Part shown: positions 1 to 43,415 of the stretch, in pieces
Layout: every line of letters starts with the position of its first letter
How positions within the stretch are numbered: the stretch's first letter is position 1
Source: Clostridia bacterium
Lineage (GTDB): Bacteria; Bacillota; Clostridia; Oscillospirales; Acutalibacteraceae
Direction of reading: 5' to 3'
Assembly (NCBI GenBank): GCA_017481575.1
Contig: JAFUPA010000011.1
Span: 1 to 43,415, forward strand
DNA: 43,415 nt
Program-made: the position numbers and the translations under genes
Notes under the pieces: generated by a model
Told to the model about the DNA's origin: nothing
Databases searched by the model: none
What the model saw: the letters and a program-made list of their open reading frames with translations, nothing else

Positions 1-97
1 ACTGTGTCGCACGGTGTTAACCTCTTAATGCTGCTCGGTTCCCCGCCTGACATGGTTCGTGGTACCCCGTCGCACAGGACCAACACACCACATGACT
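1..97 (-). ncRNA. ffs: Signal recognition particle RNA (4.5S/small type), 3' end cut by window edge
   Basis: On the minus strand the sequence carries the SRP RNA apical hairpin: GTCAGGCGGGGAACCGAGCAGC holds the GGAA tetraloop and the asymmetric AGCAGC side that binds Ffh. A preceding stretch TGTTGGTCCTG aligns with the start of E. coli 4.5S RNA, and CTGTGCGACGG pairs with CCGTGCGACACAG on the far side of the stem. The product is the RNA scaffold for co-translational membrane targeting. Its 5' end is put near 97 by analogy; the promoter at 137-165 would start transcription near 130, so a short 5' extension or processing is possible. The 3' end lies outside the window. Confidence 0.9.
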
Positions 98-119
98 GAA
101 ATAATGCTTCGATAAATCG

Positions 120-198
120 CCTGCAATATCTTATTTATTATAATATATTTTGCCTTATATATCAAGTAAAATTGCAAAATTTTTTAAGATATTGCAGG
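120..198. repeat. 13-bp perfect inverted repeat enclosing the SRP RNA promoter
   Basis: CCTGCAATATCTT (120-132) and its exact complement AAGATATTGCAGG (186-198) are separated by 53 AT-rich bases. The right arm lies just after the stop of the pyruvyl-transferase-like gene and the left arm at the expected start of the SRP transcript. It has no long U-tract, so it is not a canonical terminator. Confidence 0.6.
137..165 (-). promoter_or_regulatory. Promoter of the SRP RNA gene
   Basis: On the minus strand a -35 box TTGATA (165-160) and a -10 box TATAAT (142-137) are separated by 17 bp, a strong sigma-A arrangement. It points into the SRP RNA, with a predicted start near 130. The promoter lies inside the loop of the inverted repeat at 120-198. 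Confidence 0.75.
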
Positions 199-203
199 AG
201 TTT

Positions 204-1385
204 TTATATTTTAAAAAGTTCTTTAATTGAGTTTTCTGCCTTTTTTATATAGTCAGGCATAAAGTTTACAAGATGTTTTTTAATTTTATCTTTTTCAGAA
301 TAAAACTTTTCAAAAACATTTATGAGATATTCGCTATTATTGAGTTCTTCAACAGGAATAACATATCCTTCATAAGTACCGAAGATATCATTTGCAATTC
401 CTTTTGACTTAATGCTGTATCCGAGAACTAAAGTGGGAACGCAAGTGCTGTAAGCTGCAATTGTTGCGTGTGTTCTTGCACCGATAAACATTTCACAGCG
501 TGAAATTATACTTTTGTATTCGGTTGCGGAATATTCACCGCGCACAAGCTCTAATCTGTCACACTTAAAGTTTTTATAAATTTCTCCGAGAGTTTCACAG
601 TCACAGGCATTATTTCTTGTAACGTGAGGGATAAGAAGAATATTTAAATCTGTGTTATCAAGAATATGTCTGATGAGTGAAAAAACAGCCTTTTTTGCAG
701 GATAGTTTTCATCACAGTTTTTCGGATAAATAAAATTGCTGATATTTATGCCGACAGTATGCTCTCTGACTTCAAAATTTTCATTCATTTTTTCATCAAC
801 AGGCAACAAAAATGCCGAATCGGGATAAAGTACAGTATTCTTGTTAATTCCGTTTTTGACAAGTGCATCGTAAGAAAAAGATTCTCTTACAACTATAAGG
901 TCGAAACCCTTTAAATCTTCAATTTTTTCGGGTGTCATATCCTCTTCACCGATTGAACAGCCCCACAGAACAGTTTTTTTACCGAGGGAGCGAAGCTTTT
1001 TGTTTATTGCCCTTGCAACATGACCGTCACCGTAGCAATAATTGTCGCCACCGACAGAAATGTAGACGTCATTTTGTTTTAAAGACGTATTTCTGCAAGG
1101 GATTGAATAATAAAATTCGTCTGCTTTTTTCTGAGAAATTTTGCTGAAAAGGGAGAGTTTTATTTTATCAAAACCATTAAGATTTTTTGGATTTACAGAA
1201 TAATTAAACTCTTCAATTTCGTCAACAAAAGGAAAGCCTGCTTTTTCATCCTCGACTTTATTAAAAGTGTAAAGCTTTAAAAAAGAGTCAGGCTTTTCTT
1301 TTTTTATCATTGAAGAAAGAGTGCGGACTATTGCTTCACATCCGTGATTCTGTGACCCGCCGTGGGAATAAAATGCATATCTCAT
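204..1385 (-). CDS. Polysaccharide pyruvyl transferase family protein
   Basis: A 393-residue protein of the polysaccharide pyruvyl transferase family (CsaB/WcaK type), which adds pyruvate ketals to surface glycans. Visible marks are the N-terminal FYSHGGSQNHGCEAIVRT segment, a VGGDNYCYGD glycine-rich segment around residue 110, and a C-terminal FIGARTHATIAAYS segment containing the conserved H-A-x-I/A-A pattern. It is the last gene of a three-gene block with an ABC-2 exporter. Its ATG shares one base with the stop of the ATPase gene (TAATG), suggesting translational coupling, and GAAGGA sits four bases before the start. The context supports modification of an exported polysaccharide or teichoic-acid-like polymer. 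The exact substrate cannot be read from the sequence. Confidence 0.85.
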   Translation of the reverse strand: MRYAFYSHGGSQNHGCEAIVRTLSSMIKKEKPDSFLKLYTFNKVEDEKAGFPFVDEIEEFNYSVNPKNLNGFDKIKLSLFSKISQKKADEFYYSIPCRNTSLKQNDVYISVGGDNYCYGDGHVARAINKKLRSLGKKTVLWGCSIGEEDMTPEKIEDLKGFDLIVVRESFSYDALVKNGINKNTVLYPDSAFLLPVDEKMNENFEVREHTVGINISNFIYPKNCDENYPAKKAVFSLIRHILDNTDLNILLIPHVTRNNACDCETLGEIYKNFKCDRLELVRGEYSATEYKSIISRCEMFIGARTHATIAAYSTCVPTLVLGYSIKSKGIANDIFGTYEGYVIPVEELNNSEYLINVFEKFYSEKDKIKKHLVNFMPDYIKKAENSIKELFKI

Positions 1386-2650
1386 TATCCTTCACCGCCG
1401 CTTAACAATCTGACATCAACATCGTCAAAGTGGCACCAGCCCCATTGTCTTGGCCAGCTTTGTGAGGTTCCGTTTGCGTGCAAAACTTCAAAAACGAACG
1501 CAGGATAAACATAATCAAGATTTTCACTGTTGGCTTTTGATGTTCCGCCCGAGAGAATAAGAGTTGCTTTATAAACTCCCGGACCGAGATTATGCTTATT
1601 TATTATAATTCCGACATCAAATTCTCCGATAGTGTTTATATTTGCGAAAGTGTCAGTAAAACAAACCTCAATCGGTGTTTCGTCTGCCTGCCATATTAAC
1701 ATTCTGAAAGACAGGTCTCCGATGTCTGTAGCCTTTGTTTTGATTTTCAGTTTAAGTTCAATGGGCTCATCTGCGGCAAAAATACAATTTTCATTCTGAA
1801 GAATATCAAGTGAAAGAATTTCTGCTTTATCAAGATTATAACCCTGTAAACGTGGAAGATCAGTAAAATCATAATGATTCTGCTTTTCCATATATGCTTC
1901 ACTGTTGTATATTCTGATACCTTCCTCAACATCACCGTCAAATATAACTTCGCCTTCTTTAAGAACGACAACTCTGTCACAAAGCTGGCGAATTGTATTC
2001 ATCTGGTGGCTTACAAAAAGAATAGTTTTACCGCTTGCGGCAATGCTGAGCATTTTATCAATACATTTTTTCTGGAAGCGTGTGTCGCCGACGGCGAGAA
2101 CCTCGTCAACAAGAAGAATATCGGGCTCAAGGTGAGAAGCAACAGCAAACGCAAGGCGGACAAACATACCGCTCGAATAACGCTTAACGGGTGTGTCAAT
2201 GAATTTTCCAACCTCAGAAAACTCAAGGATTTCGTCAAATTTTGCATCAATTTCTGTCTTTGTCATGCCGAGAATTGCGCCGTTGAGGTAGACATTTTCA
2301 CGGCCTGTAAGTTCAGTATTGAAGCCTGTACCGACCTCGAGCATAGAGGAAATTTTACCCAACATCTCAATTCTGCCGTCAGTCGGCTCGGTGATTCTTG
2401 AAATTATTTTTAAAAGTGTGGATTTGCCTGCACCGTTTTTGCCGATAATACCAACTTTTTCACCCTGTTCAACATTAAAAGTGACACCCTTTAGTGCCCA
2501 AAAATCCTCTTTATTAAGGTTTGGATTTAAAAATGATTTTACTGCAAGCTTTGCACGCTCGGATTTGCTTTCAGGTTTTTTGCCGATATGTTTAATTTTA
2601 TATCGTTTTTTAATGTTTTCTATCTTTAAAACAACTGGTTTCCCACTCAT
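1385..2650 (-). CDS. Polysaccharide/teichoic acid ABC exporter, ATP-binding protein (Wzt/TagH type)
   Basis: ATPase subunit of an ABC-2 glycan exporter. It has Walker A GKNGAGKST, the signature YSSGM, Walker B ILLVDEVLAVGD and a switch histidine in FVSHQMN. About 170 further residues follow the ATPase domain and resemble the Wzt C-terminal carbohydrate-binding domain (beta-rich, ending in SQSWPRQWGWCHFDDVDV). I place the start at the ATG at 2650 because GGGAGGA stands a few bases upstream; longer readings would need a TTG at 2668 inside the permease stop or an ATG at 2665 without its own ribosome site. It lies between the permease and the pyruvyl-transferase-like gene. The glycan-binding domain probably recognises a finished or capped polymer before export. 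Confidence 0.92.
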   Translation of the reverse strand: MSGKPVVLKIENIKKRYKIKHIGKKPESKSERAKLAVKSFLNPNLNKEDFWALKGVTFNVEQGEKVGIIGKNGAGKSTLLKIISRITEPTDGRIEMLGKISSMLEVGTGFNTELTGRENVYLNGAILGMTKTEIDAKFDEILEFSEVGKFIDTPVKRYSSGMFVRLAFAVASHLEPDILLVDEVLAVGDTRFQKKCIDKMLSIAASGKTILFVSHQMNTIRQLCDRVVVLKEGEVIFDGDVEEGIRIYNSEAYMEKQNHYDFTDLPRLQGYNLDKAEILSLDILQNENCIFAADEPIELKLKIKTKATDIGDLSFRMLIWQADETPIEVCFTDTFANINTIGEFDVGIIINKHNLGPGVYKATLILSGGTSKANSENLDYVYPAFVFEVLHANGTSQSWPRQWGWCHFDDVDVRLLSGGEG

Positions 2651-2664
2651 AAATAATCCTCCCA

Positions 2665-3483
2665 TCAAACAATATCAACAAATGTGCGTTCGGTTTTCCT
2701 GAACATACGGATTCCGAGAGGAATAAGAACAACAATCCATGCAAGGGCAAAGAGAAAAGAGGTCCAATCAAATGGCATGTCCTTGATTATACACCATTTG
2801 AAGGCATTGATAACCCCTGTTGCGGGATTGAGAGAGTATAATAAACGGAATTTTTCGGGAATCGAGGAAATTGAATATGCAACAGGTGTAAGATACTGGC
2901 CGATAGAAATAGCGAAGGGAATAATCTGTGCAAGGTCACGCCATTTAACATTAAAAGATGCAAGGAAGAGACCGAGTGCTGTGCCAAGGATGAGGCAAAG
3001 AAGAAAAAATACGGGGAACAAGAGGAATTTCCATGTTGGAAAGTAACCCATTATAAACATCATTGCAACAAGCACACTCATTGAAATTAAGCTGTCAATA
3101 ATATGTGCAACGGCTGAACCGATGGGAGAGATAATTCTGGGGAAATAAACCTTTTTCATTATGGCAGCATTTGTGATAAACGTGTTTGCAGCACTTGTAA
3201 CACCTTTTGAAAAAAGATTCCACGGAATTGTACCTGCGTAAACCATTATGTAGTAGGGTGCAGAGCCGTCAGAATCAAGACCTGCAAGGTTGCCGAAGAT
3301 AAATGTCATAACAAAAACATTTATAATCGGAGCAATAACCGCCCAGCCAAGACCGATACGTGTTTGTTTGTAACGTACGGTTACGTCTCTTTTTGCAAAG
3401 TTAAAGGCAAGTTCTCTGTAATTCCAGATATCTTTCCAATACTGAAAATTTCTTCCGTTGGGTTCAATTATGGTTTTTCTCAA
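2665..3483 (-). CDS. Polysaccharide/teichoic acid ABC exporter, permease (Wzm/TagG type)
   Basis: A 272-residue ABC-2 type permease with six hydrophobic segments. The N-terminal cytoplasmic part (WKDIWNYRELAFNFAKRDVTVRYKQ) followed by LGWAVIAPI is typical of Wzm/TagG family proteins that pair with Wzt/TagH. The start is a TTG at 3483 preceded by AAAGGATG; no in-frame ATG occurs before the conserved N-terminus, so the TTG is accepted. It is the first gene of the block, with a promoter about 45 bases upstream. With the next gene it would form a two-plus-two exporter that carries an undecaprenyl-linked glycan across the membrane. Confidence 0.92.
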   Translation of the reverse strand: MRKTIIEPNGRNFQYWKDIWNYRELAFNFAKRDVTVRYKQTRIGLGWAVIAPIINVFVMTFIFGNLAGLDSDGSAPYYIMVYAGTIPWNLFSKGVTSAANTFITNAAIMKKVYFPRIISPIGSAVAHIIDSLISMSVLVAMMFIMGYFPTWKFLLFPVFFLLCLILGTALGLFLASFNVKWRDLAQIIPFAISIGQYLTPVAYSISSIPEKFRLLYSLNPATGVINAFKWCIIKDMPFDWTSFLFALAWIVVLIPLGIRMFRKTERTFVDIV

Positions 3484-3527
3484 CGTTTTTCATCCTTTAT
3501 AATTATATTTGCACAATATATCAATTT

Positions 3528-3557
3528 ATATTACCATACTTATTCACATTTAGTCAA
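3528..3557 (-). promoter_or_regulatory. Promoter of the glycan-export block
   Basis: Minus-strand -35 TTGACT (3557-3552) and -10 TAATAT (3533-3528) with an 18-bp spacer, pointing at the permease start 45 bases further on. Confidence 0.55.
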
Positions 3558-3571
3558 ATGTAAAAGTATAC

Positions 3572-3600
3572 AAAAAAGCACCGGCATTTCTGTCGGTGCT
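3572..3600 (-). terminator. Rho-independent terminator of ychF
   Basis: On the minus strand AGCACCG and CGGTGCT form a 7-bp stem with a 10-base loop, followed by TTTTTT. It lies 22 bases after the ychF stop and separates it from the export block. Confidence 0.85.
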
Positions 3601-3622
3601 AAAATATAATTTGAATTTAGAA

Positions 3623-4717
3623 TTAAACGTTGAAAAGGAAATGAACAACGTCGCCGTCTTTCATTACATATTCCTTACCCTCGGAGCGGATAAGGCCCTT
3701 TTCTCTTGCGGCGGCAAGAGAGCCGCATTCTATAAGGTTTTCAAAGCTGATAACCTCTGCACGGATAAAGCCCTTTTCAAAGTCGGAATGGATTTTGCCT
3801 GCAGCCTGCGGAGCTTTTGTACCTTTTTTGATTGTCCAGGCTCTTACCTCGGGTGTACCTGCTGTAAGGTAGGAGATAAGACCGAGAAGGTCGTAGCTGC
3901 GCTGAATAAGAAGATCAAGACCGCCCTGCTCAATACCGAGGTCAGAGAGGAACATCTCCTTTTCTTCTTTGTCGAGGCTTGCGATTTCAGCCTCCATTTC
4001 TGCACAAATCGGAAGAACCTGTGAGCCGTCCTCTGCGGCAATTTTGCAGACTGCGTTAAATCTCTCGTTGGAGTCAATGCTGTTTGCAAAGTCGTCCTCA
4101 CTCATATTGCAGGCATAGATAACCGGCTTTGATGTAAGAAGAGCAATATCACCGATGATTGCCTTTTCGTCATCATCACACTCAATGCTTCTTGCGGATT
4201 TACCCTCTTCAAGATGAGCCTTGAGAGCCTTAAGAAACTCGTATTCCTTTGCAAGACTCTTATCGCCCTTCATAGCCTTTGATGTTCTGTCGATACGACG
4301 TTCAACCATTTCAATGTCGGAGAAAATAAGCTCGAGATTGATTGTTTCAATATCTCTTGCAGGGTCAACGCTTCCGTCAACGTGAATGATGTCGTCATTT
4401 TCAAAGCAACGAACAACATGGATAACAGCATCAACCTCACGGATGTGTGAAAGGAACTTATTACCGAGACCCTCGCCCTTTGATGCACCACGGACAAGTC
4501 CTGCAATGTCAACAAATTCAATTACTGCGGGGGTAATTTTTGCAGGGTTATACATTTCAGCAAGTGCGTCAATTCGGCTGTCGGGAACAGCAACAACACC
4601 TACGTTCGGCTCAATTGTGCAGAACGGATAGTTTGCGGACTGTGCACCTGCGTTTGTGATAGCGTTAAAAAGTGTACTCTTGCCGACATTCGGCAAACCT
4701 ACTATACCAAGTTTCAT
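3623..4717 (-). CDS. ychF: Obg-like ATPase YchF
   Basis: A 364-residue P-loop ATPase of the YchF/OLA1 family, a TRAFAC-class protein that binds ribosomes and responds to redox or translation stress, and which prefers ATP to GTP. The N-terminus [15 protein letters not shown] has the G1 loop. [14 protein letters not shown] is the family switch I signature, [19 protein letters not shown] is G3, and YACNMSED takes the place of the NKxD motif. An internal coiled coil spans roughly residues 135-200, and the C-terminal TGS-like domain ends [18 protein letters not shown]. Length and motifs are typical and full-length. It is monocistronic, with its own promoter (4750-4778) and terminator. Confidence 0.97.
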
Positions 4718-4749
4718 ATTTTTCTTCCTTTTCTCAAAATTACTAATAC

Positions 4750-4778
4750 ATTATAAACGCTGACAGATAAAATTTCAA
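4750..4778 (-). promoter_or_regulatory. ychF promoter
   Basis: Minus-strand -35 TTGAAA (4778-4773), 17-bp spacer, -10 TATAAT (4755-4750). The start codon follows 33 bases later, behind an AAGGAAG ribosome site. Confidence 0.75.
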
Positions 4779-4795
4779 GACAATATATTTAATCG

Positions 4796-4824
4796 TTGAA
4801 AAAAGAAGTGAAAAAAGATATAAT
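4796..4824 (+). promoter_or_regulatory. Promoter of the GNAT gene
   Basis: -35 TTGAAA (4796-4801), 17-bp spacer, -10 TATAAT (4819-4824). It is divergent from the ychF promoter, with less than 20 bases between the two -35 boxes. Confidence 0.75.
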
Positions 4825-4856
4825 AAATTTAGTTTTATATTTCGGAGGACTTCTTA

Positions 4857-5444
4857 ATGAAAACGATTACAATCAAACCGTTGACATCTGAATTAAATGA
4901 GGATTATCTTGACTTTTTTGATAATCGTGCATTTACTGACGATAATCCAAACGGACCTTGTTATTGTACATCACCAAACCAAGATGAAAAAACAATTAAA
5001 CAAATGGTAAGAAAATTTAAAATATTCGGTATAAAGAAAACCCTTCGAAAATACGCAATAAAAATGCTCAATGAAAATAAAATTCAAGGATATTTGGCTT
5101 TTGACGAAGATTTGTCAATCGGATGGTGCAATGCTGCAGATATTGAAAGTTATGCTGGTTTTGTTCCGGCATTTGCAAGAGAAAATGCTTGTGGAAAAAC
5201 AATTTCTATTGTTTGTTTTGAAATTGCACCTGAATACAGAGGAATGGGTATAGCCTCAGCTTTTATTGATAGGGTATGCAAAGACGCAAAAACTAAAGGA
5301 TATGTGGCTGTTGAGGGATATGCTAAACTTTCTAAAGAGAGTGATGCTTTCGACTTTCAAGGTCCTATTCAACTTTATCAAAAATCAGGATTTGTTGAAG
5401 TTGCAAGAGAAAATGGACAAATTATTATGCGAAAGATATTATAA
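4857..5444 (+). CDS. GNAT family N-acetyltransferase
   Basis: A 195-residue protein with the GCN5-related acetyltransferase fold. The acetyl-CoA binding motif A is visible as EIAPEYRGMGIASAFIDRV (R/Q-x-x-G-x-G/A type) around residues 122-140, and a C-terminal YQKSGFVEVAREN strand corresponds to motif B. The N-terminal part (PNGPCYCTSPNQ) contains two cysteines seen in a subgroup of small-molecule acetyltransferases. Substrate unknown; antibiotics, amines or small metabolites are possible. The start is set by GGAGGA seven bases upstream. No operon partner; the NUDIX gene follows after 114 bases. Confidence 0.85.
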   Translation: MKTITIKPLTSELNEDYLDFFDNRAFTDDNPNGPCYCTSPNQDEKTIKQMVRKFKIFGIKKTLRKYAIKMLNENKIQGYLAFDEDLSIGWCNAADIESYAGFVPAFARENACGKTISIVCFEIAPEYRGMGIASAFIDRVCKDAKTKGYVAVEGYAKLSKESDAFDFQGPIQLYQKSGFVEVARENGQIIMRKIL

Positions 5445-5558
5445 AAGAGTGAAAAAACTCAATATTTCCAATTAAACCATTTGTTTTATAAAGACAGTGC
5501 AGGATTATAAATACGTTCCAAAAATAAAAAAGCAAACTCTAATTTTCGGAGGTATGTT

Positions 5559-5972
5559 ATGCAAGGATATAATGCTATAGTTGTATTTGATGAAAATGCA
5601 GACAAAATGCTGATGTGCAAAAGACGAAGAAATCCGTATAAGGGTTTATCAAATTTTGTCGGCGGCAAAATAGAGAAAAATGAAAACGGATTGGAAGCGG
5701 CATACAGAGAGCTTGAGGAAGAAACATCAATAACAAAAAATGATATTATCCTTTCTCATTTAATGGATTTTACATATCATTTCGGAAATTGTTATCTTGA
5801 AGTTTATGTTGGAAAATTAAACAAAGCAATAGCTGTCAGCGGAGACGAGAACGAGTTGTATTGGTCAGGGTTAGAACATAACTTTTTTGATGCAACGAAG
5901 TATGCCGGAGAAGGAAATATCGGTCACATTATGATGCACGTTGAGATGTTTAAAAATGAATTATTGAAATGA
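5559..5972 (+). CDS. NUDIX hydrolase
   Basis: A 137-residue NUDIX protein. The box G-x5-E-x7-REUxEExGU is seen as GKIEKNE then RELEEETSI around residues 32-53, with the last glycine of the box not conserved, and the preceding FVGG is also typical. Such enzymes cleave nucleoside diphosphates linked to another moiety, for example oxidised nucleotides of the MutT type, using Mg2+ held by the box glutamates. The residues after the box give no clear substrate. The start is supported by CGGAGG eight bases upstream. It stands alone before a repeat-rich intergenic stretch. Confidence 0.88.
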   Translation: MQGYNAIVVFDENADKMLMCKRRRNPYKGLSNFVGGKIEKNENGLEAAYRELEEETSITKNDIILSHLMDFTYHFGNCYLEVYVGKLNKAIAVSGDENELYWSGLEHNFFDATKYAGEGNIGHIMMHVEMFKNELLK

Positions 5973-6035
5973 TTTTTCTGTATAAATTTAAATTTGTCGG
6001 GATGTTTTAAATTTGCACAAACTACCTTTGTGTGC

Positions 6036-6104
6036 GTAGGGGCGTCTATCAGACGTCCGCCGATTTTGTTTTGATTTTGACGGACGACCAATGGTCGCCC
6101 CTAC
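6036..6104. repeat. Imperfect 24-bp inverted repeat (dispersed palindromic element)
   Basis: The left arm at 6036-6059 begins GTAGGGGCG and ends CGTCCG. The right arm at 6081-6104 is CGGACG...CGCCCCTAC. The outer 9 bp and inner 6 bp pair perfectly; the middle nine are mostly mismatched. The 21-bp loop is T-rich. GTAGGGGCG...CGCCCCTAC palindromes recur in many clostridial genomes from memory; only one copy is in this window. Confidence 0.6.
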
Positions 6105-6154
6105 TTTCTCAACTATAATTTGTGCTTTTAAAAACAGCGTCGCAGACCCACAAC

Positions 6155-6280
6155 TTTTGCAAAGCAAAAATTTCATATTGGCGAAGCCAATATTTCATCT
6201 GCGTAAGCAGATTTCACCCGACCGTTGGTCGGATTTCATTGCAAAGTCAAGGACTTTGCCCAACAAACCCCAATTTGTTG
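6155..6280. repeat. Array of short hairpins joined by an ATTTCAT linker
   Basis: Stems in order: TTTTGC/GCAAAA (6155-6169), ATTGGC/GCCAAT (6177-6191), ATCTGC/GCAGAT (6197-6212), CCGACC/GGTCGG (6218-6232), GCAAAGTC/GACTTTGC (6241-6259) and CAACAAA/TTTGTTG (6261-6280). Each has a loop of 3-6 bases. ATTTCAT or ATTTCAC (6170-6176, 6192-6198, 6211-6217, 6233-6239) stands between the first five. The stems differ from unit to unit while the linker is kept, so this is neither a simple tandem repeat nor a CRISPR. The remainder of the 5973-6448 gap, including an AATGCAT/ATGCATT palindrome near 6304-6318, has no convincing gene. Confidence 0.75.
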
Positions 6281-6448
6281 AACAAATTTATCTTATTTTT
6301 CGTAATGCATTATGCATTCACTACGATGTAAATTTTGATTTTAAACGTAGGGTAAGGATTTATCCTTGTCGAAATATTCTACAAATAACGGCGGGGACAA
6401 GTCTACACCACCTTTACAATAACATCATTGCAAAGGAGACGAAGAAAG

Positions 6449-6964
6449 ATGATCATCTTAATAACAGGAGCATCGCATACCGGCAAGACTGCTCTTGCTC
6501 AAAAGCTGCTTGAAAAATATAAATATCCGTATCTGTCAATAGACCATTTGAAAATGGGTTTAATAAGAAGCGGAAATACAGAGCTTACTCCAATGAGTTA
6601 TGATGCAGACCTCACAGCGTATTTATGGCCCATAGTTTGTGAAATTATTAAAACCTCCGTAGAGAATAAGCAAAATCTTATTGTCGAGGGCTGTTATATT
6701 CCTTTTGATTGGTCAAATGATTTTGAAAGGGAATATCTTGATAAAATTAGATACTATTGCCTTGTAATGTGTGAGGATTATATAAGAAATCACTTTGCTG
6801 ACATAAAGAAATATGCAAATGTTATTGAATATCGTGGTGAAGACGAAGATTGTACCTTGGAAAATGTGTTAAAAGATAATACACGGATTTTAGAGCTTGC
6901 TCAAAAGAATAATGTGAATTATGTGCTTATTGATGATAAGTACGAAATTGATATTGATTTATAG
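6449..6964 (+). CDS. P-loop kinase-like protein (adenylate kinase/zeta-toxin-like fold)
   Basis: A 171-residue protein starting MIILITGASHTGKTALAQKLLEKY, with the Walker A loop GASHTGKT at residues 7-14. The next conserved block, YPYLSIDHLKMGLIRSG, resembles the substrate-binding region of adenylate kinases, shikimate-kinase-like enzymes and zeta toxins. LIVEGCYIPFDW gives a second strand ending at a glutamate. It probably phosphorylates a small molecule or nucleotide, but the substrate is not evident. The start is placed at the ATG at 6449 because AAGGAGA lies upstream; a longer in-frame reading from 6428 has no ribosome site. The oxidoreductase gene starts 34 bases after its stop, so the two are probably co-transcribed. 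Confidence 0.72.
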   Translation: MIILITGASHTGKTALAQKLLEKYKYPYLSIDHLKMGLIRSGNTELTPMSYDADLTAYLWPIVCEIIKTSVENKQNLIVEGCYIPFDWSNDFEREYLDKIRYYCLVMCEDYIRNHFADIKKYANVIEYRGEDEDCTLENVLKDNTRILELAQKNNVNYVLIDDKYEIDIDL

Positions 6965-6998
6965 AGAAAAATTCCCAATTTATAAGGAGAAGAAAATT

Positions 6999-7973
6999 AT
7001 GATTAAATACGGTGTTATCGGCTCGGGTTGGATTGCCGAAGAATTTGTAAAAGGTGCGCAGACGGTTGACGGTATGCACTTTGCCGCTATGTATTCAAGA
7101 ACAAAAGAAAAGGGCATGGAGTTTGCGGAAAATTTCGGCTGCAAAAATGTTTTTACCGACCTCGAGGAATTTGCAAAAAGTGATATTGATGCGGTCTACA
7201 TTGCAAGCCCGAATTCTCTTCATTATCTGCAAAGCAAGCTAATGCTTGAAAACGGAAAACACGTTCTTTGCGAAAAGCCGATTACAATTACTCCCGACGA
7301 ATTTGAAGAGCTTTTCTCGCTTGCAAAAAGCAAAAATTTAATCTACACCGAAGCGATAATGATGATGCATTCTCCGCTTAAAGACAGAGTGAAAAATGCC
7401 CTTGAAAAAATCGGAAAAATCACCTCGGCTCACTTTGATTTTTCACAGCTTTCTTCAAAATATAAGGCACTGAAAAACGGAGAAAATCCTAACATTTTTA
7501 ACCCCGAAATGAAGACGGGTTGCTTAAGAGATTTAGGAATTTACTGCTATTATCCCGCTGTTGAATTTTTCGGCTTGCCCGAAAAAGTTTCCTCTTCTGC
7601 AGGATTTGTTGAAACGGGCGCAGACGGCTACGGAACGGCAGTTCTGGACTACTCTGACAAGCAGATAACGCTTACATATTCAAAAATCGGTCAGGACTTT
7701 TGCGGTTCGCAGATTCTGGGTGATGAGGGCACAATAACCATTGACTCAATCTCAAAATTAACGGGTGTAAAAATTCACTTTGCAGACGGAAAAATCGAAG
7801 AGGTTACAGGCGAAGAAGAGAAGCATATTATTATGGCTTACGAGGCAAAAAATTTCTACGATTTTATAACAGATTTTGAAAAAAATAAGGAAAAATATTT
7901 TGAAATAAATCAAAGAATTTTTGAAATAAATAAGTTAATGTTTCAAGTTAAAAATCAGTGTAAAATTCTATAA
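6999..7973 (+). CDS. Gfo/Idh/MocA family NAD(P)-dependent oxidoreductase
   Basis: A 324-residue protein with an N-terminal Rossmann domain (KYGVIGSGWIAEEFVKG, GxGxxA-like dinucleotide loop) and the family motif CEKPITI near residue 94, whose lysine and proline sit at the active site. A C-terminal alpha/beta substrate domain follows, with GCLRDLGIYCYYP carrying the conserved D-x-G-x-Y block. Enzymes of this family oxidise or reduce sugars, inositols or related compounds with NAD(P). The start at 6999 follows AAGGAGA. It shares the family with the minus-strand gene at 31776-32801, but the two are only distantly similar. A strong terminator follows. Confidence 0.9.
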   Translation: MIKYGVIGSGWIAEEFVKGAQTVDGMHFAAMYSRTKEKGMEFAENFGCKNVFTDLEEFAKSDIDAVYIASPNSLHYLQSKLMLENGKHVLCEKPITITPDEFEELFSLAKSKNLIYTEAIMMMHSPLKDRVKNALEKIGKITSAHFDFSQLSSKYKALKNGENPNIFNPEMKTGCLRDLGIYCYYPAVEFFGLPEKVSSSAGFVETGADGYGTAVLDYSDKQITLTYSKIGQDFCGSQILGDEGTITIDSISKLTGVKIHFADGKIEEVTGEEEKHIIMAYEAKNFYDFITDFEKNKEKYFEINQRIFEINKLMFQVKNQCKIL

Positions 7974-7982
7974 ATTATTAAC

Positions 7983-8017
7983 AAAAATTTCTCGTCATTT
8001 TCGACGGGAATTTTTTG
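7983..8017 (+). terminator. Rho-independent terminator
   Basis: TTCTCGTC and GACGGGAA form an 8-bp stem with one G-T pair (7989-8010), extended by flanking A/T pairs and followed by TTTTTT. It closes the small accessory cluster before the promoter of the surface locus. Confidence 0.85.
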
Positions 8018-8035
8018 TTTTTCGTATATTTTTTA

Positions 8036-8064
8036 TTGACTATTGTTGCAAGTTGTGTTAAAGT
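8036..8064 (+). promoter_or_regulatory. Candidate promoter of the AWF/SipW surface locus
   Basis: -35 TTGACT (8036-8041), 17-bp spacer, -10 TAAAGT (8059-8064). This leaves a long leader of about 125 bases before the first start codon, containing the hairpin at 8104-8128. The -10 box is imperfect. A TATAAT further on (near 8150) lacks a well-spaced -35 box. Confidence 0.5.
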
Positions 8065-8103
8065 AATACATGTATATTAGTATCTTTATGTGGATTATTG
8101 CGC

Positions 8104-8128
8104 CCAAAAACAGGAAAACCGTTTTTGG
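8104..8128 (+). promoter_or_regulatory. Leader hairpin ahead of the EAL gene
   Basis: CCAAAAAC (8104-8111) pairs with GTTTTTGG (8121-8128), and GG/CC inside the loop add two more pairs around a bulged A. There is no U-tract after it, so it is not a terminator. It could stabilise the long operon message or be a protein site. It does not match the c-di-GMP riboswitch consensus. Confidence 0.4.
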
Positions 8129-8196
8129 AAAGCAAAAATCGTATACATTTATAATATATATAAATAAACAACCGATAACGTTGGAGTGTGTCGACT

Positions 8197-8937
8197 ATGG
8201 CTGAAAACAAAAAGAATACCGGTTCAAGAATCAGAGCTATTGAGCTTTTCTACAGACCTGTTTTTGACATTCATCTTAATATGGCGATTGATTACGAAAC
8301 TTCAATGCGTATCAACGATAAAGTTCAGGGCGTTATCCCTGAAAAAGTTTTTCTGCCTGTTGCAGAAAAATCGAGCCAGGTTGTTCAGCTCAACCTGTGG
8401 GCGGTTGAAGAGGCTTGTGAGGCTATCAAGCGTTGCGCTGAGCGTGAGGTTGATATGAACAGCGTTATCCTCTGGGTTTCTGTTAAAACTCTTACAAAAA
8501 AGAATTTTGTTACCCAGGTTAAAAAGATTGTTGACAAGTACGACGTTTCTCCCGAAAGCTTTTGCTTTAACATAACCGAGAGCATTCTTGAAGCTGTTAA
8601 GGATAAGGTTATTGAAAACATCAACGCACTCCGTGAGCTTGGCTTCAGGATTTCAATTGATGACCTCGGTCTTGAATACACATCACTTTCAAACCTTTCA
8701 CATTACGATGTTGATTATATCGGAATTCACAAGACGATGATTGAAGACATCCTTGTCAGCGAAAAGGTACAGAATACGGTACAGGGTATCATAGATTTCT
8801 GTAAAAAGATTGACACACAGGTAATCGTTGACGGAATTGAATCAAAGGAAGTTTTTGATTTAATCAACAAGATGGGTGCAGACCGTTTCAGCGGTCCGTA
8901 CTTCGGAGAATTTGTTAAAGATAAGCAGATAAATTAA
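8197..8937 (+). CDS. Degenerate EAL-domain protein (possible c-di-GMP receptor)
   Basis: A 246-residue single-domain protein of the EAL phosphodiesterase fold with no GGDEF or sensor domain. Aligned by eye, YRPVFDIHLNMAIDYETSMR corresponds to the start of EAL domains: the EAL triplet reads E34-T-S. NITES (125-129) and DDLG (155-158) are kept, but the catalytic lysine position is Gly176 (YIGIHK) and the EGVE motif reads DGIE (212-215). Loss of the lysine suggests weak or no hydrolysis and a role as c-di-GMP binder or scaffold; this is inference. The start is the ATG at 8197 with GGAG ten bases upstream; a GTG at 8188 is too close to that site. It leads the surface locus, so it may link c-di-GMP to its assembly. 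Confidence 0.85.
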   Translation: MAENKKNTGSRIRAIELFYRPVFDIHLNMAIDYETSMRINDKVQGVIPEKVFLPVAEKSSQVVQLNLWAVEEACEAIKRCAEREVDMNSVILWVSVKTLTKKNFVTQVKKIVDKYDVSPESFCFNITESILEAVKDKVIENINALRELGFRISIDDLGLEYTSLSNLSHYDVDYIGIHKTMIEDILVSEKVQNTVQGIIDFCKKIDTQVIVDGIESKEVFDLINKMGADRFSGPYFGEFVKDKQIN

Positions 8938-8952
8938 AGGAGGCGGATTAGC

Positions 8953-9777
8953 TTGGCGAAGAAGAAAAAGGATCAGGCACCTGCAGACGCAGCCTTGCAG
9001 GAAAACGGCCAGATGGATCGCTACGGTGTTAAAACCGAATCTAAAAAAGTTAAGAAAAGAGAAGCTTTAATCCGAATCCTTGCAATTATTCTCGTTTTAC
9101 TTTTGCTTTTCCTTTCCATAATGTTCGCTTGCTCGTCATACGTCAATAAAGCAGGTGACTTTACGGTTACAATGGATAAAGATGCGTTTAACATCGGTAT
9201 CACTCTTTCGGAAACAGCGGATTTTAAAAATCCCACACGTTTCCTCACCGGTGAAAAATGCGAAAACATGGGCGACTGTACATATGAGTGGCTTCCCGAT
9301 GATATCGACAGCATTGACGGCTCTCACAACCGTTCAAACGGTAAGGAGTTTCTTGCTTACACGTTCTATGTTAAGAACGCAGGTGAGGTTGATGTCAAGT
9401 ACAATGCAAAGATTCTTATTGATTCTGTTGCACTCGGTGCTGACGAAGCTATGCGTGTAATGGTCTTCCGTAACGGCGAGCCTACAATTTACGCCAAACC
9501 GCAAAAAGGCACAACGGATAAGCTCGAAGAAAACAGAGATGACAGGGGCTTTGTCCGCTACACCGTTGACAAGAACTTTGTTTCCAACACAAAGGTAATG
9601 GAAGAAAACTTTGAATTCTTCCCGGTCAACGAGGTTGACAAGTATACGGTTGTAGTATGGCTCGAAGGATGGGATCCCGAATGTGTTGATAAAATTCTGG
9701 ATGGCGAAATCAAGATGTCGATGAGTTTTTGGTGCGACCCCTTGGATGATGGTGACGGATCATCCGAGCTGCAGTAA
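8953..9777 (+). CDS. Bitopic membrane protein with AWF-subunit-like external domain
   Basis: A 274-residue protein with a lysine-rich cytoplasmic tail (1-38), one membrane helix (about 40-62, ALIRILAIILVLLLLFLSIMFA) and an external domain of about 205 residues. Near the end VVVWLEGWDPECVD matches the C-terminal motif of the two large AWF proteins downstream (YIWMEGQDAACTD, YLWMEGNDVDCAN). AMRVMVFRNGE likewise resembles their AMRIGFVNCG and AMRVALVNCG. It lacks the AWF cleavage region, so it is probably an anchored relative of the subunits, such as a base or initiator (inference). The TTG start at 8953 is set by AAAGGAGGCGG, and the gene begins 15 bases after the EAL stop. Two external cysteine pairs may form disulfides. 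Confidence 0.75.
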   Translation: MAKKKKDQAPADAALQENGQMDRYGVKTESKKVKKREALIRILAIILVLLLLFLSIMFACSSYVNKAGDFTVTMDKDAFNIGITLSETADFKNPTRFLTGEKCENMGDCTYEWLPDDIDSIDGSHNRSNGKEFLAYTFYVKNAGEVDVKYNAKILIDSVALGADEAMRVMVFRNGEPTIYAKPQKGTTDKLEENRDDRGFVRYTVDKNFVSNTKVMEENFEFFPVNEVDKYTVVVWLEGWDPECVDKILDGEIKMSMSFWCDPLDDGDGSSELQ

Positions 9778-9801
9778 AAATTTATCAGTCTCGGTTTAAT
9801 C

Positions 9802-9830
9802 TTCAGAATAAAGACACTTTGAGATATAAT
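9802..9830 (+). promoter_or_regulatory. Possible internal promoter before the first AWF subunit
   Basis: A perfect -10 TATAAT (9825-9830) has only a weak -35 (TTCAGA, 9802-9807) at 17-bp spacing. A separate start here would allow the subunits to be made in excess of the regulator and anchor. Confidence 0.3.
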
Positions 9831-9889
9831 TATGTAAGGGAATTTGAACTTCCGTGCATAAAATCTGAAAAGGAGGTAAGAAAAAGACA

Positions 9890-10858
9890 ATGTTCAAAAA
9901 GAATCAGAAAAATCGCGCATTCTTTGCTGCAATTGCGATGCTTCTTCTTTCTGCAATCGTTATCACTACTGCATCTTTTGCATGGTTTACTCTTGGTAGA
10001 AATGCAATGGCAAGCAACCTTGATCTTAAGGTTACAAAGCAGGGTGAAGGTATTCAGATTTCTGCTAATGCAACATCTTTTACGGATGAGCTTACTTTTG
10101 AAGATCTTAACGGTACATCAACCTCAGGCTTCCAGGCAGTTTCGGAAGATTTTAACTACTTCCCTGCTGAAATCAGCCCTGCATCTTCAGCTTTCTCCCG
10201 TAATAAATTGCCCGCATTCTTTGCAGGCGGCATTGACAAGGCTTCTGATACAATGGAAAGCTTTGCGTCTACTTCCGCTGATGGCTTGACCATTTACGGT
10301 AAGAGCGGCGCTGAAGTTCCCGGCGGCGGCAAGAGAGCCGGCTTCTACGCATTCGATGTATTTATCAAGTACACAGCAAGCGTTCCCGGCGGCACTGCAC
10401 AGGTTAAGGTCGGTCAGACAGCTATCACCGTTAAGGATGATACTTCAGACGGCACAACTGCTATTGCAGATGCAGTTCAGGCTATGCGTATCGGTTTTGT
10501 TAACTGCGGAACAGTTACTGAAGGTGCAACACCTCCCGCAGCTGACTCAGGTTCTGAGGCAGTCATTTTCGCTACCGATGAAGCCGCAAGAAACACCGCA
10601 CCTATCGCAAGTACAGGTGTCAGCGGTACTCTTGCTGACGGTACATACACTGTTCCCGCTTCAGCAGCAGGAGAACTCACAATTAAATCTGCATACGATT
10701 GTGCTGTAGAAACAGGTTCTGAGGATCAGACCTTAACTCTTCAGGACGGCGTTAATCAGATCAGAGTTTATATCTGGATGGAAGGTCAGGATGCAGCTTG
10801 CACAGACTCTCTCCAGAGCCAGCTTGTTTCATCAAGCCTTGTGTTCTCCATGGTATAA
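9890..10858 (+). CDS. AWF-type exported protein 1 (TasA/camelysin-like), candidate major fibre subunit
   Basis: A 322-residue exported protein. The N-terminus has basic residues, a hydrophobic stretch (AAIAMLLLSAIVITTASFAWF, split here by the conserved end SFAWF) and then a Ser/Thr/Gly/Ala-rich mature part. The [S/T]xFAWF end is typical of SipW-dependent exported proteins such as TasA, CalY and camelysin. The mature part ends IRVYIWMEGQDAACTDSLQSQ and a hydrophobic strand VFSMV. It shares AFDVFIK, AMRIGFVNCGT and the WMEGxDxxC motif with the next gene and is a clear paralogue. A strong AAGGAGG site lies upstream. The mature chain has two candidate disulfide cysteines near the end and one in NCG. 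Function as a fibre or matrix subunit is inference from family and context. Confidence 0.8.
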   Translation: MFKKNQKNRAFFAAIAMLLLSAIVITTASFAWFTLGRNAMASNLDLKVTKQGEGIQISANATSFTDELTFEDLNGTSTSGFQAVSEDFNYFPAEISPASSAFSRNKLPAFFAGGIDKASDTMESFASTSADGLTIYGKSGAEVPGGGKRAGFYAFDVFIKYTASVPGGTAQVKVGQTAITVKDDTSDGTTAIADAVQAMRIGFVNCGTVTEGATPPAADSGSEAVIFATDEAARNTAPIASTGVSGTLADGTYTVPASAAGELTIKSAYDCAVETGSEDQTLTLQDGVNQIRVYIWMEGQDAACTDSLQSQLVSSSLVFSMV

Positions 10859-11078
10859 TTACCAAATGCTTCTTACTTCTGATTTATGTTTCAGTTACTC
10901 CGGGACGTAATCGGTTGGACGGTAATATTCAGCTGAAATTTGGAGATGCAATTCTTGCAAACCGGGTTACCGGAAAAATCGGAATACTCCCGGTGGAATG
11001 GAACATGTTTCAGACCCCGCATTAGCGGCGAGTTAACGGTCGCTAAGGCAAAAAATCTTTATGGAGGTAAAGACAATA
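10859..11078 (+). other. 220-base untranslated spacer with inverted repeats
   Basis: Between the two large AWF genes there is no credible ORF. CCGGGA (near 10902) could pair with TCCCGG (near 10989), CCGGGTTACCGG is a local palindrome, and TTAGCG/CGCTAA near 11021-11056 forms a stem just before the next ribosome site (GGAGG, 11063-11067). The region may be a structured leader, a processing site or a 5' UTR controlling the second subunit. No U-tract, so no terminator is called. Confidence 0.4.
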
Positions 11079-12005
11079 ATGAAAAACACATTAAGAAGAC
11101 GTACGTTTATTTCAGCTATTGCCATGCTTCTTGTGTCAGCAATTGTTTTGACATCATCAACATTTGCATGGTTCTCAATGGCTAAAAGAGTCGAAGTTGA
11201 GTCAATGGAACTCAACATCACTTCACCTGACGGTGTCCAGATTTCAGCTAACGCTAACGCTTTCACAACAATGCTTACATTAGCTGACCTTAAGGGTGAG
11301 TCAACAGCTCGTTGGAATGCTTATGACGGAAACCAAAACAATTTCCCTGAGCTTCTTGTTCCCTCATCATCAAATATGTTTGTTGCGAACAGCTTGCCGA
11401 AGTTCTATTCAGGTTCAATTGATGATTCAGGCTACATAAACGCATCAGCAGTTCCGGCTGATGTAGGAAGTGGCTACATCGCATTTGATGTTTTTGTAAA
11501 AGTTGGTCAGGATATGCAGGTGTTCTGGAACGAGACATCAGTTACATGTGCTGATAACGAAGATGTTACATCAGCAATGCGTGTTGCTCTCGTAAACTGC
11601 GGTACAGTTGCTGCTAAGGCAGATGCTGCTGCTATCCAGGCTGTTAACCCTGCTAACGCTAACCAGAACCGTGTTGTTATGTATGAGCCCAACTCAACAA
11701 ACCACACTGATGCTTCAGGTTATGCAGACGGAGCTACAGTTCCCGATCTTTACTTGACATCTGCTTTCTCAAAGCGTACACCCACAGGTAACGGCAAGAA
11801 CATTATGCAGGAAGCTCAGTATGCAAGTGCTGCTCTCGGTACTCGTGCAACAGATTCAAATAGTTCTACTAACGCATACTTCAACGCAGTTGCAGGTATC
11901 AACCGTGTAAGAGTTTACCTTTGGATGGAAGGTAACGACGTTGACTGTGCTAACGACGTTGCAGGTGCAACAATCAACTTCAACCTTGTACTCACAATTG
12001 TATAA
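11079..12005 (+). CDS. AWF-type exported protein 2 (TasA/camelysin-like), candidate major fibre subunit
   Basis: A 308-residue paralogue of the preceding subunit gene: same N-terminal pattern (FISAIAMLLVSAIVLTSSTFAWF), GVQISANANAFTTMLTLADLKG, YIAFDVFVKVG, SAMRVALVNCGTV, and INRVRVYLWMEGNDVDC near the end with a final hydrophobic strand LVLTIV. The start is the ATG at 11079, since GGAGG lies 11 bases upstream and MKNTLRRR gives the basic signal-peptide start. The mature chain is rich in Ala, Asn, Thr and Ser and low in Lys, as expected of an extracellular polymer subunit. Codon use is very regular, consistent with high expression. A cluster of hairpins follows the stop and may reduce read-through or protect the mRNA end. 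Confidence 0.8.
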   Translation: MKNTLRRRTFISAIAMLLVSAIVLTSSTFAWFSMAKRVEVESMELNITSPDGVQISANANAFTTMLTLADLKGESTARWNAYDGNQNNFPELLVPSSSNMFVANSLPKFYSGSIDDSGYINASAVPADVGSGYIAFDVFVKVGQDMQVFWNETSVTCADNEDVTSAMRVALVNCGTVAAKADAAAIQAVNPANANQNRVVMYEPNSTNHTDASGYADGATVPDLYLTSAFSKRTPTGNGKNIMQEAQYASAALGTRATDSNSSTNAYFNAVAGINRVRVYLWMEGNDVDCANDVAGATINFNLVLTIV

Positions 12006-12028
12006 GATTAAGTTAATTTAAAACTTCC

Positions 12029-12122
12029 CCACAGGGCAGGAGCCCTGCCCTGTGGATTCCGTCACATTCAACGGGTGACGTTTACCCGTCACCCGATTAA
12101 ATCCAAAGCCGCCTTAAAGGCG
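12029..12122 (+). repeat. Three consecutive hairpins after the subunit genes
   Basis: Hairpin 1 is a perfect 12-bp stem CCACAGGGCAGG/CCTGCCCTGTGG with a 3-base loop (12029-12055). Hairpin 2 is CGGGTGACG/CGTCACCCG with a 6-base loop (12072-12095). Hairpin 3 is CGCCT/AGGCG (12110-12122). None has a U-run. They sit between the abundant-looking subunits and the first signal peptidase, where a partial terminator or 3' exonuclease block would set subunit-to-enzyme ratio. Confidence 0.7.
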
Positions 12123-12199
12123 ATTTGTGAGCATTGCTTTTGTTGCAGTGTTTGCGAATGACCTTTAAGTCAAATAAAACCAGGAGTGAGTGTAAAAAA

Positions 12200-12916
12200 A
12201 TGAAAAATAAAGGCAAAAAGATACTTGGAGTGGTATCCGATATCCTGCTTATTCTGATTTTGGTTATAGCAATCGTTATCACGGTTATGACCTTTACATC
12301 AAAAAATTCAGATACAGGTATCGGTAATGTGTTCGGATACACTCCGTTCTCAATTCAATCAGACTCAATGTCCCCGACCTTCAAGAGCGGTGACCTGATT
12401 ATTGCAAAAGAGGTTAAAAACGTAAACGACCTCAAGCCCGGTGACGTTATTACCTATTCAACGGTTCTCACCGACGAAAACGGCAGAAGCATCAGAGGCT
12501 TCAATACCCACCGTATCCTTGATATCGAGTACAATAAGGATAACACCATCCGTGCCTTTGTCACAAAGGGTGACGGTATCAACACAGAGGATAACACCCT
12601 CGTGCTTCCCGATGAGGTTATCGCAAAACAGGTAAACTCGGGTATGGATGAAAACGGCAACTATAAGGAAGGTCTTATGATTGCAAACTTCGGTATGGCA
12701 CTTAACTTCCTTCAGTCAAGAACAGGATTTATGATTTGTATCATCATTCCGCTTGCCCTCTTCTTCATCTGGCAGATTTACAAGCTCATTGCAATGTTTA
12801 TGGAAGCTAAAGCGGCTGATATCGACGAAGAAACCAAAAAGCGTGCAATTGAGGAGTATCTCGCCGAGCAGGCAGCAAAGCAGAAGGCTGAATCGGGCGA
12901 CGAACCCAAAGAATAA
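12200..12916 (+). CDS. Signal peptidase I, SipW/S26B type (peptidase 1)
   Basis: A 238-residue membrane protease of the Ser/His (ER/archaeal/SipW) branch of signal peptidase I. The nucleophile is Ser56 in SDSMSP and the general base His104 in NTHRI, with TKGDGIN as the GD box. His in place of the bacterial Lys separates it from LepB. Membrane helices lie at about 8-32 and 180-203, and a charged cytoplasmic tail follows (AKAADIDEETKKRAIEEYLAEQAAKQK). The start at 12200 is chosen because the mature family N-terminus begins MKNKGKK and AGGAG lies upstream; the longer reading from 12134 overlaps the hairpin region. It lies right after the two large AWF proteins and probably cleaves them. Confidence 0.93.
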   Translation: MKNKGKKILGVVSDILLILILVIAIVITVMTFTSKNSDTGIGNVFGYTPFSIQSDSMSPTFKSGDLIIAKEVKNVNDLKPGDVITYSTVLTDENGRSIRGFNTHRILDIEYNKDNTIRAFVTKGDGINTEDNTLVLPDEVIAKQVNSGMDENGNYKEGLMIANFGMALNFLQSRTGFMICIIIPLALFFIWQIYKLIAMFMEAKAADIDEETKKRAIEEYLAEQAAKQKAESGDEPKE

Positions 12917-12997
12917 TTTTTACACACATACATTCACTATACCTATTATATATAAGCCTTCGGCAGATAGTTATTAAGTTTAAAAGGGTGGCTGAAA

Positions 12998-14560
12998 ATG
13001 ACAGTAACAAAATTCATTGCAGAGTTCTTAAATCAGTTTTTCATAAAAGGTGTATGGGGAATTTTTAAAGGTATCGGCCTTGGCATTGCCAATATCTTCA
13101 ACATCCCCGAGTACATAGCAATCTTCAAGTCCTGGTCGGGTGATTTCACCGCAGTTGACTGGATTCTTGCAATTCTTGCAGTTGTTGCAACAGTTGCAGT
13201 TCTTGTAGCAGCAGTTCTTCTTGCTGTTGTGCTTATCAAAAAGTACATTCGTGTCCGCAAGACACTTGTTGACCAGGAAGAGCTCCTTAACGAGGTGGGC
13301 AACCTTAACCGTGAGATTATCAAGCTTTCAAACGAGAAAGAGAAAATCCTTGCTATGAAGGTTTCACAGCTCGGTCTCAAGCCCGGTGAGAGTGCTTATG
13401 TTGATAATCAGGACGAAACAGCAGAGGGCGAAGAGGGCGAGAAAAAGGCTGACGGTGAGGTTGACAAGACAGCCGACGACTACAGCCGTTTCTACAAGTG
13501 TACACAGGTTGACCTCGAGCTTGAAAATTATGTTGCTCCCGAGTATGACAACGAAATCACACTTCCTGAAATCTGTGATATGTTCCGCAACTTTGCTTGC
13601 TCAAGACTCGGTCTTTTCTACGAAATCAAGGTTATCCGCCTTTTCCTTTCAGCATTTGCATCAACACGTCTTATCATCCTTCAGGGTATTTCCGGTACAG
13701 GTAAAACGTCACTTGCTTACGCTTGGGGTAAGTTCTTGCAGAATGACGTAACAATCGCATCTGTTCAGCCGTCATGGCGTGACCGTACTGAAATCTTCGG
13801 TTACTTTAACGAATTTACAAAGCGCTTTAACGAAACAGAAGTTCTTAAAAAGATGTATGAAGCTACTTTCAAAGAGGACATCTTCATCACCGTTCTTGAC
13901 GAGATGAACATCGCCCGTGTTGAGTACTACTTCGCAGAGCTTCTTTCAATCCTCGAAATGCCGTCACGTGACGAGTGGGTTGTTTCACTTGTTCCGAGCG
14001 TATGGCCGACTGACCCGAAGCACGTTATCGACGGTAAGTTAAAGCTTCCCGAGAATATGTGGTATATCGGTACAATCAACAACGACGACTCAACATTTGC
14101 CGTTTCCGATAAGGTTTATGACCGTGCTATTCCGATTGACCTTAACAGTAAGGGTAAATTCTTCGAGGCACCGTATACAGAAAATCTTACACTCAGCTAC
14201 AAGCACCTTGAGGCAATGTTCAGAGATTGCCAGACAAAGTACAAGGTATCTGATGAAAACCTTAAGAAAATTGAAGAGCTTGACGACTATGTTATTGAAC
14301 ATTTCCGTCTTGCATTCGGTAACCGTATTGTTAAGCAGCTCAAGGAATTCGTTCCTGCTTATGTTGGTTGCGGCGGTACAGAAATCGACGGTATCGACTT
14401 CGTTCTTGCAAAGAAAGTTTTCCGTAAGTTCGAAAGCTTGAACCTTTCATTCATCCGTGACGAAATCGACGGTCTTGTTACTTACCTTAACAAGCACTTC
14501 GGTAAGGCTAACATGAACGAATGTAAAGAATACCTCCAGCTTCTCAAGAGACTTATGTAA
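12998..14560 (+). CDS. Membrane-anchored McrB-type AAA+ ATPase
   Basis: A 520-residue protein. Residues 1-50 are amphipathic, about 54-79 form a membrane helix, 87-120 a short coiled coil, 130-160 an acidic linker, and 175-520 an AAA+ module. Walker A is GISGTGKTS (about 229-237). Walker B is TVLDEMNIARVEYYFAELL (about 296-314), the signature of the McrB/AAA_5 group. GTINNDDSTFAVSDKVYDRA is the sensor 1/arginine-finger region. McrB proteins form NTP-driven hexamers that work with a DUF2357/McrC partner, and the next gene is such a partner. Here the ATPase is fixed to the membrane and surrounded by export genes, so DNA restriction is unlikely; a role in assembly, remodelling or extraction of membrane subunits is inferred. 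Confidence 0.88.
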   Translation: MTVTKFIAEFLNQFFIKGVWGIFKGIGLGIANIFNIPEYIAIFKSWSGDFTAVDWILAILAVVATVAVLVAAVLLAVVLIKKYIRVRKTLVDQEELLNEVGNLNREIIKLSNEKEKILAMKVSQLGLKPGESAYVDNQDETAEGEEGEKKADGEVDKTADDYSRFYKCTQVDLELENYVAPEYDNEITLPEICDMFRNFACSRLGLFYEIKVIRLFLSAFASTRLIILQGISGTGKTSLAYAWGKFLQNDVTIASVQPSWRDRTEIFGYFNEFTKRFNETEVLKKMYEATFKEDIFITVLDEMNIARVEYYFAELLSILEMPSRDEWVVSLVPSVWPTDPKHVIDGKLKLPENMWYIGTINNDDSTFAVSDKVYDRAIPIDLNSKGKFFEAPYTENLTLSYKHLEAMFRDCQTKYKVSDENLKKIEELDDYVIEHFRLAFGNRIVKQLKEFVPAYVGCGGTEIDGIDFVLAKKVFRKFESLNLSFIRDEIDGLVTYLNKHFGKANMNECKEYLQLLKRLM

Positions 14561-14599
14561 TTTAAGCAAACTATCTACTCTCAAAAGGGGACATAATCC

Positions 14600-16873
14600 A
14601 TGGAAAAATCTTATCTTGAATTATATCTTGAATATAAGGATTCCCTTGCTTCCCTCACAACGGACAATGTGTTTTACGATGCTATGGAAAACTGCATTGA
14701 CACCGGTGAGAACAAGTATTCCTTATTCAACAGATATTTTGAAAAGAAAATCGACCTTAAATGGGTTGAGGAAATTGAAGCATGTATCATTCCCCTTGAT
14801 AACATTATGCGAGTTCCTCGTAAGTTCATTGTTCAGGAAGAGGAAATCGTGCCAATTGAACGTGCAAGAAAGATAACCAACGAGTCTATCCGCCACCTTG
14901 CACAGCACACAAATATGATTGCAAAGGTTGAGGGTGATGACGTTACCCCAAACCAGATTCTCAATGTTTTCAGAGAAGAAAGCTTCGAGGTTTACGAAAA
15001 CAGATTCGTATACACTCTTATGCAGAACCTCATCCGCTTCATTGACATTCGTTACAATGTTCTTTTCAATGTTTCGGACGATGACAATATGGCTTCTCTT
15101 AAAATGGAAAGTGATTTTACACGAGGCCGTGAAAAGGTTACATACAAGCTTGAGGTTGCCGCACAGTCGGGCGGCGGTGAGCTTGACGACACAGCAACAG
15201 GTCTAGAGGGCGAGAACGCATCCGCATTCCAGAGAATTGAGAGAATTAAGAAGATTATCAACGAGTATGCACACTCTGCGTTTATGAAGGAGTTGCAGAA
15301 CTGTGTTCCTGTTCGTCCTCCGATTATGAGAACGAACGCTATTCAGAAAAACCCTAACTTCAGAGCTTGCCTTAAGCTCTGGCAGTTCATCCAGTCATAT
15401 ACTGACCTTGGTTACGAGATTACCGTCAAGGAATCCAACGATATGGTCAGCGACGAGTACAGAAATCAGCTCAACCAGATGATGGCGCTCAACTATATGA
15501 TGCTCAAGGCAAACACCCTTTCCGAGGATGCCGTCGGTAAGCAGAAGCGCCGCAAGTTGAAGCCGAAGCTTCTCAAGCGTCTTGCAGAGGAGCTTGTGCT
15601 CGACTACGATATGGAAGACGTCGAAATCCAGCGTGTTTTTGTTGAGGAAGTTAAGCGAGTCAGCAAAAAGAAAATGGAAGGCGAAAAGAAAATCCAGGAA
15701 GCTATCCAGCGTGCTCTTGATTCCGAAAATGCACGTAAAAAGGCAATCGAGGACAAAATCAAAGCAAAAATCGCTCACGAAAAAGAGATGGAGCGTCGCC
15801 GCATAGCACGAGAGAAAGAAAAAGAGCGTCTTGCAAAGCAGAAGGAAAAGGAACGCATTGCAAGAGAAAAGGCTCGGGAAAAAGCTCGCAAGGAGAAGGA
15901 GCTTGCACTCGCAAAGGAGCGTGCCCGCAAAGAGAGAGAAAGAGCTCGAATTGCAAGAGAGAAGGAAAAGGAACGTCTCCGCATCGAGAAAGAAAAAGAA
16001 AAGGCAAGACTTCTCAAGGAAAAAGAGAGAGCAGAAAAGCTTCGTCTTCAGGAAGAAGAGCGTCTTGCAAAAGCAAAGCAGCGTGAGGAAGAGCGTAAGG
16101 CTCGTGAAGAGGCAAAGCGACTTGCTCTTATTGAAAAAGAAAAGGCTGCAAAGGCAAGGGCTAAAGAAAAAGAGCGTGCCGCAAAGGAGCTTGCACTTCA
16201 GAAAGCAAAAGAAAAGGAACGTGCCGCAAAGCTTCGTGAAAAAGAGCGCATAGCAAAGGAAAAAGCGGCGCGGGCAGAAAAAGAACGTTTAGCCCGTGAA
16301 AAGGCTAAAGAGAAAGAACGTGCGGCAAGGGCACTTGCTGCCGAAAAAGCTAAAGCAAAGGCAGAGGCTGAAAAGCTTAAGGAAAAAGAGCGTATAGCTA
16401 AAGAAAAAGCCGCTCTTGCTGAAAAAGAGCGAATAGCTCGTGAAAAGGCAAAGGAAAAAGCGGCTAAGGAGAAAGCTGAATTAGCCGAAAAAGAACGCCT
16501 TGCAAGAGAAAAGGCTAAAGAAAAAGAGAGAATTGCCCGAGAGAAAGCCGCCGAAAAGGCAAAGGCTGACAAAGAAAAGGCAAAACTCAAGGAAAAAGAA
16601 CGCATTGCAAAAATGAAAGCGGCTCAGGCGGAAAAAGACCGAATTGCTAAAGAAAAAGCAAAGGAAAAGGAACGCCTCGCACGTGAAAAGATTAAAGAGC
16701 AAGAGCGTTTAGCCAAGGAAAAGGCAAGAGAAAAAGAGCGTATCGCTCGTGAAAAGGCCAAAGCCAAGGCAAAAGAGCAGGAGCGTTTAGCCCGTGAAAA
16801 AGCCAAGGCTAAAGAAAAAGCTCTGCGAGAGAAGAGTAAAGCTTCTTCAAAGAAAGCCGAAGAGACTGAATAA
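14600..16873 (+). CDS. DUF2357-like partner of the AAA+ ATPase with a ~400-residue charged helix
   Basis: A 757-residue protein. Residues 1-350 resemble the N-terminal part of DUF2357/McrC-type partners (WVEEIEACIIPLDNIMRVPR; FEVYENRFVYTLMQNLIRFI). After residue ~352 the chain is almost only Lys, Glu, Arg and Ala to the end, in units like AKEKERLAREKAKEKERI. The i/i+4 pattern of E and K suggests a single alpha-helix or long coiled coil; at 0.15 nm per residue it could span roughly 60 nm. The PD-(D/E)XK nuclease domain that usually follows DUF2357 or sits in McrC is not visible. No signal peptide, so it is cytoplasmic. The gene starts 39 bases after the ATPase stop with AAAAGGGG upstream. DUF2357 assignment is by pattern only. 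Confidence 0.72.
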   Translation: MEKSYLELYLEYKDSLASLTTDNVFYDAMENCIDTGENKYSLFNRYFEKKIDLKWVEEIEACIIPLDNIMRVPRKFIVQEEEIVPIERARKITNESIRHLAQHTNMIAKVEGDDVTPNQILNVFREESFEVYENRFVYTLMQNLIRFIDIRYNVLFNVSDDDNMASLKMESDFTRGREKVTYKLEVAAQSGGGELDDTATGLEGENASAFQRIERIKKIINEYAHSAFMKELQNCVPVRPPIMRTNAIQKNPNFRACLKLWQFIQSYTDLGYEITVKESNDMVSDEYRNQLNQMMALNYMMLKANTLSEDAVGKQKRRKLKPKLLKRLAEELVLDYDMEDVEIQRVFVEEVKRVSKKKMEGEKKIQEAIQRALDSENARKKAIEDKIKAKIAHEKEMERRRIAREKEKERLAKQKEKERIAREKAREKARKEKELALAKERARKERERARIAREKEKERLRIEKEKEKARLLKEKERAEKLRLQEEERLAKAKQREEERKAREEAKRLALIEKEKAAKARAKEKERAAKELALQKAKEKERAAKLREKERIAKEKAARAEKERLAREKAKEKERAARALAAEKAKAKAEAEKLKEKERIAKEKAALAEKERIAREKAKEKAAKEKAELAEKERLAREKAKEKERIAREKAAEKAKADKEKAKLKEKERIAKMKAAQAEKDRIAKEKAKEKERLAREKIKEQERLAKEKAREKERIAREKAKAKAKEQERLAREKAKAKEKALREKSKASSKKAEETE

Positions 16874-16915
16874 TATTAAATTTACCGATTAACGGATTTT
16901 CGGAGGAAACCAAGA

Positions 16916-19900
16916 ATGCAGAAAAGGAGATTTGAAAAGGTTGCGGTTGTGCTCCTGAGCATCGTAATGCTTATGACATCAACCGGAATAGTTTCATCAC
17001 TGGCAGTCAATGTCAGTGAGTCTTCGGCTGCGTCCGTTTCCACATCCACAACTTCTTCAACAGCTTCAAGCGTTACACGGGAGGGTGGCTCAATCACTTC
17101 CTCATCCGTAGCACAGGAGGGTGGTGCCGTTGTTACCGACAACGGTGACGGAACAAAGGAAAATCCGTATAAGATTACAACTGCCGAAGAGTTCCTTGCA
17201 ATCGGAAACAAGGTCAACAATACTGCAAGTGCGGATAAATACTTTGTTCTTGCAAATGATATCGACCTTTCCGGTGTAACTGCAAAGGATTTCGAGGGCG
17301 GCTCACTTGTCGGTACCGACAAGACATTGAGTGCAACAAGCGCAAATGTATTCATTGTTCTTGACGGTAACGGCTATAGCTTAAAGGGACTTAATGTTGA
17401 ATTCACAAAGGGTACAGAGGCATCTGTCTTCGGTGTACTCAATTCAAAGTCGGTTGTTAAGAATATTAAAATCGACCGTCCCGTAATCAAGTCAACATCA
17501 GACGAGATGGCAAATCTTGCCCTCGTTGCAACAGAAAACAAGGGTACAATCAGTGCCGTTGAAATTGCATATCCCGTTATCACTGCAAAAGCTGCAGTTA
17601 ATACTGCTTTTGTTGTTGCAGTCAACGAGGGTACGGTTTCCGACGTCGCTGTTAAGGGTACTCATACCAATATCAGCGCCGCAACTGCAGACAGCCATAC
17701 AATTTCTTCTGTCGGCACAGTCGGTGCTGTTGCTGCGCTCAACCACGGTACTGTAGCAAACGTTTCCGCAATCAATGTCGGAATGTTCATTCCCGAAGCA
17801 GAGGGTGCTGTCGTTTTCGGCGGTGTTGTCGGTGCAAACTCGGGCTCTGTTCTTGCAAGCGTTTCAACAGGTAACGTAATGGGCGGTAAGGCTTCCGACG
17901 TTGTCGGCGGTGTTGTCGGTAAGGCTGTCAACCCTGTTGGCGGTGAAGAGGCAACATCAACTCTTACAAACAACTATACTCTCGTTGCAATTTCAAAGTC
18001 AGTTTACGGCTGTGCGGTTATCGGCTCGGCAGGTACTGCGGAAATGATTAAGGATTGCTACTGGTCAAGTGCTGTCAGCGGTAAGGACGTTATGGCAACT
18101 GACTTCGGTGCAGGTGTCAACGAGATTTCTTCACGTTTCATCATCATACCCGAGGGCAAGACAGCTTCACTTTCCGCAACGGATGTTAAGTCAACCGTAT
18201 TCGGCAAGGCGGCAGTTGAGCTTGACGGCGAAATCACCGTTAAGGGTGATGGTGTCAAGGCACAGTCAGCAGACGGTAAGGCAGAAATTACTGCTGAAAC
18301 TGCGGGCAAGGTGGCTTACGCAACCTACACAGCAAAGCTTACTCTTCCTGCAAACGTCGGTTCGTCAAAGGCAAGCAACGTACTCAAGCAGTATCAGAAG
18401 GTTTACCTTCTCACAGTTGCAAAGGATGCAGAGGGCGACGGAACAGTTGAAAATCCGTTCGTGATCAAGTCCTCGGCTGACCTTGCAATGTATAATTACG
18501 TTCCGTCAATGAACGCAGTTCTCGGCGGTGACATCGAGACAGGCGCAACTGTTCCCGCAATTAAGGGCACATTTGACGGTAATGGCTACACAATCAGCGC
18601 ATCAAAGCCGCTTGTTGCTAACATTTACGGCACTCTTAAGAACGTGAATGTGATTGTAACGGCAGACATCAGCTCCGCAGTTCTCGGCAACGCAATCGGC
18701 GCAAACGTCAGCGGTGTTGCGGTTTCAATGGCTGACGGTGTCAAGCTTAATGTTCAGGCAAACAACAGAGGTATCCTCTTTAACAGAATTGGCGGTCAAA
18801 GTGTGATTGATGACTGCCACGCACAGGGCGAAATCCTCATCTGTGCAGATAAGGCAACTGCAATCGGCGGATTTGCAGGTCTTGTGAACGGCAAGGCAAC
18901 CGTTACAAACAGCGGTGCTGTTACAAGCATCACTCTCGGCGAAGGCTTCACGGCTGAAAAGACAGCAGGCTTCGTCGGCAGTATCACAGCAGATGACGTA
19001 ACAATTTCGAACTGCTATACGGACGGCGAGAGCGAGTTTATCGCAGATATGCCCGAAAAGATTAAGCTCGAAAACATCGTTACAGGTTGGTCATTTGACG
19101 GCGGCAATGTCGGCTTCTTCACAGGTAACGGCGGCGAGTTCACAGCAACTCTTCCTGCAATCAAGACATTTGCAGACTCTGCTGCAGAGGATTATAAAGT
19201 AATCTGCGACGGCGAAAAGCTTGTTTCCTCTGTAAGCGTTGCTGACGGTAAGCTCACACTTAAGGTTGAGCGTGCTCAGGGTGTTGTAACAGTTAAGGCT
19301 CTTCCCGTAACTGTTGTTAACAAGAAAACAGGACTTTCTGCAACAATCAATGTTTCTAACGGACTTGAAAAGGATGCAGAGGGCAGATATATAATTTCAA
19401 CGGCTTATGACCTTGCTTATATGAGCGAGAACATTGCCGAACTTGCTAACGCAAGCTTCATTATGACAGCGGATGTTGATATGTCCGTAGTGGACGGCTT
19501 TGCTCCGGTCGGCGGTGCAGAGGTTGCGTTCAGCGGTATCTTCGACGGTAGCGGTAAGACTGTCAAGAACCTTACAATCGACGGCACAGCAAAGGTCGGT
19601 CTCTTCGGAGTGCTTGACAGCGCAACTGTTAAGAATGTTAAGCTTGTGAATGTAAACGTTACCTCAACAGGCGGTTATGCCGCTGTGCTTGCAGGTCAGG
19701 TGACAGGCAACACAGTTATCAGCGGTGTTACGGTTGAGGGTGCAAAGGTTGAGTCACACGACCTTTACACAGGTGTTATTGTCGGTGCGATAGATAGCGA
19801 ACTCGCTCCGTCAATCACAGACATCACACTCAAAAACAATTCGGTTAATTCCGATTCAAATTATGTCGGCGCTCTTGCAGGCCGTGTAAACGGCAATGCG

Positions 19901-22900
19901 ACAGTAAGCGGCATCACGGTTGAAGAATTCACCGTGAGCGGTGCAAGCTATGTCGCAGGTGCAGTCGGACTTGCACAGGGTGATGTAAGCCTTGCAGATA
20001 TCACAGTAAGCGGTGCAACCGTTAGCGGTGTTTCCGAGGTTTCGGGTATTGCAAGCGGTAACGGCAATGCTGCAATCAAGAATTCTGCAGTCAAGGCTTC
20101 AAAGATTTCGACAATCGCAATCACTTCCGCAAACACAGCGGGCGGTGTTTCAGCAGTATTCAGCTCGGCTATCGAGAACGTAAGTGTTGAAAACACAACA
20201 ATTTCTGCAGGTGTTGCAGGCGGTATCGTCGGCAAGACAAATGCAGACAGTACACTCACAATCAAGAACGCAAGCGTTAAGGCTTGTAACATAAATTCTT
20301 CGGATGCAAACACAGTTGCCGCAGGTATCCTTGGTGTTCATAACGTCAAGGGCAATGTTGCAATTGAGGCTGTGCTCGTTGACGAAAACACAGTAATCAG
20401 CGGTGCGGCTGTCAGCGCAGGACTTGTCGGTGACTGCTCAGGTGCAGACAGCGTGCTTGAGGTAACCGATGCAAAAACTCTTGCAACCGTAAACGGCAGT
20501 ATGACAGCAAACGCAATTGCTTCTGCAGGTGCATTGGGACGTATCGGTGTTTCTGCTGTTAATAATGTTTCACTCAAAGCGGTTAAGGTTGGCGGTAGTG
20601 TCAGCGGTGCGGCGGCAGTCGGCGGTATCGTTGGTATTGTCAAGGACGGCGAAGCATACAAGGGTATCAGAGCTATTGTTTCCGACGCATCGGTATTTGC
20701 ACAGATGAATGTTGCAGATGCTTCCTCCGCAGGTGTTATCTTCGGCGAGGTTGAGGGCAACGTAATCAATCCCGAATACACAGTTCTTGCAGTTAAGAAC
20801 GTTGTTCTTACATCATATTACGGTGTAAATGCTTACCCGACAGATGCTTTTGCAGGCGGCTACACAGATTTGAACGACGGTATTGTTCCGTCAGTTGATA
20901 CACTCGAAACCGACGAAGAAACAACAGTTAAGCTCTACGGCCTTCCGACGGTTGACGGCTATGTCTTCGACTCCGAAGCAGGCTGGTCTTCAGAATCGGC
21001 AGACAGAGTTCAGGTCGTTTCTTCAAGCGAAAAAGAGGTTGTTCTCAAGGCAGAGCGCCGTGCACAGGTCAGCGTAGTTGCTTACTATGTGCTTGAGAGT
21101 GACCCGCAGGTACGTGTACCGGTTTGCTTTAACATTGTTTCAAATGTATACGAGCCTTTGAACGGAAGCGGCACACAGGACGACCCGTATCTTGTAAATA
21201 ATGCATACGACCTCGAAGCTGTTTCACAGTATGCCGATAAGGGTGCTTACTTCGCACTCACCGAGGATATTGTTCTCACAGATGCCGATTACGAATTCGG
21301 CGGTGCGTTCTACAATCTCGGCAACGGTATTGTTTCAATCGGCAGTTTGGATAAGCCGTTCAACGGTGTATTCACAGGTCTTTACAACGGCAAGGTTCAT
21401 TCAATCACAGGTCTTAAGATGTCGGGCGGCACATTCGGCGGTCTCTTCGCAGTCGCTGACGGTGCAACCGTTACAGACCTTGTAATAAACGGTGCGGAAA
21501 TTAGCGCAACGGCAAACGCAGGTATTCTTGCAGGCAGAGCAAGCAACTCAACCTTTAAGAATATCACAGTAACAGCTTCAACCGTTGAAGCTACGGGCTT
21601 CGGCTGTGCGGTCGGCGGTGTTGTCGGTTATGCAGAGGCAACTACTGTTGAGAGCGTAACACTCAATTCTGTTACTGTCGGCACAACTGCAGAAGCAACA
21701 GACGCAACAGTTGAGGTTGCAGGCGGTGTTGCAGGTATCTTCGACGGTGTTGTCAAGGCTGTAACATTGAGCGGTGCGGTTGTAACTGCGGATGACATCG
21801 GTGCAGGTGCAGTCGCTGTTGCAAACAGCGGAACTTATATTTCCGACACAAGCCTTTATGTTCAGGTTAAGGCTTCGGTTGCAGGCGGTGTAATCGGCGA
21901 GGCGAAGGACACAATGTTCCTGAGCATCAGCGGTGCGTCTGTCAGCGGTAAGGTTGAGGGCAACTCAATTTCTGCAGGCATTATCGCAAAGGTTTCTTCT
22001 GCAGACGAGGCAAAATCCTTCGACAAGCTTAAGAATTCACTCATCAGCGACACGGTAGTCACCGCAAAGGTTGCAGGTAACGGTATCAATGCTGTTGCAA
22101 TCGGTGAGGTTGACGAAAGAATAGCCGTTGATAAGGAAAATACAACGACAAACGTATTTGAAAATGTTTACTACTCGTCATATCAGAATTCTCTCGGTGC
22201 TTTCGGCACACAGGAATTCAACGCTTACCAGAACAGCGAGTATGAAATAATTGATTTGAGTGCTGTTTATTACAGCGCAAACGGTGAGGTTTCCGACTCT
22301 GTCAAGCTCTCAACTGAATTCACAGCTCTTGCAGACGACAGCATCGTAATCAGCGGTGCAGACGGAACCTACAAGTCCTTTACCGCAGGTGGCAAGAACT
22401 TTGAGCTTAAGGATATCACTTCTTCTCCGGAGGGTCTTGTGACTTACGATGCACAGAACGATGCAGTCAAGCTCAACGAAGTTCCTGCAAAACCCGCAAA
22501 GCTCGTCTTTGTTTATAACGGCGGACTTGAAATTGCAATTGACATTGAAGCAGACTATGCGGATGCAACCGAAAATGCTGTTAACGTCAGCGTACAGCTG
22601 GTCAATGCAACATCGGACACAGAGCTTTCCGACAAGCTTGTCGGTGTAATGCTCAAGTCAAAGGTTGACGGCGAGGCAAAGGCATCCGACTTCTTCGCAA
22701 CGGCTGATTCACAGCCGGCTTCAATCGGAGCAGTTGAGGTTGCAGACGGCGAAATCTATGTGAGTATGCACCTTTCCGAGGGTTGCACATTCAGCGTAAA
22801 TGCGCTTGACGAGAACTCAAATGAGCTTCTCACCGAGGATGCAGGCAACGAGGGTGTTCTTGTTACTGCAGGCGAGGCAAAGAGCATCACACTCACAGTA

Positions 22901-22966
22901 ACTATTGAGGACGAAACCGACGGTGCTTGGGGACTCAGAAGTCTCTGGACAGTAATCGGCAAATAA
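16916..22966 (+). CDS. Giant secreted GLUG-like beta-helix protein (2016 residues)
   Basis: Signal peptide (KVAVVLLSIVMLMTSTGIVSSLA) followed by a Ser/Thr linker (about 32-70). Four modules begin with a DGTxENPYxIxxAxDL-like header and a DIDLSG strand near residues 75, 507, 819 and 1418. Between headers there are dozens of GLUG-like turns (GGVVGxNxGxV, KNVKLVNVNVT, AAVLAGQVTGN), predicting a long right-handed beta-solenoid. The last 240 residues look Ig-like (VNVSVQLVNATSD...). No LPXTG, LysM, SLH or C-terminal membrane helix is seen, so attachment must be through other components. GLUG proteins are typical adhesins of Gram-positive gut bacteria. RBS is GGAGG 10 bases before the ATG. Its place inside the AWF/SipW locus suggests it is a component or passenger of the same surface structure. 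Confidence 0.88.
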   Translation: MQKRRFEKVAVVLLSIVMLMTSTGIVSSLAVNVSESSAASVSTSTTSSTASSVTREGGSITSSSVAQEGGAVVTDNGDGTKENPYKITTAEEFLAIGNKVNNTASADKYFVLANDIDLSGVTAKDFEGGSLVGTDKTLSATSANVFIVLDGNGYSLKGLNVEFTKGTEASVFGVLNSKSVVKNIKIDRPVIKSTSDEMANLALVATENKGTISAVEIAYPVITAKAAVNTAFVVAVNEGTVSDVAVKGTHTNISAATADSHTISSVGTVGAVAALNHGTVANVSAINVGMFIPEAEGAVVFGGVVGANSGSVLASVSTGNVMGGKASDVVGGVVGKAVNPVGGEEATSTLTNNYTLVAISKSVYGCAVIGSAGTAEMIKDCYWSSAVSGKDVMATDFGAGVNEISSRFIIIPEGKTASLSATDVKSTVFGKAAVELDGEITVKGDGVKAQSADGKAEITAETAGKVAYATYTAKLTLPANVGSSKASNVLKQYQKVYLLTVAKDAEGDGTVENPFVIKSSADLAMYNYVPSMNAVLGGDIETGATVPAIKGTFDGNGYTISASKPLVANIYGTLKNVNVIVTADISSAVLGNAIGANVSGVAVSMADGVKLNVQANNRGILFNRIGGQSVIDDCHAQGEILICADKATAIGGFAGLVNGKATVTNSGAVTSITLGEGFTAEKTAGFVGSITADDVTISNCYTDGESEFIADMPEKIKLENIVTGWSFDGGNVGFFTGNGGEFTATLPAIKTFADSAAEDYKVICDGEKLVSSVSVADGKLTLKVERAQGVVTVKALPVTVVNKKTGLSATINVSNGLEKDAEGRYIISTAYDLAYMSENIAELANASFIMTADVDMSVVDGFAPVGGAEVAFSGIFDGSGKTVKNLTIDGTAKVGLFGVLDSATVKNVKLVNVNVTSTGGYAAVLAGQVTGNTVISGVTVEGAKVESHDLYTGVIVGAIDSELAPSITDITLKNNSVNSDSNYVGALAGRVNGNATVSGITVEEFTVSGASYVAGAVGLAQGDVSLADITVSGATVSGVSEVSGIASGNGNAAIKNSAVKASKISTIAITSANTAGGVSAVFSSAIENVSVENTTISAGVAGGIVGKTNADSTLTIKNASVKACNINSSDANTVAAGILGVHNVKGNVAIEAVLVDENTVISGAAVSAGLVGDCSGADSVLEVTDAKTLATVNGSMTANAIASAGALGRIGVSAVNNVSLKAVKVGGSVSGAAAVGGIVGIVKDGEAYKGIRAIVSDASVFAQMNVADASSAGVIFGEVEGNVINPEYTVLAVKNVVLTSYYGVNAYPTDAFAGGYTDLNDGIVPSVDTLETDEETTVKLYGLPTVDGYVFDSEAGWSSESADRVQVVSSSEKEVVLKAERRAQVSVVAYYVLESDPQVRVPVCFNIVSNVYEPLNGSGTQDDPYLVNNAYDLEAVSQYADKGAYFALTEDIVLTDADYEFGGAFYNLGNGIVSIGSLDKPFNGVFTGLYNGKVHSITGLKMSGGTFGGLFAVADGATVTDLVINGAEISATANAGILAGRASNSTFKNITVTASTVEATGFGCAVGGVVGYAEATTVESVTLNSVTVGTTAEATDATVEVAGGVAGIFDGVVKAVTLSGAVVTADDIGAGAVAVANSGTYISDTSLYVQVKASVAGGVIGEAKDTMFLSISGASVSGKVEGNSISAGIIAKVSSADEAKSFDKLKNSLISDTVVTAKVAGNGINAVAIGEVDERIAVDKENTTTNVFENVYYSSYQNSLGAFGTQEFNAYQNSEYEIIDLSAVYYSANGEVSDSVKLSTEFTALADDSIVISGADGTYKSFTAGGKNFELKDITSSPEGLVTYDAQNDAVKLNEVPAKPAKLVFVYNGGLEIAIDIEADYADATENAVNVSVQLVNATSDTELSDKLVGVMLKSKVDGEAKASDFFATADSQPASIGAVEVADGEIYVSMHLSEGCTFSVNALDENSNELLTEDAGNEGVLVTAGEAKSITLTVTIEDETDGAWGLRSLWTVIGK

Positions 22967-22993
22967 AATTTTAAAGAAAGGGGCGGTGTTACA

Positions 22994-23626
22994 ATGTTGA
23001 AAAAGTTTCAGTTTTACAAAAACATAATATTGGTTGTGGCATCTGCCCTTACTCTTGTAGCAGTTACCTTTGCGTGGTTCAGCACTACTTACAACAATTC
23101 GCTCGATTACATACAGGCAGAAATCGGCGGCGACATTGTAAACGTTGAGTTTTACCAGGCGGACGAAAACGAAGATTATCTTCCGCTGGAGGGTAACATC
23201 GAGCTTACGGATTTTGTTCCGGGCAGCTACAACAAATATAAAATGATTGTTACCACAAAAACAGCAGACCCCCTTAATATGAACTTCGGCATTTCGGGTC
23301 TTCCCGAGGATATGAACGAGGATCTTAAGGCTTCTGTCTGTATCAAGTACAGTCTTATGTCTGCCTCAAAGCAGACCGCCGCAGACGGTACGGTTTCTTA
23401 TGTTGACGGCACTCTCATTTCGGAATCAAACGGCTATGTTCCGCTTTCCGAATTAACAGACGGTGCTATTTTCAGCGGAATTTCGCTCGAGAATTATCAG
23501 TCAACCTCGGCGGACGATTTTGTAATTTATTACGAAATCGGACTTTCGGAAGACAGCCCGTCAACAATTGAGGGTCTTTCCTCTTCTCTTGGCGATGTTA
23601 AAATCAGCGCACAGCGTATAGGATAA
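22994..23626 (+). CDS. AWF-type exported protein 3
   Basis: A 210-residue exported protein with signal sequence NIILVVASALTLVAVTFAWFS, the family AWF end. The mature part (about 185 residues) is acidic and beta-rich (IVNVEFYQADENEDYLPLEG; YNKYKMIVTTKTADPLNMNFGISG; VIYYEIGLSEDS). It shows the TasA/camelysin-like pattern of a jelly-roll domain after the signal, but not the WMEGxDxxC motif of the two large subunits, so it is a minor or different subunit type. It starts 27 bases after the giant gene with an AAAGGGGCGG site. Its stop is followed after one base by the ATG of a signal peptidase, suggesting a dedicated pair. Confidence 0.75.
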   Translation: MLKKFQFYKNIILVVASALTLVAVTFAWFSTTYNNSLDYIQAEIGGDIVNVEFYQADENEDYLPLEGNIELTDFVPGSYNKYKMIVTTKTADPLNMNFGISGLPEDMNEDLKASVCIKYSLMSASKQTAADGTVSYVDGTLISESNGYVPLSELTDGAIFSGISLENYQSTSADDFVIYYEIGLSEDSPSTIEGLSSSLGDVKISAQRIG

Positions 23627-23627
23627 A

Positions 23628-24230
23628 ATGAAAAAGACTAAAAAGATTTTCAGCCGAATTATGTCGGTGATCTCAATTTTAATTTTCCTTTTCGGTCTTG
23701 TGGTTTTCGTTTCCGTTCTCAATGCTTCTGCAGGCAAGGTGCCGAGCGTTTTCGGTTTCAGCGTTTTGCAGGTAAGTTCGGGCAGTATGGAACCCGAACT
23801 GATGACAGGAAGCGTTGTTGTCGTGAAAGAAACGGATGTCTACACACTCAAGGTTGGCGACATCATCAGCTTTTACTCGACGGATAAATCCATTGAGGGC
23901 AAGGTTAACACCCACCGAATTGAAAAAATAGAGTACAGTATGGGTACGGCACGAAGCCCGATTTTTACAACCAAGGGCGACGCTAACCGGAATGTTGACA
24001 CCGAAAAGGTAAGGTCGGCAAACGTTATCGGCAAGGTTGTTTACGACCTTGGAACGGTCAGCGGCTCGGTTATCAGCGTTTTTCAGAACCCGAATGTTAT
24101 TTTCTTTGTAATTGTTCTTCCGCTGATTTTTATTACTTTCGGCGAAGCGGTCAATCTTGCAACGCTGATTGCAAAAAGTAAGTACGATAAAGAGGAAGAT
24201 GAAGATGCAAACGCAGAAGAAAAAATTTAG
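23628..24230 (+). CDS. Signal peptidase I, SipW/S26B type (peptidase 2)
   Basis: A 200-residue Ser/His signal peptidase. N-terminal helix at about 10-31, nucleophile Ser53 in SSGSMEPELM, His96 in NTHRIEKIEY, GD box TKGDANRNVD, C-terminal membrane helix at about 152-175 (VIFFVIVLPLIFITFGEAV). SGSMEP is the classic SipW box. It is coupled to AWF protein 3 upstream (one base between stop and start) and overlaps the next peptidase gene by 26 bases. Two adjacent and clearly different peptidases suggest distinct substrate choice, not recent duplication. Confidence 0.93.
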   Translation: MKKTKKIFSRIMSVISILIFLFGLVVFVSVLNASAGKVPSVFGFSVLQVSSGSMEPELMTGSVVVVKETDVYTLKVGDIISFYSTDKSIEGKVNTHRIEKIEYSMGTARSPIFTTKGDANRNVDTEKVRSANVIGKVVYDLGTVSGSVISVFQNPNVIFFVIVLPLIFITFGEAVNLATLIAKSKYDKEEDEDANAEEKI

Positions 24231-24711
24231 CATTCTGTTAACCTCTTTAGTCATTTTTATCGCTGTTGTAGCGGTCGGAGTTGTGTACATTCCGTCAGTT
24301 ATGGGGCTTGACGCTTATTCAATTGAAACGGGAAGTATGGCAACAACAATCCCCGAGGGCAGTATGGTCTATGTCCGCCCTTATGTAAATTTTGAGGATT
24401 ACGAGCTTTACGATGTTGTCACCTTTACCGACCCCGTGACAGAGAAAAGCTTTACTCACAGAATTATTGAAATAAATTCGCTTGATCAAACCTTTAAAAC
24501 AAAGGGCGATGCTAACACAGAGCCCGACCTTGAACCAACACCGTTCAGTATGGCTGTCGGCAAGGTTGAGTTTTCAATCCCGCTTCTCGGTTATGCGGCA
24601 ACTTTTCTTAAAAACACCGTCGTCAAGATTGCGATAGCAGTTATCTACATCGCATGGGCGGCTATCGAGATAGAACTTTATTTAACAGAAAGGAAGAAGA
24701 GATATGACTAA
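24205..24711 (+). CDS. Signal peptidase I, SipW/S26B type (peptidase 3)
   Basis: A 168-residue Ser/His signal peptidase with Ser44 in ETGSMATTI, His85 in FTHRIIEI, GD box TKGDANTEPD, an N-terminal helix (about 8-29) and a C-terminal helix (about 140-160). I chose the ATG at 24205 because AGAGG lies nine bases upstream; an ATG at 24199 is also possible, while a TTG at 24169 is deep inside the preceding gene. The start lies inside the end of peptidase 2 in another frame, and the gene overlaps the following AWF gene by 8 bases, so the whole stretch is translationally coupled. Confidence 0.92.
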   Translation: MQTQKKKFSILLTSLVIFIAVVAVGVVYIPSVMGLDAYSIETGSMATTIPEGSMVYVRPYVNFEDYELYDVVTFTDPVTEKSFTHRIIEINSLDQTFKTKGDANTEPDLEPTPFSMAVGKVEFSIPLLGYAATFLKNTVVKIAIAVIYIAWAAIEIELYLTERKKRYD

Positions 24712-25354
24712 AAGATTGATATTGTTTGTAGCTTCCTTGGCTGTTATTCTGGGTCTTATGACCTCTGGCAGTTCCTTTGCGTGGTTTGCTTCTTCAACAC
24801 AGAAGAGCCAGAGCATCTCGGTTTCTCTTGTAAACAGCATCCACACAGCACATCTTGCAGATTTGCAGGCACCTGCAAACACCATTATCGTTCAGGGCGA
24901 CAACCTTGTTAACCTTGACGGTAAGTCTGCAAGCCTTCAGCTTGAAAATCAGTCAACAACCGAAACACAGCTTCGTATTTCCATTGAATACACAAGCTAC
25001 CGTTCGGGCAAGGCAGAGCAGGTAATCTACTCTGCAAGCGAAGAGGATGACATCATTGTCGAATTCGCTTCAAGTGCCTGGGCAAAGAATGTTAATGTTG
25101 CGGGCGTGACTTATTTCTATTATATGGGCGGCAGTTATCCTGCTGACACCATTACAAACATCGATGAAGTTCCTGCAATTTCACCCGATGTCAGCCGAAT
25201 TCCCGCAATTTCAAAAATTGCTTACAAGGACGACGTTTCCTACGCTTATTCGGGACAGAAGATAAACGTCAAGGTACGTTTCGAATCAAAGCAGGCGGAG
25301 AATGTCACTTGGTCGGCTATTGATTCTTATGAAGTTTCGGGCTTGGGTGAATAA
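24704..25354 (+). CDS. AWF-type exported protein 4
   Basis: A 216-residue exported protein with signal sequence LILFVASLAVILGLMTSGSSFAWFASS. The mature part begins QKSQSISVSLVNSI and continues as beta-rich sequence (KSASLQLENQSTTETQLRISIEYTSY; KINVKVRFESKQAENVTW) resembling a jelly-roll or TasA-like subunit. No cysteines in the mature chain, unlike the two large subunits. It overlaps peptidase 3 by eight bases and is followed after three bases by the GTG start of peptidase 4. It is therefore bracketed by two peptidases; which one cleaves it cannot be told from sequence. Confidence 0.73.
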   Translation: MTKRLILFVASLAVILGLMTSGSSFAWFASSTQKSQSISVSLVNSIHTAHLADLQAPANTIIVQGDNLVNLDGKSASLQLENQSTTETQLRISIEYTSYRSGKAEQVIYSASEEDDIIVEFASSAWAKNVNVAGVTYFYYMGGSYPADTITNIDEVPAISPDVSRIPAISKIAYKDDVSYAYSGQKINVKVRFESKQAENVTWSAIDSYEVSGLGE

Positions 25355-25357
25355 GCC

Positions 25358-25861
25358 GTGAAAATCAGAAATGTTTTGTTCAACATTCTGGCCATTGTAA
25401 CCGTGCTGGCTGTCGGCTTTGTCGGCTTCAATCTTTTGTCGGGCGCCAAGGGCTATGCTGTTACGAGTGACAGTATGAAAGACACGCTGAACACGGGCGA
25501 TGTGGTTTTTGTAAAATCAGTAACATTTGACGAGCTGCAGGTCGGTGATGTTATAACCGTAGCTTCGTCGGGAGGCGAAAGATTTTTCACACACAGAATT
25601 GTTGAAATAAATAAAACTGACAGAACAGTTACAACCCGTGGCGATGCAAATGGCGCAGACGACCCGATGCCGACCGAAGAGGAAAGAATAGTCGGCAGGA
25701 TGTGGTACAGCGTTCCGCTTCTCGGATTTATCACGATTGGTTTTTCGTACGTTTCGCAGTCCGCAGGACTTCTGATTCTTGCCGCAGTTGCGGTTGTGTT
25801 CGTTGTTCTGAATTCTATACTTACAAAATCTAAAAAAAGGAGAGGTGAAAGCGATGAGTAA
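25358..25861 (+). CDS. Signal peptidase I, SipW/S26B type (peptidase 4)
   Basis: The shortest of the four at 167 residues: N-terminal helix about 6-27, Ser39 in TSDSMKDTL, His79 in FTHRIVEI, GD box TRGDANGADDP, C-terminal helix about 135-157, and a basic tail KSKKRRGESDE. All catalytic positions are present. The start is a GTG at 25358, three bases after the preceding stop, with TGGGTGA upstream. The last eight bases overlap the start of the next AWF gene (ATGAGTAA), a tight translational coupling. Confidence 0.92.
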   Translation: MKIRNVLFNILAIVTVLAVGFVGFNLLSGAKGYAVTSDSMKDTLNTGDVVFVKSVTFDELQVGDVITVASSGGERFFTHRIVEINKTDRTVTTRGDANGADDPMPTEEERIVGRMWYSVPLLGFITIGFSYVSQSAGLLILAAVAVVFVVLNSILTKSKKRRGESDE

Positions 25862-26486
25862 ATTTAAAAGATTTTCTGCCGCAGTAATGGCACTCACTTT
25901 GGTGCTTTGTGTCGGATATTTTTCAGTTATGTCGCCCACCTCTGCCTGGTTTTATAACAGCGGTGTAATCGACAGCGGAAACAGCTTCGTTTTCGGCGAC
26001 CTGTCGGTGGACACCTCATTTACTTCAACCGAAAAGCAGGTTTTTGATGCCGCAACAAAGTTTGCAGACCCCGACGAGGTTTTGTTTGACGAAGCTATCA
26101 AGGTCAATGAAATTCTTGTTTACAACTCGGGAACAATTCCTGCAAGGGTTTATGCCGACGTTGTCAACACGGGTACAGACAAGGGTCTTCGTTGGTTTGT
26201 GTATGACGACACAATGCTCGTTGACGGCAGTGTTAAAAAGACAATTGAATCCGTTTTGCCCGAGATGACTGACGAGGCGCTTTATGCTTACGATAAAGGC
26301 GAGGACGGCAACAGCGGACACTATATTCTCCTCAACCCGGGTGAGATTACAACAGTTAAAATCGCAACGTGGATTGAGTACGATTATGTTGAAAATGAGC
26401 TTAAAAACGGCGAAGCTCTCGACGGATACGAGGTCGAAATGTCATTGATTGCCACACAGGACGTTGACGGCGCACTTGAAAGATAA
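25854..26486 (+). CDS. AWF-type exported protein 5
   Basis: A 210-residue exported protein with a signal sequence ending SVMSPTSAWFYNSG; the phenylalanine before AWF is replaced by serine. The mature part has FGDLSVDTSF, VNEILVYNSGTIPARVYADVV (a TasA/camelysin-like strand in which a neutral N-x-G-T segment is followed by a V-rich strand) and GEITTVKIATWIEYDY. The NSGxIPA[RY]V pattern is close to that of known SipW substrates. Start is the ATG at 25854 with AAGGAGAGG upstream; a GTG at 25845 overlaps that site. It lies directly behind peptidase 4, overlapping it by eight bases. Confidence 0.78.
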   Translation: MSKFKRFSAAVMALTLVLCVGYFSVMSPTSAWFYNSGVIDSGNSFVFGDLSVDTSFTSTEKQVFDAATKFADPDEVLFDEAIKVNEILVYNSGTIPARVYADVVNTGTDKGLRWFVYDDTMLVDGSVKKTIESVLPEMTDEALYAYDKGEDGNSGHYILLNPGEITTVKIATWIEYDYVENELKNGEALDGYEVEMSLIATQDVDGALER

Positions 26487-26504
26487 AAAAGCGAGGTGAC
26501 AAGG

Positions 26505-27119
26505 ATGTTGCATAAACTTAACAAAAGAGCAGTTGTTATAATCGTTGCAGTTGTTGCGATTGTGGCAGTTGTCGGCAGTTCGTTGGCATGGTTTGCAACA
26601 CGCAGCTCCTTGTTCCAGCAGTTAACTCTCAACTCCTTTGATGTCGGTGCAGAGGTTTATTTTGTTGACGGCAACTCAAAGGTGAGTGCAGAGGATTACA
26701 CAGACGAAAACGGACTTTATGTTCTGAGTCTTAACGAGGCAGATGTTAACTACATAGGCAACCTGCGTGCAGGTGTAACGCTTGACGGCGGCTCGGCTTG
26801 TGTGCGTGTAACAATGAACCACCAGTGGACTTCCGCAGACGGCGAAGTTCTCCAGCGCAGTGTGGCTGTTCCGTACGAGTTTGGCGAGCTCTGGTTTGAT
26901 AACCGCAACACGGACTACAGCGTTTACTATGCCGGCGAGGATATGTCGGGTAAGGCTACATTTGAAGCTGCCGATTTTATAACAGGCTTCTCGGAGGCTG
27001 ATTTTGACACGGCAGACCTTGCGGACGGCACACAGGTAAAGGTGCTCATTCAGGCAGATGCGGTTCAGGTTAACCGTTATCCGCAGTTGTGGAACATTGA
27101 AAAACTCCCGTGGAAATAA
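26505..27119 (+). CDS. AWF-type exported protein 6
   Basis: A 204-residue exported protein: signal sequence AVVIIVAVVAIVAVVGSSLAWFATRSS, then a mature beta-rich part (FDVGAEVYFVDGNSKVSAEDY; GGSACVRVTMNHQWTSADG; GTQVKVLIQADAVQ). It has a single cysteine and a Trp-rich end (PQLWNIEKLPWK). No WMEGxDxxC motif. The ATG at 26505 is preceded by GAGGTGACAAGG; a GTG at 26496 falls inside that site. It starts 18 bases after AWF protein 5, so the two are probably made together and processed by peptidase 4. Confidence 0.73.
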   Translation: MLHKLNKRAVVIIVAVVAIVAVVGSSLAWFATRSSLFQQLTLNSFDVGAEVYFVDGNSKVSAEDYTDENGLYVLSLNEADVNYIGNLRAGVTLDGGSACVRVTMNHQWTSADGEVLQRSVAVPYEFGELWFDNRNTDYSVYYAGEDMSGKATFEAADFITGFSEADFDTADLADGTQVKVLIQADAVQVNRYPQLWNIEKLPWK

Positions 27120-27134
27120 TGGAAGTTGATTTTT

Positions 27135-28025
27135 ATGTCGAATAAGAAAAAGAAGCCTGCGGCAGGAAAATCTGTCGCAGGCAAAACTAATTCGGGGCAA
27201 AAAAATCCCGAAAAAGCAAAAAAGCAGATAGAAAAACAAAAAGCCGAAGCCAAAAAACAGGCACAGCGTGTCCGTGAAGAAAGGCAGAAGGCTGAGCGTG
27301 AGCGTGCCCGAAAGAGCGAAGAGATACAAAAACGCCGTGAAAAGCAAAAGGCGAAGGAAGAGAAAACCGAGAAGAAAAATGAAGCAAAAGAAAAGGTTGC
27401 TTCGGGCTTTAAAAATGTTGCAGGCTCTTTTAAAGGTACGGCATCTGCATTCGGGCAGAAGATAAAGTATTACACAAGCAAGGAATTTCTCGGTTCGTTT
27501 CACTACACACGAATTTTAGTTTTTATCGTTTTGCCGCTTGTGCTCATCGGTGTCGGCATTTATATGTTTTTGCAAACACCGCTTGTCAATGTCCCGCCCG
27601 AAATCCGCAATCTTGAATTTAATGGCAGACTTGAAAGCTCACTCACGGCAAAAAGCTCCGCTTTCAGCACACAACAGCAGATGATGTTTATTGACTCTGT
27701 CGGTGCGCACGGCGGCGATGACTTTGAGTTTTATATCAATACCGAAATCACTCTTGACGACAACGGCGAAACCGATTCTCTGCGCTTCGGCAATCCGCAG
27801 TCGAACGACTGTGTTCTGGTCGCAACTGTTTATGACGGAGACGGCAGAGTGCTTTACCGCTCGCTCGGACTTGAAAGCGGCAGGGAAATAAACGAGGCAA
27901 AGTTTTTTGAAGAGGTTGAATACGGCACACACGAGGTCAAGGTTGCCGTGAACGCTTATGACAGCCGCACAAACGAAAAAATTGCTACAAAATATGCAGA
28001 GATAATACTCTCGGTTGGTGTATAA
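27135..28025 (+). CDS. Bitopic membrane protein with long basic/charged cytoplasmic coil
   Basis: A 296-residue protein. Residues 1-90 are lysine/glutamate/arginine-rich and helical (EKAKKQIEKQKAEAKKQAQRVREERQ in outline), about 122-147 form a membrane helix (ILVFIVLPLVLIGVGIYMF), and the rest is an external beta domain. The end (NPQSNDCVLVATVYDGDGRVLYRS through VNAYDSRTNE) matches the external domain of the next gene, so the two are a paralogous pair. Its charged cytoplasmic helix resembles in composition the long helix of the AAA+ partner, and a contact between them is a testable idea. ATG 27135 is preceded by GGAAG nine bases upstream. Confidence 0.7.
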   Translation: MSNKKKKPAAGKSVAGKTNSGQKNPEKAKKQIEKQKAEAKKQAQRVREERQKAERERARKSEEIQKRREKQKAKEEKTEKKNEAKEKVASGFKNVAGSFKGTASAFGQKIKYYTSKEFLGSFHYTRILVFIVLPLVLIGVGIYMFLQTPLVNVPPEIRNLEFNGRLESSLTAKSSAFSTQQQMMFIDSVGAHGGDDFEFYINTEITLDDNGETDSLRFGNPQSNDCVLVATVYDGDGRVLYRSLGLESGREINEAKFFEEVEYGTHEVKVAVNAYDSRTNEKIATKYAEIILSVGV

Positions 28026-28517
28026 ATGAAAGAGAAGAAAACGAAAATTAAAACGGCAATTATAATCGCAGTTTCGCTTGTTGCGATTGTCCTTTCCGTG
28101 CTTGTGCTGGTGCAGGTTGTGCCGAAGGTGCGGTTGAACCTTGCGGACGGCGGAACGGTTTGCGACGGAGTTTTGCCGAGTGTTGATGAAGCCTTGCACA
28201 TTACGGATGTGCCCGAGGGCGAAATCCGTTACCTTATAAATAAGCGTATGCACTTTGACAGCCCGTATTCCCTCGGTGATGTGATGCTCGAAAACCCCGA
28301 AAGCTGTGGCTACGACCTGCAGTTTGTGATTTACAACACACAGGGAGAGATGATTTACACCTCTCCGATGATTGCCCCGGGACAGTATCTCGAAAAAGAC
28401 AAGCTGACGGCTGTTCTGAAGCCGGGAGAATACAACTGCTCGTACTCCGCTCTTGCATACCGGAACGGCGAGCTTATGGGCGAGGTCAACGGCGTTGTGA
28501 ATGTTACGGTGAAATAG
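28026..28517 (+). CDS. Bitopic membrane protein, paralogue of the preceding gene
   Basis: A 163-residue protein: a short basic tail, a membrane helix (about 9-30) and an external domain with ENPESCGYDLQFVIYNTQGEMIYTSPMI, APGQYLEKDKLTAVLKPGEYNCSYSALAY. The pattern NPxS...IYxxxG...YxS...GxY...AY is shared with the preceding gene; similar domains accompany SipW/TasA-like loci in other gut Clostridia from memory. Two cysteines could pair. The ATG follows directly on the stop of the preceding gene. It is the last gene of the continuous surface locus. A role as anchor or terminal subunit is inference. Confidence 0.7.
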   Translation: MKEKKTKIKTAIIIAVSLVAIVLSVLVLVQVVPKVRLNLADGGTVCDGVLPSVDEALHITDVPEGEIRYLINKRMHFDSPYSLGDVMLENPESCGYDLQFVIYNTQGEMIYTSPMIAPGQYLEKDKLTAVLKPGEYNCSYSALAYRNGELMGEVNGVVNVTVK

Positions 28518-28556
28518 TTTATTTGGTTTTACAAAATTTCAAAAGGAGAGATATAT

Positions 28557-29177
28557 ATGGGAAACACTTTTGCATCAATTCACGTTTTAGGTGCAGATAT
28601 GGAAATGGTTGATTGTGCATTGGCAAATTACCAGCTTGAAAGCTCAAGACGTTTCAGTGCGGATTTTGATAATAATAGAATAAACACCGATTTCTTAAAT
28701 GAAAATGATTCTAAACAGATTTTAGCAGTTTTAGATTTGTTAAAAAAATATGAAATGAACGAAGAAGAGTTCTTTTGCTTAAACCAAGAGAATTTTATAA
28801 GCATATTTTCAGATTTTATCGTGTTTGAAAACGTAGATGATGTTGCTAAAAATTATTTTGAAAATTTCAATTGCATAGCCATTGCAGTTGGTCTTCTGGA
28901 TGGTGATATATTCTCTGTGAATATTTACAAAGAAGGCGAACTGATTGACGGAATGGTTATCGGTGAAAATTTGCAGGAATTCGGGTTGACGGCAAGAGAG
29001 ATTAAACCTGACAAGGTGGAAAAATATTTTTCATTAAATCCTGATGAATTTAATGAGATTTTAAAGCTCGGTGATTGTGAATTGATTTGTGAAAAATTTT
29101 CATCGGCACTTAATATAAAACTTGACCCGAAAGAAGTTAATTTCAAGAATAAAAGTGTAGAGAAATTTGTTTATTAA
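28557..29177 (+). CDS. Hypothetical cytoplasmic protein
   Basis: A 206-residue acidic protein with no signal peptide or membrane helix. I do not recognise its family. The start MGNTFASIHVLGADMEMVDCALANYQ looks like a globular alpha/beta protein. The sequence is much more AT-rich than the preceding locus, so it may be a later arrival. A good AAAAGGAGAG site precedes the ATG. It begins 39 bases after the surface locus and could be read by read-through from it. A bidirectional terminator follows the stop. A role as a small immunity or regulatory protein is possible but nothing supports it directly. Confidence 0.6.
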   Translation: MGNTFASIHVLGADMEMVDCALANYQLESSRRFSADFDNNRINTDFLNENDSKQILAVLDLLKKYEMNEEEFFCLNQENFISIFSDFIVFENVDDVAKNYFENFNCIAIAVGLLDGDIFSVNIYKEGELIDGMVIGENLQEFGLTAREIKPDKVEKYFSLNPDEFNEILKLGDCELICEKFSSALNIKLDPKEVNFKNKSVEKFVY

Positions 29178-29183
29178 AACAAA

Positions 29184-29217
29184 AAGGAACTCGAAATAAA
29201 TCGAGTTCCTTAATTTT
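29184..29217. terminator. Bidirectional rho-independent terminator
   Basis: AAGGAACTCGA and TCGAGTTCCTT form a perfect 11-bp stem with loop AATAAA (29184-29211). It is followed by a T-run on the plus strand and by TTTTTG on the minus strand, so it can end both the hypothetical gene and the convergent phosphotransacylase gene. Confidence 0.9.
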
Positions 29218-29229
29218 TTATGTAAGCAA

Positions 29230-29808
29230 TCAGTCAGCGATGATTTCTCCCATCATACCCGGCTTTGCGAATGCTGCGTTTGACTCGTCTGTGTCAATGT
29301 GCATTGCGAGAGCGTAGCTCGGGCTTACACGAACAACAACGTCACCGAAAACGAGTGAACGTCCGTCAGACTCAACCTTAACGCTTACGATCTGCTTGTC
29401 GCTAACACCGTACTTCTCTGCATCTTCGGGAGTAGCGTGGATGTGACGCTTTGCAACGATAACACCCTCGTTGAGCTCAACCTCACCCTTGGGGCCAACA
29501 AGCTTACAAGCACCGCTGTCTGCAATGTCGCCTGACTCACGGCAGGGAGCAACTGCACCGATTGAACGAGCGTCAGAAGCTGAAAGCTCAACCTGTGTGT
29601 CGGGACGTGTAGGACCGAGGATAGAAACAGCGGGGAAGCTGCCCTTTGCACCGATAACCTGAACACGCTCTTCACAAGCGTACTGACCCGGCTGTGAAAG
29701 GTCCTTTTTCTTTGTCAATTCGTAACCTGCACCGAAAAGTGTTTCAAGGTCTGCCTTTGAAACGTGAACGTGACGTGCAGATGTTTCAACCAAAACTTCC
29801 TTTTTCAT
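29230..29808 (-). CDS. pduL: PduL-type phosphate acyltransferase
   Basis: A 192-residue protein of the PduL phosphotransacylase family, which interconverts acyl-CoA (acetyl- or propanoyl-) and acyl phosphate. Zinc-binding histidines are visible in SARHVHVS (about residues 10-17) and AKRHIHATPEDA (near 120), and the two-barrel architecture fits. The usual encapsulation peptide is absent, and no other microcompartment gene is nearby, so this is probably a free housekeeping Pta substitute. Start: ATG 29808, with GGAGG nine bases upstream. It has its own promoter (29843-29871) and shares a terminator with the convergent gene. Confidence 0.9.
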   Translation of the reverse strand: MKKEVLVETSARHVHVSKADLETLFGAGYELTKKKDLSQPGQYACEERVQVIGAKGSFPAVSILGPTRPDTQVELSASDARSIGAVAPCRESGDIADSGACKLVGPKGEVELNEGVIVAKRHIHATPEDAEKYGVSDKQIVSVKVESDGRSLVFGDVVVRVSPSYALAMHIDTDESNAAFAKPGMMGEIIAD

Positions 29809-29842
29809 TGGAAAAACCTCCGTTAATATTTTTATCCATAAA

Positions 29843-29871
29843 ATTATATGACAATCTGCGACAAAATGCAA
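29843..29871 (-). promoter_or_regulatory. Promoter of the phosphate acyltransferase gene
   Basis: Minus-strand -35 TTGCAT (29871-29866), 17-bp spacer, -10 TATAAT (29848-29843), 35 bases before the start codon. Confidence 0.75.
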
Positions 29872-30025
29872 GAGGTTACAATAAAGAAAGCGAATTTGTT
29901 TCAACAAAGAAAACGGGTTTGGTTCCCTACGGAGCGGCTTGATAATAACATTTTCTTAACAAAAATAAAATATTATGAAAGCATCCGATTATTGAATATG
30001 GGTTGATTTTTAAGGAGGAATTAAA

Positions 30026-31099
30026 ATGTTCCGAAAATCCGCAAATTTTCACAAAATCCTTGCCTTTGTTGTTTCAGTTATACTGTTAATGACATCGTTT
30101 ACTTTTTCGGTAAATGCCGAGGACAAAACAAAAAAAGCATTGCCTCTTTCTGCAGGAATTGAAGCACTCCGAGACCAGTTTGAAAGCGGAGTTGCCGACG
30201 AATGCGACGGCTATGCACTCGACTACTGCTACTATTCGCCCGCAGGTGAGGGTGACAGCGAGAAATACCCCGTTGTTATTTACCTTCACGGCATAGGTCA
30301 CGGCTCATATGTCGGCTCACAGCTTGACGACAGCACAATGGCAACGTGGGCGGCTGCGGAGCTTCAGTCAAGGTGGAGCGACACGGGCGGAGCTTACATT
30401 CTTTTACCACGATGCCCCGAGGATGAGCTTGAATATTGGAACGAATCTCTCGTTGACCCTCTTCGCACTCTTATCGATTGCTTTATCAGCGAGCATTCGG
30501 AGAATGTTGACACAACAAGAATTTTTGTCGGCGGCTCATCGGCAGGCGGCGAAATGACATGGGATATTGCGATTGAATATCCCGAATATTTTGCAGGCAT
30601 TTATCCGCTTGCGGCAACAGGAACAAGAAGTGTTGACGACATAAAAAAGACCAAGGATGTTTCAATCTGGGTTTTTGCAAGCAAGCTTGACCCGATTATA
30701 AGCTACGTTACAAACACCTTGCCGCAATGGAATAAAATTTGCAAATACAATTCTAATCCCGAAAATTGCCGTCTTTCAAGTTTTGATACGGTTACAAATC
30801 CTGACGGAAGCAAGGGTGATTCCAACCACCGACTTTATACCACAATAATGTACGACTTTTTTACGGTTGACGGCGGTGTTTACCCCGAAGTAACAACTGT
30901 CAACGGCAACGACGAAACTGTAAAAATCGAAAACCCGAACGGTATGATTTCGTGGATGTGCAACACTCATTCGTCGTTTGACGGAACAGCCTCGGACGAT
31001 GACGCATCAGTTAATATTATCGAGTATATGTTCATTCCTTTAAGAAACCTGATGTTGAAAATAGCTAATTTGTTCCAGAAGCTTCTCGGGTTTGTGTAA
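30026..31099 (+). CDS. Secreted alpha/beta-hydrolase esterase
   Basis: A 357-residue secreted protein. The signal peptide (ILAFVVSVILLMTSFTFSVNA) is cleaved near residue 31. The domain is an alpha/beta hydrolase of the esterase/phospholipase or PHB-depolymerase-like group: YLHGIGHGSY is the oxyanion-hole strand and GGSSAGG (169-175) holds the nucleophile Ser172. SKLDPIISY may supply the acidic residue, and a late NTHSSF histidine is a plausible third triad member. Likely substrates are ester-linked groups on plant cell walls or host glycans; not determined. The C-terminus ends in a hydrophobic stretch (YMFIPLRNLMLKIANLFQKLLGFV) that may be membrane-associated. RBS AAGGAGG. Stands alone. Confidence 0.85.
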   Translation: MFRKSANFHKILAFVVSVILLMTSFTFSVNAEDKTKKALPLSAGIEALRDQFESGVADECDGYALDYCYYSPAGEGDSEKYPVVIYLHGIGHGSYVGSQLDDSTMATWAAAELQSRWSDTGGAYILLPRCPEDELEYWNESLVDPLRTLIDCFISEHSENVDTTRIFVGGSSAGGEMTWDIAIEYPEYFAGIYPLAATGTRSVDDIKKTKDVSIWVFASKLDPIISYVTNTLPQWNKICKYNSNPENCRLSSFDTVTNPDGSKGDSNHRLYTTIMYDFFTVDGGVYPEVTTVNGNDETVKIENPNGMISWMCNTHSSFDGTASDDDASVNIIEYMFIPLRNLMLKIANLFQKLLGFV

Positions 31100-31153
31100 G
31101 TTTTTTCAACCGTTAGGGCAGGTGGCTTACACCCGGCAATCACCATAAAAGCA

Positions 31154-31183
31154 TTGACGAGATAAAATATAATAATGTATAAT
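31154..31183 (+). promoter_or_regulatory. Promoter of the hypothetical gene at 31200
   Basis: -35 TTGACG (31154-31159), 18-bp spacer, -10 TATAAT (31178-31183). Transcription would begin only about ten bases before the start codon, giving a very short leader. Confidence 0.6.
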
Positions 31184-31199
31184 TGTTTTGGTGATTGAA

Positions 31200-31715
31200 A
31201 TGGATAAAAAATATTTGATATACATTAACGGCGATTCATTGGTTGGTGAAACATACAAAAAAATTGTGGAATATTTATTCACCGGAAGCGATGTTTTTAC
31301 TTACACAAAAATGGATACGGAAAAATGTATTGATGAAGATGATATAAAATATGCAGAAAACGTAAGAAAGTTTGAAAACATAATCAAAGGCTTGTCTGTC
31401 AAAAAAATCAGAACCTGTAATTATGGCTTTACTTGTGGCGGTGAAAACGAGATTTATGCAGTTTCGCTGAAAAACGAAGCTTTAAAATCTTTTATTAAAA
31501 ACAAAAAAGACATCAGCAAGTGGAGTTATCCGAACTGTGTTGAAAACATCGGTTTTTATAAAAATAATAAATGCGTTTTTGCAAGCGTATCACACGAGGA
31601 CATGTACCATTTGTATGTTGACTCTGCAGAAGATGTTGCTTATCTTGAAAAGATTGGCGTAGATTTTTTCGACAAGGCAGAAGTGAACGAAAACAGCTTA
31701 TTTAATCTTGAATGA
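31200..31715 (+). CDS. Hypothetical protein
   Basis: A 171-residue cytoplasmic protein, acidic and lysine-rich, with no family I recognise. It has four cysteines (two in CNYGFTCGG, near the middle) and several short hydrophobic strands (KYLIYINGDSLV; NEIYAVSLKN; CVFASVSHEDMYHLYV), suggesting a globular alpha/beta fold. The ATG at 31200 has GGTGA six bases upstream. It lies between its own promoter and a bidirectional terminator, so it is a single-gene unit. High AT content compared with neighbours. Confidence 0.6.
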   Translation: MDKKYLIYINGDSLVGETYKKIVEYLFTGSDVFTYTKMDTEKCIDEDDIKYAENVRKFENIIKGLSVKKIRTCNYGFTCGGENEIYAVSLKNEALKSFIKNKKDISKWSYPNCVENIGFYKNNKCVFASVSHEDMYHLYVDSAEDVAYLEKIGVDFFDKAEVNENSLFNLE

Positions 31716-31720
31716 TATAA

Positions 31721-31756
31721 AAAAGACACTATCACTCGAAAGTGAAAGTGTCTTTT
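31721..31756. terminator. Bidirectional terminator
   Basis: AAAAGACACT (31721-31730) pairs with AGTGTCTTTT (31747-31756) and TCACT/AGTGA extend the stem inside, around CGAA. T-runs occur on both strands (TTTT on plus, TTTTTT on minus), ending the hypothetical gene and the convergent oxidoreductase gene. Confidence 0.88.
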
Positions 31757-31775
31757 GTTATTATGTGTCTTTAAC

Positions 31776-32801
31776 TTAAAACTCGTAATTCGGCTTAACG
31801 ATTTTGCCTGTTTCTGCAGACTCAACAATTGCGAGGCAGACCTCAACGGTCTTTGCACCCTCACGTGCGTCTGTGGGAACTTTTTTGTCGTTAAGGATGC
31901 AGTCGGCAAAAACTTCAAATTCCTTAACAGCGTTGTGGTTGTTAACCTCAAGCTCGATTGTCTGCGGCTCCTGTGTGTCACCGTTCTCGTCTGTTGTGAA
32001 GAGTGTCATTGTCGGTGAAGTGTTGTCGCAGATGATTGTACCCTTTGTGCCGTAAATAACTGTGCGCATTGTGTAGTCACGCTTACAGCCTGTGGAAACA
32101 AATACCTTACCTGCAAGGTTTTCGTCAAACTTCATGATTGCAATTGTTGCGTCGTCGTAGTTTACTGTCGGCAAAAGCTTGTGTGTACCGTATGCAAAAA
32201 CCTCTTCAGGGTCGCCTGCAAGCCAACGGAGAAGGTCAACTGCGTGACATCCACCACCGATAACACCGTGACGCTTCGGGTCTGCACGCCAATGAGCAGA
32301 GCCGTCCTTGTTTTCAACAATGTGCATATAGTCGTGAGCGTACTCGGATTCAACAAAATAAAGCTCACCAATCTCGCCTGATTCGATAATCTCCTTTGCC
32401 TTTTCAAAGGAAGGTGTGAAGCGGCAGATCTGACCGACCATAAACTTACAGCCTGACTCGTCTGCAGCTTTTACGATGTCTTCAATATCCTCACGTGTAA
32501 GAGCAAGAGGCTTCTCGCAAAGCACGTGCTTGCCTGCACGAAGAAGCTCACTGCAAACCTGCTTGTGCTGCTGGTCGGGGATAGCGACAGAAACAACATT
32601 TATTTCAGGATTGTTGATAATGTCGTGGTAGTCTGTAACCCACTTTTCCTCGGGGATACCGTACTTTTCGCCTGCCTTGCGGAGTGTTTCGGGGTTAGAG
32701 TCGCAGATTGCGGCGATCTCTGCACCGTAGCTCATAGCACCCTCAAGGTGAGCCATACCGAACATCATACCTATATTACCAACAACTAATTTCTTTTCCA
32801 T
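31776..32801 (-). CDS. Gfo/Idh/MocA family oxidoreductase
   Basis: A 341-residue NAD(P)-dependent dehydrogenase: Rossmann start VGNIGMMFGMAHLEG, then HVLCEKPLAL (about residues 92-101) with the family EKP active-site motif. VIGGGCHAVDLLRW carries the conserved G-x-x-x-D-x-x-H/D block that binds the substrate. The C-terminal domain contains GTKGTIICDN. Probable substrate is a sugar or inositol derivative. The start ATG 32801 follows AAAAGGAGA. It is longer than, and only distantly similar to, the one at 6999-7973. Single-gene unit with its own promoter; convergent with the hypothetical gene. Confidence 0.92.
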   Translation of the reverse strand: MEKKLVVGNIGMMFGMAHLEGAMSYGAEIAAICDSNPETLRKAGEKYGIPEEKWVTDYHDIINNPEINVVSVAIPDQQHKQVCSELLRAGKHVLCEKPLALTREDIEDIVKAADESGCKFMVGQICRFTPSFEKAKEIIESGEIGELYFVESEYAHDYMHIVENKDGSAHWRADPKRHGVIGGGCHAVDLLRWLAGDPEEVFAYGTHKLLPTVNYDDATIAIMKFDENLAGKVFVSTGCKRDYTMRTVIYGTKGTIICDNTSPTMTLFTTDENGDTQEPQTIELEVNNHNAVKEFEVFADCILNDKKVPTDAREGAKTVEVCLAIVESAETGKIVKPNYEF

Positions 32802-32834
32802 TGTTTTATCTCCTTTTCAAAACTCAATACCGCT

Positions 32835-32863
32835 ATTTTACAACAAAAGTGTAGGATAATCAA
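32835..32863 (-). promoter_or_regulatory. Promoter of the oxidoreductase gene
   Basis: Minus-strand -35 TTGATT (32863-32858), 17-bp spacer, -10 TAAAAT (32840-32835), 34 bases before the ATG. Confidence 0.65.
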
Positions 32864-32906
32864 TATCTTATCAAATTTTTACCACCCAAAACATTCGTAT
32901 CTGTAC

Positions 32907-32935
32907 TTGATTTTATTTACGAAATAATGTATATT
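32907..32935 (+). promoter_or_regulatory. Promoter of the membrane protein operon at 32968
   Basis: -35 TTGATT (32907-32912), 17-bp spacer, -10 TATATT (32930-32935). A TATAAT nearer the gene lacks a suitably spaced -35 box. Confidence 0.55.
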
Positions 32936-32967
32936 GATTATATATGTATAATGAGGTATTATAGGCG

Positions 32968-33612
32968 ATGAAAAAAACTTTCAACAAAATTCCCGTTTTG
33001 CCTGCTTCACACCAGATTATCTGGTGGGTGTGCCGAGGTCTGATTTTCGCTTGGGGCGTTGTGATGCTCTTTTCGGGCTACACGACCGAATTCCTTGAAG
33101 CGGTTTTCGGAATAATCTTCACACATCTTTGGGACTTGTTCCAATGGCTCGGCGGCAAAACTTTTATAACTCAGGTGCCGTACCGTCTGCAAACGATGCT
33201 CAATGTGCTGTTGTGCTTTGCAATCGTCGTCGGAACGACAATCAACAAGTTCACAACGCTTGACATTATTGATATCCCAGAGCATTTTATGTCGGGCTAT
33301 ATCGCAACGGCAGGCAGCTACGAGCTGGCGATTATCATTCAGCAAAAGCGACCGAAGGACAAGGTTTTGAGTCCTGCGTTGGCGGCGATGTTTGCGCTCG
33401 CCTTCGGCGTGATGCTTCTTGTCGGCTGGGAGTTTTATGAATTCACAATGGACAGGCTCTACGGACTTAATCTCCAGCGTACTGCATTTGACACAGAAGC
33501 AGGTCTTATCGACACAATGGTTGACCTGATTGTCGGTGCGTGCGGTTCAATTCTTTCAATGTTTGTAACGGCATTCAGCAAAAACAAGAAGGGAAAGAAA
33601 AATAATGAGTAA
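32968..33612 (+). CDS. Polytopic membrane protein (YjdF/DUF2238-like)
   Basis: A 214-residue membrane protein with about five or six hydrophobic helices. The sequence DIPEHFMSGYIATAG followed by GWEFYEFTMDRLYGLNLQR and GLIDTMVDLIVGACGS matches the pattern of YjdF/DUF2238-type membrane proteins (conserved H, E, E and D in membrane segments). Function of that family is not settled. Basic tail SKNKKGKKNNE faces the cytoplasm. The last eight bases overlap the start of a 31-residue hydrophobic peptide gene. Confidence 0.75.
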   Translation: MKKTFNKIPVLPASHQIIWWVCRGLIFAWGVVMLFSGYTTEFLEAVFGIIFTHLWDLFQWLGGKTFITQVPYRLQTMLNVLLCFAIVVGTTINKFTTLDIIDIPEHFMSGYIATAGSYELAIIIQQKRPKDKVLSPALAAMFALAFGVMLLVGWEFYEFTMDRLYGLNLQRTAFDTEAGLIDTMVDLIVGACGSILSMFVTAFSKNKKGKKNNE

Positions 33613-33700
33613 CAAAACAGTAAGAATAATTGCCCTCGTTCTGGCAGGAATAATTGCACTCGGCTCACTCTTCGGTGCAATTACTGCATTGTTGGCATAA
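33605..33700 (+). CDS. 31-residue hydrophobic membrane peptide (Prli42-like)
   Basis: A very small ORF: start MSNKTVRIIALVLAGIIALG, then a hydrophobic end closing in ITALLA. It has a short basic cytoplasmic start and one membrane helix, with no other domain. It overlaps the preceding stop by ATGAGTAA, a coupling also seen in the surface locus. Size and layout recall Prli42, the membrane anchor of the stressosome in Listeria and relatives, but the similarity is general (basic start plus helix), so this is a tentative match. No RsbR/RsbS/RsbT gene is in the window. Confidence 0.6.
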   Translation: MSNKTVRIIALVLAGIIALGSLFGAITALLA

Positions 33701-33733
33701 AAAGAGATTATAAAATGAAAGCAGGTGAGTAGT

Positions 33734-35650
33734 TTGATAAAAAGTAAAAGAATAATATCGTTAATGCTTGCAATTGTTTTGTTTGCAGGTATGGTTGTTT
33801 CTTCCTACGCTTACAACGACAACTACCCGAACACTCACCGAAACACGGGTCAGCATATCGCAGACCTCATTGCTGTTGCAAGAACGCAGATGGGTTACAA
33901 GGAGCTTAACACCTCAACGGGTTACCCGATTGCACCCAACGCAAGCGCAGGCTATACAAAATACGGCGCATCCTTCGGTGACCCGACGGGTGAGTGGTGC
34001 GCATACTTCGTTTCGTGGTGTGCATCGCAGGCAGGTATTCCGTCTTCGGTTGTGCCACGTCTGGGTAACTGCGCCGCAACTGTTAAGTGGTATAAAAAGC
34101 ATTCCGTTTTCTACGAAGGCTCTTCGGGCTACACTCCGAAGGCAGGCGACATAATTTTCTTCAACTGGGCAGGCGGCTCAACGGCAAAGCATATCGGTAT
34201 TGTTACAGGTGTTTCGGGCAATAACGTTTACACAATCGAGGGAAACACAGGCAGCGACAGAGGCTATATGTGCTGTGCAAGAACACGAAGCCGCACGGCA
34301 GGTTACATAGTCGGCTACGGTGTTCCTGCTTATAACGATGCAAAAACCTATGTCGGCTCGCACTCGTTTGCAAACTCTGTTTCGGGCAGCAGTGCATCTT
34401 TCTCCGATTCAATCAAATATACAACGTCAAAGCTTGCGGTCATAACCACAACCGCAACGGACATCACATCAACAAATGCAGTTCTTCACGGCTCGGTTTC
34501 AAACGGCGGCAGACTCTTTGTTTCAACAGCAGGCTTCTTCTTCGGTACAGACAAGGTTCAGCTTGCAAAGTACCCCGTTGTTACGGCAACCAGCAAGCCC
34601 GAGTTTGAAATCGCAATGGACGTTACCGAAAAGGTCGGTGCGCTCACTCCGAACACGACTTATTATTACCGCACCTACGCTTGCATTGACGGCAGAGATT
34701 ACCTCGGTCCGATGTATGCCGTTGTTACGGTCAACGATATTCCGCAAAAGCTGGTTTTAAGCGAAACCTCTGTTCACGTCGGTGTCGGACAGACTGCCGA
34801 AATTATGTGGGCACAGCTTCCTGTCGGCTCAACGGATAAAGGTGTAACGTGGACTTCTTCTGACGAAAGCATCGCAACGGTCACAAATGACGGTGTTGTC
34901 AAGGGTGTCGGCTACGGCAAGGTAACACTTAACGCAAAAACAAATTACGGAGTTGCAGATGCACAATGCACGGCTACGGTGCTTATTCCTATGCCGTACA
35001 ATATGCGGCTTGTTAACGAAAGCTGTGAGAGTATCACGGTAAAATGGGATGCGGTTGAAGGAGCGACGGGTTATGTGCTTTACCGGACGGAATATTCAGG
35101 CGTCGAGCCTGTCGAGTACGCTCACATCAGCGCCGACAAAACGGAGTTTGTAGACGAAAATATAACTCCCGGCAAAAGATACTATTACAGTATGATGACC
35201 CTTGCTGAGGTGGTTGACTACAACAGTGACCCCACTCCCGTGATTTACACAACAGCAAGACTTAAAAGTCCCGAAAAGGTCTCGGCAAACAATGTCGGTG
35301 CGTTGTTGGGTGTCAGCTGGACTGCGGTTGACGAGGCAAAGGGATATATCGTTTACCGTTCAACGAGTGAGGACGGACTTTACACCATTGTGGGTGAGGT
35401 AAGCACCGAAAGCTTTGTTGACCACAACGTGCTTGCAGGCAAGACGTACTACTACAAAATCGTTGCGCAGAACGGCGACCAAAAGACGGTGAGCGACTAC
35501 TCACAGACGGTATCTGTTAAGGCAAAACTTAACGAGAATATTGACCTTGAAAAGGATTCATCGATTTTGCCGTCACAAAAGCCTGTGCCGAAAAAGTCAA
35601 ACGAGGCAGAAATTTCCCGCACACATCTGGGCGGCACGGTTATATTTTAA
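33734..35650 (+). CDS. Secreted CHAP-domain protein with Ig-like and Fn3 domains
   Basis: About 638 residues: signal peptide (IISLMLAIVLFAGMVVSSYA), then a CHAP cysteine amidase/endopeptidase domain (about 40-190) with the nucleophile Cys in GEWCAYFVSWCA and the histidine in AKHIGIVTG. A beta domain follows (about 220-330, VLHGSVSNGGRLFVSTAGFFFG), then a Big_2 Ig-like domain (about 340-415, TWTSSDESIATVTNDGVVKG) and two Fn3 domains (about 420-500 and 510-595). CHAP enzymes cut peptidoglycan cross-bridges or amide bonds, so it is likely a cell-wall hydrolase held on the wall by its Ig and Fn3 parts. I prefer the TTG start at 33734 (five bases after AGGTGA); a GTG at 33725 overlaps that site. 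No sorting motif. Confidence 0.85.
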   Translation: MIKSKRIISLMLAIVLFAGMVVSSYAYNDNYPNTHRNTGQHIADLIAVARTQMGYKELNTSTGYPIAPNASAGYTKYGASFGDPTGEWCAYFVSWCASQAGIPSSVVPRLGNCAATVKWYKKHSVFYEGSSGYTPKAGDIIFFNWAGGSTAKHIGIVTGVSGNNVYTIEGNTGSDRGYMCCARTRSRTAGYIVGYGVPAYNDAKTYVGSHSFANSVSGSSASFSDSIKYTTSKLAVITTTATDITSTNAVLHGSVSNGGRLFVSTAGFFFGTDKVQLAKYPVVTATSKPEFEIAMDVTEKVGALTPNTTYYYRTYACIDGRDYLGPMYAVVTVNDIPQKLVLSETSVHVGVGQTAEIMWAQLPVGSTDKGVTWTSSDESIATVTNDGVVKGVGYGKVTLNAKTNYGVADAQCTATVLIPMPYNMRLVNESCESITVKWDAVEGATGYVLYRTEYSGVEPVEYAHISADKTEFVDENITPGKRYYYSMMTLAEVVDYNSDPTPVIYTTARLKSPEKVSANNVGALLGVSWTAVDEAKGYIVYRSTSEDGLYTIVGEVSTESFVDHNVLAGKTYYYKIVAQNGDQKTVSDYSQTVSVKAKLNENIDLEKDSSILPSQKPVPKKSNEAEISRTHLGGTVIF

Positions 35651-35654
35651 ATGT

Positions 35655-35688
35655 AAGGACACAAGTGAAAACGCTTGTGTCCTTTTCA
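35655..35688 (+). terminator. Terminator-like hairpin before bioY
   Basis: AAGGACACAAG and CTTGTGTCCTT form an 11-bp stem with an 8-base loop, followed by only two further Ts. The bioY start lies 13 bases on, so it may act as a weak terminator or leader hairpin. Confidence 0.6.
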
Positions 35689-35696
35689 GGTGAATT

Positions 35697-36221
35697 ATGA
35701 AAAAATCAAAAACAAAAGATATAATAATTGTTTCACTTGCGGCGGCGCTCATCTGTGTCTGCTCGTGGGTTCAGGTGCCCTCAGCGGTTCCGTTCACCCT
35801 GCAGACCTTTGCGGTGTTTTTTGTGTCGGCTGTCCTCGGTGCAAAAAAGGGAGTTGCGGCAACGCTTGTTTATATCCTGCTCGGGGCTGTGGGACTTCCT
35901 GTTTTTTCGGGATTTCAGGGCGGTGTTGGTGCGCTTCTGGGCAGTACGGGCGGCTACATTTTTGGATTTGTTCTTTCGGCGGCAGTTGTCGGTTTTTCCT
36001 GCGACAGATTCGGAAGAAAATTTTTGCCGAGCGTGCTTTATTCCGCCGTTGCAATTTTAACCTGTTACACATTCGGCACGCTTTGGTTTGCGTTTTTGTA
36101 CGGTGACGGAAATATCCTCGGAGCGTTTACCGTGTGTGTTTTACCGTTTATTGTACCGGATATTATAAAAATAACACTTGCGCTCACCGTGGCAAAAAGG
36201 GTTGCACCTATAATAAACTGA
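35697..36221 (+). CDS. bioY: Biotin transporter substrate-binding subunit BioY
   Basis: A 174-residue membrane protein with six helices, the S component of an energy-coupling-factor biotin transporter. Family marks are VQVPSAVPFTLQTFAVF in the first part, AAVLGAKKGVAATLVYILLGAVGLPVFSGFQGG in outline, and GSTGGYIFGF. BioY may work alone at low rate or with the shared ECF module (EcfA/A'/T), which is not in this window. The gene is complete. RBS AGGTGA; a strong terminator follows. Often controlled by BirA; no clear BirA operator is seen here. Confidence 0.95.
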   Translation: MKKSKTKDIIIVSLAAALICVCSWVQVPSAVPFTLQTFAVFFVSAVLGAKKGVAATLVYILLGAVGLPVFSGFQGGVGALLGSTGGYIFGFVLSAAVVGFSCDRFGRKFLPSVLYSAVAILTCYTFGTLWFAFLYGDGNILGAFTVCVLPFIVPDIIKITLALTVAKRVAPIIN

Positions 36222-36222
36222 A

Positions 36223-36260
36223 ACAGCAGAAAAGCAAATCGCTTTTCTGCTGTAGTTTTT
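36223..36260 (+). terminator. Rho-independent terminator of bioY
   Basis: ACAGCAGAAAAGC (36223-36235) pairs perfectly with GCTTTTCTGCTGT (36241-36253) around AAATC, followed by AGTTTTTG. A 13-bp stem. Confidence 0.88.
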
Positions 36261-36268
36261 GTTTAGCT

Positions 36269-37351
36269 TTAAAATTCAGTATCAGTAATTCTTTCAACAA
36301 TAAGTGTTTCGGTGTCGAAGTCTGTCGAATTTTCGTGAAGTACGATAAGCCGACCGCCTCTTTCTTTGCCGTATGTATGGTAGCCTGCACCGATTGTCTG
36401 GATAAGCTTTATTCCGTCAAGCTCGGCAACAAAGGTGTTAACGTGGTCGTGGCCGAAGAATGCCGCAACAATGTCACCTGTCTTTTTCCAGCTTTCAAAT
36501 TGCGAACGGTCATCTTCGGGCGGGCAGGGTGATTCACGCACAAGACCTTCAAGGATTGAGCCCTCTTTTGGCAGGAGACCCTTGCCGTTATGCTCGACCG
36601 AACCGGGAGTGCCTTTTTCTACCACATCAAAAAGGTCAAATTCCTGGTTTACGGCAATATGCTGGAAAAGAATTGATGGGACAGGCTTGCCTCCGTTTTC
36701 CTGCTTTAGCTTTTCAGCCTTTCTTTCGTACCACGCAATCTGGTCGGGGTGAACCGTGTCGTAACCGCCGTGGGGGATTTCAAAGTGATTTTCGTCACGC
36801 ATATAATCGTTTGAGTCTATACACCAGACGTTCCACGCAATCTTTTCACCGTCGGACGACATTATCGGCAGACTGCAGTTGCCGCAACCGTGCACATCTT
36901 CTTCGTTATAACAGCCACGGAAGTTTTCGTATTCCGCATAGAGGCTGATGTGGTTTTCACGGCGAAGGAACGGGCGGATTTCTTCGTCCTCGGAGTCATG
37001 GTTACCGAAAACGACAGCGAGCGGAATGTTTCTCTTGCGAACAGGCTCGGTGATTTTCTTAATCGTTTCCACCATATAGTCGTATGTATATTCTTCCCAA
37101 TATCCGCTGATATTGTCGCCGCCGAAAACAACAAGGTCGGGTTGTGTGCGCTCAACGCATTGTTCAATTACGTTTACCGTCTCTTGGGATTTGTTTACAG
37201 GAATTTCGTGATTTTCGTCATCGTCCATCTCGGGCGAAACCTCGTGAATGTCTGAAAGATGCAAAATTCTGAAAGTGCCGTCGTCTCTGAAACGCAAGGG
37301 CTTCTGACGGTCACGCAAATGCTGTAATGATGTGGGATAACCTGTTGCCAT
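36269..37351 (-). CDS. Metallophosphoesterase (calcineurin-like)
   Basis: A 360-residue phosphoesterase of the purple-acid-phosphatase-like group. All metal-binding motifs are visible: LHLSDIHE (D-x-H), VFGGDNISG (GDN), VFGNHDSE (GNHD), ILFQHIAVNQE (H) and FFGHDHVNTF (GHDH). There is no signal peptide, so it is cytoplasmic. It probably hydrolyses phosphate esters or a nucleotide; substrate unknown. The start ATG 37351 is preceded by GGAGA. Single-gene unit, convergent with bioY. Confidence 0.92.
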   Translation of the reverse strand: MATGYPTSLQHLRDRQKPLRFRDDGTFRILHLSDIHEVSPEMDDDENHEIPVNKSQETVNVIEQCVERTQPDLVVFGGDNISGYWEEYTYDYMVETIKKITEPVRKRNIPLAVVFGNHDSEDEEIRPFLRRENHISLYAEYENFRGCYNEEDVHGCGNCSLPIMSSDGEKIAWNVWCIDSNDYMRDENHFEIPHGGYDTVHPDQIAWYERKAEKLKQENGGKPVPSILFQHIAVNQEFDLFDVVEKGTPGSVEHNGKGLLPKEGSILEGLVRESPCPPEDDRSQFESWKKTGDIVAAFFGHDHVNTFVAELDGIKLIQTIGAGYHTYGKERGGRLIVLHENSTDFDTETLIVERITDTEF

Positions 37352-37415
37352 AGTAACATCTCCTAAAAGTTTATATTTGAATTTTACTCCCGCACCCTTT
37401 CTTCGTCAAGAAGAT

Positions 37416-37440
37416 ATATGTATATTTTATTAAATTTATT
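37416..37440. repeat. Direct repeat, left copy, before the restriction-modification cassette
   Basis: A 25-bp sequence (beginning ATATGTATATTTTATTAAAT) is repeated exactly at 39908-39932. With three more matching bases after a single mismatch, 28 of 29 are identical. The two copies stand on either side of the three-gene cassette, 2.49 kb apart. Confidence 0.85.
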
Positions 37441-37460
37441 ATTTAACGAACAAAATAGTC

Positions 37461-37489
37461 TTGCTATTGTTCCAAGTTTGGAATATAAT
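37461..37489 (+). promoter_or_regulatory. Promoter of the restriction-modification cassette with overlapping operator
   Basis: -35 TTGCTA (37461-37466), 17-bp spacer, -10 TATAAT (37484-37489). TTCCAA-GT-TTGGAA (37470-37483) is a perfect 6-bp inverted repeat filling the spacer and touching the -10 box. A protein bound there would block the promoter. The methylase encoded next has a helix-turn-helix start, so autoregulation is plausible. Confidence 0.75.
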
Positions 37490-37518
37490 GTTTTCAAGAA
37501 TGCTAGGGGGGTTACAAA

Positions 37519-38583
37519 ATGATTGCTTTTATGACTGCAAATGAAGCGGCAGAAAAATGGAACATATCTCGCAGACGGGTGCTTACGCTTTGCCGTGAGA
37601 ATCGAATCGAAAATGTGGCTATGCTTGGCAATATGTGGATCATTCCAATTGATGCAACAAAACCCGAAGATGCACGAACATTGAGATATACAAAAACAGA
37701 AGAAGATGTAAAGCCGTTTTTGAAATGGGCAGGTGGCAAGGGTCAGCTTCTGAAAGAAATACAGAAATACTATCCTTTTGGAGATTCAAATTTTACAAAA
37801 TATGCAGAGCCACTTGTCGGTGGTGGAGCGGTTTTGTTTGATATTTTGAATAAATACGATTTAAAAGAAGTTTATATCAGCGACACAAATGCTGAGTTGA
37901 TGAATACTTATAAGGTTATTCGAGATGATGTTGAAAAATTAATAAAAAAACTTAATATCCTGCAGGAAGAGTTTATACCGCTTGATGAAGAGCATAGAAA
38001 AGAATATTATTACGAAAAAAGAGAACGTTTTAATTATCTTAAAAGCACAAACAACTTTGACGTTGAGCAAGCGGCTTTGATGATTTTTCTTAACAAAACC
38101 TGTTTTAACGGACTTTATAGGGTAAACAAAAAAGGACAGTTTAATGTTCCAATGGGAGCTTATAAAAATCCATTAATCTGTAATGAAAAAAATCTGAAAG
38201 CGGTGTCAGATAAGCTGCAATTTGTTTCAATTGTTTGCGGAGATTATAAAAAGTCTGCAGATTTTATTGATGAGCATACTTTTGTATATTTTGATCCGCC
38301 ATACAGACCGTTAAATCAAACTTCGGGTTTTACGTCTTACACAGAAGATGATTTTTCAGATGAAGATCAAAAGGAGCTGGCAAAATTTGTTGATGAAATG
38401 GATAAAAAAGGAGCAAGAATTGTAGTGAGCAATTCTGATCCTAAAAATGCAAATGAAGATGATGATTTTTTTGACAGTATCTATTCTTCACATACCATTT
38501 CTAGAGTGAATGCATCCAGAATGATTAACAGTAACAGCAAAAACAGAGGAAAAATAACAGAGCTTTTGATTTCTAATTTTTAA
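37519..38583 (+). CDS. Dam-type adenine-N6 DNA methyltransferase with N-terminal helix-turn-helix
   Basis: A 354-residue protein. Residues 1-55 (MTANEAAEKWNISRRRVLTLCRENR...GNMWIIP) form an excisionase/MerR-like helix-turn-helix. Residues 64-354 form a D12-class adenine methylase: FLKWAGGKGQLL (motif I), an EPLVGGGAVLFDI block, and FVYFDPPYRP (motif IV, DPPY) followed by QTSGFTSYTEDDF. This is close to DpnM/Dam, which methylate adenine in GATC; specificity here is inferred only. The start ATG 37519 follows AGGGGGG. It leads a three-gene cassette. AT content is higher than the surrounding genes, in keeping with transfer. Confidence 0.92.
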   Translation: MIAFMTANEAAEKWNISRRRVLTLCRENRIENVAMLGNMWIIPIDATKPEDARTLRYTKTEEDVKPFLKWAGGKGQLLKEIQKYYPFGDSNFTKYAEPLVGGGAVLFDILNKYDLKEVYISDTNAELMNTYKVIRDDVEKLIKKLNILQEEFIPLDEEHRKEYYYEKRERFNYLKSTNNFDVEQAALMIFLNKTCFNGLYRVNKKGQFNVPMGAYKNPLICNEKNLKAVSDKLQFVSIVCGDYKKSADFIDEHTFVYFDPPYRPLNQTSGFTSYTEDDFSDEDQKELAKFVDEMDKKGARIVVSNSDPKNANEDDDFFDSIYSSHTISRVNASRMINSNSKNRGKITELLISNF

Positions 38584-38595
38584 GGAGTGGATTTG

Positions 38596-39132
38596 ATGAT
38601 TAAAAACGGTAAAGGCGGAGGGAACACCAAAACAGGATTAGTTTTTGAAGGAAAAACAGATTTAGCAACTTTTTTATCAAGTCAAAACGGATACTCTGTG
38701 ATTGATGGAAGAGTCTACTATAACAATGAAAAAGTTGCCAGAATATTTAAAAAGCATGGATTCTACAAGTTTTTAAAAGAACTTGGAATAGACTGGGAGA
38801 AGATAATTTCAAAGAGATTATTTCCCGATGATAGTATTTATGTTATAGTCAATAACACGCTTTTTATTATTGAGTGTAAATTTCAACAAGTTGCAGGCTC
38901 AGTAGATGAAAAATTACAGACTTGTGATTTTAAAAAGAAACAATATCAAAAATTAATGGCACAGGCAAATATAGAGGTGGAGTACATATACCTGTTGTGC
39001 GATTGGTTTAAAGATCCTAAATACAAAGATGTATTAGATTATATTATAAGTGTTAGGTGTCAATATTATTTTGAGTATATACCGTTGGCAAAATTAGGGT
39101 TACCGGTACCGCCCAGTGAAGAGGATATATAA
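38596..39132 (+). CDS. Putative restriction endonuclease (PD-(D/E)XK family)
   Basis: A 178-residue protein with the start MIKNGKGGGNTKTGLVFEGK (a conserved start of a PD-(D/E)XK nuclease family seen beside methylases). The catalytic pattern is FPDD (about 86-89) followed by FIIECKFQQ (about 100-108), i.e. D...E-x-K, with lysine-rich QTCDFKKKQYQKL after it. It lies between two methylase genes as expected for a type II enzyme of the DpnII-type gene order, although it is not similar to DpnII itself. I chose ATG 38596, with AAGGAG eight bases upstream; a GTG at 38587 overlaps that site. Cleavage specificity unknown. Its stop abuts the next start. Confidence 0.78.
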   Translation: MIKNGKGGGNTKTGLVFEGKTDLATFLSSQNGYSVIDGRVYYNNEKVARIFKKHGFYKFLKELGIDWEKIISKRLFPDDSIYVIVNNTLFIIECKFQQVAGSVDEKLQTCDFKKKQYQKLMAQANIEVEYIYLLCDWFKDPKYKDVLDYIISVRCQYYFEYIPLAKLGLPVPPSEEDI

Positions 39133-39879
39133 ATGGCAAAATCGATTAAGAAGTGGGAGCCTGATGATTTTGAATTGGAAATGACTACACATTGGTCTTT
39201 TCCAAAACGTGGAGATTGGGCGACACATGATGCTAAATGGCGTGGCAATTGGTCACCTTATATTCCGAGAAACATAATTCTGCGATACTCTCAAGAGGGA
39301 GAGTTGATTCTTGATCAATTTGCAGGCGGTGGAACAACTCTTGTTGAAGCCAAACTTTTGAACAGAGATGTTATCGGTGTTGATGTGAATGAAGTTGCTC
39401 TTGAACGATGCAGAGAAAAAACAGATTTTGATTATGAATCAGCAAAAGGCAATGTGTTTATAAAAAAGGGAGATGCTAGAAAACTTCATTTTATTCCAAA
39501 CGAGAGTATTGATTTGATTTGTACGCACCCTCCGTATGCCGACATCATTCATTACAGTGAGGATATTGTTGAGGATTTATCTTTATTAAAGGTCAAGGAC
39601 TTTCTTGAGGAAATGAAAAAAGTAGCTTCAGAAAGCTATCGTGTTTTAAAAAAAGATAAATTTTGTGCTGTTCTTATGGGTGACACTCGCCAAAAAGGAC
39701 ATATGATACCGATGTCTTTTGAAGTTATGAGAATTTTTGAAGATGCAGGTTTTAAACTCAAAGAATTGATTATAAAGGAACAGCATAATTGCAAAGCAAC
39801 TGGTTATTGGAAAACAAACAGTGTGAAATATAATTTTTTGTTAATTGCTCACGAATATCTTTTTGTCTTTAAAAAATAA
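39133..39879 (+). CDS. Second DNA methyltransferase (N4/N6 type) of the cassette
   Basis: A 248-residue DNA methyltransferase: motif I ILDQFAGGGTTLVEAK (about 57-72), motif IV ICTHPPYADIIHYS (about 130-143; HPPY replaces the usual DPPY/NPPY/SPPY), and a ready D-V-N motif II (GVDVNEVALERC). Its start HWSFPKRGDW is like the N-terminal block of N4/N6 methylases. Type II cassettes with two methylases occur in DpnII-like systems, where the second modifies single strands or the other strand. The ATG is directly after the nuclease stop, and a GAGG lies upstream. A mate for the Dam-type enzyme or a second specificity are both possible. Confidence 0.85.
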   Translation: MAKSIKKWEPDDFELEMTTHWSFPKRGDWATHDAKWRGNWSPYIPRNIILRYSQEGELILDQFAGGGTTLVEAKLLNRDVIGVDVNEVALERCREKTDFDYESAKGNVFIKKGDARKLHFIPNESIDLICTHPPYADIIHYSEDIVEDLSLLKVKDFLEEMKKVASESYRVLKKDKFCAVLMGDTRQKGHMIPMSFEVMRIFEDAGFKLKELIIKEQHNCKATGYWKTNSVKYNFLLIAHEYLFVFKK

Positions 39880-39907
39880 TTGTAAGTTGACAAACAAATT
39901 CGTTGTA

Positions 39908-39932
39908 ATATGTATATTTTATTAAATTTATT
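39908..39932. repeat. Direct repeat, right copy, after the restriction-modification cassette
   Basis: Second copy of the 25-bp direct repeat at 37416-37440. It lies 28 bases after the stop of the second methylase and about 10 bases before the promoter of the next gene. Confidence 0.85.
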
Positions 39933-39939
39933 GTTTGCA

Positions 39940-39968
39940 TTGAAATTTGTTTTATTTAGTGTTATTAT
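39940..39968 (+). promoter_or_regulatory. Promoter of the zinc-ribbon/TPR operon
   Basis: -35 TTGAAA (39940-39945), 17-bp spacer, -10 TATTAT (39963-39968), 34 bases before the TTG start. The AT-rich direct repeat just upstream could serve as an UP-like element. Confidence 0.65.
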
Positions 39969-40002
39969 TATCTTTGTATAAAAACAAAAAGGAGGAGTTC
40001 CT

Positions 40003-41616
40003 TTGTCAAACGAGAACAAGGAAAAATCTTTCCCCGAGGGAACAGCCGAAGAAAAAGAGCTTGATGCGGTGCCCGAAACCGAAAAAAGCTCCGACGGCGA
40101 ATGGCAGTGGGATGCTGCCGTACCCGAAACACAGACGGAAGATATAACCGTCGGCGACCTTAAGCCGACAGAAGTAACCACCGAGGTTGAAGAAAAAACA
40201 GAAGAAAAAGAGAAAGTCGAAGAGACTGCAAATCCCGACGATGACGGACTTTGCGTTGTCTGCGGTAAGCACAGAGGCAACAGCCCGAGCGACCTCTACT
40301 GTAACGATTGCCGCAAAAAGTTCCTGCGCACAAATTACGGTGTAGGTCACATCATCCTTGCATTTGTGATGGTGTTCGTTGCCGCTATCAGCTATTTTGT
40401 GTGCGCTTCCACCTGCGAGCTTGCTTCACATCTTACAAAGGCGCAGGCATATATGGAAGACAGACGCTACGACGACGCTGTCAACGAGTGTGCCGCTATC
40501 AGCGAAGAGGTTTCAACACTTAATACTGGCGTCAATTCGGTGTTCTCTGCAATAAACAAGAACCATTCGGCAAAGGACATTTTCTCCGACGGTAACCGTT
40601 CGCTTCGCCTTGTGCTTGAGGCTTATGCAGATACTCTTACAATCGGCGAAAGCCAGAGAACAACATTCATTCAATATGTTGAAAACATCATCGGCAAGGA
40701 CGAGCTTAACAAGGCTTCAAACGCAAATATTAAAAAGGTATATGACTTCGTCGTTGAAATGACAGATTATACAAGCGTCATTTCTGCAAAGTGGCAGGAG
40801 TATATTTACACAGATGAAAAAACCTCCGAGGTAAAGATAAAGTACGACGAGGCTATGGCTTACATCAATACTCTTGAAAACGACACACCTGCAAAGAGGA
40901 GCATGAACGAGTACCACAAGTTTATGACTGCCTACTATGCACAGAAGCCGTCCGCAGAAACAGAGGCTTACTTTGAAAACGCATTCAAAGAAGCAGGCGA
41001 GTTCAGCTATATGTATCACCAGAGCTATATGGCTCTTCTCTGGGAAACTGAAAACTACGACAGACTCATTGAGATTACAGACGAAGCTGTCGAGAGAAAC
41101 GTGAACGATACAACTGCTCACTATTACGCAATCAAGGCAAATATTCTCCAGGGCGATTTCGATGCGGCAGACGCACGTTGCGAGGAGATGAAGAACGCTA
41201 ACACCGAAGGTCTTGACTATTACAGCGTTAAGGCAGAAATTCTCCGCCGTCAGGGCAAGTTTGAAGAGTGTGTAAATCTCTGTAAGGAAGGCATTGCCGC
41301 AGGAACAGATGCAGAAATTTACCGTCAGCAGGCTATTGCTTATATGCTTCTTGAGGACAAGGAGTCCGCACTTGAAGCTGCAAAACAGTCCTACGACATT
41401 TCAATTCAGAATGCTTATGCAGGCTCACAGGTTTCGCTTGAGGCACTCAACACAGCCGCACTCATCGCTTGCATCTGCGAGGACAACGAGCTTTACGAAG
41501 AAATCGTTTCAATTTTTGAACAGCAAAGTATGACTCTTGAGGAAGCTGTTCAGAACTGCATCAAGGGTGAAATTACCTTTGAAGAACTCTTTATGGAAGG
41601 AACAGGTGATGTATAA
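40003..41616 (+). CDS. Zinc-ribbon, single-helix membrane protein with TPR-like region
   Basis: A 537-residue protein. Residues 1-80 are acidic and disordered (poly E/K/T). Cys84, Cys87, Cys100 and Cys103 (LCVVCG and YCNDC) form a zinc ribbon. About 110-135 is a membrane helix (VGHIILAFVMVFVAAISYFVC). The remaining 400 residues are helical repeats of TPR type (EAYFENAFKEAGEFSYMYHQS; AHYYAIKANILQGDFDAADARCEEMK; KAEILRRQGKFEECVNLCKEG). The zinc ribbon should be cytoplasmic and the TPR part external if the helix is a simple anchor. The TTG start is set by GGAGGAG. It overlaps the next gene by one base (TAATG). Confidence 0.75.
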   Translation: MSNENKEKSFPEGTAEEKELDAVPETEKSSDGEWQWDAAVPETQTEDITVGDLKPTEVTTEVEEKTEEKEKVEETANPDDDGLCVVCGKHRGNSPSDLYCNDCRKKFLRTNYGVGHIILAFVMVFVAAISYFVCASTCELASHLTKAQAYMEDRRYDDAVNECAAISEEVSTLNTGVNSVFSAINKNHSAKDIFSDGNRSLRLVLEAYADTLTIGESQRTTFIQYVENIIGKDELNKASNANIKKVYDFVVEMTDYTSVISAKWQEYIYTDEKTSEVKIKYDEAMAYINTLENDTPAKRSMNEYHKFMTAYYAQKPSAETEAYFENAFKEAGEFSYMYHQSYMALLWETENYDRLIEITDEAVERNVNDTTAHYYAIKANILQGDFDAADARCEEMKNANTEGLDYYSVKAEILRRQGKFEECVNLCKEGIAAGTDAEIYRQQAIAYMLLEDKESALEAAKQSYDISIQNAYAGSQVSLEALNTAALIACICEDNELYEEIVSIFEQQSMTLEEAVQNCIKGEITFEELFMEGTGDV

Positions 41617-42149
41617 TGGAAAAGCTTTATATCGTTTCAAAATATATTACATTCATCGGTTCAATCCTTAAGGGCTTCTGGGAGCACCTTTTCTGCCGAA
41701 TTCTCGGCGTTCCCGTACAGGATGCCCGCTATCTTCAGGCAAACGAGCTTTGCGGTCACGTTGACCACGACTTCACAAAGGGTAAAGCAGTAACGTTTTT
41801 GCTTTGCTGGCTCCCCGGCCTTATGAACCGTGTTTTCGGTTACGGTATGATAATCGGCGGTTATCTCGGACTTTTCTACGTTCAGGCAGAGACGGACAAA
41901 CCGATTTTCTGGGTGTATATTGTAATGCTTTACCTCGGCGTTTCGCTTATGTGCAACGTTGCACCGCTTTATGAGGATGCACTCAACAACTGGGATCTTC
42001 TCTACGGCAAGGAGCAGAACGCAAACATTGTTGTAAAAATCCTTGCATTCCTCCCGTCAGTTTATTTCCTCGCTGCAGCTTGGCTTGAAAAGTACGCAGT
42101 AAACCTCCTCCTCTGCATCGTTGCAATTGTTGTAGGAATGGTTATTTAA
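41616..42149 (+). CDS. Polytopic membrane protein, partner of the TPR protein
   Basis: A 177-residue membrane protein with about four helices. A conserved-looking cytoplasmic segment ELCGHVDHDFTKGKAVTFLLCWLPGLMN carries two histidines and an aspartate, but no HExxH protease motif. The start overlaps the stop of the TPR gene by one base, so the two products are probably made in equal amounts and interact. I do not recognise a function. A strong terminator follows. Confidence 0.7.
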   Translation: MEKLYIVSKYITFIGSILKGFWEHLFCRILGVPVQDARYLQANELCGHVDHDFTKGKAVTFLLCWLPGLMNRVFGYGMIIGGYLGLFYVQAETDKPIFWVYIVMLYLGVSLMCNVAPLYEDALNNWDLLYGKEQNANIVVKILAFLPSVYFLAAAWLEKYAVNLLLCIVAIVVGMVI

Positions 42150-42165
42150 TAACATAATAAAAATC

Positions 42166-42195
42166 AACCCGAGAAGCGAAAGCCTCTCGGGTTTT
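42166..42195 (+). terminator. Rho-independent terminator
   Basis: CCCGAGA (42168-42174) pairs with TCTCGGG (42185-42191), the inner GC/GC pairs close a GAAA loop, and TTTT follows. It ends the TPR operon. Confidence 0.88.
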
Positions 42196-42236
42196 GCATA
42201 TACAGTAGGGAACGTATTTATACGTTCTACTTCTTC

Positions 42237-42461
42237 TTATTTCAGCGGTCTTTTTTCGTCTGTGAGTCCGAGCAGATAGTCTGCTGATAGATTGTAGTAA
42301 ATACAATATTTTTTTATTTCTTCTGTTGTTGGTTGGGTTTTGTTTGTTTCTAATCTTGATACTTTTCTTTGTGTCATTCCTAAAATCAATCCTATTTCTT
42401 CTTGTTTTAAATGTGGTTCTGTGTCTTCCCTTAATTCTCTTATTCTTTGATAAAATTCCAT
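42237..42461 (-). CDS. XRE-family transcriptional regulator
   Basis: A 74-residue helix-turn-helix protein of the Cro/CI/XRE family: RIRELRED, QEEIGLILGMTQRKVSRLETNKTQPTTEEIKKYCIYYNLSADYLLG is the full HTH_3 pattern. It is DNA-binding domain only. The start ATG 42461 follows GAAAGG. It is divergent from the second XRE gene at 42654 and they share the operator region 42504-42573. Confidence 0.92.
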   Translation of the reverse strand: MEFYQRIRELREDTEPHLKQEEIGLILGMTQRKVSRLETNKTQPTTEEIKKYCIYYNLSADYLLGLTDEKRPLK

Positions 42462-42503
42462 ACAATTGACCTTTCTTTTTGTTTATTTCAACAAAATTAT
42501 ACC

Positions 42504-42573
42504 ATAGACAAAAAATGACTATTGACTTTACTCAAATTTTGACTATAATAGTGTTGTAGTCGAAATTTGACTA
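42504..42573. promoter_or_regulatory. Divergent control region with three related palindromes
   Basis: Three 17-base palindromes of consensus TAGTC-AAA-TTTGACTA: 42505-42521, 42529-42545 and 42557-42573 (the last differs from perfect symmetry by one pair). Centres are 24 and 28 bp apart. The rightward promoter (-35 TTGACT 42522-42527, 16-bp spacer, -10 TATAAT 42544-42549) overlaps the first two, and the third lies just after its start. A leftward -10 TATAAT (42502-42497) lies just beyond the first palindrome. Confidence 0.75.
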
Positions 42574-42653
42574 TGAGATAATTAACGACCGACATAACAT
42601 ATAGAAATTCATTTAGAGTGCTTAATACATTATATGCGAAAACAGGTGGTTGT

Positions 42654-42959
42654 ATGGATAAACAGAAATTCAGTAAAAGATTGATTGAATTAAGGTTAAA
42701 TAAGGGTGTATCTGCCCGAGATATGAGTTTGTCGATAGGTAAAAATGCAGGCTACATCAATAATGTTGAAAACGGCAAAAGTCTTCCGTCAATAAATGGA
42801 TTTTTTCATATCTGTGAATACCTCGGTGTTACGCCACAGGAATTTTTTGATACACAAATAAAGAACCCTGTTAAGTCAAAAGAACTGCTTGATGCGGCAA
42901 AGTTATTATCTGACGAACAACTCGACGCTTTTATTAACATAGCAAATAATTTGAAATAA
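42654..42959 (+). CDS. XRE-family transcriptional regulator
   Basis: A 101-residue regulator: HTH_3 domain (RLIELRLNKGVSARDMSLSIGKNAGYINNVENGKSLPSINGFFHICEYLGVTPQEFF) and a short C-terminal helix pair (ELLDAAKLLSDEQLDAFINIANN). The start ATG 42654 follows AGGTGG; a longer reading from 42618 has no ribosome site. It is probably a self-controlled repressor acting on the palindromes to its left. Its targets beyond them are unknown. Confidence 0.9.
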   Translation: MDKQKFSKRLIELRLNKGVSARDMSLSIGKNAGYINNVENGKSLPSINGFFHICEYLGVTPQEFFDTQIKNPVKSKELLDAAKLLSDEQLDAFINIANNLK

Positions 42960-43009
42960 AAGCACAATTTACAAAAATGTGTGTTCTCATAAAACCGAAA
43001 GCTTAACAA

Positions 43010-43048
43010 AGCCATAGCGGAGGAAAAATGCTCTGCTATGGCTGAATT
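43010..43048 (+). terminator. Rho-independent terminator of the second XRE gene
   Basis: AGCCATAGCGGAG (43010-43022) pairs with CTCTGCTATGGCT (43031-43043), with one G-T pair, followed by GAATTTTTG. Confidence 0.8.
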
Positions 43049-43065
43049 TTTGCACAAACCAAGAA

Positions 43066-43117
43066 GCCCTCCTTGCCTAAAGGAGGGTGGCACAGCGAAG
43101 CTGTGACGGGAGGATTG
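43066..43117. repeat. Dispersed two-hairpin repeat
   Basis: CCCTCCTT/AAGGAGGG (43067-43087) is followed by CACAGC/GCTGTG (43091-43105) and then ACGGGAGGATTG. From memory, this type of paired hairpin recurs in gut Clostridia genomes between genes. No ORF. The following stretch 43118-43330 is AT-rich without genes. Confidence 0.6.
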
Positions 43118-43333
43118 TTTAAAGTTAAAAGTAATAGTGAATAAGTAAAAATTCCACACAAAACAAAATAAATCCAAGAAAAACTTCAACTCTACATCTA
43201 GATACAAATTATCAAAATTGCACATCAAAACAATATCTAGTATATAAAAAAGGAAAAGCAGACAAGATAGACGAAGAACACCCGGGAAGGTTGAAGAAAG
43301 GAAAAAATAAAATAAAAAAATTGAAAAAAAGTG

Positions 43334-43362
43334 TTGACAACGGGGAATGTGTTTGATATAAT
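43334..43362 (+). promoter_or_regulatory. Strong promoter, probably of an rRNA operon
   Basis: -35 TTGACA (43334-43339), 17-bp spacer, -10 TATAAT (43357-43362), both perfect consensus. A-rich tracts at 43300-43331 act like an UP element. Together with the leader that follows, this is the layout of Firmicutes rrn promoters. Confidence 0.8.
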
Positions 43363-43415
43363 AGCAAAGCTGTCTCGAGGGAAAACTCTTGAGAAGCGGT
43401 TTAGCACCTTGAAAA
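43363..43415 (+). other. Leader of a transcript running out of the window, rRNA-operon-like
   Basis: CTCGAG/CTTGAG forms a small hairpin, and the final GCACCTTGAAAA is the pattern found just upstream of 16S rRNA in many Firmicutes. The 16S gene itself would lie beyond the window, so the assignment is inferred. Confidence 0.6.

Follow-up and report, generated by a model that had tools for sequence, protein, structure and literature searches.

Related systems

In the TapA-SipW-TasA system of Bacillus subtilis, a SipW-type peptidase goes together with dedicated secreted fibre proteins, and the peptidase of the B. cereus TasA system is also of the SipW type. To our knowledge, no AAA pair exists in Bacillus TasA-type systems. 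In B. cereus the dedicated secreted fibre proteins are TasA, CalY and CapP (PMC13082335). Among clostridia, a SipW-dependent secreted polymer is described for sipW-bsaABCRSD of Clostridium perfringens, in a paper whose main text does not contain the term 'AAA' (PMC7395162).

An AAA pair is found in CoCoPALM, which Bell et al. name in one paragraph and treat among the relatives of Type IV restriction systems (eLife 2024, PMC11090510). As depicted in that paragraph, CoCoPALM comprises an NxD-type McrB-like protein fused to an FtsB-like TM segment and coiled coil, and an McrC (DUF2357) homologue with a coiled coil; its neighbours are signal peptidases thought to serve pili, and the text on CoCoPALM names no fibre subunits, TMx (see below), pseudo-EAL or adhesins. 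The same paper states that CoCoNuTs whose McrC nuclease is absent or inactive always have another nuclease.

Layout of the locus

The window, i.e. the whole 43,415-nt stretch of gut-bacterium DNA analysed here, holds a locus of 17 genes at 8188-28517, all on the + strand, with intergenic gaps of -62 to +202 nt; positions 8036-8187 are the sequence upstream of the first gene. The products are six proteins with an AWF signal, four Ser/His SipW-type peptidases, three bitopic proteins, a membrane-anchored AAA+ protein, its long-helix partner, a degenerate EAL protein and a 2016-aa putative solenoid. Sequence, profile and motif checks confirmed this inventory of same-strand genes and products, which an earlier note had drawn up:

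7989..8010, +, terminator-like hairpin preceding the locus
8188..8937, +, degenerate EAL protein (pseudo-EAL); PF00563 at 1.5e-47, 5/8 catalytic positions altered
8953..9777, +, TMx, membrane-anchored AWF-subunit homologue without AWF site; hhalign, AWF profile, AF2 model
9890..10858, +, AWF1, SipW-type secreted protein (SFAWF); AWF profile 4.4e-48, motif
11061..12005, +, AWF2, SipW-type secreted protein (STFAWF); alignment, profile, motif
12134..12916, +, SipW-type Ser/His signal peptidase 1; TIGR02228 73.7 bits, above cut-off
12998..14560, +, membrane-anchored McrB-like AAA+ protein (TM, coil-like stretch, AAA); McrB profile, NNDD, one TM
14600..16873, +, McrC-like DUF2357 partner with a K/E/A/R-rich tail of ~410 aa, nuclease not detected
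16916..22966, +, 2016-aa GLUG-like putative solenoid protein; sequence, Pfam M26_N 2e-10, tails of relatives
22994..23626, +, AWF3 (TFAWF); AWF profile 5.2e-5 for the N-terminal part only, motif
23628..24230, +, SipW-type peptidase 2; PF10502, TIGR02228 90.8 bits, Ser/His
24169..24711, +, SipW-type peptidase 3; PF10502, TIGR02228 1.9e-23, Ser/His
24704..25354, +, AWF4 (SSFAWF); motif, no AWF-profile match
25358..25861, +, SipW-type peptidase 4; PF10502, TIGR02228 90.4 bits, Ser/His
25845..26486, +, AWF5 (TSAWF); motif, no AWF-profile match
26496..27119, +, AWF6 (SSLAWF); motif, AWF profile only E 0.336
27126..28025, +, bitopic protein with K-rich arm; one-TM protein of like size here in 7 same-genus stretches
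28026..28517, +, bitopic protein, last of the conserved block; small one-TM protein here in 7 same-genus stretches
29184..29211, both directions, two-way terminator-like hairpin beyond the locus

We favour, with a little better than even confidence, reading this locus as a CoCoPALM-type surface-fibre operon with an McrB-like motor, AWF subunits cleaved by SipW-type peptidases, TMx as a base and an adhesin that varies with the lineage. The NxD-type McrB-like protein with its TM, the coil-like McrC-like partner and the signal-peptidase neighbours are common to this locus and to CoCoPALM as outlined by Bell et al. (PMC11090510); the earlier note knew of no described system with this set, but one with this pair exists. 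Unlike in the CoCoPALM text, the peptidases here are of the SipW type, AWF proteins adjoin them and no nuclease was found. New with respect to that description are the putative SipW-type substrates beside the peptidases, TMx as a core part, the recurrent dead EAL protein and the lineage-changing surface protein. The locus also differs from Bacillus TasA systems, in having four peptidases, six AWF proteins and a TMx without AWF site, and from that of C. perfringens, which is described with one sipW and a two-component system (PMC7395162). In the literature searched, and judged by title, only the eLife paper of Bell et al. and its preprint describe this locus type; SipW and McrB were found together in one paper, on a functional-metagenomics tool, and the main text of the Sas20 paper contains neither 'pili' nor 'SipW' (PMC9112005).

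The AAA+ protein and its partner resemble McrB and McrC

The AAA+ protein has one TM, followed by a stretch whose sequence suggests a coil; the FtsL and DivIC families match members of this family weakly (3/17, best 0.011, and 2/17, best 0.16, respectively). It matches Pfam AAA_5, below the curated cut-off, and McrB chains at 4.5e-8 in a profile search. Its motif is NNDD in 17/17 rows of the family alignment (A1) and aligns without gaps with that of distant relatives, mostly N-x-D-E; the NxD reading rests on this alignment, since NNDD would fit NxxD too.

The full-length partner has no Pfam match. By contrast, its residues 1-335 match DUF2357 at 4.9e-10, above the curated cut-off, which bears out the AAA/DUF2357 pairing proposed earlier, and 35/35 members of the partner family match DUF2357 with E values of 1 or lower, the best being 1.9e-14. 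The likeness to McrC emerged once this N-domain was searched alone: McrC then filled the top four rows among structures, whereas the full partner profile, run against PDB sequences, returned coiled-coil or long-helix proteins and not McrC. Foldseek alone put T. gammatolerans McrC at the head of its list, but at E 0.069, with E. coli McrC in fifteenth position. The tail is rich in K/E/A/R and devoid of proline, and relatives of the partner match coil families; i,i+4 salt pairs are not in excess in the helix tail (74 versus 72.1 +/- 6.6 in shuffles).

No nuclease domain was found with Pfam (E up to 0.01) across the 17 locus genes, nor any nuclease family among 25 of the 148 families listed for the partner family, a search that distant forms could escape. 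An ordinary restriction system was rejected on these grounds. Judged from sequence, the pair is McrB/McrC-like, with no nuclease detected: it shares the AAA profile and the DUF2357 domain with the McrBC type IV restriction systems of E. coli and T. gammatolerans (6hz4, 6ut5-7), but differs from them by its membrane anchor, by the lack of a detectable DNA-binding domain or nuclease and by its location in a surface-protein operon.

SipW-type peptidases, AWF proteins and TMx

All four peptidases match S26 with Ser and His present, and score above the TIGR02228 cut-off. Peptidase 1 also matches NF046067 (Bacillus SipW) at 2.2e-25, below the cut-off of that model; indeed, the Bacillus SipW equivalog model stayed under cut-off for both peptidases scanned. 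In the family alignment, Ser is present in 71/72 members and His in 70/72. The motif [S/T]x(0-2)AWF lies within the first 70 residues of six proteins, each with one hydrophobic stretch; in 22 further genes of the window that were checked, it is absent. The AWF proteins have no match in NCBIfam, and the AWF profile had none among PDB sequences; in its own genome it gave five matches at E up to 1, all inside this locus.

TMx is an uncleaved homologue of the AWF subunits and a core part of the system. It aligns with the AWF profile at 99.1% (hhalign), and a search of its genome with the AWF profile recovers it at 1.3e-13. Its AF2 model (pLDDT 86) consists of a TM helix and a beta sandwich, for which Foldseek placed archaeal bundling pili first (E 1.1e-3) alongside glycosidase sandwiches; a TMx profile search gave only weak, unrelated-looking matches.

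The core of the locus is conserved

In seven of ten same-genus stretches, gene order is kept from TMx through to the final gene, and the other three end early. We then considered 95 loci collected by the AAA protein alone, some of which are pieces of one genome, the underlying records being mostly MAGs or uncultured bacteria; the HMMs for the neighbours were built from this same locus set. Locus counts leave out L153, L154 and L156 (duplicates of L026, L047 and L043), and L144-L148 and L150-L152 were not entered; L125 and L132 share a genome, as do L133 and L139, and L025 with L092 and L079 with L091 are contig pieces of one gene. The DUF2357 partner follows AAA in 85/85 loci. Upstream of AAA, a SipW-type peptidase is present in 66/74 loci, in support of the SipW-type character assigned earlier, TMx in 56/64 and an AWF protein in 56/64; a SipW-type peptidase lies at most 5 kb away on either side in 51/56. 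As to the eight loci without an upstream peptidase, L125, L127 and L135 have one at another place, either at most 5 kb away or visible on the locus map, and L138-L141 and L143 have none within 5 kb.

Co-occurrence was also assessed starting from TMx. A strong TMx match (at least 127 bits) is found in 14 of 391 genomes of the class, all of which are among the 21 that hold the core AAA (Fisher 6.6e-21, with related genomes counted separately); 17 other genomes of the class have TMx matches of 35 bits or less. In a TMx-based search of 60 relatives, AAA accompanies TMx in 19/20 cases, and in the exception the contig ends before AAA. The same-genus genome G017 (91% complete) has neither TMx nor the core AAA. 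The absence of AAA from most otherwise conserved loci, one of the outcomes that the earlier note had named as refuting a single system, is thus not what we observed. Order kept within the genus and a core spanning many families speak for one conserved system, as had been proposed, and a chance cluster was rejected on the basis of synteny.

The EAL gene and the large surface protein vary

The window EAL gene departs from the catalytic set at five of eight positions, and its active site is not intact; enzymatic c-di-GMP control by this protein was rejected on that account. The full catalytic set is missing in 36/37 locus-linked EAL proteins, many of them close relatives, and an EAL gene lies upstream in 31/56 loci having enough flank. 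The link to c-di-GMP suggested earlier is thus weakened: an EAL protein is present, but degenerate and upstream in only part of the loci. It probably acts as a binding partner rather than an enzyme. In five other loci, a large gene with an EAL domain lies downstream, and one of these five genes has GGDEF and an intact EAL set.

The 2016-aa protein has an ordinary signal peptide, a WGLR tail and a Pfam M26_N region (2e-10), and GLUG-like repeats are seen in its relatives; its solenoid shape is a prediction. GLUG solenoids are found in the genus of the window and in some of its neighbours, and other large proteins elsewhere: CBM26 is present in 8/9 large proteins scanned from Ruminococcus-like loci, and eight further large proteins gave BspA LRR_5 in two, Flg_new repeats in one and no match in four. 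The giant gene, which the earlier note counted among the parts of the system, is therefore lineage-specific (GLUG solenoid, CBM26 or BspA-LRR).

Proposed mechanism and alternatives

In the surface-fibre operon that we favour, AWF preproteins would be held in the membrane by their own signal peptides until cleaved by the SipW peptidases, and the freed subunits would polymerise outward, with TMx as base or nucleator; the AWF proteins and the large solenoid would form the fibre and its tip or adhesin. The McrB-like hexamer, presumably stimulated by DUF2357 as in McrBC, could sit on the cytoplasmic side and use the long tail of the partner to act on components held in the membrane, so as to organise or remodel the site of assembly; this tail could also contact the K-rich arm of the bitopic protein. 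Lineages may swap the large protein according to the surface that they bind, e.g. CBM26 for starch.

Alternatively, the locus could be a matrix operon of the SipW/TasA type whose AAA pair does no assembly work and ensures quality control, extracting or clearing stalled AWF preproteins or peptidases from the membrane. Certain membrane-anchored AAA+ proteins do extract proteins, most SipW-type genomes in the class sample lack the pair, and several peptidases and substrates would increase the need for such a function; on the other hand, we know of no McrB-type AAA with DUF2357 that works as a protein extractor, and we regard this explanation as unlikely, if worth keeping in mind. An anti-phage device at the membrane, akin to CoCoNuTs, with the surface genes as bystanders or phage-blocking proteins, seems improbable to us. 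Distant AAA relatives in the class and phylum do look soluble and McrB-like, the DUF2357-domain profile matches a neighbour in 15/38 of those examined, the PADLOC candidate PDC-M26A matches AAA at 4e-36, and CoCoPALM is placed among Type IV restriction relatives by Bell et al. (PMC11090510). However, Pfam reports no nuclease domain in the 17 genes at E up to 0.01 and the partner ends in a long charged tail, whereas CoCoNuTs without an active McrC nuclease, in the account cited above, always have another nuclease; moreover, gene order is preserved within the genus, and different families share the TMx-AWF-SipW core. The same synteny, together with core adjacency and reciprocal co-occurrence, makes it very improbable, as regards the core, that several unrelated units have come together by chance or by sharing a promoter, despite the larger 5' gaps (112, 202 and 128 nt), the EAL, giant and 3'-block genes that differ between genera and the distance sometimes separating TMx from AAA.

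Returning to the surface-fibre operon, we tentatively extend it, at somewhat less than an even chance, as follows: a restriction-type McrBC machine may have lost its nuclease, been fixed to the membrane and come to drive a fibre system of Gram-positive gut bacteria that works without sortase. In that system, SipW peptidases would feed AWF subunits onto a membrane-anchored founder subunit, and each lineage would have its own adhesin, a starch-binding one in Ruminococcus-like loci and a solenoid in the window genus. If true, a nucleotide-driven anti-phage machine would have been reused for building surface structures, a named branch of McrBC relatives, unexplored as far as we searched the literature, would gain a function, and there would be a hint of the way in which uncultured bacteria of the gut and rumen attach to starch or other surfaces. 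Because of the TMx anchor and the changing adhesins, the surface-fibre reading is directly testable.

Transcription signals

A single transcript for the whole locus is plausible. Between 7900 and 27899, 14 terminator-like sites were found on the + strand, one (7989-8010) preceding the locus and 13 within coding sequence; between 26900 and 30100, that strand has a single such site, a two-way hairpin (29184-29211) past the locus. Both strands together gave 33 terminator-like sites versus 21.8 +/- 4.9 in shuffles, so that weak sites carry little meaning, and a promoter scan gave 28 matches versus 23.3 +/- 4.5 by chance, no clear excess. Terminator-like hairpins lie on both flanks of the locus and were counted for the operon reading.

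Organization of the locus

The earlier note had described a run of 17 genes on a single strand, and this was confirmed in the source genome, a 2.1-Mb draft that is 73% complete. The run and its flanking hairpins are as follows.

7989-8010, terminator-like hairpin before the locus
8188-28517, + strand, 17 genes in the order pseudo-EAL, TMx (membrane-anchored AWF-subunit homologue), AWF1, AWF2 (secreted proteins), SipW1 (S26 signal peptidase), McrB-like AAA, its DUF2357 partner, giant solenoid, AWF3, SipW2, SipW3, AWF4, SipW4, AWF5, AWF6, two bitopic proteins
29184-29211, terminator-like hairpin after the locus

The 13 remaining plus-strand terminator candidates of 7900-27899 all fall within genes, and a single transcript over the locus is plausible. 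Between the conserved block and the second hairpin lies a 206-aa gene with no Pfam match (28557-29177); judged by size only, not sequence, it has no plus-strand counterpart in the five same-genus stretches that continue past the block (L145, L147, L148, L150 and L151).

Conservation of gene order and co-occurrence of the core

For comparison we used stretches of 10 same-genus genomes, out of 17 besides the window's own. Gene order was identical over their reach: seven span a cut TMx gene to the last gene and three stop earlier, among them L154, where a single AWF gene rather than two lies upstream. An EAL-TMx arrangement upstream was also observed. Over 95 AAA-anchored loci, the partner lies directly downstream of AAA in 85/85, with an upstream SipW-type peptidase in 66/74, TMx in 56/64 and AWF in 56/64. 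A further SipW-type peptidase within 10 kb downstream was found in 29/66; long solenoids often push it beyond the stretch.

The reverse search, by TMx, gave matches in 31 of 391 class genomes, of which 14 were strong (at least 127 bits) and 17 reached at most 35 bits. Core AAA was present in all 14 genomes with strong TMx and, among 60 relatives, in 19 of 20, TMx of the twentieth lying on a 6.3-kb contig that ends after AWF1. Both lines of evidence, conserved order with a recurrent core and the near-constant presence of AAA, thus favor the single system of the earlier note, which had named absence of the AAA pair from most otherwise conserved loci as evidence against it. Conversely, strong TMx was missing from 7 of the 21 class genomes with AAA: four are tandem forms, in two the AAA gene sits at the edge of its contig, and the last is G269. 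G017, of the window's genus, yielded neither core AAA nor TMx. The core can also split: in G039, G055 and G222, TMx and AAA share a contig at a distance of 14 to 37 kb. A TMx match in G222 (G222:C12:36434-37186) is probably a broken copy, since it holds ten in-frame stop codons and is read as two ORFs (90 and 190 aa). In 100 class genomes a peptidase scored above the TIGR02228 cut-off, and at least 82 of these lack AAA.

Distribution and phylogeny of the AAA family

Besides the window's own genome, 15 of 17 in the genus carry the core family. In the class it is present in 21 of 391 genomes, whose best matches (362 bits or more) stand apart from the 18 other matches (121 bits or less). Among 398 phylum genomes it was found in the window's own genome alone, with distant relatives (at most 131 bits) in 56 others. 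None of 38 distant loci (nine from the class sample, 29 from the phylum sample) had a SipW-type gene in short flanks of about 1.5 kb, which give a narrow view.

When 86 AAA domains were placed in a tree with L116 as root, the core and far members, 48 in all, grouped in one clade with a long stem (1.52) and a local support of only 0.65. Within it, SipW-linked members sit in one subclade (0.94); the tandem AAA-partner-AAA forms, which lack SipW, branch off at the base. On this tree, these tandem AAA-DUF2357-AAA operons come out as a sister form of the motor, placed basally. Those of L138-L142 have neither a SipW-type peptidase nor TMx within the stretch; in L140-L142 they adjoin two-TM proteins of 1327-1383 aa, that of L140 with a transglutaminase core.

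AWF proteins, TMx and pseudo-EAL

The AWF motif is carried by 6 of 17 locus proteins versus 0 of 22 other window proteins. In the window's own genome, an AWF profile (E up to 1) gave five matches, all inside the locus: AWF1, AWF2, TMx, AWF3 and, weakly, AWF6; AWF4 and AWF5 were not matched. Four of the genome's six S26 matches also fall in the locus. TMx shares its C-terminal half and a WxEGxD..C motif with AWF2-type proteins and lacks the AWF site, which suggests a subunit remaining in the membrane. Its predicted structure is a TM helix plus a beta sandwich (pLDDT 86), with matches that include TasA, archaeal pili and FimA, and also glycosidases at equal Z.

Pseudo-EAL lies upstream in 31 of 56 loci. 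Judged by its residues it is inactive in 36 of 37 cases; a scaffold role is likelier than c-di-GMP breakdown, and the c-di-GMP link made in the earlier note is weak. Five far loci (L129, L130, L131, L157 and L158) have a 752-796-aa EAL-domain gene downstream of the partner; that of L129 combines GGDEF and EAL domains, the EAL set being intact. By eye, the pseudo-EAL at L048:486-1892 has an HD-type-looking N-terminal half.

Large proteins behind the proposed motor

The large proteins 3' of the motor vary by lineage. In the window's genus they are GLUG solenoids whose tail conserves WG(L/I), except in L092 (WGE). L039, L043 and L085 have such solenoids too, and the common C-terminal tail is perhaps an assembly or anchoring signal. 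CBM26 starch-binding modules occur in 8 of 9 scanned proteins from Ruminococcus-like loci (6 of the 9 records bear that name), the exception being L066. Others have BspA LRR (L036 and L040) or Flg_new repeats (L072); L086 gave a match just below the cut-off, and four more gave none in the same domain scan. Many of these proteins have AWF, AWY or AWI/AWV-like ends. Given these lineage differences, the motor and secretion core appears to be constant and the adhesin variable.

Relation to CoCoPALM

We file the locus as a member of CoCoPALM, the kind named by Bell et al. (PMC11090510). For one defining feature, the FtsB-like domain, there were only weak FtsL matches (3 of 17 members) and DivIC matches (2 of 17). 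In the literature searched, no study devoted to the CoCoPALM pairing was found. New here are the candidate substrates, the putative founder subunit, the adhesin change and the fact that no nuclease was detected. A fibre system with motor help seems to us slightly better than an even bet; that the machine builds fibres, and in what manner, we infer.

Other features of the window

A restriction-modification-like cassette (37519-39879: D12 adenine methyltransferase, PDDEXK_11 nuclease and N6/N4 methylase) is separated from the locus by roughly 9 kb that include other genes. A CHAP-Big_2-fn3 protein (33725-35650) is probably secreted. On the minus strand are a bacterial small SRP RNA (1-86) and a Gut-1 RNA (RF01706, 60.2 bits; 6165-6241).
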